From assembly GCA_905221605.1 (NCBI GenBank), contig CAJNDS010000458.1:298001-362000 (forward strand): a stretch of DNA of 64,000 nt, in the 5' to 3' direction. The position numbers were made by a program, and so were the translations under genes. The number at the start of each line of letters is the position of its first letter. The stretch's first letter is position 1. This DNA comes from Symbiodinium natans. Its lineage: Eukaryota; Sar; Dinophyceae; Suessiales; Symbiodiniaceae. Positions 1 to 64,000 of this stretch are shown in pieces. Below the pieces are notes generated by a model. That model made no database searches and was not told the origin of the DNA. It saw only the letters and a list, made by a program, of their open reading frames with translations.

Positions 1-2728
1 GGTTTACTAAATCAGTGTTAGGGATCCTTTTTACTTTTTGGGGTATGGGCTTTCTTATATATAAACAAAAAGGATCCTTTTTTCTTCCCAGGGGAACAGG
101 GATTAAGTTTAGGGGTTTAGGGGTTTAGGGGTTTGGGGGTTTGGGGGTTTCGGGGTTTAGGGGTTTAGGGGTTTAGGGATTTAGGGGTTTAGGGATTTAG
201 GGGTTTAGGGGTTTAGGGGTTTAGGGGTTTGGGGGTTTAAGGGTCTGCGGATTGGGGATTGAGGAGCTTAGAGCACGTTGCATTCCAACTGCAACTCTGC
301 CACGAGCTACGTAGGCAGGCCCAGTGGGATGTGGGTTTGGGGTGTAGGTGCCCTAAACCCTAAACCCTAAACCCTAGCCCTAAACCCTAAACCCTAAACC
401 CAAAACCTTACTTGGTATGGTTTTTGGGTGCCTAATTCCACGAGAAATGGACACTCGGGTTTTGGGGAGTTTAAGAGGAAGTCTTGGTTAGGAGTCGTTT
501 GTTCAGACGGCCTGGAGAAGACCTCCACGCAGACTCTGGTGAACCCCCTTTTGGGGGTCTAGGATCACCCTAAACCCTAGACCCTAGACCCTAAGCTCTA
601 GACCCTAAACCCTAAACCCTCAACTGGGCATAGGGTGAGAGCGAGAGTTCGCCCATGGAGTAAAAGCTAAGGGTCACACAGTACAAGCCAAGAGTTCGAT
701 ATTAGAAGCCATGAGTTGCTTGGCTTTCTTCTGGCTGGCTCTTAGGACTTTAACTTCTTGGTTTTTGTAGAAACTACAACAAGGAGCCTCCCTAAACCCT
801 AAACCCTAAGCCCTAAACCCTAAACCCTAAACCCTTTCAACCCCAAACCGGGAACGATGGTGGAAAGTCGGGAACAACGAGTCGGGATCTCGACTACCCG
901 AAGGCCTCTCCCCTCTCTCTCTCTCTCTTTTTCTCTCTCTCTCTCGCGCTCTCTCTCTCTCTATCTCCCTCTGTTCCCGAAGCGCATGAAGCCTAATCTC
1001 CTCCAGAAGAGCACGACATCAGGCTTCAGCAGCACACGTTGCAGCGTCAAAACGGCAAGTATCCTTGACCACGGAGCACCGCAGATTTCCAGACAAGACA
1101 ACGTAGACATCACCGTAGAGGCGTCCCAGGTACCAAAAAAAACTCTGGGTAGTGTAGATCGGGCTCAGGAACCCTGTGTCCTGCCTTTGAGTTGGAGCTT
1201 GGGCTTCGGGTGGACACTCAAGGGCTAATTGGTCACGTAGTCGTAGTCGAGCAAGTAACCTTCAGTTTGCTTCGTGGTAGCATACAGACAAAGTGGGCAC
1301 GAAAAGTTGGCCTTATCGGACCTTGTGTTTCTGTACGGTAGGCAAGACACGCCAAGGTTTACTCCTAGGGACTCTGCGTTTCTCGTCCCGAAATGTGTCT
1401 TTCTGGTAGTAGAGAGCAGCTCCACGTCCCACCTCAGAGGTTCAGATACCCAAATTGGCTCCAAGAGCCTGAAACTGATACATGTATGGTGATCGCACTG
1501 ACGTGAATAAACCTGCCGCGTCGGCGGAGTTCCTGCGACCCTTCAGTGTTTGCGTTGCAAACGATGCTTGACAAGCCAAAGTCAGTGGTCTGCCACGCTG
1601 TTGTTCGTGGATATCACCCTCAACCCTTAACCCTAAACCCAGATATTAGTCTTGGGTTTCTAGATGAACTTGGCTATAGGGCCAAGGGCGGAGCATTGTG
1701 TTCTCCCGTGCGTTGGGATCATGCGCCAGAAAGCCCGAAGGATTAACCCTCAGGATTGTAGTACATCTTATCATCCCCATTAAGGACAGTTAGTATAAGG
1801 GGGAACATTCCAAGCCATCGCCGTTTTTGGGTTCATGTAGCCGCCGGCTTTGTTGATAGGCTCTTCAATCCAACACATAGCCCAAGAACTGTAGGAGTTA
1901 GGGTTTCGGATTTAGGGCTCACAGACCGTTGTAAGTGTTCAGGGATGGGTTCCGGGAGTTAACCGATCATCATTTTTTTCCGTCAGGGATGGCCTTTCCA
2001 GACGATTGTCGACCTTTTCTGCACGATCAAGGCCGTGCTCAGCGCTTGCTGAGGTTGTGTTCAAGCTCCGAGCATTTTAGGGGTTCTTCTGGTTTGGGTT
2101 TTCCGGGTGTCGGTCTCGGCAGTTTTCCTTTTGGTTTGGCAGCGTTTGGGATACGGTTGCGTGCAGCACATCTAGATCACCTTCCCTAGCGACGTGCCGA
2201 TTCTCCCAATTCTTCTTTGCTGCTTCTGGTGCTCTCTCAGTCTCTCTCTCTCTCTCTCTTTCTCTCGCTCTCTCTCTCTCTCTCTCCCTCTCTGCCCCTC
2301 CCCTGAACTTAACCTTAAACCCCTAATCCTACAACCCTAAACCCCAAACAAAGGTCTCAATTTGATGCAATGTCCTGGGGCTGGTAGGTGCAAAATCCAT
2401 GCCAGCCCTCTTAGTAGGCTGGTCCTTGATTCCCCCAAAAGAAGCTGATTCCCAATTTTTTAAACCCGCAACTACTAGGTCCCTAGATTTCAGCCCAACC
2501 ACCGCCGATTTAGGGCGTCGGGCTTAACTACGACATAGGGTTGGAAGCCCCCCACAAAACCCCCAAACACTTTTTTTATCGGTTTTAGGGCTCATCAGTG
2601 CAGCTCTGCCAGCCCAAGACATATGACCCTTCACCCGAAACCCTAAACCCGAAACCCTAAACCCGAAACCCTAAACCCTAAACCCTAAACCCTAAACCCT
2701 AAACCCTACTCTTGCCACCTCGTTCCAG
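1..2728. repeat. Repeat-rich leader region without recognisable gene
   Basis: This stretch holds a TTTAGGGG-variant array at about 109-240 and C-strand (CCCTAAA) arrays at about 350-410, 560-625, 785-835, 2310-2345 and 2638-2706. CT microsatellites lie at about 915-965 and 2238-2292. Open frames at 857-1228 and 1935-2189 are low complexity or short and resemble nothing I know. A GGATCC-bearing inverted pair sits at 21-76. The C array ending at 2706 leads into the first putative exon. Confidence 0.6.
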
Positions 2729-2804
2729 GGCATCTACTTCAGAGAACGCGACAAGCAGGTGGAGGTGCCTGAGCATGTGACAAAGGCCCAGCGGCACCGC
2801 ATAG
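2729..2804 (+). CDS. Putative exon of unrecognised upstream gene (a)
   Basis: After a CCCTAAA array and an acceptor ending TTCCAG, an open stretch reads GIYFRERDKQVEVPEHVTKA followed by QRHRI, and then TTTAGGG repeats start. Mixed charged composition and the C-array/exon/G-array layout match the well-supported exons further right. The donor is not certain and the family is unknown. Confidence 0.45.
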
Positions 2805-3622
2805 TTTAGGCTTTGGCGGGTGAAAGATTGGGGATGCAGAGGCTTAGGGTTTCGGGTTCAGGGTTTAGGGTTTTGGGTTTTGGGTTTTGGGTTGGGGTTT
2901 GGGGTTTGGGGTTTCGGGTTTGGGGTTTAGGGGCTTTGTGGGTGCTGTGGAGGTGCCAGTTCTTGATTCCGGCAATGCAAAGAGTGTCGCAAGATATATC
3001 CAAGTTTCATAGCGTATAGAGTTCAGGCTTAGGCTTTGTAAGGTGTAGGGTTCGTGGTTTAGGGTTTGGGGTTCAGGGTTTAGGGTTTAGGTCGAGAACT
3101 GGCAGTTCGGTTGTCGGTTGCCATGTCAATGGGTGTTGCTTGGCAGTCGGGCTGCTCACAGGGCAGAGGGTTTAGAGTTTAGGGTTTCAAGGGGTTTATG
3201 GGGTTTAGAGGGTTTAAGGTTTAGCGATTATAGGGTTTAGGGTTGATAAGGCTTAGGGTGTGGGGGGCTTAGGGCTCTCCCAAGTCCCTATGGCAGTTCC
3301 TAAACTCTGGGAACCCTAAGTTGCTGAACCCAGGTACCCCGCCGCACCCTTGACGTTACCTTAGAGGCAGAAGAAGTAGCAATATACATATATAGCTATA
3401 TGGTCGCCCCCCCATTTATATATATATATATATATACATATGTGTGTGTGTGTGTTGGTAAAGGTTATAATCTACGAATTCAGTTGATAGAATCCTAGAC
3501 CCTAAAACCCCAAACTGTCCCTAAACCCTCAACCCTCAACCCTCAACCCTAAACCCTAAACTAAAACCCTAAACCCTCAACCCCAAAAGCACTCAATAGC
3601 TCAGTGCCCCCTCCGCTCGCAG
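2805..3622. repeat. Putative intron: G arrays then C arrays
   Basis: G-strand telomere-like repeats at about 2845-3260, a TA/TG microsatellite at 3417-3452, then CCCTAAA/CCCTCAA repeats at 3490-3590 just before the next putative exon. G at the 5' end and C at the 3' end is the orientation seen in the RCC1-like gene. Confidence 0.5.
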
Positions 3623-3668
3623 TGGCGCGTGGCAACCCTGGACTTGGCTTCAAGCCATCTCCAGCAAG
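3623..3668 (+). CDS. Putative exon of unrecognised upstream gene (b)
   Basis: Follows CTCGCAG and is followed from about 3702 by TTTAGGG/TTTGGGG repeats. Two frames are open across it, so the protein reading cannot be fixed. Called mainly from the acceptor and its position between a C array and a G array. Confidence 0.3.
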
Positions 3669-4201
3669 GATCCCAGGGTGCGGGGGCACATGGGACTCAC
3701 AGTTTAGGGATTAGGGTTTGGGGTTTAGGGTTTGGGGTTTAGGGTTTGGGGTTTAGGGTTTGGGTGTTTAGGGCTTAGGGCTTAGGGTTGAGGGGGAAGG
3801 AAGACCGGCCAAGGCGGATCTTGAAGTATGTGCCCTCTGATATCAGGAAGCCACGCCAATGGTGGGGGGGGGGTTGTCATGGCTTAAGGCTTAAGGTCCA
3901 TATGGCGTGTTTAGGGTTTAGGGCTTAGGGCTTAGGGTTTGTGAGCAGGTGCCAGGGAGGCAAGCCCAAAATTCTACGAGAGTCGCTCAGAGTCGGACCC
4001 AATCTCCCCAAAGTTGATATCCTGCCTTCAAGGCCAAAACCTTAGTTTCGGTTGGTTGCAAGAGGCCAAGAGATAAACGGTACAAGACCGCTAGCAGCAA
4101 AGGCAGGATGTTGATTTCCAAGATGAACTTTGCACCCTGAACGCTAAAGCCTGAACCCTAAGCCCTAAGCCCTAAGCCCTAAGCCCTAAGCCCTAAGCCC
4201 A
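3669..4201. repeat. Putative intron with G arrays and CCCTAAG array
   Basis: TTTAGGG/TTTGGGG repeats at 3702-3795 and 3908-3945, a possible short coding patch at 3803-3860 (EDRPRRILKYVPSDIRK in one frame), and CCCTAAG repeats at 4150-4200 before the next putative exon. Confidence 0.45.
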
Positions 4202-4276
4202 GAAACTCCGCACCACGTCGTGGGCCTCCTACTGAGGCATCGTTTCCAAGCACTCCGTGATTCCTTCTGGAAGGAG
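4202..4276 (+). CDS. Putative exon of unrecognised upstream gene (c)
   Basis: Open reading of 25 codons containing HHVVGLLLRHRFQALRDSFW, after a CCCTAAG array ending CCCAG and before GCGCTTGG, a possible GC donor of the type used in the RCC1-like gene, then TTTAGGG repeats from 4288. It looks coding (amphipathic, no stops) but I do not recognise the family. Confidence 0.45.
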
Positions 4277-4413
4277 GCGCTTGGGGGTGTACGGTTTAGG
4301 GTTTAGGGTTTCCCAAGTGCTGAAAGTCACTTCTGTCGACAGCGAGGGTCCCCTCCCCCAAGCCTAAACCTTAAACCCTAAACCTTAAACCCAAACCCTA
4401 TAGAACCCTAAAC

Positions 4414-4503
4414 ACGAGCCGCCGCGTCGAGACGGGAGGGGCTATTAAGCGACTGCCCTCGAAGCCCGAAACCCTGCACCTCGAGATAAGAAAACGGAAG
4501 GAG
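4414..4503 (+). CDS. Putative exon of unrecognised upstream gene (d)
   Basis: Between C-type repeats (4360-4412) and GGGTTTGGGGG there is an open basic stretch: TSRRVETGGAIKRLPSK and then PETLHLEIRKRK. No clean AG acceptor is visible at its start, so the boundaries are approximate. Confidence 0.3.
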
Positions 4504-5519
4504 GGTTTGGGGGTCAAGGTTTTGCGAAGCTAGGTAGGGTTTTGGGATATCATCATATATATATATGCATATATACTTATATATATATATATATATATTG
4601 TATATGTTTCACTTATATATATATATATATACATCTGAATATTTGGTTTTAATTTTGCCCTTGATGGGTTCAAGAGGAGCGTACTTTTTAGGAATATTAG
4701 AGATTCGTAGTTTTTCAGGGGGCTCTTGGGTCCATCCTAGGAATTCCCGGTGACGAGGCCGTGGCTTGGACTTGGGAAGGTTTAGGGTTTAGGGTTTAGG
4801 GTTTAGGGTTTAAGGTTTAGGGTTTAGGGTTTAGGGTTTAGGGTTTAGGGTTTCGGGTTTAGGGTTTAGGGTTTAGGGTTTAGGGTTTAGGGTTTAGGGC
4901 CTTTGAAGAAATGTCGGGGCACGACCCTGGACAGCGACATGCCCCAAATCCTAGAGTTTAGGGTTTAGGGGTTGAGGGTTTAGGGTCTAGGGTTTAGGGG
5001 GTTTAAGAGAGCCCCCAGCCCTGAACCCTCAACGTGTTTCGGTTTAAGAGAAACTCCATCTGGAGCAGCCGCTTCTCTTTTCTTAGGCACGCAGCCTGAA
5101 ACCACCTCGATGCGGCCCTGCATCCACAAAAGACGGTCCCTGTTAAGTTGGCCCTTTCTGTGGGTTTAGTAGGTAATGAGGGAATTAATGCAGTTTATAT
5201 ACCCTCCAAGGGATTCTAACCCTAAACCCCAAAGCATTAAACCTGAATTTCCCTCAGTCCCTCTAGTTCCCCTGCTAGCCCAGTGGGTTCCTTTTCCGTT
5301 TGTTTGGTTCAAGGTTCCCTTAAAACGTAACCAACCCAAAACACGGCGCGCTTATTGTGATATGGCTACTGGGCTACCAAGGTACTAAGAGCCAGGGCCA
5401 CCTGAAGGCCAGGAAACCGGACTAGACCGTCCTAAGCCGGAAAACTTGACACGGACCCAAGCCTGTGCAGCAGAACAGGGTTTAGGGTTGAGGGCATTAG
5501 TGTTTCACATACCCTGTTT
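4504..5519. repeat. AT microsatellite and long TTTAGGG arrays
   Basis: TA-rich microsatellite at 4552-4630, a near-perfect TTTAGGG array at about 4778-4905 (some 18 units), a second at 4950-5010, and weak C-type repeats at 5215-5235. The unique DNA at 5040-5470 has no recognisable gene. Confidence 0.6.
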
Positions 5520-6935
5520 TTGCGAAAAGTTACTAAGTGCAATGCCCCCACAGTCGGGTGTGTTACTAGTAATGCTTTGTTGTTTAGTGCAGCAAGGAAA
5601 CATTTTGTGGGGCAGGGTCAGGTCATGTGCCCTTATTGCCAGGCATGGGACTCACAGCAACACCGGATGCTTGAGTGCCCGCACTTCCAACCTCTCAGGG
5701 AGTCGTTGCCTAATGACTTCTTGTCGTCTCTCGCAAGGCCAGCTTTGCTCAGAGGACTCTGGGTCATTCCGCCAGAGTGTGCTAAATTGCAGGAAGCACT
5801 GGAGGCATTGCCGCCGCCAGCGCACAACGTGTTTTTTGAGGAGCACATTTGTTTGTTTACTGATGGGTCTACTTACGACAGCACGGGCGTTCCGCGTAGT
5901 GCGTGGGCAGTGGTGTGTACGCGAGAGGGTTCCCTTGACAATGCGATTGTTGAGTCAGCGTGCCTGTGTGGGAAGCAAAGCAATCCAAGAGCAGAGCTCA
6001 CTGCAGTGCTGGTGGCGTTCCAACATGCGGTGACGGCAGACATTTACTCAGATGCCCTCGGGGTGGTCAGGGGTGTTCGTCGTTTGTTGAGGGAGGGGTG
6101 GCGATATAAGTACTGGGGAAAGCAGGTGAATCTTGATCTGTGGTGGTTGGTTTGGCAGCAGATTTGTTCCAAACCCGGGCCTTGGAAGATATTTCATGTG
6201 AAATCCCATTCGGACCATCGAATGGCTGTTGATCAATTTAGCAAGTGGACATTCTGGCATAACGCAGCTGCGGATGAAGCAGCCAAGGCTGCCCACTTGA
6301 AAAGAAGCGTGGAGTTGAACCAATGCTTTGAGCAGGCGTCAGCCGCAGCTGCTTCCCAACGTCACGCTGCCGCTAAACTCTTTGCATTCCATGAGGGCGT
6401 GGTGAAACAAGCTGGAGGTGATGAAAATCCCCAGGTGCTTTCCGTGGGTGGGTTAGGGTTAGGGGTGGGTGGAGATGGACAAATTGACCTTGTCAGGGAT
6501 TTGGGCGGCGTGCAAGTACAGACGTGTGTCCAACCTTTGCTGGAGTTCGACGATTGCTTGATGGGCCCGCGTTTTCTGTGGGTACTGCAGAAGTTTTTCT
6601 TGTCTCAGTCATGGAAACAAACACAGTCGCCTGTGTCAGTGCTGGAAATATATCTCGATTTTGTGGCGCAAACCGGCTGGATCGCACCAGCCAACACAGC
6701 TAAGATGGAGTCTGCGACATTGCCTCTACGCTATCGAAATAGCATCCCGTCTTCGTGGGTTCATGAATCGGAATACCCAGCTCTCAAGCTTTGTCGGCCT
6801 GCGCTCGGGAAGCAGGCAACCATCTTTCTGCATGCGATTAAAGAACTGTTCAAGCGCACGCAAGCTGAGCATAGCATTGTACAGGAAAAAGCCTTAAGTG
6901 TCATAGGTCTTTCAAGACGAGTGCCGGCTCTTTAA
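5520..6935 (+). pseudogene. 5'-truncated LINE ORF: zinc knuckle plus RNase H
   Basis: This 471-residue open frame is the C-terminal part of a non-LTR retrotransposon polyprotein. Residues 37-53 form a CCHC knuckle (C37, C40, H48, C53), as follows the reverse transcriptase in many such elements. Residues 109-255 form an RNase HI domain: FTDGS gives D115, then E159, D178 and D252 with H230 in VKSHSD, so the catalytic DEDD set and the conserved His are intact. RNase H would degrade the RNA strand of the cDNA hybrid. No reverse transcriptase or endonuclease lies upstream; telomere-like repeats interrupt at about 5475, so the copy is truncated. Two in-frame GGGTTA units at about 6452-6465 encode part of VGGLGLGVGG. 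The first Met is arbitrary. Functional status unknown; probably a dead copy. Confidence 0.8.
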
Positions 6936-8281
6936 AATGTATATCTGTCCAATGACGATAGATGCACAGGCTATCCGGCTGAAGTCTGTTATCGGGAGTG
7001 ACAAGTACGACTTAGTCGTTAAACGGCCGTACTCGCCTCCAGCTAATGTCTTTCAAAGTTGCCCTTTGCCAGTTGTGGATCCACAAGTTGTGTGGAATTT
7101 ATACTGCCAACGCCACAGGCAGCGAAGGCGGTGATCTCTTAGTTTTCTGCAGTCAATTGATAATTCACTTCTTCGCTAAGGATCTCTTGCGTTCTTCTCG
7201 CATGGGACGTCCGATGACATCTTGCATAAACCCAAAATGCCCTAAACCCTGAACCTTTAAACCTAAACCCCAGAAGTTTTAAACCCTCAAACCCCCCGTC
7301 CCCCCCCCCCCCCCCCCTGCGCCCCCCCCCCCACCCCCCCTCACCTCCCCCCCAAAAAAAAAGCAATAATGATTTTTTTGATAATCATCATAAAATAAAA
7401 ATATCTGGGGAACCTCTGTTTGGAAACCATTGAAGGTCGAAGGCTTCATGAAGTCCGAACGGGTCGCCGTGCCCCCCGCCCGCATGGGCACGAAAGGGGT
7501 TTGGGGGCGTGGTTTAGGTTTTAAAAGGTTGTACGTTTCTTTTTCTTTTCGCCAAGCCCTAAGCCCTAAACCCTAAACCCTGAACCCTAAACCCCTCTTG
7601 TTTTTCAAGGCTTAGGGTTGCAAGGTCTTTAGCAGGTTTAGAGCTTGGGGTTGTAGCAGGTCTTGTGGTTTGGGGTGTAAGGGAGCCCTGATTCTCTTCA
7701 GGCCCTAGAGCCCTAGAGCCCCAGAACAGGTCTCGAGCACAAAAACCCCTGAATCTTTGCTCAAGCCTCGGGCTTGTAGACTTTGAGTTCCCTCAACTCT
7801 GAGGGTAGTTTCAGGGGCCCTTCATGCGGTCCCTAACTTCTTTTAGAGGGTTCTAATGTATGGGCCCTTAGTTTGTATAGGGTATATAAAAAAATGTATA
7901 GGGTATAAAAGGGGTATATAAGGGGTCCCCTTTTCAGGGCCCATATTAAGGGACCATGTCACTGCCCGAAGACCCTAACCAACCCCCCCCCCTAACACTA
8001 AACAAAGATCAGTGCCTCCCACTACTCCCATCAACATGAGACCCTTCCCAGACTGATAAGCCCGAAGCCCCAAACCCTAAACCTAAACCTCTAAAAACCC
8101 CCAGACCCTCAAACCCTAAAGCCTTAAACCCGATATAAACCCTAAAACCCTGAACCCTAAACCCTACCCCCTAAACCCTAAACCCTAAACCCTAAACCCT
8201 AAACCCTAAAACCCTAAACCCTAAAGCCTTAAACCCTATATAATTAAACCCTAGACTGAAACCCACACCCCAAGTTGTCAG
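6936..8281. repeat. LINE 3' flank, poly-C tracts, repeats
   Basis: The region after the LINE stop holds C-type repeats at 7225-7290, a long C tract ending in A9 at 7297-7362, mixed G/C arrays at 7500-7670, a family F short element at 7848-7955, and CCCTAAA arrays at 8060-8260 leading to the next putative exon. No gene recognised. Confidence 0.5.
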
Positions 8282-8326
8282 CCCTCCTGAGGTTCTCCAA
8301 CGAAGCCACGCCGGAAGCTCATCCTA
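8282..8326 (+). CDS. Putative exon of unrecognised upstream gene (e)
   Basis: Follows GTTGTCAG after a C array and precedes TTTAGGG/TTTCGGG repeats from 8338. One frame reads ALLRFSNEATPEAHPRA. Short, family unknown. Confidence 0.35.
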
Positions 8327-11108
8327 GGGCTGATCGTTAGGGTTTCGGGTTTGGGGTTTAGGGTTTAGGGTTTAGGGTTTGGGGTTCAGGGTTTAGGGTA
8401 CTGATCAGAGGGGTTTAACAACCCTGTTCTTTGATGATTTGTTTCCTATGGGGCGTTGGGTGCTGATTCTCGCGAGCCTTGTTTCGGCAATGGCCTTAAA
8501 GAACCTCGAGGTTCCACAGACGCCTCGAGCACAAACAAGAGAAGAACACAAGCACAAGCGTTTGTTCAGTGCACGGTGGTTGGGCTTGCGATTTTATACT
8601 TCTACACTCGTTGGCTCAGGGCATTCAACTTCCAGTGCCTCACCTTTCTTGCGGTGGTAGAGTTCTTTCGTCCTTTTGGCTTAGGCCTGTGTGCGCGCGC
8701 GCACTGCCATGACGTGCGCACCCGCAGGTCTAAAGAAGTTGAACGCCGTTGTGCCATTGATGTGGTTGGGGCGGATTCGAGGGTTACCAGCTGTCTTCTC
8801 AGTCATGTAGTCGGAATTCGTCGGTAAGATGCTCTGAGCAACCGCAAGCCGCAACACCCTAAAGACACACCGAGCGACCGTTTGCCGTTCCTAGCTTGAC
8901 AGCCTAACCCCTGCCGCCGCAGACCCTACAAGCCCCAATGCCGCAAGCGCGCAACCCTAAGCCCTATAAAGCCTATGACCTGCAAAGCCTACCACCCCAC
9001 AACCTCAAACAACCTACCATCTGCAACGCCAGAGGCCCAGTTGTACTGCTATTATGAAAATAGGTACCCAAAAATGTCCTGTCTGGTATGGGTTTGGCAG
9101 TTTTGAGATACGAAATTCCGTAATATGACTACAAACGGGCTCTGGGACCATGCTTCTTTCAAGGCTCGATGGCAGGAGAAGGGCCGCGAACTCAGTTGGC
9201 TTCCACGAATTGAAGCCCTTCTCCTTTCCTTACCCTAAACCCTCAACCCTCAACCCTCAACCCTAAACCTTGAAGCCCTAAACCCTCAACCCTGAACCCT
9301 GAACCCTAAACCCTGAACCCTAAACCCTAAACCCTAGAGGCATCTGAGCCCTGAAAACCTTAAGCAGAAACTTCAGCCGCCATCTGAGCGGCACTGAAGT
9401 ACAAAGCGAATTCTTCGGGGCATGCTAACCATGACCTTCGTTAAAGGGTTCTGAAGTATGGTGCCTTGGGTTTTATAGAGTATAGAAGGGGTATATAGGG
9501 GGTACCCCCCTAAGACTGAATGCAGGGGTTAGGGTTTAGGGCTTGACTGTGGTTGGGTAGTACTACAAAAGCGTCCTCAACCATAAGGGAGTCATACTCG
9601 GACCCCCAAGGATGTGCCCCCTAAGAGGTTTCCCTTGCTACACTCCTATGGCCCTTATATTCCCTTAGAGCATCTTCGAAACAAGGGCACAACCTTAGGG
9701 GTCCAACCCATGAAACCAATAAGGTTTCCGGTTTCGGGTTTACAGTGGGCCTTGCTCCCATAGGTCACTTCTGTAAAATGTAGTCCCTGTTTGGATACCC
9801 TAAAAGAACAGGGGCCGCCTTGTATTTGCAGAACTGACCATATCAACTTCATAGAAGAAGAGCATCCATTTACTGTTCATTCCGCGGTTACCGGGCAGCT
9901 AGGGGTTTAGGACTTTATGGTTCAAGGGCACAGATTTCCCTCTTAATTTGCAGTACTGTTTTTTTTTTTTTTTCCCGAGGGGGTGGGGAGGGGGGGTTGG
10001 CTGTATTTATGTAGGTGAATTGGATAGTTGGATGATTTTTCCCGATGCGTCATCGCCGATTGCCCGCCCTTTGTGCTGCGTTCCTGTCGCTGTCTTCTGT
10101 TGAGGCCAGTGAAGTGAAGATGAGGCGGCCTATCCTGTAGATGAGCAAGAGGCAAACGACTAACTGGGAGCTTTCACCCGAAAAGTCCTTGTAATTCTAC
10201 TAGGAACCTCAACCCCATAAAACCCAAAACTCTAGGTCAGCCCCAGTAGCCCTCAACCCGAAATCAGACTCGAAAGTATGCCATCATGCCTCGAAACACG
10301 CCCGAGATCGGCAATCGTTTCCGCTTGCTCAGATGCTGGCCCAATGCAGACGCGTAAGACATTCGGAAAAAACATGGGCTACTCTCTCCACGGCTCTGTT
10401 TTTGTGGACTTCAAGGGTCTAGAGGCTTGGTTGGAGATCAGGCTGTGGATATCTTCATGGTTCACGATTTGCCCTAAACCCTAAGCCCCAAGCCCTAGCC
10501 CTAAAAGCACGGATCATGGGCTAAGATGCCAGAGTCAGGACGAGTCAAAGTCAGCCGTCGAGGCGTTGAATCTTTCAAACCCGTTACCTGGACCCCAACA
10601 GTATCCCTCCACGGGCCTATAAGTTCTCATGGCTGTCAGAGGGTCTAGGTAACTTGGGGTGTGGAAGCGAGATTCGTCTTCTGAAGGCCCTGAAGGTCCG
10701 TCAGTTCGACTGTCGACAGCTCCTTTCGTGGTGCAGGCGTTCCTAAACCCTAAACCCTAAACCCTAAACCCTAAACCCCTAAACCCTAAGCCCTAAACTT
10801 CAACCTCCGCACCCTCTAGACCCCTATCCTCGCCCTGTTGTGAGAACCTCCACCTGAACCCTAAACCCTAAACCCTAAACCCTAAACCCTAAACCCTAAA
10901 CCCTAAACCCTAAACCCCTAAACCCTAAGCCCTAAACTTCAACCTCCGCACCCTCTAGACCCTATCCTCGCCCTGTTGTGAGCACCTCCACTTGAAACCT
11001 AAACCCTAAACCCTAAACCCTAAACCCTAAACCCTAAACCCTAAACCCTAAACCCTAAACCCTAAACCCTAAACCCTAAACCTGGAGTATGTGGCAATGC
11101 CTCTGCAG
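8327..11108. repeat. Long repeat-rich interval without recognised gene
   Basis: G array 8338-8400; unique DNA with short open frames 8439-8827; family B element 9029-9145; C arrays 9233-9340; family F element 9445-9515; unique DNA 9600-10160; C arrays 10470-10505, 10740-10800, 10855-10930 and 10990-11080. A unit with CTTCAACCTCCGCACCC occurs twice (about 10786-10855 and 10920-10995). Confidence 0.5.
9029..9145. mobile_element. Short inverted-repeat element, family B, diverged copy
   Basis: Ends CCAGAGGCCCAGTTGTACTG and complement-like GACTACAAACGGGCTCTGG, with TAGGTACCC inside as in the other copies. Confidence 0.65.
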
Positions 11109-11149
11109 GCCCGTGGCATAGCCTCAGAGCTGTGGCTCAGCTCTGGGGT
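11109..11149 (+). CDS. Putative exon of unrecognised upstream gene (f)
   Basis: A long CCCTAAA array (10990-11080) and CTCTGCAG precede an open stretch reading ARGIASELWLSSG, and degenerate TTTAGGG repeats run from 11150 to 11345. Layout as in the main gene; product unknown. Confidence 0.4.
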
Positions 11150-13308
11150 TGAGGGTTCTGAGAGTTTAGGATTTAGGGTTGACACTTCTTAAGGGTTGAT
11201 TGAGGGTTTAGGGTTCAGGGTTTAGGGTTTAGGGTTTAGGGTCTAGGGTCTAGGGTCTTAGGTCTTAGGGTTTAGGGTCTTTGGGTTCAGTGTTCTCAGG
11301 GTTTAGGGCCTAGGGTTTATGGTTCAGGGTTTAGGCTTGAGGGTTGAGGGCACGCAGTACAGACAAGAGGCACTCGCAACGCGCCCACGTCAGGCTCTGC
11401 TGGGGACAGACAACCGCCCCTGGCGGGCGCCAGCCTCTCACATCCTCTGCAACCGGCCCTCAAATCCTCCAGAAAGTAGACTCAGGGGCTCTATCTCTTT
11501 TTTGGGTGAACTGATAGACTCACGCAGTACTTTTCCTACGTCTCCTTCCGACTTCTCCTCTGTGTTTTTGCCTCTATGGGCCTTTATCTTCCGGGAACTT
11601 TTGGTTTGAAGCGGAACATCCGCAGGGGCTCTCCGTGCTCAGAGGGACTTCCTTGGCCATGTGCGCGCTGGGGCCGCTGAACCTGCTTGTGGTCCGGCCA
11701 CCCTGGTCACCCTAAACCCTAAACCCTAAACCCTAAACCCGATTTTAGGGACTCATAGGGGATTGCGGAGATGTAGGGAGCTTGGGGTACAGGAAATCCT
11801 TAAGCCCTGAACCTTTAAGACCTTAAACCCTGGACCCACACCCCGTCCGAGGGTATCCGTTTCTCTTTCTTTCCAGGCCTCCTCATGTTTGGTAGAGTTT
11901 GGGTTTTTTTGATCTGACTACCTGTGAAGTTTGTTTCTGCCATCTACAGCACCAATGAGAAGCCGAGCTCAGATTCACCCACGACTCGATCTCTCCTCAG
12001 TTCAGTGCCGCCCGTTCTTTCGATCAGCTGATCCAGATTATTTGGTAAATGGCCAGATGATGACTTCATGATCTTTCCGGCCATTCGATTTGAGGGATCG
12101 CTGTGCACAGTGTTCAACAGCAGACGCGTCGACTGCGGAGTATCAGCGCCGGCTGCAGCGGAGCGGCCCTGAACGTCTAAACCCTTAAGACCCCTAAACC
12201 CCTAAACCCCAAACCTTAAACCCTAAACCCGAAATCCACGTGTTCTTCAAAGATTATGGGAAGGGTCCCCCACCCTAAGCCCTAAACCCTAAACCCTTAA
12301 ACCCTGACCCCCCTCCTACTCCTTTTCCCATACTCTCATTGATAGCATCTCCTAAGAGTATGCTACGGCCAGCCTAGGGCTTGAATTCTCTGCATATAGC
12401 TCTTCGGAATCCAGAAAAAGATCGTTTTGAGGGACCTGCTCGAAGGTGCCTCGTGGCAGAGCCCCTGAGCCCTTTTTAGCCCTTACACTTCTACTTGGAG
12501 GTTCATGGTACTTATACATATTCACCAATTATACCCGTACTTATAACTGTACTTATCACCACAGTAGGGCACTTCAGGGGCTTGTAAGTGGCTTATAAGT
12601 ACAGTCATATTTGGTTAGTAAGTACCATGAACCTCCAAGCAGGCCCGTAATCATTTCTTCCGAGCCCTCCCAAGCAAGCCCGGACATGTGCCCTAGATCC
12701 TAAGCCCTAAGCCCTAAACCCTAAGCCCTAAGCCCCAAGCCCTGAGCCCTAAGCCCCAAGCCCTGAGCCCTAAGCCCGAAGCCCTAGCTGGACCTTTGAC
12801 GCCTAAACCCCCCAACTTCGAATCCAGAGGCCTCCAACCTGAAGAAAGCCCTTCAAGCCCCTAGACCCCAAACCTTAATCCCTTTCCCCTTTTTATTAAA
12901 CGTACCCCGAATAAGAAAAGCACTTTCCGGGAAATCCTGCCGAAACCGGCCCCGCCTTTAAACCCTATTTCCGAATTGGGGGGGGGCGGGGGGGTGTTCA
13001 GGGCCTCAAATCCTTCAAGCCAATCTAATCTAATCTCTCTCCCCAAAGTTGCTAGGGGGGGGGGGGGGGGGGGGGGGGCGTTTAATTCGGGGAAGGGATT
13101 TAACCCGAAACCCTAAAACCCTAAAACCCTAAAACCCTAAAACCCTAAGACCCTAAAACCCTAAAACTCTAAAACCTTAAAACCCTAAAACCCTAAAACC
13201 CTAAAACCCTAAAACCCTAAAACCCTAAAACCCTAAAACCCTAAAACCCTAGAACCCTAGAACCCTAGAACTCTAAACCCTAAATCTGAAATCCACCGGG
13301 AATGCCAG
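11150..13308. repeat. Putative intron with family A element and CCCTAAAA array
   Basis: G arrays 11160-11345; unique DNA 11346-11705 with a 96-codon open frame of unknown meaning; C arrays 11708-11740 and 12175-12310; family A inverted-repeat element 12494-12639; CCCTAAG repeats 12700-12790; a 20-odd-base G run near 13057-13078; and an array of the 8-mer CCCTAAAA at 13105-13260. Confidence 0.5.
12494..12639. mobile_element. Short inverted-repeat element, family A copy 1
   Basis: Both ends carry a perfect 21-bp terminal inverted repeat beginning CTTGGAGGTTCATGGTACTT; length about 146 bp, no coding capacity. A second copy lies at 18676-18801 with the same ends and a diverged middle. Resembles a MITE; no clear target duplication. 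Confidence 0.8.
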
Positions 13309-13364
13309 GTGTTTGGCTCGCAGCTGCCCGCGAAGTCCTTCGCCGAGGATGTCGGGCCATGCAG
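13309..13364 (+). CDS. Putative exon of unrecognised upstream gene (g)
   Basis: After a CCCTAAAA array and AATGCCAG, an open stretch reads VFGSQLPAKSFAEDVGPC and ends at CAG|GTAAAA, a conventional GT donor. An alternative acceptor (CTCGCAG) lies 15 nt inside. Unlike most exons here, C-type rather than G-type repeats follow. Confidence 0.4.
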
Positions 13365-13729
13365 GTAAAACTCTTATACACCCCAAACCCCGCCTATAAG
13401 CAGAGCCCCAGAAGCCCTATAGGCCCTATAAGCCCTATAAACCCTATAAGCCCTATGAGCCCTATAAGCCCAATAAACCCCTTTAACCCTGAATTGCGGC
13501 TTTAGAGTCTTCAGGATTGGGGCCGTTGGTGGGCATGAGGATCTGTGGGTCTGTGGGTCTAAGGTTTAGAGTATGAGTGTAAGCCCTAGACCCTAGACCC
13601 TAAACCCTAAACCCTAAACCCTAAACCCTAAACCTTGGGGGCTTGCAAGCCATGGATGTGTTTGGGTTGGGATCCTGCCGCCTTCTTCTTGACTCTCTCT
13701 CTTCGGGGGTTTGGTTTAGTGGTACTCAG
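13365..13729. repeat. CCCTATAAG repeats and C array
   Basis: Variant repeats CCCTATAAG/CCCTATAAA at 13410-13470, weak G-type text at 13550-13580, CCCTAAA at 13585-13640, then CT-rich unique DNA to an acceptor-like TACTCAG. No gene recognised. Confidence 0.5.
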
Positions 13730-13780
13730 GGACCCCAAAACCACCGAAGCATCAGGATGCCCCTGGTGAGAAGGGCAGCC
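13730..13780 (+). CDS. Putative exon just upstream of the RCC1-like gene
   Basis: Acceptor TACTCAG, an open frame reading GPQNHRSIRMPLVRRAA, then GTAGGG and a long TTTAGGG array. It could be a 5' untranslated or first exon of the next gene or the last visible exon of the previous one; this cannot be decided from sequence. Confidence 0.3.
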
Positions 13781-14047
13781 GTAGGGTTTAGGGTTTAGGG
13801 TTTAGGGTTTAGGGTTTAGGGTTTAGGGTTTAGGGTTTAGGGTTTAGGGTTTAGGGTTTAGGGTTTAGGGTTTAGGGTTTAGGGTTTAGGGTTTAGGGTT
13901 TAGGGTTGGGTGGTTTCGACATATAGGCCTTCAGGTCATGGGGTTTGGGGTTCGGGGTTCATGGCTTTGGAGTGAAAGTTGTAGGGCTGTTGGTCGAGCC
14001 CCGAGCCCAAAACCCTAAACGGGGATTCAGACATGTATATATATATT

Positions 14048-14079
<32 letters not shown>

Positions 14080-14463
14080 TATATGTTGCCTCATCTCTCT
14101 CTCTATTTCTATGTATATCCATTATATGTATGTATGTAGGCATCTATGTCTTGCTTTTTTCGGCTCAAGGCTTCCGGCCATTCAGGGGTCCGGGGGCCTT
14201 GGTTTAGGGTTTCGTGAGTTGGTGTTTCGTAAAAATTGAGGCTTTCGGAGCCTCAGCCCTCAGCTATCGCAGGGAAAGCCCTCCGCAACTTTCAGACTTT
14301 AGAGCTTCCCTGTGCACCCTGGGAGCCTTTGAGGTGCCGCGAGCGATTCGGGAGCCCTAATCCCTTGCAGCCCTACTTCCTAAGCCCTAAACCCTAAACC
14401 CTAAACCCTAAACCCTAAACCCTTGCAACCTTCAACCCTAAACCCCCTATCAGCCTCCCCGGG
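13781..14463. repeat. Perfect TTTAGGG array, AT repeat and C array
   Basis: A near-perfect array of about 17 TTTAGGG units at 13784-13905, a TA microsatellite at 14035-14086, and CCCTAAA repeats at 14380-14445 directly before exon 1. A promoter is not identifiable. An acceptor-like CTATCAG at 14450 leaves open that exon 1 extends upstream of its ATG. Confidence 0.6.
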
Positions 14464-14517
14464 ATGGCGGTCTCCATCCACGTGTCGCTGATGAGTGGCC
14501 AGACGGCCACGATCAAG
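14464..14517 (+). CDS. Exon 1 of RCC1-like gene
   Basis: Reads MAVSIHVSLMSGQTATIK, the first strands of a ubiquitin-like fold. The donor is AAG|GCACCT. C-type repeats lie on both sides of this exon, an exception to the usual layout. Confidence 0.75.
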
Positions 14518-16186
14518 GCACCTAAACCCGAAACCTCGAAACCCTTAACCCGAAACCCTAAACAAGTGTCGCTCAGGATTTAGGGTGTTGGGTTTGGCTT
14601 TTCTCGACTACTCGACTGCACGCGTTCCTGCGCGTTGGGTTTAGTGAATTTAGGCTGTGGAGTTGGATTCAGCCCGAAACCCTAGAAACCTTAAACCCCG
14701 AAACGTTACAAGCCCCAAATCCTATGAACCTTGAACCCTATAAAGCCTAAACCCGAAACCCCAAGAAGGGAGCATGCATTAGAACAACCCCCACGTACGC
14801 TGTTTGCGGTCCAGAGTCTGCGCAGGGGGTCTCCGATGCACACACAATGAGATGCCCTGAAACCCTAAACCCCAAATAAACCCTTAAACCCTAAATCCTA
14901 AACGTTTGGTGTTCAGGTTTGGCGCTGCGTTGGGGTTTATAGGGTTTAGGGTTCCCAACCCCCCCCCCCCCCCCCCCGCAGGGCTTTGATGGCTTAAGGC
15001 CCCCCCCACCCCCCCCCCCCCCCCCCCACACCGCCTTTAGGCGATGACACGCGCTTTCCAGGGCTTCAGCACCTGAACCCGAATAGCTGGAGCCCTTCTA
15101 GGATGCCCAGTAGTACACGTTTTCTCTTTTTGGTTTAGGTGTCCTTAAACCCCTTTCAGCAAATAAGGGCCCCTTTCGATCCTAGGTTACTGGGCAACCT
15201 CGCCTTGCCCCGAAAACCCCAAACCCCAAACCCCTAAACCCCAAACCCTCAACCCTAAACTCTGAACCCTGAACTCTAAACCCTAAACCCTAAACCCCAA
15301 TCTCAACCCGAAGCCCTAAACCCCAGCCTTAACGCTCCACAGCCCACAGCTTCTGAACCCGGATCCCTGAGTCGCAAGCCCTAAGCCTTAGCCCTACGAA
15401 CCCTATTGCAAAGCCTACATTCCTCATGAACCATAACCTCCCACCCCCCCCCCCCAAAAAAAAAGACGAACTCTATACATATATATATATATATATATGT
15501 AATATCTGTATTTTTCATCGTTTATAATTATTGATTTATTCAATTGTTTCTTTCGCACAGAATGAAATTCGCTGACGAAATTCGCGTAAGACCCATAAAC
15601 TGAGAACCCGAAGCTCCGCATAAGCCCTAAAAGCCTTGGCCCCTAAAGCCTAACCTTAAAACCTGTACACACTCGCCCCTAGCAACCAAATCATGGTCCT
15701 CAACCTTAACTTCCCTAAGTTCTCAAAGGGTTTAGGGTTTAGGGTTAGGTTTAGGGTTTAGGGTTTGAAGCCCTTGCGTTAATTCTACCCTTAAAACCGA
15801 ACACTAAGCCCAAGCGCCCCTAAAAACCCTAAACCTAGACCCCAAAGCCCCATCCTCTTAGTAGATGAATGAGTACACTTTTTACTTTTGGGCTACTAGA
15901 ACCCTATGGCACTGAAAGTGTTCATTGTTTGGGGCGTATGAACTCAGGAAGTAAGAAACCCAAAAACCCAAAACCCCAAACCCTAAAACCCCAAACCCTC
16001 AACCCCGAACCCTAAACCCTAAACCTAAACCCTAACCCTACCTATCCCTAAAAGCTGGCAGAGGCATCCCCGAAGGACAGCGTCAGCCAGCTGCGACTCG
16101 CGGCGCAGCGAGAACTCAAGGCGGGGCGGTTTCGGGTTTGGGGTTTGGGGTTTAGGGTTTAGGGTGTGGGGTTTAGGGTTTAGGGT

Positions 16187-16225
<39 letters not shown>

Positions 16226-19200
16226 GGTTTAGGGTTTAGGGTTTAGGGTTTAGGGTTTGAAGCTGGAGCTGGTGGACGGTTTCATGCAGACAGCCCCGTC
16301 CTGCTTCCGGATCCAATCTGGCTTACTCCTAGGTAGGATAAGGGGCACCCTTAAAAGGGAACCCCTTCTTAACCCTCTTCTGGCTCTCTTAAACAGGGAC
16401 CTTATTCAGAGGGTCTATGTTCCCAAGGGTCCCCTTAATCCTATCCCCTACTTACTGGTCTGTGTGTGCACATTGAACTTTGTTCAGGACCAGGCAAAGA
16501 AGAGAGGGATTAGTGCGCAAAGTATCAATCGCCGGTTATGTCTTAAAGGGCTAAGCCTATAGACACCTAACCCGTTGCGAGCGCATGGCAGCCTTGAAAG
16601 AAGAAGATGCCTTGCCCCTAAACCTGCAGCCATCACCATAAACCGTTGCAATACGCCCGACCCCGCCCAAAACTGAACCCTAAACCCTAAACCCTAAACC
16701 CTAAACCTCATTTCATAAAACAATCGTTGGAAAGGTGGGCATCTCCGAGCTCCTGACCTGCAACGGCCGCACGCTGCGCGGCACCGGTGTCTTGGAGGCG
16801 GACCTTGCGGGTTGCGCAAGCTTCCGCCTTTAGGGTTTCAGAGCTTAGGGTTTAGGGTTTAGGGTTTCAGAGTTTAGGGTTTAGGGTTTCAGAGTTTAGG
16901 GCTTAGGGTTTCAGAGTTTAGGGCTTAGGGTTTCAGAGTTTAGGGCTTAGGGTTTCAGAGTTTAGGGTTTAGGGTTTCAGAGTTTAGGGCTTAGGGTTTC
17001 AGAGTTTAGGGCTTAGGGTTTCAGAGTTTAGGGCATAGGGTTTCAGAGTTTAGCGTTTAGGGTTTGTGGTTTCAGAGTTTAGGGTTTAGGGTTTGTGGTG
17101 TCAGAGTTTAGGGTTTGGGGTTTGTTAGGGTGTATTGGCATTGGGGTTTCGGGTTTAGGTTTTATGGATGATGCGTTTAGATTCTTTAGGTGGCTTAGAT
17201 CACTTGGAAGCTGCATGTTCGTGAATTCTTGAGTTCTGGACCCTTAAACCCTAAACCCTCAACCCAAAACCTCAACCCTAAACCCTAAACCCTCAACCCT
17301 AAACCCTCAACCCTCAACCCTAAACCCTAAACCCTAAACCCTAACCCCCAAACCCTAAACCCTAAACCCTAAACCCTAAACCCGAAACCCTCTCTTGCGG
17401 AGGGCTTGGGGGGTATCTGCCATGGGCTCGGAGCACCAAAAGCCCATCGTGCCTAGGGAGTCCTTGACTCGTGTCTGTCTGGGGGTTCAGGGTTTAGGAT
17501 TTAGGGTTTAGGGTTTAGGGTTTAGGATTTAGGGTTTAGGATTTAGGGTTTAGGATTTAGGGTTTGGGGTTTAGGGTTCAGGGTTTGGGGCTCAGGGTTG
17601 AGGGAGCCCAGCAGGCTTCATCCTACCATAAACCCCAAACCCTAAACCCCAAGCCCCAGACCCTAAACTCCAAACCCTAAACCCCAAACCCTAAACCTCG
17701 AAACTCTACACCCTAAACCCGAAACCAATCAAAGTCCTGAGCAGTCCGATGCTAAGCTTTTCACCCAAAGCCGTCTGGGCTGGCTTAGAAGCTTACGTAG
17801 GAGTTTGGGGCTTACAAGCTTCGTTAGGGTTTAGAAGTTTTCGGTTTGGAGTCTAGAAGCTTGGGGTTTAGAGGTTTAGGGCTTTGAAGTTTAGGATTTT
17901 TCAAGTTAAGGGCTTAGCTGTTTAGAGGCTCATGGCTTGGAAGTTTAGAAGTTTGGGGTTTTCAGCTTGCACGTTAAGAAGTTTAGAGTTTCAGAAGTTC
18001 ATGGCTTGCAAGTTTACAAGTTTAGGCTTCTAGGGTTCGGAAGTTTAGAAGTTTAGGGCTTAGGGTTTAGGCTGTACTCCTGAGCTTCTCGCCTACACGA
18101 GATCCTGAGCAGGATGAAGTGGCCGATGGCGTCCACTTGGCTGCACTTTTGGCGGGGCTGCGGGGATTTCCGCGAAAGCGGATTCGAAGAAGCTTCCAAT
18201 AAGGGCCATTTGTTGAACTAGTCTGGAATTCGGTGCTAAACCTTGAAACCCTATAACCCCCTAACCCGTAAGCCCAAACCCCTAAACCCTAAACCCTACC
18301 CCTAAACCCTACTTAGTATGGCTCGAAGGCCATGGACGTGGGCCGTGTAACAACACATTTTGCAGCGTAGAAGATGTAGGAATTGTTGGTTTCGGGGCCG
18401 AAGAAGCCTAAACCCTTAACCCGGATGAAGCTCCAAATCCGGACCCCTCTGCAGCCCGACAAATAGGAGGAATGTTCAGGGTTTAGGGCTTAGAGTTTAG
18501 GGTTTAAGGTTTAGGGTTTAGGGCTTTTTTGGCTTAAGGTTCAGGAGGCCTTAGAATTGATCGGCCCCCCAGCGGAAGTCGCTTGTGCCAGCTACTACAC
18601 TTTGATACCTTACAACCCTGCCAAAATCCTGTAGACCCTAAACCCTAAACCCTAAAACCTTTTTGGGGTGCCCTACTTGGAGGTTCATGGTACTTATTAG
18701 CCAATTCTAACTGTACTTATAACCCACTTATAAGCCCCTTAAGTGCCCTGATATGGTAAAGTACAGTTATAATTGGTTAAGAAGTACCATGAACCTCCAA
18801 GAATAGGGGCCGCCTTGTATATAGCAAGGACCCCAATAGGGGCCGCCTTACATATAACAAGGGCCCCAAAAGGGGCCATGTTTCAGAGAAGTTTGAAGTG
18901 ACCATATCCTTAAAAACCTGTAACCATGCAAACCCAGAACCTGACCCCCTGGGGAATTCTGAATCCACAACGGCAGCGAGGATCACGGACGTCTCCTAAG
19001 CTCCTAAACCCCAACCCGTCACGCTTGCTGGTGGAGAGATCGGCAGCCTCCAGAAACCCTCAACCCTATAGACCACCCGAGCACCGAATCCCAAACACCA
19101 CCTGCACCCAGCAGGCCTTCAAGCACCCCTTAACAAGTGTAGCAGAGCACCTACTCTCAACCCTAAGCTCTAGACCCTAAACCCTGAAACACTAAACGTT

Positions 19201-22200
19201 CCGGAAGTGAGTGCTTTCGGGTTTAGACTTGTAGGGCTTTTCCGTTTTCGGGTTTAGGGTACGTATGTGCTTTGTTCAACCTACAACAAACCCTGCAAGA
19301 CCCTTGCAAGCGCTGAGCCTCACCAGACTGAGGAATCCTTGACAGCCCTCGTGCGACAGGCCATATGATTCTCTAAATGATGGTCCCTTTTTGGGTACAG
19401 TGACATCGCTGGATAAGAAACCTCTAAGTTTTGGCGAGGGTACCCTCGGTTTCTTAATTATGAAGCCCACTCAATTTCCGGAATTATAGCCTCCACACTT
19501 TTGAGGGCACCCTCGGTTTCTTAACGAATTTCTTAATGGGATTCGAACTGGCAACGTGTCAATTAGTAAGGCGACGCCTTATCCATTAGGCTGATCGCTC
19601 AAGTTCTTTATTGGGGGCTCTCCTCAAATCGGCAGGGTTTAGGGTTTTGGGGCTTGTTGTGTAGAGCACAGGTTCAGTTCTCTAAATTCTGGCCCCTTTG
19701 GGGTACCCTTAACAAGAGGGGCCGCCTTGCAAGAAGGACTGCAGAAGGACGATATTTTAGAGAAGTGACCTTTTAGGGGTGAGAGCTCGGGTTTCAGCCG
19801 CTTTCAGTTTGCTTTTTGTATTCGGGCTTCAGGGATTCTCGGTTTGGGGAGGAGTAGGGGATTGGGGTGTGGGGCTTTGGGTTTAGGGTTAAGTTTTTGA
19901 GAGGAAGTCGTAGGGAATTGGGATACAGCCTACACCATAAAGTCACCGCCCCCCAAACCTTAACCCTCCCTGCATGAGATCAATTTGCTCCCTACCACCG
20001 TTCCCATGCAATTATGAGGTTTCTATAAGAGGCCTAAGCCCCTGCAGCCGAGTATAAGGGTCTAGTGAGTTATACCACAAGAGCTCTAATTAATTATTAA
20101 GGAACCCTTGTTATATGGACCTTTTGAGGGGTTCCTCTGAAGCCCCTCTTTGACCCACCCTGAGAGGTGCAGCTCACGCAGAGCCGCCGCGCCGCCTCCT
20201 TCGCCTTGATCCGTGGCGACGGCGTCTTGGTGGAGATGTCGGTTTAGGGGCCGCAGGTTTAGGATCTGGGATTTTGTAAGGGTTTTGGGGCTGAATTCGG
20301 TTGTTTAGAGTTTGGGGGGTTTAGGGTCCATGATAGGGTTTGGGGTTGATAGGGTTGTTTTTTTTGGTTCAGGCTGTCGCGTCCATGGACTTGGCAAAAT
20401 GGTCTGCCTGTTGTGGTGGGGTGCCACAGCCCCTTTACTATACCTCTTTATAACTTTACGAGCTCCACGCTCCGAACCATAACTTTCCCCTGCAAGCCCC
20501 CCCAAACCCTAAGCCTCACAAGAAGCCCAACATCCCAAACCCTTCAAACCCCAAGCAGACCCCAAAAGCCCAAAACTCCAAAACCCTGCACCCCCAGCAC
20601 CCAAAGCTCGAAACCCTAAAGGACAAAGCCGAAGCCCCAAAGCCCCAAAACCCTGACAAGCCTTGTACCTGTTGAAGAACCTTTAGATTGCAGGGTTCTT
20701 AAGGGAGGCAAGTGGGGTATGTACTCCTAGGTTCCCGAATGCTCCCTACTACTCCCTAAGCCTCCGTAAGTTTCCCTAAGGAGGTTTCCTATGTACCTAC
20801 CCCCATGAACCCCCCTTCCTTAAGAACCCTAGACCTTCCTTCCTTCGTGTGCTTGCAGCGGACGCTGGTGCTGGCCAAAAATGAGCCTGTGGCTCACAGC
20901 CTTGTATGTGAGAGGTGAAACAAACCAACCGAACCAACAACCGAGAAACAAGACCCAAAGCCAAACGGAGACCCCAGCCCCGAAACCAAAAACCCCGCAA
21001 AGGCAGAGGCAACCCCAGAACGAACCCGAGGGAAGCCCGAAACCGAAAAACCAACAAGCCCAAACCAACCACAGAAGCCCAGCGCAGCTGGGGACGACGG
21101 CCAAGGCCGCGCGAGGCATTAACGGAACTCGCAGAAGCCACCAACTTGTGCAGCAGCCAGAGTGAGCAACGAAGTGCCGAGTAGCCGCCCTTGACAGCAC
21201 AAGGCAAAGACTGGCAACACTACGGGGCACTCCGATCAGAAGTCGAACACGACGCATGCACATCTACACGGCCAACTCAAAGTGACTTTGACGTGCCTTC
21301 ACCTGTCCAGTGCCTCCAGGCAGAGGTGGATGAGAGGACACCACCCCGGCGAGAAAAGGGAGTGAGCAGCACGTTGAACCGATGGCCAGTTAGACAAATT
21401 CAATCTGCCCCAGTGCTCTAGTGATGAAACTTCACCAAACAAGCACTGAAGGGAAAAAGCAGCCGCCAGAAGCGGCCACAGCCCGGCAAAGAAGGTACCA
21501 CCAGGATCCCAGACCAGGACCAGTGGGAAGTGTGCCCAAATGCCGTCATCCACCTGTCTATGCCAGCAGATCTTTGACATCGCGAGCACATGCCAGTACC
21601 ACCAACCATGCCTCCGGCCACAAGGAATACCACCACAGGTGCAGTAAGAAGGCCCAAGGTCCTCGCATCCATGCACAAGCATGCCACTGTGCCCCTGGTG
21701 GCATGCTCCGCCCAAAACCCATACCAAAAGGCAGGCGAGCGCCCTGACTGTCGCATGGGAGAAACAAGGGGGATCCACGCTGGGGTCTGGCCATGGCTAA
21801 AGTCGCGGGCACAGCGCAGCCGAAACCCGGGGCTCATAGCTTGAAGCCAAGATGCCTCGAACCCTAGACCCTATAAGCCCTAAACCCTAAACCCTCCCTT
21901 AAGAACCTCTAGTGAGATCAACCCCCCAGTTCTCAGTAGCTTTAACCTTCCCCGCTGCTGAATTCTCGAACCCTCGCTATAGGTCTTCGGGCTGTGCAGG
22001 TGTTCCTAAACTCAACCCTTCAACCCTTCAAGCCTAGATCCTTGTAGGGTTTAGCCCCTAAGCCTTGCCCTGAACCGTAGAGCCCTAAACCCCTTTGGGT
22101 TTAGGGCTTAGGAACCCTAAGCCTTGAAGCCCTAAACTCTAGAGCCCCAACACCCAAGAGCCCTAGATACTATATAGAGCCCAGAGTAGGCCCTCATTCC

Positions 22201-25200
22201 TCTTTTAAAAAGGGTGCCCTGTCACCCTCAACTCGAAACTGGCCCTAAACCCCGAACCCCAAACCCCAAACCAAAACCCCAAACCCCAAACCCTAAACCC
22301 TAAACCCCAAACCCTAAACCCTAAACGGGATACTAGAGCCCCAGGCTCGGTGGTCACCTGGGGGCCTGGTCGCTTCGGGGGTGACAGCTCTGCCGTTCAG
22401 CGACTCGGCGGCTCTGCGTCTTTGGGGCTTTGGGAGTTTAGGGAAGTTTAGGGTTTGGGGCTTGGGGGTAAGGGTTTCGGGTTTGGGGTTTTTTGGGTTT
22501 GGGGTTTAGGGCTTGGGGTTTAGGGTTAGGGGTTTAGGGTTTGGGGTGTAGGGTTTGGGGTTTAGGGTTTAGGGCTTGGGGTTTAAGGCTTTGGGTTTAG
22601 GGTTTGGGGTTGTGGATGTTTCCATAGCCGCGACCCGACCCGAGCACAACGAATCTAATTCTACCTCCCCATGGTGCTTCAAGAAGACAAGGCTATACCT
22701 TCAAACCCAGCAGAAACAGGCCGACAAAACCTATAAAGCCTGTAAACCCTAAATATATTGCTGGCCCCTTAACCCTTAATTACACCCTGAAAACGTAGCA
22801 GCCCTTCCTGAACCTCAGCCCGACAGCCTAAACCCCTAATTTTCCAAGCCCTAAACCAACCCCCTAAACCCTAAACCCTAAACCAGCCCTAAAACCCTAA
22901 ACCCCAAACCCTATACAAACCCAAGCCCTAAACCCCAAACCCTCAACTCCAAACCCCCAAGCCCTAAAACCCAAAACCCCGACCCCTTCACCCCAAACCT
23001 GAAACCCCTGACCCTAAACTCCAAACCCTAAACCCCAAACCCCAAAAAACCCCAAGCCCCGAACCCTGGAGGCCCGTTCTTCAAGACGTCCGGAAAGTCG
23101 TTGCCTCGACTTTGGCCTTCGCCGCACTGAGGGGGGATGGCGAGGCCGAGGGGGTTCAGTATTTAGGGTTTGGGATTTAGGGTTTAGGGTTTAGGGTTAG
23201 GGTTTAGGGTTTATCAAGGAGGTTTGTAAAAACGACTTTGAACTTTTTTCGACTTTGAGTTTCTGGTTGGGGGTAGGGTTGAAATGTTCAGAGGTTGTTC
23301 TCGTGGAGCCTGGGGTCTAGAAGCTTATAAGGCTGTGGGTTTACGGGCTTGGAGATGCATTGTTGATGATGGTGATGATGGTGATGATGTAGGGCGGGTA
23401 GAAGGGCTTCAAAGAAAGAGGTGCTTGGGGGTTTACGTGTTTCAGGGCGTCGAGTTTCGGATCCAAAGCTTGGGTTTGGGCTGCCGGGTTTAGCTGGTTA
23501 CGGTGGGGGGTAGGGGGTGGGGGGTGGGGGGTTGCGCGGCTGCCGGCTGCCGCCGCGGACCAAAGCCTTGCGTGGCAAGGCGGGGGCCTTCGGGTTTGCG
23601 GTTGGCCTTTAGATTTTTCCAGCGAGACCTTGCTGGTCTTGGCTGCCTTCCTTGCAACGGCCCAATCCCGCGACCCGGACATGGCGGCAGGTCACAGCCA
23701 CAGCTTGAGCAGACAGAGGGCTGATGAGCATACCGCAGTACAGGAAGGCTGGACTTGTATCCGGCCCTGCGGAAGAGAAAGACCAAAACCCACAGCAAGG
23801 CACGACTGTCATGTGCAAAGCCAGAGTTTTTCAAATTTATCACCGGGGATGTGCGGTCGGATTTGTATCCGGCCCCGTGGATGAGAAAAGCCAAGCACCA
23901 CATGAAGGCACGACTGTCATGTGCAAAGCCAGTTTTTGTATCACTGGGGACGCGCGGTCGGATTTGTATCCGGCCCCGTGGATGAGAAAAGCTAAACGAC
24001 ACCGGGGATGCACGGTCGGATTTGTATCCGGCCCCGTGGATGACAAAAGCTGAAAACCACATGACGGCACGACTTTCATGTGCAAAGCCAGGTTTTTTTT
24101 TTCACCGGGGATGTACGGTGGGATGAGTATCCGCCTGTACTAACGCTCAGCCACGCGAAGGTATTTGCCCATGGGGCCCCCAAAAAACCCTCGGACAGCC
24201 CCAGCGCATGTACGGTCGGATTTGTATCCGACTGTACTAGCCAAGGAAAAAAAACACACTGGCCTTGCACAGTCAAACCTTCAAGTTGTCTTCGCATTTT
24301 CTCATCCACGAGGCCGGAAGATCGGATTTGTATCCGGCCCCGTGGATGCCAAGAGTTCTCAGATTCCTCGCAGGGCCGGACCGGATGCCCGGATTTGTAT
24401 CCGACCCCGTGGATGACGAAAGTCGTCCGATTGAGGGCCAAGGAGCCGGATTTATATCCGGCCCCGTGGAGTAAACACAAACCACCGACTCATGAGGGGC
24501 CGTATGGCCGGATTTGTATCCGACCCCGTGGATGAGAAAAGTTGTCAGATTGACTGAGGGCCAGGGGGCCGGTGATAAATTTGAAAAACTCTGGCTTTGC
24601 ACATGACAGTCGTGCCTTGCTGTGGGTTTTGGTCTTTCTCTTCCGCAGGGCCGGATACAAGTCCAGCCTTCCTGTACTGCGGTATGCTCATCAGCCCTCT
24701 GTCTGCTCAAGCTGTGGCTGTGACCTGCCGCCATGTCCGGGTCGCGGGATTGGGCCGTTGCAAGGAAGGCAGCCAAGACCAGCAAGGTCTCGCTGGAAAA
24801 ATCTAAAGGCCAACCGCAAACCCGAAGGCCCCCGCCTTGCCACGCAAGGCTTTGGTCCGCGGCGGCAGCCGGCAGCCGCGCAACCCCCCACCCCCCACCC
24901 CCTACCCCCCACCGCAACCAGCTAAACCCGGCAGCCCAAACCCAAGCTTTGGATCCGAAACTCGACGCCCTGAAACACGTAAACCCCCAAGCACCTGTTT
25001 CTTTGAAGCCCTTCTACCCGCCCTACATCATCACCATCATCACCATCATCAACAATGCATCTCCAAGCCCGTAAACCCACAGCCTTATAAGCTTCTAGAC
25101 CCCAGGCTCCACGAGAACAACCTCTGAACATTTCAACCCTACCCCCAACCAGAAACTCAAAGTCGAAAAAAGTTCAAAGTCGTTTTTACAAACCTCCTTG

Positions 25201-28200
25201 ATTTTAGGGTTTAGGGTTTAGGGCTTAGGGCTTAGGGTTTAGTATTTAGGGTTTGTGGTTTGGGCATTCGGGTTTAGGGTTGAGGGTTTAGCAATTACGG
25301 TTTAGGGTCGAGGGTTCAGGGCTGAGACTGAGGGTCTGGCGTTTAAGGCTTAGGGCCGAGAATTTTGGGTTTCGGATCTCGGGTTCCTGTCTGAATGAGA
25401 GGTATTTGGGGTTTAGGGGTTAGGGTTTAGGATTTGGGTTCAGGGTCCAGGATTTAGGATATTGGTTTCCGGAGAGCTGCGTAGCGCTCAGGGTTTACTA
25501 AGTCCTAAACCCTCAACCCGACCCGAAGCCCTCAACCCTTTGTAGGGTTCACAGTGCTATGTAAAATAGAATCAAATTTCACCAATGCAACATTAGCATG
25601 CTAATTCTATTGTATGCATATAGTCTATTCAGAGCCACATGACTCCAACAAGCCACCCCAACAGTTTTGAGCGCCTGACAAGAACCTACAAGCTCTTGAA
25701 TCAAATTCAATGCAAAATGGGTTAGCGTTGTTGGTTTAGGCTTGGGCCCAAAAAAAACCCTCTAAACCCTCTAAACCCACTAAAAGCCCTCTAAAAACCC
25801 TCTACAAGCCTTCTAAAAACCTTCTAAACCCTACAAAGCCCGCTACACACCCTGAGACGAAATTCGGTAGGTGGTGGCGTGGGGTCACAAGGACTTCGGC
25901 GGCGTTTGCGATGCAGTCCAGGCGCCCCGCTTCCAAGCTGGGGTCTCGGGTTTAAGAACTTAAGGGTTTCGGTAGCCCAGTGGTACCCTTTACCCTTCTT
26001 GGTTCTTGGTTCCCTGATAATAAAGCAACCAACCCCTTATTGAAATAGGGTTACTGGGTACGCAAGAGCTTATTGTCGGCAACGTCCTTTCAGGGTTTGC
26101 ATCTCACTGGTAGGGGATAGGATTAGGGGGACCGTTGGGGATATAGACCCTCTGAATAAGGTCGGTTCAGAAGGGTTCGTTCCCCTTTATCCTTTATCCT
26201 AATCTGTGCTTCTGATGAATAGCCCCCCCCCCTCGAGAATGTTGTGCTTCAAATCCGGGGGTTTATTTGTGCGTTTTGGGGCTTTTGGCTCCCGTAATGG
26301 AAAGTAGTCTTCCCGGAGGGTTCGGGGCAAAAAACAGTTGCTTTAGATTTCGGGGGCTTTCTTTGGGAACTGGGACTTGGGAGTCTAAAGCGCTTGCTGC
26401 CCAGGATCAGCTGCGCAACGTGGAGCAGATCGCCGCCACGCGAGACGAAGCCTGCCTGACGTTCGTTGCTTCAATGCCCAAGAAAGCCCCTGAACTCTGG
26501 GCCAAAATCCCACAAACTACTCCACCAAAAACCCTGCCTAAACTCTGTAAGTTCCAGGGCCGTGCTGTGCCTGGGGGGGGGGGGGTGGGGGGTGGAGGCC
26601 TTAGCGGGGTGAACGGTGCCGCCCCAACCCTAGGGTTTAGGGCTTCTGCAGCTTCACTACCAGTCCGCTTCACTTCCTGCTCCCCTATAAACCCCCCCAA
26701 AAAGACCTAAACCCCCTGTAAACCCTATAAACCCTAAACCCTAGAAACCCTAAACAGAAACACACGATCAGAAAGCCAGGAATCCTTAAACACGCACAGA
26801 GGTCCAGAACAGGGTGGAGTGCAAGCGGGGGTGGCACCACGCGAGTCGGGCGTGCCTGAGTGCTTTTAGCACCAGCCCGCCCCCTCAATTGACACACCCT
26901 AACCCTAAACCCTAAACCCTAAACCCTAAACCCTAATTCACCCTAATTCAACACGAAACCCTCAATGCTTGAGCCGAGGCCTTCGCCGCCGTGCGGGCCG
27001 ACGGCCGCGTGGTCACCTGGGGCAGCTAGGTGAAAGTAAGGTTTAGGATTAGGGTTTAGGGTTTAGGGCTTCGGTTTAGGATTAAGGGTGTGGGGTTTCG
27101 CATTTAGAGAATACCCTGTTCCACGGGCAGGCCTCTTTAAAGAAGATCAACGGGCCCACGGGCCCACGGGCCCACGGGCCCACGGGCCACGGGCCCACGG
27201 GCCCACGGGCCCCACGGGCCCACGGGCCCACGGGCCCATGGGCCCACAGCCCAGGCTTGTAATGTCGTTACTATCAATTATAACTTCTGCCTATCGCTCT
27301 ACGCTATCCTGACCACCAAAAATCTTTGCTGCCGGTTTCATCCCGCTCCCCACCTTGTCGTCTACCACTCTCAAATTGTCACAAAGGTCGCTTGACAAGG
27401 CACGAGACTACAAGCCACGTCAACTTCGCGAAAACCCTGCTCGAGAACGCCTCAAACCCATACCCAGACTTAGAAAGCGTTCGGGTTTGGGGAGACAATC
27501 GGTGCTGTTGCGGTGATTACAGCTTTGAAGAAGGTCTTTCGGGTTCGGGGATGAGGGCTATAGGGTTTAGGATGAAAGGTTTACAGTTTAGGCTGAGTAT
27601 CGTCCGGGAGACACTGTGGGACCGCTATGGCGTCGGATGTAGCATGGGCTCGGACGCATGTCCACATCATGGCTCATACAAACAAAACTGCGCAGTCAGT
27701 CAAAGCGCCCGGAATTGCGGGTTTATAAGGTTCTAAGGCTCCAGAAGCTTGGGATCTTGGCTTGAATAGGGCTTAGGTTTTGAGAACAAGGCTTCAAGAC
27801 CTTGGGTTTGCGTTTGCTTCGGATCAAGTAAATCTTCCAACGCCTTGTCCTTAGGAAACGCAAACCTGACATGTTCCATTTACACGCGATGTTGCCAGAG
27901 CTTGTAACAGTCTTGCATTGCCACATACCAGAGGCTCACGTTCTTAGGAGTAGAGTTGAGGTTTTAGGCTTTTAAGATTGCAGGCTTCAGGTTAGGCTTT
28001 AGGATTCTTTGGATTTCACGACTTAGTATTTCAAGGGGGTTAGGGCTTTGTTCAAGATTTAGTATTTCAAGGGAGAGGTGGGTTTTGCGCTAGCAACTGC
28101 GGTGATTAGAGCTTTAAAGAAGCTTTGCGAAGTAGGGGCTTGGGGACTTTAGGATTTGCAGGGTTAGGGTTTTAGGGTTGAATTTAAGGGTTAAGGTTTT

Positions 28201-31200
28201 GTGGCTATAGGTTTCAGGATCTTGGTTTGAGTAGGGCTTAGGTTTTGAGAACAACCTTGGGTTTTGCGTTTGCTTCGGATCAAGTATAAATCTTCCAACG
28301 CCTTGCCCTTAACCCCCGCAGCTTAGAAAACGCAAGCTTGACACGTTCCATCTACACGCAATGATGCCAGAGCTTGTAATAGTATTGCAGTGCCACATGC
28401 CAGGAGGCTCACATTCTTAGGAGTAGAGTTGAGGCTGTAGGCTTTTAAGATTGCAGGCTTCAGGGTTAGGCTTTAGGATTGCTTAGTATTTCAAGGGGGG
28501 TTAGGGCTTTGTTTCAAGATTTAGTATTCCAAAAGGGAGAGGTGGGTCTTTGGCTAGCGACTGCGGTGATTAAAGCTTGAAAGAAGCTTTGCGAAGTGGG
28601 GGCTTGGGGACTTTAGGATTTCGCCTTGTCCTTAACCCCCGCAGCTTAGAAAACGCAAGCTTGACATGTTCCATCTACACGCAATGATGCCAGAGCTTGT
28701 AATAGTATTGCAGTGCCACATGCCAGAGGCTCACATTCTTAGGAGTAGAGTTGAGGCTGTAGGCTTTTAAGATTGCAGGCTTCAGGGTTAGGCTTTAGGA
28801 TTCTTTGCTTAGTATTTCAAGGGGGGTTAGGGCTTTGTTTCAAGATTTAGTATTCCAAAAGGGAGAGGTGGGTCTTTGGCTAGCGACTGCGGTGATTAAA
28901 GCTTGAAAGAAGCTTTGTGAAGTAGGGGCTTGGGGAATTTAGGATTTCGCCCTGTCCTTAACCCCCGCAGCTTGGAAAACGCAAGCTTGACATGTTCCAT
29001 CTACACGCAATGATGCCAGAGCTTGTAATAGTATTGCAGTGCCACGTGCCAGAGGCTCACATTTTTAGGAGTAGAGTTGAGGCTGTAGGCTTTTAAGAAC
29101 TCTTCCAACGCCTTGTCCTGAACCCCCGCAGCTTAGGAAACGCAAGCCTGACATGTTCCATTTACACGCGATGATGCCAAAGCTTGTAATAGTCTTGCAT
29201 TGCCACATACCAGAGGCTCACAGTCTTAGGAGTAGAGTTGAGGTTTTAGGCTTTTAAGATTGTAGGCTTCAGGGCTAGGCTTTAGGATTCTTTGGATTTC
29301 ACGACTTAGTATTTCAAGGCGGGCGGGGCTTTGTTTCAAGACTTAGTGTTTCAAGGTTTTGTTTTGGCAAGGTCCAGGCCCGTGCACGGGCTCACGGGCT
29401 CACGGGCTCACGGGCCCACGGGCCCACGGGCCCACGGGCCCACGGGCCCGCCCGCCCAAAAGACCATGCCCCGCATTTAGGGCTTAGTGAGGTTTAGGAT
29501 GCCTTGGGCTTTAGGTTTAGGATGCTTCAGAGATTAGCAAGGTTCGATTTAAGGGGGCTCAGGGGTTTAGGGTTGTGGTGCGCTGCTTGGAGCTTGTTGC
29601 CCAAAGCTACTAACCCCAAGCCCCCAACCTCCCATAAACCCCTGTTGAAAGCCTACTGAACCAGCTCCTAAACCCTAAACCCTCTAAGCCCTATGTGAAC
29701 CCCGCCTAAACCCAAAACCTAAACCCTAAACCCTAAACGCTAAACCCTAAACCCTAAACCCTGCTAAGCCCCTCTGTGTCCAAAAGGCAACCCGGACTCG
29801 GGCGGCGACAGCTCCGCCGTTGCGGAGAGCCTGAGATCGGCTCCTTTGTCTACAGGATTGAGGTGTTGAGGGCTTATTTAGGGTTTAGGGTTTAGGGTTT
29901 AGGGTTTAGGGTTTAGGGTTTAGGGTTTAGGGCGTCATAGGTGGTAAATTTCGCGGAGCACGTCGGTTCAACACCAACCGGCGCTAACTCCTGACACAGG
30001 GATTGGGGGTGCATGCTTGATTTTTTTTGAGAGTGAACAGCCGTCTGAAGGCTCTGCGCACCCACAGCGGCGAGCAAGCATGTTTTGCGGCTTGTTAAGG
30101 GTCAGCGTCCCACCGATGAGCTTCCATGAGACCGAGATTTTCGAGAGATTCCAGAAAAACAAACCAGAAGCAAACCCTACCCCCCTATAGCCTTGCCATG
30201 GCTGACCTTAACTTCAAGTTAAGCGCTTGCAGCGGGCTCACGCGCATTTGCTCCAGTTGCACCCGCGGCTTCTGGTTGGAACCGAGAGCACCATAAATGT
30301 CAGTGAAACCCTTAAGTTCGACACACTGTGTTGGGAGTATTGTCGCTAATTTTGCAGGGCCGTTTTTCTACGAACTTTTCGGGCGGCCACCACCATGCGA
30401 AATGCATTATTTGTCATTTCTTTCTGGTTGGCGTTGGTTCGAGGCGAAGAAAAGCTAAGGTCAGTGAAAACTTTAAGTTCAACATGGGGTGTTGGAACTA
30501 TTGTAGCTGATTTTGCCAGACAGTTTTTTGCGACTAACTTTTCGGGTGCCACACCCATGCGAAATTCACCGTCTGTCCTTTTTTCTGGTATGTGATGGCT
30601 CGAGCCGAAGAAAAGTCAAGGCCGGTGAAAGCTCTTAAGATCAACACCGGGCGTTGAACTTCTTGTTGCTAACTTTCCGGGGTGGTTTCTCTACCGGTTT
30701 TTCGGCTGTCGGGTGACCGTTTTCGGCGCTGAAAATGGGCAATAACTGTTTGCACGGAGCAACAATTTAGAAACTGTCTTTGCTTTGTTTTGGGATGCTT
30801 TATTTGTTTTTTTGGATTTAGGGTCTAGGGTTTAGGGTTTTGAGTTTAGGGTTTAGAAGCTCAACAAAAGCAAAACGGAAAAACCTTTTAAACAATAGAC
30901 CTCCCCATTGAAATCCAAATGTCAGCTGTGTTTGGCGGTTTGCAGCTGAAAGGGTTGGGACGGTTGGCTGTTCGGGCTTAATCTGGGAGTTAAAGGTGGC
31001 TTTAGTAATGATGGCCATGGCAGTGCGGTGTGGGTGGCTTAGATCCCGAAATCGAGCGACTCTGACCCCAAAAAAAAGTTAGAGACCAAAAAAGACCCCA
31101 AAAAAAAGTTAGGGACCAAAAAAAAAGTTAAGTTCAACACCGTGTTGAACCTAACTTTTCGCGTTGGAAATCCTACGTGTTTTTGCTGTTTTCCTACGTG

Positions 31201-34200
31201 TTTTTTCAGGCGGCAAGGCTACAAACCGACGCCGTTTGACCTTTTTTACCCTTATTTCCCACATTTTTCCCTGAAACACGTCACACGACAGCCCAAAAAC
31301 CACGTAGGATTCAGCAAAAACACGCAGGATTTCCAACACGAAAAGTTAGGTTCAACACGGTGTTGAACTTAACTTTTTTTTGGGTCTCTAACTTTTTTGG
31401 GGGTTTTTTTTTGGTCTCTAACTTGTTTTGGGGGTCAGAGTCGCTCGATTTCGGGATCTAAGCCACCCACACCGCACTGCCATGGCCATCATTACTAAAG
31501 CCACCTTTAACTCCCAGATTAAGCCCGAACAGCCAACCGTCCCAACTCTTTCAGCTGCAAACCGCCAAACACAGCTCACATTTGGATTTCAATGGGGAGG
31601 TCTATTTTTTAAAAGGTTTTTTCCGTTTTGCTTTTTGTTTGGCTTCTAAACCCTAAACTCAAAGCCCTAAACCCTAGACCCTAAACCCAAAAAATCAAAT
31701 AACACATCCAACAACGAAGCAAAGACAGTTTCTAAATTGTTGCTCCGTGCAAACAGTTATTGCCCATTTTCAGCGCCGAAAACGGTCACCCGACAGCCGA
31801 AAAAACCAGTAGAGAAACCACCCCGGAAAGTTAGCAACAAGAAATTCAACGCCCGGTGTTGATCTTAAGGGCTTTCACCGGCCTTGACTTTTTGTTCGGC
31901 TCGAGCCATCACATACCGGCTCGAGCCATCACATACCAGAAAAAAGTACAGACGGTGAATTTCGCATGGGTGTGGCACCCGAAAAGTTAGTCGCAAAAAA
32001 CTGTCTGGCAAAATCAGCTACAATAGTTCCAACACCCCATGTTGAACTTAAGGTTTTCACTGACCTTAGCTTTTCTTCGCCTCGAACCAACACCAACCAA
32101 TAGAAATGACAAATAATGCATTTCGCATGGTGGTGGCCGCCCGAAAAGTTCGTAGAAAAACGGCCCTGCAAAATTAGCGACAATACTCTCAACACAGTGT
32201 GTCGAACTTAAGGGTTTCACTGACATTTATGGTGCTTTCGGTTCCAACCAGAAACCGCGGGTGCAACTAGAGCAAATGCGCGTGAGCCCGCTGCAAGCGC
32301 TTAACTTGGAAGCTAAGGTCAGCCATGGCAAGGCTATAGGGGGGTAGGGCTTGCTTCTGGCCAGCTTCTTCGGGAATCTGAGGCTCATGGAGGTTCACGG
32401 GCGGGACGCCGGCCCTTAGCAAACAGCAAAACATGTTGGTTCGCTGCTGTGGGTGTGCAGAGCCTTCAAATGGTTGTTCAGGCCAAAAAAAGCAAGCATG
32501 CACTCCCAACCCCTATCTGAGGAGTTAGCGCCGATTGGTGTCGAACTCACCTTCCCGAAACCTGGTTCGCGAAATTTACCAGTCATAGGTTCAGGGCTCA
32601 AGACTCCATCCCTGAGGCTCAAACTAGCCCAAAAGCCTTGTATAATAAGGCCTTTGGGCCCAAAAAACCCTTCAACAAGAGTCCTTGGAGCCTGGTTTCA
32701 GCATTGAGGCTTCGCAGGCTTGGGGGACCCGGCCAAAAGGTGCATCTCACAGAAGACTCCTTAAAGCCCAAACCCTGACACCCCACATCCTCAACCCTAG
32801 AATCCCAAGCCTTAAGCTGCCCCAAGCCTTCTAAAGCCTGAAGCACCTGAACATTAAGCCCACATCCCAAACCTTAAAGCCTATAGATAAACACGATTAT
32901 AGCTGTGCCCCAAATCCTCATCCGTCTTCGGACCTTCGGCGTTCCAGGTGACACAAATCAGCGCTGCGAGCGAGGCCTGAGAAGACTCAAAACCCGAACC
33001 TTATACTATGTCGAGGACGGAGAGGGCCTTAGAGGGTTTTAAGGTTGTTGATATTCTTGTTGCTCTTTAGGGCTTTGGTTTTGGTTGCTTTATAGGGCTT
33101 TGGGTTTTTTTGTGGAACCTCCTTCGGGGTCCTCAACTGCAACATGGTGACGTCGCCCTTATTGCTTTTGGTTTAGGGCTAAACCCCAGCCTAAGCCCGA
33201 AATTACCCTAAACCTTGCAGTCCTGAATAGGGATTACAGTACCCCCTATTTATTGTGGGGGGAAACATCCCAACCCAAAACCCTAAACCCTAAAGCTTAA
33301 ACCCTAAACCCTAAACCCTAAACCCTAAACCCTAAACCCTAAACCCTAAACCCTAAATAACTTGAAAACCCTAGGATTCTCCCTTTTTGGAAGCCCTGGC
33401 TTTCTCCAGGCCTTCGCAGCCATCACAGCAGGGGGCCGGGTTGCCGCCCGGTGCGAATTCCTCAGGATGAATGTCTCGGGGGGCCTATGACGACCTAAAC
33501 CCCTAAACCCTAAACCCTAAACCCTAAACCCTAAACCCTAAACCCTAAACCCTCTCTTACTATGTATATTTAAACCCTAATGACCTTCGTCGGCAAATGG
33601 TTTTTTTTCCACCCGGGGGGGGGCCCTAAACCCTGACCCCCTTCGTCGGCAAATGGTTTTTTTCCACCCGGGGGGGGGCCCTAAACCCTGACCCCCTTCG
33701 TCGGCAAATGGTTTTTTTCAACCCGAGGGGGGCCCTAAACCCTGACCCCCTTCGTCGGCAAATGGTTTTTTTCCACCGGGGAGGGCCCTAAACCCTGACC
33801 CCCTTCGTCGGCAAATGGTGTTTTTCCACCCGGAAAGGGCCCTAAACCCTGACCCCCTTCGTCGGCAAATGGTTTTTTTCCACCCGGGGGGGCCCAAATG
33901 AGGGGGACCCCAGGATCGGCCCCGGCCCCAGTTCAAAATGCGATTTTTTAGTATTGAAATCGACAATTCTGGGTGGCCTCCTGTTTTCTTGATTTTTGAC
34001 CAAAACCGGGGGGGGGCCCTAAACCCTGACCCCCTTCGTCGGCAAATGGTTTTTTTCCACCCAGAAGGGGGCCCTAAACCCTGACCCCCTTCGTCGGCAA
34101 ATGGTTTTTTTCCACCCGGGGGGGCCCTAAACCCTGACCCCTTCGTCGGCAAATGGTTTTTTCCACCCGGGGGGGCCCTAAACCCTGACCCCCTTCGTCG

Positions 34201-37200
34201 GCAAATGGTTTTTTTCCACCCGGGGGGGGCCCTAAACCCTGACCCCCTTCGTCGGCAAATGTTTTTTTCCACCCGGGGGGGCCCTAAACCCTGACCCCCT
34301 TCGTCGGCAAATGGTTTTTTTCCACCCGGGGGGGCCCTAAACCCTGACCCCCTTCGTCGGCAAATGGTTTTTTCCACCCGGGGAGGGGGGGCCCTAAACC
34401 CTGACCCTCTTCGTCGGCAAATGGTTTTTTCTATTTGGGGCATAGGGTTTAGGGGCTCGTAGGGTTTGGGGCATAGGGTTTAGGGCTAAATTTTGCTCCC
34501 AAAACACCCCAAATGACGGGGACACCAGGATCGGCAAGGGTCCCAGTTATTCAGGGTTTTTTAACCCTCAATTCTGATGACGGGCCACCCCGGCGACCTT
34601 TTCACAGCCTAGTTTTGGTCAAGGGGGGGTCGTATTTTCCAATTTTAAAGGCAAAATAGTCTTCGGAGACCCCCCCTTGCCTCAAACTCCGACCCCCCCT
34701 TGAGAGAGAAAGTTTGCCTCCAAAAACACCCCAAATGAGGGGGACCCCAGGATCGGCCCGGGTCCCAGTTAAAAATGCTATTTTTTAGTACTGAAATCGA
34801 CGGTTGTGGGTGGGCTCTCGTTTTCTGGATTTTTGACCAAAACCGAGCCTTCACCGATCGGGCTTCTAAACCGTAGGGTTTAGGGCCCTAAGAGCATAAA
34901 GGGCTTATTGCGGGCCTTAGATTAGATTTCGGGTTTTAGGTCCGTTAAAAACTAAAATATTTTGGACCAATTGGACTTTGAGCTTTAAGCCTACCGGGAA
35001 AGTATTGAGTGAACTTTATATTTTCTCAATGTTATGGGTTTCTTGGGTGGGTGGGATTTTTTTCCAACGCTTGACAAGCTGCTTGACTAGTGAATGCTCG
35101 AACTTGAGATGCTGAACCCTAAACCCTAAACCCTAAACCCTAACCCCTAAACCCTAACCCCTAACCCCTAAACCCTAAACCCTAAACCCTAAACCCTAAA
35201 CCCTAAACCCTAAACCCTAAACCCTAAACCCTAAACCCTAAACCCTAAACCCTAAACCCTAAACCCTAAACCCTAAACCCTAACCCTAAACCCTAAACCC
35301 TATAAGCCCTATACCCTCAACCCATGTGGTTCCCTTTTTGCGGGGAGGGGGGAGGTGGAAAAGTCGGGGAGGGTGGGGGGTTCTGGGAAATCTCAAGCCT
35401 TTCTCTCACTACCCGAACCCAGAAGGTCCATTTGTAGTAGTATTATGGAATCAGGTACCCCAGGAAACCCTGTTCAGCATGGTTTTTGGATCCCAACTTC
35501 CAGAACAGTACTACAAATGGAACCTCTGGGCAAACCCTAAACCCTAAACCCCAAACCCCTAACCCCTAAACCCTAAACCCTAGCCCCTAAACCCTAAACC
35601 CTAAACCCTAAACCCTAAACCCTAAACCCTAAACCCTAAACCCTAAACCCTAAACCCTAAACCCTAAACCCTAAACCCTAAACCCTAAGCCTTCCACCTT
35701 GGATTCCAGGTCACTTGGGGCCGCGCGGAATGGGGCGGCAACAGCAGCGCTGTCCAGGACTTCACCTTCACGGCTTAGGGTTTAGGGCTTAGGGCTTAGG
35801 GTTTAGGGTTTAGGGTCCAAGTTTGGACCCTCTTCCATCTATTCAGTTCCCTCTTCTCTCTCCGCCACAGGAACCTGCTAACACGCCTCTCGACCCCTGA
35901 GACCCTTTAAGGACAGTCCGAAACCGTACATACCCAGACCTCAAAGACCAAGCCTGGACAGAAAAGGAGTCCTGATCGTTATGGGCTGCCAGGGTTTGGG
36001 GTTCTGCTCTTGACCCTAAACCCTAAGCCCTAAGCCCTAAACCCTAAACCCTAAACCCTAAACCTAGACCCTAAACCCTAAACCCGACTTTGCGCCAGGA
36101 GCATTTGTCAGACGTGGTGGCCATCGCAGGCCTTTTGATACCGGGCTTGGGGGGCAGGGGCTTGAACATGATTACACCTGTTGGCTGGGCGTTTAGAAGC
36201 TTGCATGCAGACCATGTCAGGTTCTAACCCATGTCCCCCCCCCCCCCACCTAGGACCAACTCACCAGAACCCACTTCTTACTAACCACAGACCATAGGAT
36301 GAACCCCCTAAACCCCAAACCCTAAACCCTACACCCTAAACACTAGAAGAACCGTAGGTAGAGAAACCATAGACGGAGAGGCCCAGGGGACGGCAAACGC
36401 ATCCATCGAAGCCTCACTCAGCAGAACGCTTATAAAGAAGCTTGTGGAGAGCCTTTGCAATCTTAGGCGTTTAGGGTTTTTAGGGTTTAGGGTTTAGGGT
36501 TCAGGGTTTAGGGTGTAGCAGAAACAGACGAGCCCCACACAGCATGACCTGCTGGGCAACTGGGCAAGTTCCATAATCGCAATCTACAACGCACCCAAAC
36601 TCCCCACATCTTCATAATGATGTATTCAGATGTCCCGCACCCTGAAGGCCCGAAACCCCTTAAGAGACCCTGAGCCGGCGCTAGCCCCCATGAGAGGAAA
36701 AAACCCCTCGAAGAGAGGGTTGACGGTTCACACCTGTGACTCTACATTCGCCTGCAGTTTCTGTCGCAGTCTTGCAGACAATTCGAAACCCTAAACCCTA
36801 AGCCCTAAACCCTAAACCCTAAATCCTTAGCCCTAAACCCTAAACCCTAAACCCTAAACCCTAAACCCTAAACCCTAAACCCTAAACCCTAAACCCTAAA
36901 CCCTAAAGCCCTGCCAGGCTCCAGCCGCGCCTTCGCTGCGCTGCGGGGCGACGGCCGGATCGTGGCCTGGGGTGACCCAGCAGCTTGGACCAAAGTCGAT
37001 TTAGGATGAAGCGCTTTTAGGGTTTAGGGTTTAGGGTTTAGGGTTTAGGGTTAGGGTTTAGCTCACTCTCATGGCTTGGTAGCCCAGTGGTACCCTTTAC
37101 CCTTTTTTTTGGCGTTCTGGGTTCCCTTATAAAGTAGCCAACCAAAAAATGGGTGCTCTTACTAGAATATGGTTACAGGGCTACGAGGATGGCGATTTAG

Positions 37201-40200
37201 GATGAAGCGTTTAGGGTTTTGGGACAAATGATGTGTTTTTTGGGTTAATTAAGTACTGTACCCCCTAAACCCCTTTTTGTTCCCCTAAAGATGGTTCTTG
37301 AATCCTCGGCCCTCCCCCTGGAAGATGCACCAAAAAGACAAATCGAAGGCGGCTATAGCTGGGGGTCACGTAGAAGACCAGAATAGAACCGCTAGATAGA
37401 ACAAACCAGAGCATCAGACAGAACGCTTGCAACACACAGCTTCCGCCCCAAGCTCGCCATGCCAGGGGGAATCTAAACGAATCTAAACCCCAACCCCTTC
37501 AGACCTCAATCACATTGAGCGTACGGACCCTTAGCCCTAAACCCTATGTCCTAACCCCAATCTCCACTCGGCAACCGATCTCCTTGCAGGAGTTTGGTGG
37601 GGACCTCACGATTGCTGCGAAGAGGCAGCACCCTCCTTTGAACCCTGAACCCTGAACCCCTAAACCCCACAACCCCTGAAGCCCGACAGTCGTGAAATGC
37701 CAGGCATTCGGGTTGAGGGCCAGGCGTTTTAAGGTTTAGGGGTTTTAAGGTTCAGCGTTCAAGGACAGGCTCTGTCTTCTCTAACTTGACCCCACCCACC
37801 CTTCCATGAGGGAGCGCGTAAGAACAGGGAAGCCCCACCCCACCTGCCTCCCAGCAAGGAAGGGGGGCAACAATGGTGGAGAACTGGAAGCCCTGCTGGA
37901 AAGTTTACGGGTAGAGAACAAAAAGCCCCGAGGCTCCCTAACATCCAGATAGAAGTCGGGTTAGATTGCAGCTTGTAAGAGATGTCATAGTACAGGTACG
38001 TGCTTGGTGTATAGCTCCCTTGTAAGTGCACTTTGTACCTAGCTATGGGCCTTGAAGTATGGGATGGTCCCTGTTTGGGGTATACTTCGCCGCATTCAAG
38101 CTGGACTTAGAGACCTTCTAAGCCCTGTAAGGCGTACCTTACTGGGGAAGCCTACTATTTGGGGACTATATTCGGGGCCTCTTATACTCGGAAACCTCCT
38201 ATTTGACCCGAGAACCCTAAACCCTAAACCCTAAACCCAAGAAGGCTCACCTCAGTTCGCCGCCTGGTCGCCTCCAACGGCGCTTTTGCCGCGCTGCTGA
38301 CGTGCCGAGGCCGGGCTGCTTGCGGTTGAGGTTTAGGGTTTAGGGTTTAGGGTTTGGGGTTTAGGGTTTAGGGTTTAGGGTTTGGGGCTTTAGGGGTTAG
38401 GGGTTCGGGGTTGGGGGTTGAGGGGTATAAGGCCGTTGGCAGTATTTACAGATTTTTAGACCCCAATGTAGGTTTTATTTACATGATTACTTGGAGGTTG
38501 ATGGGTCCATTTGTAGTAACTATTATGGAATTCGGTACCCCAAAAAAACCATACTAAGTAGGATTTTAGTTTTGGTGTACGCCTATTTCCATAATCGTAC
38601 TACAAAAGGACCCTCTAGGAATGGCAACCCTGGAAACATCAACCCATCAAGAGGTTAGGGTTTGGGGTTGAGGGTTCTTCGTGGGGTTTAGGGTTTCGGA
38701 ATTTGTAAAGGGCTTAAAGGTTTTGGGCTTGGTCGTGAAGCTACGTAGGTGTATAGTTGGCGGAGAACGAAGACCCTCGGACCACAGAGTCCCCCGGATT
38801 TCAAACCGTTGAATTCCAATGCCCAACCCTCACCTCCACGCCCTGCACCCCAAACTCTCCACTGCGTTCGGCGGCAACCCCTAAACACTCCACCCAAACC
38901 CTAAGCACCTAAGCCCTTAGAATCCCAATAGCCCTAGACCCTGAGTCTCAGCCCACGTCCTTGCAAATGAGAAGCCCTTGAACTTGAACCCCCTTTACGC
39001 CCTTAGGGACCTAAATCCCTAAAGAATATATGTCTCCCAAGTAGTGGGAAGGAGGCACCTCGTATCCCCCTCCCATACACACCCTTCAAGGGACGCAAGG
39101 GATAAACTGGGGGGGTTGGCGAAGTAGGGGACCCGAATATAGACCCCCAAATGTTAGGATTCCCTTAGAATCAGGACCCCAATCAGCTATCCTTAATTTC
39201 GGAAACCCCCATATATGGTACCGAGTTTCCTCAGTCCCTCAGTCCCTCAACCCTAAACCCTAAACCCTAAGCCCTAAACCCTAAACCCTAAACCCTAAAC
39301 CCTAAACCCTAAACCCTAAACCCTAGACCCTAGACCCTAGACCCTAAGTCAAGGCTTGCAGCCCTCGCAGGTGTCACGACTTGGGGGGATCCTCAGTGGG
39401 GCGGAGACTGCTCAGCTGCAGCGGCTGACCTGGAGGCCTTGGGCTGGAGGGGCTTCGGAGTTGGGGTTTAGGGTTTAGGGTTTCCGGTTTAGGGTATAGG
39501 GTTTTTGGGTTTTGGGTTTAGGATTTAGGGTATAGGGTTTTTTGGGGGGTTTAGGGTTCAGCTTATAGGGTTTTTGGGTTTAGGGTTTAGGGTTAGGATT
39601 TTCTAGGGGCCAAAATGTGGGGGCGGGGGGGGGGGGGTTGAGGATTTAGGGATACAGCTAGGGTACAGGGAGCAGTGCCCTCAAAACGCCAGCGAAAGTA
39701 CTTGCAGGCCTTCCTCCATGGCTCCCTGATCCCTAAACCCTAAACCCTAAACCCTAAACCCTAAACCCATAAACCCTAAACCCTAAACCCTGCTTACGGT
39801 TCTTCAGGGGACCCACGAGCTGCCCCAACGCTCAGGAGGTAGAGTCCATCGCCGCCTCAGACGCAGCCTTTGCCGCGTTGCGTACGGATGGCACAGCCGC
39901 TGGGCGGCAAGGGTTTATAGGGTTTAGGGTTCAGGCTTTCGGAATTAGGGTTTAGGGTTCACTGCCTTGGTTGGTTCTGTCGCCCCCTAAACCCTGTCAA
40001 CTTTGATACCTCAAGTCCTGAACCCTAGTAGCCCTTGTAGTAAATCCTGCATAGTTCGTCTAAGCCGACTTCTACACGCTGAACTTGTTAAAACCCAACA
40101 TGCTGTGAAAGCAGCGTCTCGAGGAGGGTTAAGAAGGTGAGGGTTAGGGTTTCTGAGTTTAGGGTTTGAGGCGTATGGTTTAGGGTTTTGACATGATAAA

Positions 40201-43200
40201 AGGGTTTCGGGCTCTGGGTTTTGAACGTAAGGTTTAGGGCTTAGGGCTTTGAGTTGAGGGTTTAGGGTTTTGACTGCAGGGTTGAGGATCAAAGCCCTAC
40301 TTAACACCCTAAACCCTAAACCCTAAACCCTAAACCCCTTAAGCCGGGTGCTTCCCTCGCTTCCCTCGCTTCCCTCCAAGGTCGTGACTTGGGGCCACCG
40401 TGGCCGGGGGGGTGACTGCGGATCCCTGAGGCAGCACGGCGAGAACGCTCAAAGTTGTCGGTCTGGCAGGAGCCCTAAACCCTAAACCCTAAACCCTAAA
40501 CCCTAAACCCTAAACCCTAAACCCTAAACCCTAAACCCTAAACCCTAAACCCTAAACCCTAAACCCTAAACCCTAAACCCTAAACCCACCCTTTTTTTGG
40601 TTGTAAGAGGACCATGTTTAGGAATATTTTTGAGAGGGTCTTAAGGGCCATCTTTGTAACCCTAAGCCGTAGAAAAATGGAAGAGCTTGTTGTGTAGGGA
40701 GCCTTTCGATAGAGGCCCCACATATATCCCGAACTTATCGAAGCAACCGACACCAGCAACACAAGTCTACAAATTCGATTATAATCTACGAGCCCTAAGC
40801 TCCAAGGACAATCCCCAAAATAAGCTCCCTAAACCCAAAAACATGCCGAAACCGCAGCTCCCAATAACCCTACACCCTAACCCTAAACCCTAAACCCTAA
40901 ACCCTAAACCCTAAACCCTAAACCCTAAACCCTAAACCCTAAACCCTAAACCCTAAACCCTAAACCCTAAACCCTAAACCCTAAGCCTGTAGTAAAGGTC
41001 CCAGCTCCACGACGTGCGGCAGATCGTCGGCTCGAGCAAAGCTTTCGCCGCGCTCCGCGGGGATGGCGAGGCGGTTTAGGGTTAGGGGTTTAGGGTTTAG
41101 GGTTTAGGGTTTAGGGTTTGGGGTTTCGGGTTTAGGGTTTAGGGTTTAGGGTTTGGTGTTTAGGGTTTAGGGTTTGGGGTTTGGGGTTTAGGGTTTGGGG
41201 TTTGGGGTTTAGGGTTTAGGGTTTCGGGTTTAGGGTTTAGGGTTAGGGGTTTAGGGTTTAGGGTTTCGGGTTTAGGGTTTAGGGTTTAGGGCTTGGGGTT
41301 TAGGGTTTGGGGTTTAGGGTTTAGGGTTTAGGGCTTAGGGCTTAGGGCTTAGGGTTTTTAGGACTTCGGGTTTTTTTAGGGTTTAGGGCTTGTTGGGGTT
41401 GAGGTTTGTTAGGGTTTAGGTATGAGGGTTTAGCGTTTAGGCTTGCTTAGGGTTTGGGTTTGGTTGTTGGGTTTAGAGCTCTTTAGGTTTAGGGTTTTGG
41501 GTTTTGGGTTCAGGGTTTTAGGGTGTGGGCTTGCCCCCGGAACAAGGTATTCTGCAGGTTTTTGGGTTTTGGGTTTTTTTAGGGTTTAGGGTTTGTTGGT
41601 GTCTTGGGTCAGGGCTTAGGGTTTAGGGCTTATACTAGGGGGGTCCGAAACCCCTCCCCCTTAAGAGCTTTGAGGGGGCTTTGGCGGGGTGAGATACCGC
41701 CCTGAACCGTTGCCCTATACATGGCAATTAGAAATGTGCAGGGATATAAGGTACCTAATTCCGTCTTCCCTACCAGGAAGCAGTAAGTTTAGGTTTTAGG
41801 TTGTTTGGAGGGAGCTACCAGTAGAGGTTTAGTTTCAACAGCGGTATTTGACGGCTGTGCAGTTGACAGGCTGGTTTGGGTCAGGTTGTTGTATAGCTGT
41901 GGAGTGTTGTCATTCACCAACCCTGGACTTTGCGAAGATGAGAGCTTCGGGTTTAGGGTTTCGGGTTTAGGCTTTAGGGTTAAGGGTTTAGAGGGCTCCC
42001 CGGCGAGGTGGTCTGCTGGGGCCGTATCGACACCGAGCTAGACGCGGCAATCCAGTGCCGGGACGTCCAGGAATACCTTCATGATGCCACTCGTCCTCTA
42101 GGCTCACTCTTGGGGTTTAGGGTTGAGGGGTTGAGGAGTTAAGGGGTTGAGGGGTTGAGGAGTTGAGGGGTTGAGGGGTTGACGGGTTGAGGGGTTGCGG
42201 GGTTGAGGGGTTGAGGGGTTGAGGGGTTGACGGGTTGACGGGTTGACGGGTTGAGGGGTTGAGGGGTTGAGGGGTTGAGGGGTTGAGGGGTTGAGGGGTT
42301 GAGGGGTTGAGGGTTGAGGGTTGAGGGTTGAGGGGAGTGGAGCCGACTAGCTTCCGGTCGCAGGATCCCGAAACGTAATTTTAAAGCAGCAAGCTGTGAA
42401 AGACAAGGGCTCCGAGCTAGGATCTCCCTTGCTCTTTTCAGGCGCATTCCTTAGAAACGTCCGCCCCAAGGGTCTCTAGTTTTTGGTTGGGAAGCCCTGA
42501 ACCCTAAACCTTAAACCCTAGACCCTAAACCCTAGACCCTGCATGGAGCTCTTAGTCCTCTAGGTCCAGCAACTGGCCGCCTCGAATCGGGCCTTTGCCG
42601 CCATTTGCGGCGACGGAAGTCTGGCGACTCTTCGGCTTACGGGGATGAAAGGAGCCTCGAAGTTGGGTTGGGGGCCCAGTTTGGGGTTTAGGGTTTAGGG
42701 TTTAGGGTTTAGGGTTTAGGGTTTAGGGTTTAGAAGTCGGATTTAGGGTGTAGAGGGTTTAGAGAGTTTTGTGAGGGTTTTGTGAGGGTTTTGTGAGAGT
42801 TTTGTGAGGGGCTTTCGAAGGTTTTTGGGAGGGATTTTGAGGGTTTTGCAAAAACCCTAAACCCGAAACCCTAAACCCCAAAGCCCTATGAGCCCGTTGA
42901 AGGGGGCTCTCAACTAGAGGTGACGTGGGGAGCTCCTGAGTATGGAGGCGACAGCAGCAAGGCCCGAGGTTTAGGGTTTAGGGTTGAGGGTTTAGGGTTT
43001 AGGGCTTGGCTGCTTTCAAAGGGCTGGGGAAGAGTTGCCTGGTGTTGTAAAGGTTTTGAGGGTTTTGAGGAGGCTTAGTAGATTTCGGGGGATTGGGGGT
43101 TCAGGGTTCCCGTACTTTTGTATCGCTGGCGATGAGGGACCGACAACCTGACTTACAGTGCTGAGCACGATTTGGAATTTCATATCTCTACTTATGGCGG

Positions 43201-44241
43201 GGCGGGGGGGGGGGGGGGGTTGCAGGGCTGTATCTCGTTGCGTTGCCGTTGGGGTTTACGAAAATAGAGCACCCCTAAAATAGACAGACCACCATGTAGA
43301 ATTCGCTGAGAAAAAGGGACCCCCAAGAAGGTACTCCCCCCCCCCATTTCGGAAACCACCAACCGGTCCCTAAACTCTAAACTGTAAACCGTAAACCGTA
43401 AGGCCGAAGGCTGGCTCAAGGATGGGGTTTACTGGGAAACCTCTTAGGGGTACTTCCTTTGAAACCCTTCGGGGTCCGAATTTGATTCCCTTGACACCTG
43501 GAAGAAAAAAGAGCTGAGCTTCAACTTAGTGTCTGAGCGAGTACATCCCACACTTTTTTGGGATTACTATAACCCCCTATAGAACTGAAAGTGTACACTT
43601 TTGGGGCTTATGAACTCAGCAACTAAGTCCATGAGATGCCACCGTTGGCCGCAGCCATGTTTTGATGTCAGTTCGTCGGGTTTCCAGCCCCTTCTAATGA
43701 TCATTTCCCGGAGCGCTCTTCGCGCTATTCCTATCTTCAGCCCTATAAACCCCCAAAAACCTACAACCCTAATTCCTAAAGACGCAAAAGCCCCGAAAGC
43801 CCCAGGAACCCGAAGAACGCTCAGCACCTCCCCTAAAATCCCTAAGCCCCTCTACCTAGGTCCAGTCCACTCATCCAAGGGTAGTTTCATGGCCTCCCTT
43901 AAAGCCTGAAAGGATTCTGAAGTATGGGCCCTTGGGTTTTAAAGGGTATAGAAGGTGTATATAAGTTGTTCCCTGTTAGGGCCCCATACCCATGTGACTA
44001 CCCTAAGACTTAAGACCCTTAACCCTAAACCCTATAATCCCTATAAACCCTAAGCCCTCTTCGGCCACAAGAAGGATTCTCCCCTGTGGGGGGGGGGGAC
44101 GGGGGGCTAACCCTAAACCCTAAACCCTAAACCCTAAACCCTAAACCCGGTGGGGGGGTGGGGGGGCCCGAAGAGCTCAGTCAGGTGCGGGATCAGCTTC
44201 GTGAAGTTCACGGCTTCCAGGGCTCCACGCATCTTGGTGCT
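14464..44241 (+). CDS. 26-exon gene: ubiquitin-like domain plus RCC1/HERC-like repeats
   Basis: Twenty-six short exons on the + strand join into one open frame of about 440 codons. Exons 1-4 resemble a ubiquitin-like domain (SLMSGQTATIK, SQLRLAAQREL, LLTCNGRTL, ADGVHLAAL). Exons 5-26 give about nine ~50-residue repeats of the pattern AFAAxxxDGxVVTWG..GGDSSAVQ..VxQIxAS, the RCC1-like blades that automatic annotation of dinoflagellate genomes often labels HERC-type ubiquitin ligases. No HECT domain is visible, so a ligase function is not supported; RCC1-type blades usually form a beta-propeller for protein binding. Frame is kept across all junctions that could be placed. Donors are GC in 20 of 23, GT in 2, GA in 1; acceptors are AG, nearly always followed by G; two junctions (17/18, 21/22) stay unresolved. 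Intron phase is 0 (17) or 1 (6), never 2. The start is chosen as the ATG heading the ubiquitin-like stretch. The 3' end is unknown; coding may continue beyond 44.9 kb. Confidence 0.85.
14518..16063 (+). other. Intron 1 (1546 nt)
   Basis: GC donor. C-type repeats at 14521-14565, then weak G-type. It contains two long C tracts (14956-14978, 15001-15027), C-run/A-run plus TA repeat at 15440-15500, family I element at about 15866-15953, and CCCTAAA repeats at the 3' end. Confidence 0.7.
16064..16120 (+). CDS. Exon 2 of RCC1-like gene
   Basis: Reads ASPKDSVSQLRLAAQRELK, continuing the ubiquitin-like domain. Acceptor GAG|GCATCC; donor AAG|GCGGGG. Confidence 0.8.
16121..16734 (+). other. Intron 2 (614 nt), telomeric ends
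   Basis: Starts with TTTGGGG/TTTAGGG/TTGAGGG repeats (16130-16258) and ends with CCCTAAA (16675-16710). A family G short element lies at 16335-16443. GC donor. Confidence 0.75.
16335..16443. mobile_element. Short inverted-repeat element, family G
   Basis: TAGGATAAGGGGCACCCTTA and its imperfect complement AAGGGTCCCCTTAATCCTA, with ACAGGGACCTTATTCAGAGG inside. Copies at 54821-54932 (same orientation) and 26112-26205 (inverted, shorter). Confidence 0.8.
16735..16810 (+). CDS. Exon 3 of RCC1-like gene
   Basis: Reads VGISELLTCNGRTLRGTG then VLEADLA, the middle of the ubiquitin-like domain. Acceptor AAAG|GTGGGC; donor probably GCGG|GTTGCG. Confidence 0.8.
16811..18113 (+). other. Intron 3 (1303 nt)
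   Basis: Opens with a 22-bp periodic array (TTTCAGAGTTTAGGGCTTAG) at about 16840-17120. C arrays 17235-17390, G array 17480-17610, C array 17620-17720, then G-type text with many TTTAGAAG variants to the 3' end, where C-type repeats would be expected. Confidence 0.65.
18114..18151 (+). CDS. Exon 4 of RCC1-like gene
   Basis: Reads DEVADGVHLAALL (first codon split with exon 3), the end of the ubiquitin-like domain. Acceptor GAGCAGG; donor TTG|GCGGGG. Confidence 0.65.
18676..18801. mobile_element. Short inverted-repeat element, family A copy 2
   Basis: Same termini as the copy at 12494-12639 (CTTGGAGGTTCATGGTACTT and its complement), 126 bp, non-coding. Lies inside intron 4. Confidence 0.8.
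19540..19610 (-). other. tRNA-like sequence, possible SINE head
   Basis: On the minus strand an A-box-like GCCTAATGGATAAGGC and a B-box-like GTTCGAATC are spaced as in tRNAs of the arginine type. The anticodon and T stems do not pair properly, so this is a tRNA pseudogene or the promoter of a tRNA-derived SINE rather than a working tRNA. Confidence 0.5.
20167..20221 (+). CDS. Exon 5 of RCC1-like gene
   Basis: Reads VQLTQSRRAASFALIRGD, the start of the RCC1-like repeats. Donor GACG|GCGTCTTGG. The first intron bases still translate as GVLVE, a decayed copy of the next exon's GSVVT. Confidence 0.85.
20222..22344 (+). other. Intron 5 (2123 nt), telomeric ends
   Basis: G-type text at the 5' end and a CCCCAAA/CCCTAAA array (22255-22325) at the 3' end. 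Between them about 1 kb of low-repeat DNA at 20830-21840 has overlapping open frames on both strands and no recognisable domain. Confidence 0.7.
20830..21840. other. Low-repeat 1-kb insert of unknown nature
   Basis: The + strand is CA-rich and nearly free of telomere-like repeats. Open frames of 94-159 codons occur on both strands, and minus-strand ones look hydrophobic and Trp-rich, typical of antisense reading of CA-rich DNA. It may be a diverged transposon; I cannot assign it. Confidence 0.3.
22345..22407 (+). CDS. Exon 6 of RCC1-like gene
   Basis: Reads SVVTWGPGRFGGDSSAVQ, the classic core of the repeat. Acceptor CCCCAG|GCTCGG; donor CTCG|GCGGCT. Confidence 0.9.
22408..23085 (+). other. 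Intron 6 (678 nt), telomeric ends
   Basis: TTTAGGG/TTTGGGG repeats at 22436-22615 and CCCTAAA/CCCCAAA repeats at 22855-23045. Little else inside: a near-minimal example of the inverted telomeric layout. Confidence 0.85.
23086..23144 (+). CDS. Exon 7 of RCC1-like gene
   Basis: Reads DVRKVVASTLAFAALRGDG and a final E codon. The first codon is split with exon 6. Acceptor TTCAAG; donor GAG|GCCGAG. Confidence 0.9.
23213..25202. mobile_element. Element with 634-bp terminal inverted repeats
   Basis: 23213-23846 and 24569-25202 are reverse complements with no net indel: outer ends sum to 48415 (23213+25202) and inner ends to the same value (23846+24569). I see only a few mismatches, e.g. one in the AAGARAGAGG-type stretch near 23415. 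Each arm carries a His-repeat-like ATGATGGTG run and a GGGTGGGG run. The spacer holds about nine copies of a palindromic motif. It sits in TTTAGGG repeats on both sides. No transposase is recognisable. The near-identity of the arms suggests recent insertion or gene conversion. Confidence 0.85.
23847..24568 (+). repeat. Spacer with repeated GGATTTGTATCCG motif
   Basis: The motif CGGATTTGTATCCGGCCCCG, palindromic at its core and followed by GTGGATGA, occurs near 23861, 23951, 24011, 24215, 24321, 24388, 24446 (with TTATA) and 24508, with a diverged copy at 24115 and another inside the left arm near 23752. A second motif, GGCACGACTGTCATGTGCAA, occurs near 23802, 23907 and 24066. Confidence 0.8.
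25871..25921 (+). CDS. Exon 8 of RCC1-like gene
   Basis: Reads VVAWGHKDFGGVCDAVQ. Acceptor GGTAG|GTGG; donor CAG|GCGCCC. Joins exon 7 as GDGE-VVAWG. Confidence 0.9.
25971..26063. mobile_element. Short inverted-repeat element, family H
   Basis: GGTAGCCCAGTGGTACCCTT at the left, GGGTTACTGGGTAC at the right. A second copy lies at 37078-37184 in intron 16. Confidence 0.75.
26112..26205. mobile_element. Short inverted-repeat element, family G, inverted copy
   Basis: GGGGATAGGATTAGGGGGAC and TTATCCTTTATCCTAATC at the ends, with GACCCTCTGAATAAGG inside. Confidence 0.7.
26405..26449 (+). CDS. Exon 9 of RCC1-like gene
   Basis: Reads DQLRNVEQIAATRDE. Acceptor GCCCAG|GATCAG; donor GAA|GCCTGC. Confidence 0.9.
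26450..26978 (+). other. Intron 9 (529 nt)
   Basis: The first 200 nt stay open in the exon frame (decayed coding look) and hold a G run at 26573-26592. CCCTAAA repeats at 26897-26960 fill the 3' end. Only weak G-type repeats at 26625. Confidence 0.75.
26979..27021 (+). CDS. Exon 10 of RCC1-like gene
   Basis: Reads AFAAVRADGRVVTWG. Acceptor GCCGAG|GCCTTC; donor TGGG|GCAGCT. The intron then reads a TAG stop, so splicing is needed for the frame to continue. Confidence 0.9.
27148..27245. repeat. CACGGGCC tandem array 1
   Basis: About a dozen units of an 8-9-mer (ACGGGCCC), self-complementary within GGGCCC. A second array at 29385-29455 includes CACGGGCT variants. The two arrays bracket the 27.7-29.3 kb tandem repeat. 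Confidence 0.9.
27715..29345. repeat. Five-copy tandem array, units about 160-470 bp
   Basis: The marker TTCCAT-TACACGC-ATG-TGCC-AAGCTTGTAA-type text (TGACATGTTCCATCTACACG) recurs near 27867, 28337, 28661, 28987 and 29149, giving spacings of about 470, 324, 326 and 162 bp. Units share a TTGCAGTGCCACATGCCAG block and AGGAGTAGAGTTGAGGCTGT. Non-coding. Confidence 0.85.
29385..29455. repeat. CACGGGCC tandem array 2
   Basis: Units ACGGGCTC then ACGGGCCC, ending in GCCCGCCCGCCC. Same unit as the array at 27148-27245. Confidence 0.9.
29787..29839 (+). CDS. Exon 11 of RCC1-like gene
   Basis: Reads NPDSGGDSSAVAESLRS. Joins exon 10 as TWG-NPDSGGD. Acceptor AAAAG|GCAACC; donor TCG|GCTCCT. Confidence 0.9.
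29935..32590. mobile_element. Fold-back element, arms about 1.25 kb
   Basis: The left arm (about 29935-31188) and right arm (31312-32590) are inverted copies around a 120-bp loop. Inner parts are nearly identical; outer parts (beyond about 30190 and 32330) diverge and carry indels, although both end in GGTAAATTTCGCG and its complement. The arms encode no recognisable protein. A near-palindrome GTTCAACAC-GTGTTGAAC lies near each inner end. Confidence 0.8.
30296..30710. repeat. Three sub-repeats of about 155 bp inside the fold-back arm
   Basis: Starts near 30299, 30456 and 30610, each with GTGAAA..TTAAGTTCAACA, then GTTG, then AACTTTTCGGG.. CATGCGAAAT (third copy diverged). The mirrored set lies at about 31790-32225. 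Confidence 0.7.
32948..32974 (+). CDS. Exon 12 of RCC1-like gene (27-nt microexon)
   Basis: Reads VTQISAASE, the QIxAS segment of the repeat. Acceptor TTCCAG|GTGACA; donor GAG|GCCTGA. The flanking exons require it for a complete repeat. Confidence 0.8.
32975..33409 (+). other. Intron 12 (435 nt)
   Basis: Weak G-type text at the 5' side and a CCCTAAA array (33275-33355) near the 3' end. AGGCCT occurs at both the donor and acceptor junctions. Confidence 0.75.
33410..33442 (+). CDS. Exon 13 of RCC1-like gene (33 nt)
   Basis: Reads AFAAITAGGRV, joining exon 12 as ASE-AFAA. Acceptor CTCCAG|GCCTTC; donor GTT|GCCGCC. Confidence 0.85.
33586..34443. repeat. 14-copy minisatellite with telomere-like core
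   Basis: The unit is about 52-55 bp: TTCGTCGGCAAATGG, T6-8, CCACCCGGGGG, then GGGCCCTAAACCCTGACCCC. Copies start near 33586, 33641, 33696, 33751, 33804, 33858, 34035, 34090, 34142, 34194, 34248, 34300, 34353 and 34410. After copy 6 a 120-bp block interrupts; relatives of that block recur at about 34505 and 34730. A 241-codon minus-strand frame runs through it only because the unit is repetitive. Confidence 0.9.
35107..35305. repeat. Long CCCTAAA array
   Basis: About 27 nearly perfect units with a few CCCCTAA and CCCTAACCC variants. One of the longest arrays in the window, inside intron 13. Confidence 0.95.
35419..35529. mobile_element. Short inverted-repeat element, family B
   Basis: Ends CCAGAAGGTCCATTTGTAGT and its imperfect complement ACTACAAATGGAACCTCTGG; 111 bp, non-coding. 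Relatives at 9029-9145, 38502-38619 and 57889-57990, and a half copy at 60501-60541. Confidence 0.8.
35710..35757 (+). CDS. Exon 14 of RCC1-like gene
   Basis: Reads VTWGRAEWGGNSSAVQ. Acceptor TTCCAG|GTCACT; donor CAG|GACTTC, the only GA donor I placed. The intron stays open for a few codons more. Confidence 0.9.
35758..36098 (+). other. Intron 14 (341 nt), telomeric ends
   Basis: TTTAGGG/CTTAGGG at 35774-35815 and CCCTAAA/CCCTAAG at 36013-36083. Compact and clean inverted layout. Confidence 0.85.
36099..36129 (+). CDS. Exon 15 of RCC1-like gene (31 nt)
   Basis: Reads EHLSDVVAIAG across the junction with exon 16. Acceptor GCCAG|GAGCAT; donor GCAG|GCCTTT. It fills the QLxxVxQIxA segment of the repeat. 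Confidence 0.85.
36130..36917 (+). other. Intron 15 (788 nt)
   Basis: No G array at the very 5' end; C-type 36310-36350, G-type 36470-36515, and a long CCCTAAA array 36787-36907 at the 3' end. Confidence 0.8.
36918..36979 (+). CDS. Exon 16 of RCC1-like gene
   Basis: Reads SSRAFAALRGDGRIVAWGDP. Acceptor TGCCAG|GCTCCA; donor CCA|GCAGCT. Confidence 0.9.
36980..37589 (+). other. Intron 16 (610 nt), telomeric ends
   Basis: TTTAGGG array 37016-37060, family H element 37078-37184, and weak CCCTAAACCC text (37530-37560) before the acceptor. AGCAGCTTGG after the donor resembles AGGAGTTTGG at the acceptor. Confidence 0.8.
37078..37184. mobile_element. Short inverted-repeat element, family H
   Basis: GGTAGCCCAGTGGTACCCTT at the left, GGTTACAGGGCTAC at the right; the middle shares AAAGTAGCCAACC with the copy at 25971. 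Confidence 0.75.
37590..37626 (+). CDS. Exon 17 of RCC1-like gene
   Basis: Reads EFGGDLTIAAKR. Acceptor TTGCAG|GAGTTT. The donor is unresolved: the next exon needs phase 1 and no GC or GT falls there. Confidence 0.75.
37627..38255 (+). other. Intron 17 (about 630 nt)
   Basis: Begins with C-type CCCTGAACCC repeats, has a short G-type patch at 37730-37755 and unique DNA 37770-38200, and ends with CCCTAAA at 38215-38240. Confidence 0.65.
38256..38309 (+). CDS. Exon 18 of RCC1-like gene
   Basis: Reads RRLVASNGAFAALLTCRG. Acceptor CCTCAG|TTCGCC; donor CGAG|GCCGGG. Confidence 0.85.
38310..39370 (+). other. Intron 18 (1061 nt), telomeric ends
   Basis: TTTAGGG/TTTGGGG array 38332-38400, family B element 38502-38619, unique DNA, and a CCCTAAA/CCCTAGA array 39247-39345 at the 3' end. 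Confidence 0.8.
38502..38619. mobile_element. Short inverted-repeat element, family B
   Basis: GGGTCCATTTGTAGTAACTA at the left and ACTACAAAAGGACCCTCTAG at the right, with AATTCGGTACCCC and CCATACTAAGTAGG inside. Lies in intron 18. The preceding TTGGAGGTTGATGG recalls family A ends. Confidence 0.8.
39371..39435 (+). CDS. Exon 19 of RCC1-like gene
   Basis: Reads VTTWGDPQWGGDCSAA and then AADLE. Acceptor TCGCAG|GTGTCA; donor GAG|GCCTTG. Confidence 0.9.
39436..39835 (+). other. Intron 19 (400 nt), telomeric ends
   Basis: TTTAGGG and TATAGGG variants 39464-39600, a G run at 39625-39638, and CCCTAAA 39730-39790. Compact inverted layout. Confidence 0.85.
39836..39895 (+). CDS. Exon 20 of RCC1-like gene
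   Basis: Reads EVESIAASDAAFAALRTDGT. Acceptor GCTCAG|GAGGTA; donor ACA|GCCGCT. Confidence 0.9.
39896..40380 (+). other. Intron 20 (485 nt), telomeric ends
   Basis: TTTATAGGG/TTTAGGG at 39910-39960, more G-type text 40140-40280, and CCCTAAA 40305-40340; the acceptor follows TTCCCTCGC repeats. Confidence 0.85.
40381..40431 (+). CDS. Exon 21 of RCC1-like gene
   Basis: Reads VVTWGHRGRGGDCGSLR. Acceptor TCCAAG|GTCGTG. The donor lies near AGGCAG at 40429-40434; its exact base is unresolved. Confidence 0.85.
40432..41004 (+). other. Intron 21 (about 570 nt), C arrays at both ends
   Basis: CCCTAAA arrays at 40472-40588 and 40876-40985 flank 290 nt of AT-richer unique DNA. There is no G array: a direct rather than inverted arrangement. 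Confidence 0.8.
41005..41070 (+). CDS. Exon 22 of RCC1-like gene
   Basis: Reads LHDVRQIVGSSKAFAALR and then GDGE. Acceptor probably TCCCAG|CTCCAC; donor GAG|GCGGTT. Confidence 0.85.
41071..42007 (+). other. Intron 22 (937 nt), G arrays throughout
   Basis: TTTAGGG/TTTGGGG repeats from the donor to about 41640, unique DNA, then TTTCGGG/TTTAGGG again at 41945-41995 just before the acceptor. No C array. Confidence 0.8.
42008..42064 (+). CDS. Exon 23 of RCC1-like gene
   Basis: Reads VVCWGRIDTELDAAIQCRD; the GGDSS core is replaced by DTELDAA, so this blade is diverged. Acceptor GGCGAG|GTGGTC; donor GAC|GTCCAG (GT). Confidence 0.85.
42065..42563 (+). other. Intron 23 (499 nt), telomeric ends plus TTGAGGGG array
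   Basis: G-type text from 42113, then a 10-mer array (GGGGTTGAGG) at 42121-42335, and CCCTAAA/CCCTAGA 42495-42540. GTCCAG-AA occurs at both the donor (42065) and the downstream exon start (42564). Confidence 0.85.
42121..42335. repeat. TTGAGGGG-type tandem array
   Basis: About 20 units of GGGGTTGAGG with a few GACGGGTT variants. Its complement reads as Pro/Asn/Ser/Thr repeats in a minus-strand frame, which is not a gene. Confidence 0.9.
42564..42623 (+). CDS. Exon 24 of RCC1-like gene
   Basis: Reads VQQLAASNRAFAAICGDG and then SL. Acceptor CTCTAG|GTCCAG; donor CTG|GCGACT. Confidence 0.9.
42624..42919 (+). other. Intron 24 (296 nt), shortest telomeric intron
   Basis: TTTAGGG x7 at 42685-42732, TTTTGTGAGGG repeats 42765-42850, and CCCTAAACCC x3 at 42854-42880. 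It contains little besides the inverted telomeric halves. GGCGAC after the donor matches GGTGAC at the acceptor. Confidence 0.9.
42920..42961 (+). CDS. Exon 25 of RCC1-like gene
   Basis: Reads VTWGAPEYGGDSSK. Acceptor CTAGAG|GTGACG; donor AAG|GCCCGA. Confidence 0.9.
42962..44184 (+). other. Intron 25 (1223 nt), telomeric ends
   Basis: G array 42969-43003, a G run 43203-43220, family I element about 43530-43625, family F element 43910-43998, and CCCTAAA 44108-44150 followed by a G-rich stretch before the acceptor. Confidence 0.8.
43910..43998. repeat. Dispersed repeat, family F
   Basis: TTCTGAAGTATGGGCCCTTG then AGGGTATAGAAGGTGTATAT, ending near GGGCCCCATA. Relatives near 7848, 9445 and 59337. 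Ends are weakly inverted. Confidence 0.7.
44185..44241 (+). CDS. Exon 26 of RCC1-like gene
   Basis: Reads VRDQLREVHGFQG, the QLxxVxxI segment. Acceptor AGTCAG|GTGCGG. The donor is unclear (candidates at 44221 and 44233); TTTAGGG repeats start at 44248. Confidence 0.75.
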
Positions 44242-44916
44242 GTTAGAGTTTAGGGTTTAGGGTTTAGGGTTTAGGGTTTAGGGTTTAGGGTTTAGGTTTG
44301 GGGTTTAGGGTTTAGGGTTAGAGCTTAGTTTATATTTCTTTCTTGGTGGGGGTTAGGGTTACAAGTCGTTTATTATGTATTATTATTATTCTTATTATTA
44401 TTTTCATTATTATTATTAGATTCCAATTATTTTGTTATTGTTGTTGTTGTTGTGTTTTTTTTTTTGGGGGGGGGGGGGGGGCGGGGTGTGGGGGGGGGGG
44501 GGGGTGGGGGGGGGGGGGCTGTGTTATTGGGGTTTAGGATTTTGTTCTTTTGGGGGTGGGGGGTTAGGGTTACTAGGGTTCTGGTTGTTTTAGGGGGGGT
44601 CAAGGAAGGTCGGGGGATTTGGGGCATTTGGGGTTTGGCATTTTGGACATCCATGCCCTTGATGGCTCATGGGAGTAGGGTTTAGGGTTTAGGGTTCAGT
44701 GTCAGGGTCCCTATAATCAGCCCTAAATCGTAGACTCTAAGCCCGGAAAGCCCAAGACACCCTAAACCCTAAACGCCCAACATCGGGTTATTGAACAAAA
44801 AGCAAACAACCTCTCATTCAACCCTGCAAAGCCCTAACTTCTCATAAACCCTAAACCCTAAACCCTAAACCCTAAACCCTATAATCCCTAAGCCAATTCA
44901 TGCTCTCTGAGCCCAG
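44242..44916. repeat. Putative intron after exon 26
   Basis: TTTAGGG array 44248-44325, TTATTA-rich text 44370-44425, a T-run/G-run tract 44455-44520, G-type text, and CCCTAAA 44845-44890 before the next acceptor. Inverted layout again. Confidence 0.7.
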
Positions 44917-44996
44917 GAAGAGAAGACGGCCCTCCGACGAGTGGGCGCCGCCCTTTGCCCGGAAGTTCCTCCGGGCAGAGCCGGGTCACAGCAGAA
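44917..44996 (+). CDS. Putative exon 27 / downstream gene exon
   Basis: Acceptor GAGCCCAG, then an open stretch in three frames; one reads RRRPSDEWAPPFARKFLRAE, another continues exon 26 as GREDGPPTSG, a possible decayed blade. Followed by TTTGGGG/CTTAGGG repeats. Frame undecided. Confidence 0.45.
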
Positions 44997-45199
44997 AAGC
45001 CGTCTTTGGCTTGGGGGTTTGGGGTTGGCAGTTTGGGGTTTCGGGCTTGGGGCTTAGGGCTTAGGGTTTAGGACCCTACACCCTAAACCCTAAACCCCTA
45101 AACCCTAAACCCTAAACCCTAAAACCTAAACCCTAAACCCTAAACCCTAAAGCCTAAACCCTAAACCCTAAACCCAAACACAGAATCTCCGGCTGCGAG
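44997..45199. repeat. Putative intron, G then C
   Basis: G-type repeats 45010-45072 followed directly by CCCTAAA 45072-45175. A short (about 200 nt) inverted telomeric intron. Confidence 0.65.
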
Positions 45200-45246
45200 G
45201 ATGTGAAAGGAAATGTCATGGAGGTGCATCCCCGGGGGAGCTTGTG
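45200..45246 (+). CDS. Putative exon, downstream series (2)
   Basis: Acceptor GCTGCGAG, reading DVKGNVMEVHPRGSLW, then TTTAGGG repeats. Unknown family. Confidence 0.4.
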
Positions 45247-45864
45247 GGGTTTAGGGTTTAGGGTGTAGGGTTTAGGGTTTATTGTTGGTGGTTTAGGGTT
45301 TGTGGGGTTTACTTACTACTTGGGTCGGGAGAACTACTGATAGTATTCCCTTAGGATCCCTTTCTAATCATACTAGAATCATCCCCAAAACCCCCTATTC
45401 TAATGACTAAGGCCCCTCCAAAAACTGCCCTGGTAAAGTTCGGGTTTGAGCTAGCCAGCCGGGCTTCGGGGCTGAGGATTTGAAGGGTTTGGGCCGTTCC
45501 TACGGTGTCTTTAGGGTTTTGGGTTTAGGGTTTAGGCCTTAAGGTTTAGGGTTTGGGGTTTATCAAACGAAGCCGTAGAGCAGGAGCCGAAAGAAATTGC
45601 CGGAATATCAGCACCCTCGGTAGTAGCGGAGGCCTCCAAGTAAGTAAGTACTGAAACCCTAGAATTCTCCAAATCTCTGATCCTTATAATTGCGGGGAGT
45701 AAGTGTTGTAGGTCAGACGTCGCCCAGGGAAGCCCTAGACCCTGCACCCTAAACCTTATACCCTCAACCCGAAACCCTAAACCCTAAACCCCAAACCCTA
45801 AACCCTAAACCCTGAACCCATGACATGGAGGCTGAGGGGTTCAGGGTTTCGGGTTGCCCGCCAG
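45247..45864. repeat. Putative intron
   Basis: G array 45247-45310, unique DNA 45310-45500, mixed G-type text, and CCCTAAA 45770-45820. Possible alternative exon text just upstream of 45865. Confidence 0.5.
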
Positions 45865-45915
45865 GCCCCGGGTTCGCCAACGGCCGACAATCGTCGAGGC
45901 TCAGCCTCGGATTTA
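45865..45915 (+). CDS. Putative exon, downstream series (3)
   Basis: Acceptor CCGCCAG between a C array and a TTTAGGG array (45930 onward). One frame reads PRVRQRPTIVEAQPRIY. Unknown family. Confidence 0.35.
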
Positions 45916-46716
45916 TTGTTTCGGGTTTAGGGTTAGGGGTTTAGGGTTTAGGGTTTAGGGTTTAGGTTTAGGGTTAGGGGTGTAGAGTTTAGGGTTTAGG
46001 GTTAGGGGTTTAGGGTTTCGCCTGTAGGGTTTAGGGTTAGCGGTTTAGGCTCAGGGTTTGGGGCTTAGGGTTTGGGGTTTAGGGCTGAGGGTGCAGGATG
46101 TAGGGTTGAGGGTCGAGGGATTTGGGTTCAGGATGGAGAGTTCAGGCTTTAGGGTTAAGAGGTTTAGGAGAACCCTAAACCCTAAACCCTAAACCCTAAA
46201 CCGTGGGGTTGGCCAGCATCTCCAGGTTAGGGTTTCGGGGTTTGGGGCTGCTTAGGCCTGGGGAAGGAAGAAGGTTGAAGCAGGCGGTGGCTAGAACGAC
46301 CAGATCTGGACCTTCCTGCCGTTGGCTTGCTGGTTCTTTTAGTAGGGAGATGAGGGAAGGAGGGGCCCGGTATCCCGGGTTTAGGGTTTAGGGCTTAGGG
46401 CTTAGGGTGTAGGGTTTAGGGTTTAGGGTTTAGACCCTCAAGCCTAATCCTATACCCTAAACCCCAAACGTTTGGGGTTTAGGGCACTTCACAAGATGAC
46501 GTACTGCTTAGCATAGGATGTTTAAACCCTAGGCTCTTCAGCCCAAGAGCATTCAAGCAACCCTAAACCCCAAACCCGTTAAAGCCGCAAAAGCAGTGCA
46601 ACCCTTAGACCCTCAACCCTAAACCCTAAACCCTAAACCCTAAAGCCCTCAAAACACTTTGAACCCTCATATTTCTTAGACATCCCTTCAACCTTTGAGC
46701 CCGACACTGAATTCAG
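45916..46716. repeat. Putative intron with long G array and C arrays
   Basis: G-type repeats 45928-46160, a short CCCTAAA block 46170-46200, unique DNA 46200-46370, G array 46375-46432, and C repeats 46560-46650 before the next acceptor. Confidence 0.5.
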
Positions 46717-46757
46717 GCTCTGGGTTTCGGAGGCGCGGGATGGGAGCCGCACCTCAG
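46717..46757 (+). CDS. Putative exon, downstream series (4)
   Basis: Acceptor AATTCAG, reading ALGFGGAGWEPHLR, then a long TTTAGGG array. Short; unknown family. Confidence 0.4.
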
Positions 46758-48126
46758 GGTTTAGGGTTTAGGGTTTAGGGTTTAGGGTTTAGGGTTTAAG
46801 GTTTAGGGTTTAAGGTTTGGGGTTTAGGGTTTGGGGTTTAGGGTTTAGGGTTGGGGGGGGGGGGGGGGGGGCAGCTTTGGATGTCGGATGTCGAGGGTTT
46901 CCTGGGTTTAGGGCTTACGGGGCTTGCAGGGAGTAGGGTTTGGGGTTTGGGGTTGCAGGGCTTGGAGGGTAAAGGGTTTACAGGGTTTCGCGTTGAATCA
47001 AATTTCAGAGGCTCTAAAGAAATCCAGCGGGACATTAGAACTCTGTTCCGAGATCAATCCCAGAAAGCTATAGGTGTGATAGGTGCGAGCCACAGTTTGC
47101 CCAGCTACCTAGAAGGCAACAAATACCCCTAAACCCTAAACCCTAAACCCTGAAGCTATGAGCTCTGGACTTACTAAGCCCCCCAAGACCCTAAGCCCTA
47201 AACCCTAAACCCTAAACCCCCAGTCCCGGAACAACCCCCAAGAAGCCCCAGAACACTGTAGGGTTTAGGGTTTAGGGTTTAGGGTTTAGGGTTCAAGGGT
47301 TTAGGATTTAGGGTTTAGGGTTTATTTAGGGTTAAGGGTTTCAGAAGTCTGAAGCCTCAACCCCAGAACCCCTCAGACTCCAAAGGCTCAGTCCCGAAAT
47401 GAAACCAACGCAAACCAGCTTTACGCTCTCAAGCCCTACACCCCAAAACCGACTCTCACAGCTGAACCCAGGAATGAAACTAACAAAAGGCTATGGTTGA
47501 GAGGTTTAGGGATTGGGGTTATAGGGTTTAGGGACGTTACCCGCCATGAAGATCCTTCTGCACGTTGAGCCACGACAGCCACGACTGGGTCGTCCCACCA
47601 GGCAGGAGCGCGCCCCCAAAGCAACGATTTGGGGTTGAGGGTATCGGGTTTTGCGGCTTTGGGTTTGTCTTGCGCTTCTTCCGGTGAGCTCTTCCACGTC
47701 CTGAATGCTGATTGGGTGCTGATGACGTACGTGGCATATGTGCTCTTGTCAAGACTGATAATCTACCAGTGTTCGAGGTATAGGTTTCGAGTATGGGGAG
47801 CCATAACCATTTTGCAGACTCGGCTGCGTCTTTTCATGTTCCATGTCTTGCTTTCCTACGTCGGCAGCACCCCAGACATGCGAGAGCAGCTAGAAGACAT
47901 CGAGAGAATGCTTCGTCCCATGGATGCTAGGCATGATGGTTCGGAAATCCAGAGGGAGAGAGGGAGGGAGAGGGAGAGGGTGATAGAGAGAGAGAGGGAG
48001 AGGGAGAGAGAGAGAGAGAGGGAGAGAGGGAGAGAGACCCTAAACCCTAAACCCTAAACCCTAAACCCTAAACCCTAAACCCTAAACCCTATGGGAGGGA
48101 GGGGCCCCTAAACGTCTGAGACACAG
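46758..48126. repeat. Putative intron(s) with GA microsatellite
   Basis: TTTAGGG array 46758-46852, G run 46853-46872, C/G patches 47125-47340, unique DNA 47480-47940 with a 142-codon open frame (47629-48057, hydrophobic then Arg/Glu from the GA repeat; not recognised), a GA microsatellite 47951-48037, and CCCTAAA 48038-48090. Confidence 0.45.
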
Positions 48127-48204
48127 GGATCGTCGACAACTTCTCCGCACGGCATCCGCACACTCAAGGACACGCTGCGGCCCGGTGCTTCGTGTCTTTC
48201 AGGT
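48127..48204 (+). CDS. Putative exon, downstream series (5)
   Basis: Acceptor AGACACAG, reading GSSTTSPHGIRTLKDTLRPG then ASCLS, followed by TTTAGGG-type repeats. Coding-like; unknown family. Confidence 0.45.
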
Positions 48205-50254
48205 TGGGCTTCAGGGTTTAAGGTTTAGGGTTTAGGCTTAGGGTTTAGGGTTCAGGGCTTAGGGCTTAGGGCTTAGGTTAGTGAAAGCGTCATGACCAAT
48301 TGGTTTTAGGGCTTTTGGGGGCCAGGCTTTGTGTCTAACCCAAGGATGACAAGAATCATGAGCTAGGTTTAGGGTCTAGGGTTTAGGGTTTAGGGTTTAG
48401 GGTTTAGGGCCTCCAGAATCCTTGGGTTTAGGATCCATTGTCTTGTGGCTCTGCATTGCTGCTGTCGGAAAAACACTGCCGAAGCCGTGGATTGACAGAT
48501 CAAGCCCAAGGGGTTTGGGTTTTTAGGGTTTAGGCTTTTTGGGTTTATAGCCCTAAGGGTCCATGTACCTAATTATGGAATACTTGGGCCTTAAAGTACT
48601 TCCTATTTAAGGACTTTTGGGTCTAAGTATATAATAATAAGGTACATGGACCCTTAGGGTAGGCTTTATGAGGGCTCATCAGGGTTTATAGGGTTTACAG
48701 GGCTTGTTGGGTTTAGGGTTTAGGGTCCTTGTGTAACATGGCCTTGCCTGCAGCAAAACAAAACGACCTTATATAGCATGGTCTTGGCCGCAAGGGATCT
48801 AGAATAAAGCCCCTGAGAGCCTCAAGGCTCTGTGGGTTAGTCTAATACCGCATTGTAGGTTCTACTGTCTACTATGTTCTACTTCGAGTTTGGGGTTTAG
48901 GAAAGCTACTCAAAAGGGGACAGGGTACAGGGTCTTGGGAGGCACTTGGGGCAGCAGCCCCTTCCGAGCCCGGTAACTACCGTGCCTCTAAGGGGCATCC
49001 CTGGCCTGGGGTCGGTTAGAAGTTCAGTTTTCAAGAGGTACCGTAACGGTGCCCTTACACTCTCCTAAGCTTTCTGAAACCCTGAGGTTTTTGAAGCCCT
49101 GAACTGTGGAGCTCACATTTCAGGCCCCCCCCAAAGATGCGAAGTTCTAAGACTCTGCGACCCTGCTTGCATGTGGGACGCTTAGGGTGTGCAGGTTGGG
49201 GGTAGGATCGACGGCTTGGAGGACCTAGCCTACCAACATGAGGTTCAGGTGTTTGACGATGACGTTTACGCACGATTAATCACCTGTCACTTTGCCGACG
49301 TCGCCGAGCCCTGAAGACGAACTCACTTCCAAGAGCAAGCTTCACGAACCCTGGGGGTTGTAGGACATGTGGAGCTAGTGTGATGCATGCCGAGCTGCTT
49401 GGGACTTGAACTTCAGTGAGAGTCGAGCGCGTGGAGCCATAAAGATGCCCAGTATGCTATGCTGACTATCACTTTTGGGATCCTCGCGCAGCTCTTGCAG
49501 CTCCAGCTTTCTCCCAGGAATTGAAGTTTGGGCACCACGTGAATTTCAAGACGTGCTCCCCACAGTCTGCTGCCGCTGCTTGCTATTGAACATATGCGTC
49601 ATGGCCCATGTTGGCGAACTATGTTGAGCTGTTGAGCTATACCTGTTCGGAAACGGTAGGAGCATCCGCATCGGCGTTCCGCTTTGCTATGGCCTGTATA
49701 GCGACTTCATCACATCTTCGGAGTAGTGGCAAGGTGTGCTGAGTCTTTATGCCGAGCAGGAAAGGTTGGGTTTACCTGTTCTTGGGTTTAGGGTTTAGGG
49801 TTTAGGGTTGTAGGGTCCAGGTGCTGGATTTAGACGAAGCACAAAGCTCTCGGCATGAGGATGCCAACCGGATGACCCAGACTGGAACCGAGTCATGAAT
49901 CCGAGCTACGTCAAGGACGGCAGGGTGTTGGGAAAGTTTGCGCATGTAAATGATCCAGGGCTTGAAGGCTTTCATCCTTGGACCCGTTTAGGGTTTACGC
50001 CCTTAGATGGTTAGGTTTAGCTCGTTAGTTTGGGTTACAACATTGCACAGTCAAAATCCCATTCCAGCTAACTTGCCCGCTGCTAATCTAGCATGCGAGA
50101 TAGCGACCTGTTGAAGCCGGAGAAGTACACTTGCAAGAACACCCTAAACCCTAAACCCTAAACCCTAAACCCTAAACCCTAAACCCTAAACCCTAAACCC
50201 TAAACCCTAAACCCTAAACCCTAAACCTAAACCCTAAACCCCAAAAGCAACAAG
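48205..50254. repeat. Long interval with family C element
   Basis: G arrays 48215-48275 and 48365-48410, family C palindromic element 48551-48659, unique DNA 48740-49780 with no recognisable gene, G array 49784-49812, and a CCCTAAA array 50141-50240. Confidence 0.5.
48551..48659. mobile_element. Short inverted-repeat element, family C
   Basis: Ends are a perfect 20-bp inverted repeat, CCCTAAGGGTCCATGTACCT; 109 bp; AT-rich middle. Non-coding. Its last bases overlap telomere-like text (CCCTAA). Confidence 0.85.
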
Positions 50255-50304
50255 GCCCGCTGCACCTCGAGCCCAAGCCGCCATCGGGCTCCTGTCATGT
50301 GGCC
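50255..50304 (+). CDS. Putative exon, downstream series (6)
   Basis: Acceptor CAACAAG after a CCCTAAA array; open but frame ambiguous (one reads ARCTSSPSRHRAPVMW). C-type repeats follow instead of G-type. Low confidence. Confidence 0.25.
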
Positions 50305-50466
50305 CTGAAACCCTTCATAAGCTGGGTCCCTCTGATAGCCTGAACCCCTGATGCCCTTGCACTTAAAGTCCTCCCCTAAACCCTAAACCTAAACCCTGAA
50401 CCCTGAACCCTAAACCCTAAACCCTAAACCCTAAACCCTAAACCCTAAACCTCGGTCTCAACGAAG

Positions 50467-50527
50467 GAGGAGCCCCCGATACTACTCTCACCACCCACGC
50501 CATCGCGGCCTTCGAAACCCAAGCAGG
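50467..50527 (+). CDS. Putative exon, downstream series (7)
   Basis: Acceptor AACGAAG, reading EEPPILLSPPTPSRPSKPKQ, Pro/Ser-rich, between two C arrays. Unknown family. Confidence 0.35.
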
Positions 50528-50766
50528 CAAACTGTGTACCCTAAACCCTAAACCCTAAACCCTTGTAGCAGTTGAGGGGTGTGTCCCAGAAGTCCTGCGT
50601 TAAAACATTGCCCAAAACCCCAAGCCCCAAAGCCGTAAACGCCAAATCCCCCTAAACCCTAAACCCTAAACCCTAAACCCTAAACCCTAAACCCTAAGCC
50701 CTAAACCCTAAACCCTAAACCCCAAACCCTAAAACCGAAACCCATCAACCCATGGGCAAATGCCAG

Positions 50767-50843
50767 GGTTTCTCGCAGGAAAGGGCATGGAGGTGCTTTC
50801 AGCATCCCAGGGAGGGTCGGCCTCGGTTCAATCCCGAGCTTAG
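50767..50843 (+). CDS. Putative exon, downstream series (8)
   Basis: Acceptor ATGCCAG after CCCTAAA repeats (50652-50740), reading GFSQERAWRCFQHPREGRPR then FNPELS, then a stop inside what would be the intron. Weak G-type text follows. Unknown family. Confidence 0.4.
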
Positions 50844-53800
50844 TTAGAAACCTAGGCTCTTCGCGTCTTGGGGTTTAGGTTTGTGGTTTTTCTTGTCTTT
50901 TTCTGGGGTTTTGGGGGTTAGAGTGTTTAGGGTTGTCAGGGTCCAGGGGGTCTTAATTGTGCTGAATGCTTGGGTGTCGAGGCTCTCAGAAGGTCCAACC
51001 CCTTTAGCTCAAAGAGCATAAGCCGCATGCAGCCCCAATGATGAGCTCTTGAACCCTCAAACATTAAGACGCTTCAGCTCCCAACTCCTTTACCCAAACC
51101 TCGTGCCACCCTAAACCCTAAACCCTAAACCCTAAACCCTAAACCCTAAACCCTAAACCCTAAACCCTAAACCCTAAACCCTAAACCCTAAACCCTAAAC
51201 CCTAAACCCTAAACCGCAAGCAACTCCTAAGAATCTAAGACCCTAAACCCCAAGCCCTACGACCCGAAACCCTAAAACCCGCAACCCTAAACCCTATGCC
51301 TTGAATATACCCTGGGAGTCCGCGGCCATTCCTGGAATGACCCTGTAAGCTAGACCATTTCAGGGCTTGTTGTAAGCTGGCAATTTGCACTTGCTAGCTG
51401 AATGTGGTTGATGGCACCAATAGAGACGCCTTTCGGGGAGTGATCAATTCACGAGCTTGGGTTATAGAGGGGTAACATGCGGCGCTGATGTGCTGGCTGC
51501 TCGCCTTGAAGCCGAATCATGAAAAGGCTATGGCTATGTGCCCCTGAATCAAGGCTTTTCGCACAGGTGCAAAAAATAGCTTGTTTGTTGCTGTCGCTTT
51601 TCAGTGTGTTTTCTCCACGACAACGCACCCTGGCGCTGGAGTCTTTGTTTGGATGAAGCGCCAATGAATGAATTGAGGCTTGAGTAATAACGTGCAACAC
51701 TGTGCGCTTTGCGTGTGTGTACAGTTCTTCTGCTAATGTGTGGAGCGGAGCGACATGCATTTTGACAGAATATGCTGTAGTAAAACAGATTCTATGTTAT
51801 GTGGTGCTGAAGCTGCCTACAATGTTCGGACATGAGTCAATTGACGTGAGGATGGTTGAACTTGAGCGATTGTGATATATTGTGATGGCATGCTTGGCGG
51901 AGCTAGCGTGCGAACTCACTTCTCGAGGATCCCATGAAACAAACCAGCGATAACACCGGAAGGTCTCAAGGTGTCAACGTCCTCAGTTTTCTGCGTCTCA
52001 GGCACGCCCGTAAAGACGTCGACAGTTAGTGATCTTGACAGTACGACTTTGTCTGATCGTCCGATCAGCTTTGAGTTTAGGCTTGCACCGGTCATAAGTG
52101 ATCACGATTGGGCGCATGATGATATATAAATCCTTCCTAGGAAAGACTCGCCTGCGCGCTCACTGCTCGGTTCTAGGTGTTTATGATCGATTCGTGTTTT
52201 TGGAGTTTGGGAGCTTTTGGATAAAGGGTGTTTCATAGTCATGACACTTCCGGCTGTGTGCAGCAGTGTGCTTGGAGCGCCCTTGCGTGGGCGCAGGCCA
52301 GCTTCAAAAACAATACTTATCAGTTACAATCTACTGGCGCAGTTGTTCTACAATCACAGGTTGGCAAGGAGGCAGCGTTGCTTGTGGGGTTTTTGAAGGG
52401 CCGGACAGGAAAGCCGTGAATAGCGTGAATGGTGTGCTGTTTGGGCGCAAACTGCGTGGTGATCCCTAATCTGTCCCGTATACCCCAGTTTCGATGTGAG
52501 GACCTTAGAGCGTGAACCAGCGTGAAAGCGCGTGAAATCACCGTGAAATCACCGTGAAACACCATTCTAGAACGTGAAAGGCCATTCTAAACCGTGAGCG
52601 CCCATTCTGGGACGAGACCAAAAATCCTGTAGATTGATTGCGAGTTTTTGGCAGAAACATGACCGTGAAGGGCCGTGATTGGCCGTGAGGAAATCCAGAC
52701 ACTGTTGCCATAAAGTGAATGAGGTTTGCCTTTGATGTCTGTGCCAAGGTCTGTGCGTGATCCGAAACATGGAAATCGGCGATGTCTGTCGGGTCTTCTA
52801 TCTTACATGGTATCACCATCTTGTCCAAGCAAGCTGACGCGGAAAGGTTCAGCGGCGACGAACAAGCAAGCGCTCTGCGTCACTGGGATGAAGCTAAGTA
52901 GACCTGCCTGTGACCCGCAGGGGCAGACCCACTTACACATTCATTTGCCGCAGTGGCTTTGTTTACAAATTCCGGCGTGCAAAGGGAGGGCGGGGCCGCC
53001 TTGGATGGATCATGAGCGTCGTGCTCAGATTAGCAACATCCTGTAGACTATACAGCCTATATACGTAGTTACATATGGGTGCCATGCACAAGTGCGCGTC
53101 ACGCTCTAATGTTTTTTTGCATCTTGTTCGAACCCTCAAATTTCGCAACCGGGCTGCCGCGCAAAAAATCCTTCCGTGCGTTGGCATCTGTTCAATATGC
53201 GTACGCCGTCCTAAACTCCGTCGCTCTATGGAACGAATTTTAATTTTTGGACTCCTCCGACGCAGGTGCTCGCGCGGATGCCTTAACTGCGTTTCCTGGC
53301 GTGACTGGTCCACATGCCCACACCCATCAACAGCTTTTGAGCTTCATGCTTGAATCTGTGGCCATGGAAAGTCTACTATAGAGCCTGGAGCTCTGCACTT
53401 GCTCGGAACTGCAGTGCGCACATTCCGAGGTGCGCTAGATGAAACATGCCATGTCTCAGAGCCTTTGGCCTGAGACTTGCAATCAATCTACTTGCAGCCA
53501 TGCTGCTGGCCACAGCGGCTGTGGTGCATTAAGTGTCAACTAGATTTCTGCAACATTTTGCCCTGTCAGCGCACCCATGCTTATTTGCTTGCACCTAAGT
53601 CTCGGACGATGAAAAAACACAAGCTTCAGCTGGGGTTCAATGAAACAACTGGTAGAGTGGCCCTGTGTGGAACAGATGCGTGCCAACCTTTGCCTGAGGG
53701 TGCATGTTTGCAAAATTGGACTCATGAAAAACCGGCCATCGTGAATTGGAAAAACCCATTCCCGGAATATGCTTTATGGAACGCACACTCCCGAAAAAGG

Positions 53801-53896
53801 CTTTGGAATCCTAGGGTATACCCCGTTCCCTGAGGCCCTAAACCCTAAACCCTAAACCCCAAACTCTAAACCCTGCGATTTTCGATTTGGACGAAG
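50844..53896. other. Mostly repeat-free island of about 2.5 kb
   Basis: After C arrays at 51108-51215 the telomere-like repeats stop until 53830. The unique DNA at 51300-53830 has scattered open frames (103 codons minus at 51449-51760; 118 codons plus at 53477-53833), none recognised. About ten CCGTGA motifs cluster at 52505-52695. CCCTAAA at 53830-53872 restarts the pattern. Confidence 0.4.
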
Positions 53897-53989
53897 GTGA
53901 ACCCTGCCTTGGAGCGCATGTGCCAGGAAGCCTTCTCCGACATGGCCCGCTACCTCGGCTCTTCCTCCCCAGAGACTCCCACAGTACAG
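53897..53989 (+). CDS. Putative exon, downstream series (9)
   Basis: Acceptor GACGAAG, reading VNPALERMCQEAFSDMARYL then GSSSPETPTVQ, ending at CAG|GGTTTAGGG. C array before, TTTAGGG array after. One of the most convincing downstream exons; helical and acidic; family unknown. Confidence 0.6.
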
Positions 53990-55336
53990 GGTTTAGGGTT
54001 TAGGGTTTAGGATTTAGGGTTTAGGGTTTAGGGTTTGGTTAGGGTTTAGGGTTCAGGGTTTTAGGGTTTAGGGTTTAGAGTGCCCTGCACCCCAAAGACC
54101 GAAATCCTCAAGCCCTCAACCCCGCAATGCAGTCACGAAACTGGAGACCTGCCCTGCTCAAGGGGCAGTCTCTGGGTTGAACTCTCGGCCCTCTTATTTC
54201 TAAGGGGCACTTATGTATTTAAATGTTTCTGTGCATTTTCGGATATAGATACAGATGTAGATACAGAGTTACATACATACGATCCTGTTTCTAGGTCTGC
54301 TATGAACGCCCCCCCCCCCCCCCCCCCCGACCCTATACCATAGGGGGGGGGAAATATTGGCCTGCAAGAAACGGATTTGGGGTTCTTAAGGCATGACAAG
54401 GGTTCAGGAGGGTCTGTGGGCCCCCAAAAGCCCCCCAAAAATCTCGAATAATCTGGTCCAGCACTTCATTGTAGAAACACAAGGTACAGTGATTGGGAGG
54501 GCCAAGGCGGGCTTAGGATGATTAGGAGGGCTTTGGGGGTGGCTTAGGGGGAGTTTGGGGGGGGGATGGGGGCTGGAGCTTTCGGGGTGTAGATGTCTGG
54601 TTTGGCCACTCTGGCATTGCATCCTTGCGTCCGTCCCTGCTGTGGTCAAGTCCTGGGATCCTTATAAGCGAAGGCCCAAGAAGGCCGCAAAAATTCAGTC
54701 GGATCTTGGGTCGTATCGGATTTCAGACCCTTCACCATGAACCCTGAGCCCAAACCCGTGGCGGCATCAGGGATAGTGCTTGGAGAATCCGGGGCCTTAG
54801 GAAGTGGTGATTAAGCTGGGTAGGATAAGGGGGACCCTTAAAGGGGAACCCCTTCTTAACCCTCTTCTGGTTCTCTTAAACAGGGACCTTACTCAGAGGG
54901 TCTATATCCCCAAGGGTCCCCCGAATCCTATCCCCTATGATTACGCTGGGCTGGTACTTTAAGCTGGGCTATAAAGTAGGAGAAGTGGGTTCGTAGATCT
55001 TCTATCTCTCTACTCTGCACCTGCTTACAACCCCGGTCTGGAAGAGCCCCCAAGAGTGTTAACCCTAAACCCTAAACCCTAAACCCTAAACCCTAAAGCC
55101 TAAACGGTGAGCTCAGGTGGTCTTGCCACGCAGTGCTGTGGATCTGAACTTAAAATGGAGGCCGTTGACGGTTCCCCAAGCCAAGGGGTTTTGGGTTCTA
55201 GCTGTTTCTTGTTTTGGGGACTCGTCTTTGGCAACACAGGCCCTTACAAATGCACCATCCCTTCCACACCCCCCCCCCCCCCCCACCCGCAACCCTAAAG
55301 CCTAGACCCTAAACCCTAAACCCTAAACTCTTCCAG
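53990..55336. repeat. Putative intron with family G element
   Basis: TTTAGGG array 53990-54078, C run 54310-54328, unique DNA, family G element 54821-54932, CCCTAAA 55062-55095, C run 55269-55285, and CCCTAAA 55305-55328. Confidence 0.5.
54821..54932. mobile_element. Short inverted-repeat element, family G
   Basis: Closely similar to 16335-16443 through its whole length, including the CTTAACCCTCTTCTGG-TCTC core. Confidence 0.8.
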
Positions 55337-55430
55337 GGAAGGGCCACAACAGTTGTGTGACCCTCTCGCGGTGTTCAAAATGGGGGGAGTGGGTTCACCG
55401 CACAGCTAAAGCTAAAGCTCCTGAAAGCCC
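55337..55430 (+). CDS. Putative exon, downstream series (10)
   Basis: Acceptor CTTCCAG, one frame reading KGHNSCVTLSRCSKWGEWVH then RTAKA. The other frames stop early. Unknown family. Confidence 0.35.
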
Positions 55431-55685
55431 AAAAACCGCGACGCCCTAAAGATGCCTTTAAGGCCAAAAATCTAAGGTTGGACCTTCATACCAGCGACAC
55501 CCCAAAAGGTCCCCATACTGTACAGGTGGTGCCTTAGGCTCCGAAACACCCCGAAAAAGGCCGATCCCTCAACCCCTCTGTTTGAAAGCCTAAAGCCCTC
55601 AACCCTAACCGCCGCAGCCCTAAACCCCCCCCCCCCCCTTGGAACCCGAAACCCTTAACTCTCAAACTTGAACAGGCCCAGTAAG
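55431..55685. repeat. Putative intron with C-type 3' end
   Basis: Degenerate repeats, a CCCC run at 55626-55637, and CCCTAAC/CCCTTAAC text before the acceptor GTAAG. Confidence 0.45.
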
Positions 55686-55743
55686 GAGGAGGTCTCGAAG
55701 ATCATCCTCGAGTTGACTCGTGACAACGTGGCCGCGCTTGCGG
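55686..55743 (+). CDS. Putative exon, downstream series (11)
   Basis: Reads EEVSKIILELTRDNVAALA, an amphipathic helix. The next exon starts with a near copy of the bases after its donor (TTGCGGCTGCGAG against TTGCAGATGCCGG), the direct-repeat pattern of the main gene. A long TTTAGGG array follows. Confidence 0.55.
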
Positions 55744-56055
55744 CTGCGAGCTGAGCCAAGAAGCGTTTTCGGTTTAGGGTTTAGGGTTTAGGGTTTAGGG
55801 TTTAGGGTTTAGGGTTTAGGGTTTAGGGTTTAGGGTTTAGGGTTTAGGGTTTAGGGTTTAGGGTTTAGGGTTTAGGGTTTAGGGTTTAGACCCTTACCAT
55901 AGGGGCCTCTTGATCCAGGACCTCCTTTCCGGCCTGATCCCCTTGTAGGAGTCCTCCCAGGCCCTTGAGGTACCCTAAACCCTAAACCCTAAACCCTAAA
56001 TCCTAAACCCTCAACCTTAAACCCTAAACCCTAAACCCTAAAATGCCAGTTGCAG
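55744..56055. repeat. Putative intron (about 310 nt), telomeric ends
   Basis: About 17 TTTAGGG units at 55773-55888, a short unique stretch, then CCCTAAA 55974-56042 and acceptor GTTGCAG. Compact inverted telomeric intron. Confidence 0.7.
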
Positions 56056-56129
56056 ATGCCGGCATTTCCGCCCCGCAGCAAGAACAATTTGACACCTTTG
56101 GTTTTGAGCTCCTCCAGTCCCTGAGCCCT
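56056..56129 (+). CDS. Putative exon, downstream series (12)
   Basis: Joined to the previous exon it reads DAGISAPQQEQFDTFGFELL then QSLSP, ending at CCT|GCCTAA, a GC donor (read-through would stop one codon later). Coding-like; family unknown. Confidence 0.55.
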
Positions 56130-56594
56130 GCCTAAACCCGAAGCCCCAAACTCTTCACCCAAAACCCTGAAGCCCTGAAACCCTGAAACCCTAAAACCCT
56201 AAAGCCCTAAATTCAAAAACCCTAAGCTCTAAAGCTCTACCTCGGAGGAAAGAGCTGGGCCTAAGGCATCAGAAGCCAGCACTCGTTCTTACTGCGGGAA
56301 AGCAAGTAGGACCCAGAGTAGGCCCTTACTCCCTGTGTTTTAGGGTTTAGGTTTTAAGGGGGGTTGCTAGGACTCAGAGTAGGCCCGTATTCCTTTCTTT
56401 TGAGGGTTTAGGTCCTCTGACAAGCCCCCTGTTATGCAAAGGGTACCCTTTTTCATTCTTCGGTTACTCTTAGAGTAGACCGGGGTCCTAACCCTGGAAT
56501 TCCCTAAACACGAAACCCAAAACCCGAAACCCTAAACCCTAAACCCTAAACCCTAAACCCTAAACCCTAAACCGCCTTGAGGCTTCAGTTCTAG
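56130..56594. repeat. Putative intron, C arrays
   Basis: C-type CCCTGAAACCC repeats 56130-56240, weak G-type text 56338-56420, and CCCTAAA 56520-56572 at the 3' end. Confidence 0.5.
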
Positions 56595-56630
56595 GAGGGC
56601 CTGGGCTTCGTGAGCATTAGGGGTTCTAAG
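56595..56630 (+). CDS. Putative exon, downstream series (13)
   Basis: Acceptor GTTCTAG, reading EGLGFVSIRGSK, then a TTTAGGG array from 56658. Short; unknown family. Confidence 0.35.
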
Positions 56631-57888
56631 TTTACGCGTTCAGGCTTGAGGTGTCAGGGGTTTAGGGTTTAGGGTTTAGGGTTTTGGTTTTAGGGTTTAG
56701 GGTTTAGGGTTTAGGGTTTAGGGTTTAGGGTTTAGGGCTTGGTGTTTAGGGTTCAGGGCTCTAGTTCTTACGGGCTTGGGGTTTTCGGATCTGTTCTGTT
56801 TCGGCTCTTGGGCGGAGGTTTTCAGGCTTTGGGGTGGCATGGAGGTGTTTTGGGTTTGGAGTATATGCTCATCACACAACCATACATTTGCCTCAGACTT
56901 GGAAGTCAGGGAATCCTCCTCTGTCTAAGAAGACCTTGTGTATAGGGCTTGAGAGTGTAGGGTTTGGGGGTAGTTTGTGGCTGGTGGCCTTTCCCCCCCT
57001 GCCCCCTGGCAACCTTTCGTTTCAGCAGCGTTAGGATGAGCCCCATCCATACCGAGCAGGCAGCACGTCAGCACTGCGTAGGAACAACTGTTACTGATCG
57101 TAGCTCCACAGCGATGTACCACAAGCAACAGGCTACGAAAAGCGGCCCGCCTTGCAACAGACCATACCCAGAACATGCACTGGGCAGGATTGCCAGTTCG
57201 TTTGCTCTCGATGTCTGCGCAAATGCAAATCCATGCCTTACGAAGCCATCCACTTAGGGCCTTAGGGTACAGGGGGTTGAGGGTTCAGATAAACCTTCCG
57301 CCAAGATTCTGGACGCCCCCTGCAAAACTAAGAAACCTGTCAGACGCAACAGCGCAAAGCCTGCAGCGAAGGCTCCCCACGGTCCGCCGCAAGGGCGTCG
57401 CAATGCAACGGGTTTGCGTTCTGCTGCAATCGGTTTGGCTTTCAAGAGCACGACGGGACCCCACGGTGTCAGCCGAGTGTGTAATGCCAGTACTTGCCGA
57501 AAGGCTGTTCCATCACGTCAATATGTGTCGTCAGCAGGAAGCGATAGTTTGACGTTTCCGGAGGGGACCTAAATGAATGCACCCTACGGCCACAAAAGCT
57601 CAACTTGTCAGTTGCTTTCTGGGGAGCAGAGCGCAGTTGCAAATCGGAGCATACATGGATGCACCATGCCAAGTTTGCCCTAAACCCTAAACCCTGAACC
57701 CTAAACCCTAAACCCTAAACCCTAAACCCTAAACCCTAAACCCTAAACCCTAGACCCGCTGTCACATGTATGTGGAGTGCTCACTACCCCGTTGCTGTTT
57801 GCGAAGATTGCCGTGCTGTCATCGAAGGTCATCGCCACTTTGAGCGTATTCGGCGCGCGCCCCGGGATTCCAAAAAACAGCCTATTAC

Positions 57889-57990
57889 CCAGAGGGTCCA
57901 TTTGTATTGCTATTACGGAATTAGGTACCAAAAGCCATACTAAATAGGGTTTTGGAGTGCCTAAATCCATAATAACACGACAAATGGACT
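57889..57990. mobile_element. Short inverted-repeat element, family B
   Basis: CCAGAGGGTCCATTTGTATT at the left, GACAAATGGACTGG at the right, with TTAGGTACC and CCATACTAAATAGGG inside. Confidence 0.75.
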
Positions 57991-58159
57991 GGTTATGTGT
58001 CGAAATAACTTGACAACTTCGACGGTGGGCAGTTTGTGCTCACGTGTTCTTTGTTTGACTCAGGCGTTGGGCTTTGTTTCTGGGTTCTATGGCTTGCTTC
58101 TTGGCGAGCTCGGTCCCTTCTCAAGACCTCTAGCCACCAAAATACGGAGAAAGGCCATC

Positions 58160-58264
58160 CCTTGGAGGATCCAAAAAGTAGAACCCTCAAATAGTACACT
58201 ATACTACAATTGTGTCAGTTTTAGGAACCCTTAAGAGGATCTACTTTTTTGGATCCTCCCAGGG
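58160..58264. mobile_element. Short inverted-repeat element, family D
   Basis: Ends CCTTGGAGGATCCAAAAAGT and complement ACTTTTTTGGATCCTCCCAGG, 105 bp, non-coding, with one base of slippage in the A/T run. Confidence 0.75.
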
Positions 58265-58435
58265 GTCTAACCCTCAACCCTCAACCCTAAACCCTAAACC
58301 CTAAACCCTGAAAAAACAAATCTGAAGGGTTACACCCAAGGGTCTGGGTGTGTTTTGGGAGTCGCCCCTAAGCCCCAACGCAAATTCACTCATTGACTCG
58401 AGCAACAGCCCATGTGTGGATGTGTTTTGTTCAGG

Positions 58436-58680
58436 GTTTAGGGTCAGGGTTTAGGGTTTAGGGTTTAGGGTTTAGGTTTTAGGGTTTAGGGTTTAGGGTT
58501 TAGTCTAGGGTTTAGGGTTTAGGGTTTAGGGTTTAGGGTACGCATAGGGTTTAGGGTTTAGGGTTTAGGGTTTAGGGTTTAGGGTTTAGGGTTTAGGGTT
58601 TAGGGTTTAGGGTTTAGGGTTTAGGGTTTAGGGTTTAGGGTTTAGGGTTTAGGGTTTAGCGTTGAGGGTCCAGGGTTTAG
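58436..58680. repeat. Longest TTTAGGG array
   Basis: About 33 units with small interruptions (CTAGGG, TACGCA). G-strand orientation. Confidence 0.95.
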
Positions 58681-60235
58681 GGTTTAGGATTCTAACAACA
58701 GGTCAGTCACACACTCCTGCCCCCCCCCCCCCCCCACTAGGGTTAGGCGTCGGGTTTAGGGCTTTTGCTCAGACAGCAGTCTAAGAGCTCGCACCCTCAG
58801 GCTTCCCAAAAGGTTACATGTTTTTTAGGGTTTAGGGTTTAGGGGTTTAGGAATGGGGTAGTAAGCGTTTGTCAAGGTTGGTCTAGCTCACATTTGTGCT
58901 GTTTCCAAGTTTGCTTCTGGGTTTGGCACGTGCCCGTTCGGGCACGCAGGCGTTCTGCCAAGGTTGCCCAAACTCCGAAATATCATCCGAAGGCCTGCCA
59001 TGTTGATGTGCTAAAACCGGGCAGTTCAAAAACCTCAAACCCCAAAGCCCTAAACCCTCCCAAAAATTGCTCCCAAGGTCTGTTGGCAGTTCACACTTTT
59101 GCTTCCTGTGGTAGTGTTCAGGGTTTAGGGCTTTTGGCTTAGGGTTTAGGGATGCTGCCACTTGTGTGCCACAGCATCACAACGCCACGTACTGAATCGT
59201 TGCAGATTCCTTAAGCAAGAAAAGTTCCTGGTTCCTAGTAGGCAATGAGGGACGTAGAATGACGTAGATATACCCCTCCATAAAACCATGCGGAGGAAAA
59301 TGGTCCTTTATCATGGTGCCTTACCCTCTTTCCAGGATTCTGAAGTATGGGCCCTTCAGTTTTGTAGGGTACATAAAGGTTCCCCAATTGCGGGCTCATG
59401 TTAAGGGGGCATGTAGCTGCCTAAGAAAGGGCACTTGAAATCTCCGTACCTTGAGCCCTAAGCTTTCAGCTTAGGGTTGAGGGTTTAGGGTTTAGGGTTT
59501 AAACCGAAAGACACGTTGCAGCCGCCGCAGCCCCATTTTTCATTTTCATTTTCAGCTCAGCACCCTCAGCCCCTCCCAGAGCATGGCGGTGGTCAGCAAG
59601 ATGGCGCGCGGTAGAGGCAGGTATGTCGGGCTTGGAGTTTCTACATCCCCTAAATCCTATACCCTGAACCCTAACCCCGAAACCGAATAAAATAGACAAA
59701 GCGACAGCCCTAAGCCAGAAATGTAATGATACCAGAACCTGTGTCTCGAACCCTGAGCCTATGAACCCTTCAGGAAACAACCGAACCCTAAACCCTAAAA
59801 CCCTAAACCCTTCAGGAAAAGGAGGGCGGGGAAGAGATCGGTCTCTATGCCCAGGATGATGCAGAAGTTTTCGGGTGGGGTATGATGTCCGTGTTGAAAA
59901 CATCAGTTCTACCAGAGATCTGCTTGGGCTTGAGATGCAGAGATTTAGAAATCCTAAATCTCAAGGTCCGAGAGTAAACCCCTAAGCTTCAGCCCATTCG
60001 TGCTGATCTCTCGATTCCACAAATTTCCACAACACCTTCCATCCTCGACAGCCCTAATGCCACCCGGAGCCCGGAACCCAAAAGCCCCCGAACCCATACA
60101 ACTAAACCCCAAACCCTATGCCCTGAACCCTAAACCCCAAACCCCAAACCCTAAACCCTAAACCCTAAATCCTAAACCCTAAACCCTAAACCCTAAACCC
60201 CAAACCCCTAAACCCTAAAGGCCCCCCGCTAGAAG

Positions 60236-60315
60236 GCTCGCATGAGATGTTCCGAGGCCGCACGGCGATCGCTGGCGCGGCTGCGGCCGCAGCCCTCCTG
60301 GCATCTCGAGGCGGT
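60236..60315 (+). CDS. Putative exon, downstream series (14)
   Basis: Acceptor CTAGAAG after a C array; one frame reads SHEMFRGRTAIAGAAAAALL then ASRGG, another is Arg-rich. A TTTAGGG/TTTATAGGG array follows. Unknown family. Confidence 0.45.
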
Positions 60316-61223
60316 CTTTCTCTCTGTTTTAGGGTTTAGGGTTTAGGGTTTATAGGGTTTAGGGTTTATAGGGTTTAGGGTTTAGGGTTTAGGGTTTAGG
60401 GTTTATAGGGTTTATAGGGTTTATAGGGTTTATAGGGTTTATAGGGTTTATAGGGTTTATAGGGTTTATAGGGTTTATAGGGTTTAGGGTTTAGGGCTTA
60501 GTTAATTCCGAATAATAGTAATACAAACGGACCCTCTGGGTGTTTTTTTGTTGCCAACATTTTGTCTTAATAAGTTTGTCCCTAAACCCTGAACCTTGAA
60601 CCCTGAACCCTGCACCCTAAACCCTCAACCCTCAACCCTAAACTCTAAACCCTAAACCCTAAACCTTTGACCAGGCCGGGGGCCCCTAGTATTGCACAGA
60701 ACCTTCGACAGAACCCTGAATCCTATACCCTAAACCCTAAACCCTACCCCTAAACCTTAGACCCTAAACCCTAAAGCCTAAAGCCTAAATCCTAAACCCT
60801 AAACCCTAAACCCTACGCCTAAACCTGCTACCAGGCCAGGGCCCCCTAATCTTGCACAGAACCTTCGACACAGTCCTGAACCCTAAGCCCTGAACCTTAC
60901 GCTTGAGGCATATAACCCTAAACCCGAAACTCTAAACCCTAAACCTTAAACCCTAAACCCTCCGAGATGTTTTTCAGTACATGGATGTATGCATGAGTTT
61001 TACTTGCTCAAAGCGCAGGGATCCTGTCCCTCTGACCCAGAAAACTCCCCCCCCCCCAAAAAAAAAAAAAAAAAAAAAAATATACATATATATATGCCTC
61101 ACGGACAAGGGTTTAGGGTCCAGCGTTTAGGGGTTAGGGTTTAGGGAGGGGTGGCTGGTGCTAGAAGGGAGCCTGTAGACACAAACACTTCCATGTCGCT
61201 CTCGAGGTTTCGTCGCCCCGCAG
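60316..61223. repeat. Putative intron with TTTATAGGG array
   Basis: TTTAGGG then a homogeneous 9-mer array TTTATAGGG (60350-60480), half family B element 60501-60541, C arrays 60585-60670 and 60727-60830, a unit with GGGGCCCCTAGTATTGCACA duplicated near 60680 and 60836, a C-run/A-run tract 61048-61080, and G-type text 61108-61150. Confidence 0.55.
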
Positions 61224-61265
61224 GATGCCCCACGCGAGATGCAGGCCCCGGCAGGTCTTGGGGGA
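61224..61265 (+). CDS. Putative exon, downstream series (15)
   Basis: Acceptor CCCCGCAG, reading DAPREMQAPAGLGG, then a TTTAGGG array from 61279. Unknown family. Confidence 0.4.
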
Positions 61266-61620
61266 TCTTTTTACCCAGTTTAGGGTTTGGGGTTTAGGGT
61301 TTAGGGTTTAGGGTTTAGGGTTTAGGGTCTAGGGCTGTGATAGCTTGCTCGTTTTTTCTGCTGTAGGGATCAAGGAAACCTTATAGCCTAAACCCTGCAC
61401 AGCCGTTTGAACCTATGCACCCATGTCAACCCCATCAAACCTTATCAATCCTGTAAGCCTGCTACATTGGGATGTTACCCCTTATACTGACAGTCTTTCA
61501 TAGGGATTCAAATCTTGGGTACTATAATCCCCCTAAGCCCTAAGCCCTAAACCCTAAACCGACTGTTAGTATTAGGGGGAACATCCCAACTGCTGCACCT
61601 TAAACCCTAATGGCCTGGAG
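61266..61620. repeat. Putative intron (about 355 nt), telomeric ends
   Basis: TTTAGGG 61279-61333 at the 5' side; CCCTAAG/CCCTAAA 61530-61560 and CCTTAAACCC 61597-61610 at the 3' side. Confidence 0.6.
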
Positions 61621-61679
61621 GGGCGACGGGTAAGCTGGAAAAAGCGTCGCCGTGTTGCCTTGGGAGTTGGTATGAACGG
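61621..61679 (+). CDS. Putative exon, downstream series (16)
   Basis: Acceptor CTGGAG, reading GRRVSWKKRRRVALGVGMNG, strongly basic (possible nuclear-localisation-like cluster KKRRR), then CTTAGGG repeats. Unknown family. Confidence 0.5.
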
Positions 61680-62903
61680 ATTAGGGCTTAGGGCTTTGGG
61701 CTTAGGGCTTCGGGCTTCGGGCTTAGGGCTTAGGGCTTAGGGCCTAGGGCTTAGGGCTTTGGGCTTTGGGCTTAGAGCTTAGGGCTTAGGGCTTAGGGCT
61801 TAGGGCTTAGGGCTTAGGGCTTAGGGCTTAGGGCTTAGGGCTTGGATTTGGCCGGGGGGTTCGCATACTTTCCCTTATTGGGTAAGAGGATCAACCTAAA
61901 GAGTTTTCTTCAGAGGGCCCAGCCGTTTTGGGGTTCAGGTCGGGTGAGGGGGTTGACCATGTTTCGCCCTTAGGATGATAGGAATGGACTGCGCGACAAT
62001 GTCTACTCTACCTGGGTTCGGGTTTCACGTTTGGCCATTAAAGACTGTCTCCTGACACAACTCCTCTTTGCGTTGCCGAGAACGAGAATGGATGTGCCTT
62101 GACATGCAGGGAAGCCTTCTTCAAGATCGGATGCCGCATTTTTGCTGCTTGAAGCAATGAAGACCCTCTGTAAATGCCTTAGAGGTTTGTTAGGCTTAGC
62201 TCGGCAGCGAAAAGCTTCAGGATAAAGGTTGGCTTGTGGACTAGGCGTTCGAATCTGCAAGCACAATGTTCGAGCGGTTGGGCTCGGCGTGCCTAACGGC
62301 ACCTTGATGCATGGTTTAGGCGCAGCCCAAGTAGCCGCGACGGAACTCAGAACCTTCGCTTACTTACGTGGCACGATGTTTGGCTTCCTTGAGGGTGGAT
62401 TGGGCGGATCTGAACTCTGATCTTCATCACGCAGAGCTTCTGGGTCTTATGCGCCAGATGTGACGAGGGATGGTCGCTCCTGCGAAAATGATCGGTTTCT
62501 GTACTTTCGTAGAATTGCGGTCCCTCTGGATGGTCTTCGCGTGATGCTCGTCCTCAAGAGGCTCTCCCGAGCTCGGGAGATTCCTATGAGAATAAACGCA
62601 CTAAACCCAGGAAGCATTTCTGGTAGTCGACGAGGCAAGACTGAATAATGTCCGGAAGAAAACGCAAGCTTCTGGTTGCAAACGCTAGCTCAGGAGGCTG
62701 AACCGGTGCCGAAGTAGCAGTTCACTCTGACTTTCTAAACCCTAAACCCTAAACCCTAAACCCTAACCCCTAAGCCCTAAGCCCTAAACCCTAAACCCTA
62801 AAAAAACCTAAACAACCCTAAGCCCGAAACCCTAAACCCTAAACCCGAAACCATAAACCCTAAACCCTAAACCCTAACCCGTGCGGAAATGTGCTTTCGA
62901 GAG
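61680..62903. repeat. CTTAGGG array, unique DNA and C arrays
   Basis: A homogeneous CTTAGGG array 61682-61850 (about 22 units), unique DNA 61860-62730 with open frames of at most 99 codons and no recognised domain, and CCCTAAA 62735-62878 before the next acceptor. Confidence 0.55.
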
Positions 62904-62998
62904 GTACAGGTGGGCGGAGAAGTCGCCAGCAAAGCGGCGCCGGCCAGTGCCGAGGCGAGCGGACATGCCAGTGCAAGCCTTGCGTTGACTCTTTGCGG
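62904..62998 (+). CDS. Putative exon, downstream series (17)
   Basis: Acceptor TTCGAGAG, reading VQVGGEVASKAAPASAEASG then HASASLALTLC, Ala/Ser-rich. TTTAGGG array 62999-63038 follows. Convincing layout; unknown family. Confidence 0.55.
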
Positions 62999-63704
62999 TT
63001 TAGGGTTTAGGGTTTAGGGTTTAGGGTTTAGGGTTTAGAGGGCTCTTGTGCCTAAACCCTAAACCCCCAAAAGCCCTAAATACTTTTGGGGTTTAAGATT
63101 TGGGGGAGATAGGGCTCGTTTTGGACGCTGGACTTTTCGGAGCTAAGATAGACAAAGGCCAGGAGTCCCCAGAACGCGTTACGACCTTTGTAGCCCACTC
63201 ACCTCAAACCCTAAATCCCGACCCTAAACCCTGAACCCTAAACCCTAAACCCGAAACCCTAATTACCCTAAACCCTGAACCCTAAACCCTGGATGTCTGA
63301 CATGACGCCCTTCCTTGATGAGCGTTAAGGGTCCCCAAAACCGCAAAACCGAAACCCTGAACACCTAACAAGCCCTAAGCCCCACCCAGACCCCTAAACT
63401 GGAAAGCCTGAAGCCCACAAAAATCAACAACCAAACTCTGGACCCTAAACCCTATAAACTATATAAACCCTAGAAACCCCAGAAACCCTAGAAACCCTAT
63501 AAACCCTTAACCCCTACAACCCCTACAACCCCTGAACCCCTGAACCCCAGACCCTAAACCGGAAACCCTAAACCCTAAACCCTAAACCCTAAACCCCAAA
63601 CCCGAAACCTTAAACCCTAAACCCTAAACCCTAAACCCTAAACCCTAAACCCTAAACCCTAAACCCTAAACCCAACAGACAGACTGCCGGGATGCCCTAT
63701 ACAG
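62999..63704. repeat. Putative intron (about 700 nt), telomeric ends
   Basis: TTTAGGG at 62999-63038, C-type text from 63050, CCCTAAA 63225-63290, CCCTAGAAACC variants 63465-63510, and a CCCTAAA array 63560-63672 at the 3' end. Confidence 0.65.
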
Positions 63705-63772
63705 GCCAGCCATTTGCATGCCGCAGCCGGCGTTGGCGCAGCAGCCATGGGCGCGGTCGCGAGCCCAGAGAG
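63705..63772 (+). CDS. Putative exon, downstream series (18)
   Basis: Acceptor CTATACAG, reading ASHLHAAAGVGAAAMGAVAS then PE, Ala-rich like the preceding exon, ending at AGAG|GTTTAGGG. C array before, TTTAGGG array after. Confidence 0.55.
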
Positions 63773-64000
63773 GTTTAGGGTTTAGGGTTTAAGGTTTAGG
63801 GGTTTAGGGTTTAGGGTTTAGGGTTTAGGGTTTAGGGTTTAGGGTTTAGGGTTTAGGGTTTAGGGTTTAGGGTTTAGGGTTTAGGGGAATGGAGGGCATT
63901 TTTGCCTTAGGCTTTAGGGCTCCGTTTGCCTGGGACTTGATGTTTACCTACAGTTTAGTAGTAGCTACCCTTGTTTCCTAAACCTGAAACCCCCAAATCC
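63773..64000. repeat. TTTAGGG array and window edge
   Basis: About 16 TTTAGGG units at 63775-63883, then unique DNA to the window end, closing with CCTAAACCTGAAACCC. Confidence 0.85.

Follow-up and report, generated by a model that had tools for sequence, protein, structure and literature searches.

Strand-polar telomere-type arrays around the predicted exons of an RCC1-like gene in Symbiodinium natans

Telomere-type repeats switch strand at the predicted exons of an RCC1-repeat gene in Symbiodinium natans, a free-living alga: the nearest array is of the CCCTAAA type (C) upstream of 21 of the 24 exons and of the TTTAGGG type (G), the repeat that normally caps chromosome ends, downstream of 20 of 24. 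This total of 41 of 48 sides bears out an earlier note on this DNA, which had described the switch; 2000 randomised placements, confined to array-free parts of the same interval, averaged 21.3 (SD 2.6) with a maximum of 30, and 1180 circular shifts reached at most 33. Genome-wide, by a proxy count, arrays bracket exon-sized islands in C-then-G order. Array strand would help to predict exon location across a 759-Mb genome, a simple gene-finding aid in dinoflagellates, and would provide a handle on the recognition and origin of odd dinoflagellate introns with GC and GA donors. It also raises the question of how a genome full of chromosome-end repeats escapes treatment as one full of chromosome ends.

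The RCC1-like gene and its arrays

The window, that is, the whole 64,000-nucleotide stretch that was analysed (contig C458:298001-362000), holds a gene modelled on the + strand at 14464..44220 with 24 exons and 23 introns, all of them predicted from reading frame, homology and AG acceptors. Its start reads as ubiquitin-like (Ubl-like; MAVSIHVSLM) and is followed by RCC1-type repeats, and the joined translation, assembled by hand, matched PF13540 (E 2.5e-26). Among 629 related proteins, the best 120 were 34-51% identical, many of them from Symbiodiniaceae where named. A tblastn search of these 120 homologues against the whole window gave 20 merged matches (E <= 0.01), of which 7 were dropped (4 on the - strand and 3 others without an RCC1 motif). 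The 13 that were kept all carry an RCC1 motif and follow one another in order along the + strand. The remaining 11 of the 24 exons were placed by reading frame, motif and splice signals, exons 11 and 14 by eye. The RCC1-like identity given in the earlier note stands, while its 26 exons and 25 introns are revised to 24 and 23; a further small exon may lie in 16820-20160, and the gene may continue beyond 44241. An annotated S. natans relative, P0117, was tried as a guide to exon borders; it aligned as two pieces that together span almost its whole length, and no RNA-backed borders were gained. The features are as follows, with the nearest arrays upstream (up) and downstream (down) and the basis of each exon last.

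14352..14449, +, CCCTAAA-type array directly upstream of exon 1, with no known cis donor partner; presumably a trans-splice acceptor side
14464..14517, +, exon 1 (ATG); nearest down C 14519-14566 (exception); frame/motif/splice
16064..16120, +, exon 2; up C 15955-16040, down G 16126-16262; frame/motif/splice
16735..16810, +, exon 3; up C 16669-16711, down G 16825-17169; frame/motif/splice
20167..20238, +, exon 4; up C 19927-19968 (199 bp off), down G 20256-20350; frame/motif/splice
22350..22401, +, exon 5; up C 22224-22330, down G 22421-22615; tblastn homology
23076..23144, +, exon 6; up C 22819-23067, down G 23152-23216; tblastn homology
25871..25921, +, exon 7; up typed array G 25727-25746 (exception; a degenerate C-rich repeat, 25753-25832, lies nearer), down G 25939-25973; tblastn homology
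26384..26449, +, exon 8; both sides without an array within 150 bp; frame/motif/splice
26979..27021, +, exon 9; up C 26896-26969, down G 27036-27107; tblastn homology
29787..29838, +, exon 10; up C 29663-29765, down G 29863-29936; tblastn homology
32948..32974, +, exon 11 (VTQISAASE); up C 32759-32885, down G 33065-33108; by eye, no homology match
33410..33442, +, exon 12; up C 33269-33360, down C 33493-33584 (exception); frame/motif/splice
35710..35757, +, exon 13; up C 35529-35694, down G 35767-35821; tblastn homology
36099..36126, +, exon 14; up C 36007-36089, nearest down C at 174 bp (exception); by eye
36914..36985, +, exon 15; up C 36780-36912, down G 37012-37064; tblastn homology
38240..38310, +, exon 16; up C 38208-38243, down G 38324-38424; frame/motif/splice
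39371..39440, +, exon 17; up C 39241-39350, down G 39457-39598; tblastn homology
39820..39895, +, exon 18; up C 39723-39794, down G 39913-39964; tblastn homology
40381..40434, +, exon 19; up C 40302-40341, down C 40469-40590 (exception); tblastn homology
40996..41070, +, exon 20; up C 40825-40989, down G 41070-41634; tblastn homology
42008..42064, +, exon 21; up G 41941-41994 (exception), down G 42108-42335; frame/motif/splice
42564..42623, +, exon 22; up C 42491-42543, down G 42677-42767; tblastn homology
42920..42962, +, exon 23; up C 42848-42888, down G 42965-43010; tblastn homology
44179..44220, +, exon 24 (last modelled); up C 44106-44151, down G 44241-44362; frame/motif/splice

Arrays were called with up to 3 mismatches in 14 allowed, and on this definition the G strand covers 14.2% and the C strand 15.3% of the window, together about 30%. 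When only the 13 homology exons were considered (the ends of three were trimmed by hand), 24 of 26 sides were polar, and random placements averaged 11.4 with a maximum of 18, none of 5000 reaching the observed value. In the first and last 150 bp of the introns, G exceeded C on the 5' side in 18 of 23 and C exceeded G on the 3' side in 19, with both in 14; the earlier counts of 18, 21 and 15 among 25 introns were thus matched on the 5' side and came out somewhat lower for the other two. The exceptions carry C at the 5' side (introns 1, 12 and 19) or G at the 3' side (introns 18 and 20), and introns 3, 7, 8 and 14 have one end without an array. Between 25 and 100 bp upstream of exons, array coverage was 0.60-0.70 for C and 0.02-0.04 for G, and over the same distances downstream it was 0.57-0.67 for G and 0.07-0.09 for C; the two profiles are approximately mirror images and return to near background about 200 bp from exons.

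The RCC1 protein repeats derive from internal duplication, and homologous sites within them are interrupted by an intron in some units and uninterrupted in others. At 13 junction pairs, where both the junctions and the donor types were placed by hand, the donors were 11 GC, 1 GA and 1 GT. A Ubl/RCC1-like S. natans protein gave 249 matches in the genome on many contigs, several of which may share one frame; most of those listed fall in open frames some 500 aa long, and a single contig often holds more than one (C1247, C2101 and C1742). Many genomic relatives of the split gene therefore seem to be intronless, and these open-frame copies may be retrocopies.

Other elements were seen in the introns and elsewhere in the window. 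Giant fold-back palindromes occupy intron 6 (23219-25196; arms 100% over 335 bp and 99.5% over 203 bp) and intron 10 (29942-32581; arms 87% over 900 bp and 95% over 304 bp), and intron 12 (33584-34430) carries tandem 53-54 bp repeats with a CCCTAAACCCTGACCC core behind a G-run. An interspersed element with TAGCCCAGTGGTACCCTTTACCC, SINE-like by eye, occurs at 25967 (intron 7), at 37078 (intron 15) and in locus L041, and a piece at 5263-5382 may be related to it. Two palindromic MITE-like elements (18671-18808 and 12491-12643) are 73-77% related to each other. Rfam models gave no match in the whole window at gathering scores.

Array order across the genome and its limits

Because introns within a single gene may have a common ancestry, and so may not represent 23 independent cases, whole-genome counts are the better test. 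The assembly searched comprises 759,417,921 bases in 2543 contigs, in which (TTTAGGG)x3 occurs 1,185,204 times forward and 1,184,385 times reverse, against 41 and 33 for the backwards-read control. TTTAGGG is the dinoflagellate telomere repeat in the literature excerpted here (PMC11508785, PMC7023079, PMC11453091); the arrays of the window are interstitial, being interspersed at non-terminal contig positions (298001-362000). The pattern counted was two array units, a gap and two units of the other strand, with C-gap-G compared with G-gap-C; the strand of the gene is irrelevant, because CCCTAAA-exon-TTTAGGG is its own reverse complement. These counts are proxies, independent of annotated exons, and include a given array pair several times over, in different registers, so that they differ from exon numbers and it is the comparison of orders at an equal gap that is informative. 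C-gap-G outnumbered G-gap-C by 194,914 to 60,787 at gaps of 100-130 (ratio 3.2) and by 406,911 to 138,427 at 160-190 (2.9), compared with 24,005 to 19,214 at 60-90 (1.25:1) and 143,516 to 134,098 at 300-330 (1.07:1). Array strand that is independent of splice-site position genome-wide, the outcome that the earlier note had set against its own claim, is not what this proxy gave, the excess being about 3:1 at exon-sized gaps.

Smaller samples were also examined. Stretches of 4 kb were sampled by contig number, and 13 of the 20 chosen were obtained, 7 contigs being too short. In these, C-to-G pairs numbered 28 and 27 at gaps of 140-170 and 180-210, against 3 and 6 G-to-C pairs; grouped by place, the figures were 8 and 7 against 2 and 4. 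Islands of 60-220 bp in these stretches and in the window outside the gene had a higher G+C content when flanked C-to-G (0.551, n=37) than G-to-C (0.519, n=22; p 0.0026), while the rise in coding score of the C-to-G islands was non-significant (p 0.12 against G-to-C, 0.08 against all other classes). Windows chosen by coding score, a weak approach, were polar in 32 of 46 cases at scores of 6-10 and not polar at 2-6 (44 of 100) or below 2 (76 of 153), and none of the 10 windows scoring at least 10 lay near an array. Viral contigs scanned for the C-gap-G pattern contained none.

Arrays are patchy in this assembly. Seven of the 13 sampled stretches (L031, L032, L034, L036, L037, L038 and L042) have at most one short array, and the first array place listed on contig C1 is at 235 kb; with array-poor beside array-rich stretches in one assembly, a mixed origin of some contigs is possible. 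Kinesin genes were used as a further set; one kinesin frame, on contig C1951, is 100% identical to KRP95 of S. natans over 91% of the query. In this set 45 of 98 matches were tested, including a few with internal stops, and matches outside these and the open-frame loci described below were left out by hand (weak, stop-broken or overlapping fetched loci). No array was found in the fetched flank of 24 of the 45 exon matches, which presumably splice without arrays. Where a side had an array within 300 bp, 17 of 24 were polar (left 6 of 8, right 11 of 16; p 0.064); outside this count, one further exon (L117) was polar on both sides and another (L118) had a wrong-strand array at 20 bp. One kinesin gene (L029; C303:44698-47970), with five exon matches tens to a few hundred bp apart, is array-free. 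The Cpn60/CCT family, with 6 matches only, was left out of the polarity test. The polarity rule is thus statistical and not universal, and it is strong in array-rich genes such as the RCC1-like gene.

Possible roles and origins of the arrays

The reading favoured here, although tentatively, is that the arrays are primary-sequence elements beside splice sites and not two arms of one hairpin. At the 13 hand-placed junction pairs, 12 donors and 11 acceptors lie within 200 nt of an array; the median distance is 17 nt from the donor to the start of TTTAGGG and 23 nt from the end of CCCTAAA to the acceptor. The C array, which is AG-free and rich in C/T runs and A, would occupy the position expected of a branch site and pyrimidine tract, and the G array would supply GGG triplets or runs beside donors, while the opposite strand near an acceptor would present TTTAG/GG decoy acceptors every 7 nt. 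Arrays would arrive through an insertion or expansion process, and splice-site selection would then yield the strand flip at each exon. This reading is preferred because the polarity sits in a tight range of 25-150 bp, because of the homology-exon test and the genome ratios of 3.2 and 2.9 against 1.25 and 1.07, and because the two arms occur independently within introns. In human LCAT intron 4, GGG and CCC runs are described as cooperating intronic enhancers, a stem-loop between them also having been considered (excerpts of PMC2481429).

A bearing on whether exons or splice sites set the strand comes from 16 kinesin loci with long open frames, picked by hand from 30 viewed; where an array lay within 600 bp, the nearest one upstream was C in 6 and G in 1, and the nearest one downstream C in 5 and G in 2. 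These loci possibly contain introns, and in several of them the match is to an incomplete domain. G arrays thus do not clearly mark gene ends without a known donor, a weak observation that would be expected if acceptors and donors, and not exons as such, set the strand. Against splice-side elements stand the mirror-image upstream and downstream profiles, which two separate signals would not require, and the G array 14 bp from the acceptor of intron 20. CTAAAC is a poor fit to the usual branch-site consensus. Furthermore, an array density near exons of 0.6-0.7, about four times the window mean of 0.14-0.15, implies that purifying selection alone is insufficient and that the arrays must either have a positive role or have been inserted in a targeted way.

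An unlikely alternative is that array pairing in the transcript brings splice sites together or, in a variant added here, that arrays pair across each exon and help to define or circularise it. The arrays lie next to splice sites and are complementary to each other, the mirror-symmetric coverage suits pairing, and 8-20 nt inverted repeats of Amoebophrya introners have been proposed to join exon ends (excerpts of PMC7789003). Folding the two ends of an intron by themselves can give long helices, as in introns 2 and 16 with 112 inter-arm pairs. However, when 17 of the 23 introns were folded with 250 bp flanks (6 were too long and left out), the mean pairing of the 5' G arms (n=14) was highest, at 0.40, with the stretch preceding the same exon, against 0.21 for the intron middle and 0.14 for the 3' end of their own intron, and the 3' C arms (n=15) paired at 0.40 downstream of the next exon and at 0.18 with the 5' end of their own intron. 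End-to-end pairing did occur in these folds in introns 5 and 11 and, to some extent, in 17 and 22. The two arms are also not positively associated (14 introns with both, 4 with G only, 5 with C only and none with neither), and in the sampled DNA C-to-G pairs exceed G-to-C pairs at short distances, so that the partner across the exon is usually nearer. The proposal of the earlier note that the G and C halves of one intron pair and join its splice sites was therefore not supported; the folds speak against end-to-end pairing as the rule, with the qualification that protein binding and co-transcriptional timing could alter folding.

Where the arrays came from is a separate matter. It is doubtful, although arguable, that they arose as introners, inserted elements with telomere-array terminal inverted repeats and short target duplications at splice sites. 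The inverted orientation at intron ends (G 5' and C 3' in 14 of 23 introns) and the interruption of homologous protein-repeat sites in some units and not others agree with such an origin, and introners of Symbiodinium microadriaticum have 4-bp duplications and terminal inverted repeats (excerpts of PMC9860276). Direct repeats across the 13 hand-placed junctions averaged 3.92 nt, against 2.81 nt for mismatched pairs (p 0.0002; p 0.145 at first placement), but the junctions were placed partly with the direct repeat in view. Furthermore, the spacers between splice site and array have no consensus by eye, and a blastn search for copies of one introner among the 23 array-masked introns of the gene found none, the introns sharing only short stretches and no family sequence.

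Less likely still is an origin by telomerase repair, in which breaks in genes were extended (TTTAGGG on the left end, CCCTAAA on the right) and then joined, either directly or through filler, so that introns were created or rebuilt. The polarity of the enzyme predicts exactly G-then-C inside introns, the introns lack shared filler, and telomere repeats are known at repaired breaks in mammals (PMC2246262 and PMC7215372). Under a looser array definition, cores of at most 12 bp, resembling joined ends, were found in 5 of 18 sampled G-to-C places on contig C1 (18 of 20 were compared) and in 1 of 20 C-to-G places; the comparison carries little weight, as the gap ranges of the two samples differ. 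On the other side, arrays mostly begin 5-50 nt from splice sites (range 0-178), the direct repeats lie at the splice sites themselves, and a search of about 265 kb for exact two-unit pairs separated by 0-30 found none, whichever strand came first. The broader conjecture that telomerase or telomere-copied DNA made intron ends in S. natans, breaks being capped and rejoined so that very many exons are still bracketed by repeats now read by the splicing machinery as boundary marks, is very doubtful. Exons as telomere-capped fragments joined end to end were considered and set aside, as interiors of hundreds of bp lie between most arms in this gene and there are no exact abutting pairs in these 265 kb, although short G-to-C cores exist. 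Finally, that the polarity is chance or an artefact of a repeat-rich region is hardly credible, because the occupation of some 30% of the window by arrays is outweighed by the randomisations and by whole-genome counts with the opposite order as control.

Comparison with known systems

Roy et al. (2023) reportedly treated dinoflagellate introners. Among the matches listed from the open-access literature, judged by title and the start of the abstract, none described telomere arrays at intron ends; the main text of the S. natans genome paper (PMC8045281) has 0 matches for telomer, introner or inverted repeat, and PMC11114475 has 0 for telomer.

The introners of Amoebophrya, as excerpted (PMC7789003), resemble the present introns in coming from a dinoflagellate and in having an inverted repeat at each end; their non-GT donors and short direct repeats over the splice junctions may be shared as well, to judge from the hand-placed junctions. 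They differ in that their repeats of 8-20 nt define families, whereas the S. natans arms are telomere-type, extend over tens to hundreds of bp and enclose interiors without family sequence. The DNA-transposon-like introners, in the excerpted text (PMC9860276), include those of S. microadriaticum, a member of the same genus, and share inverted repeats and perhaps duplications at intron ends, but no copy family was found within the S. natans gene, and arrays also lie outside modelled introns. G- and C-rich intronic splicing enhancers are comparable in their intronic runs of GGG and CCC, which accompany weak pyrimidine tracts; those in the excerpted account (PMC2481429) are short motifs of human introns, neither telomeric arrays nor polar pairs at two ends. 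Interstitial telomeric sequences likewise consist of telomere-type repeats inside chromosomes, while here the strand of the repeats is tied to exon position and their abundance is extreme.
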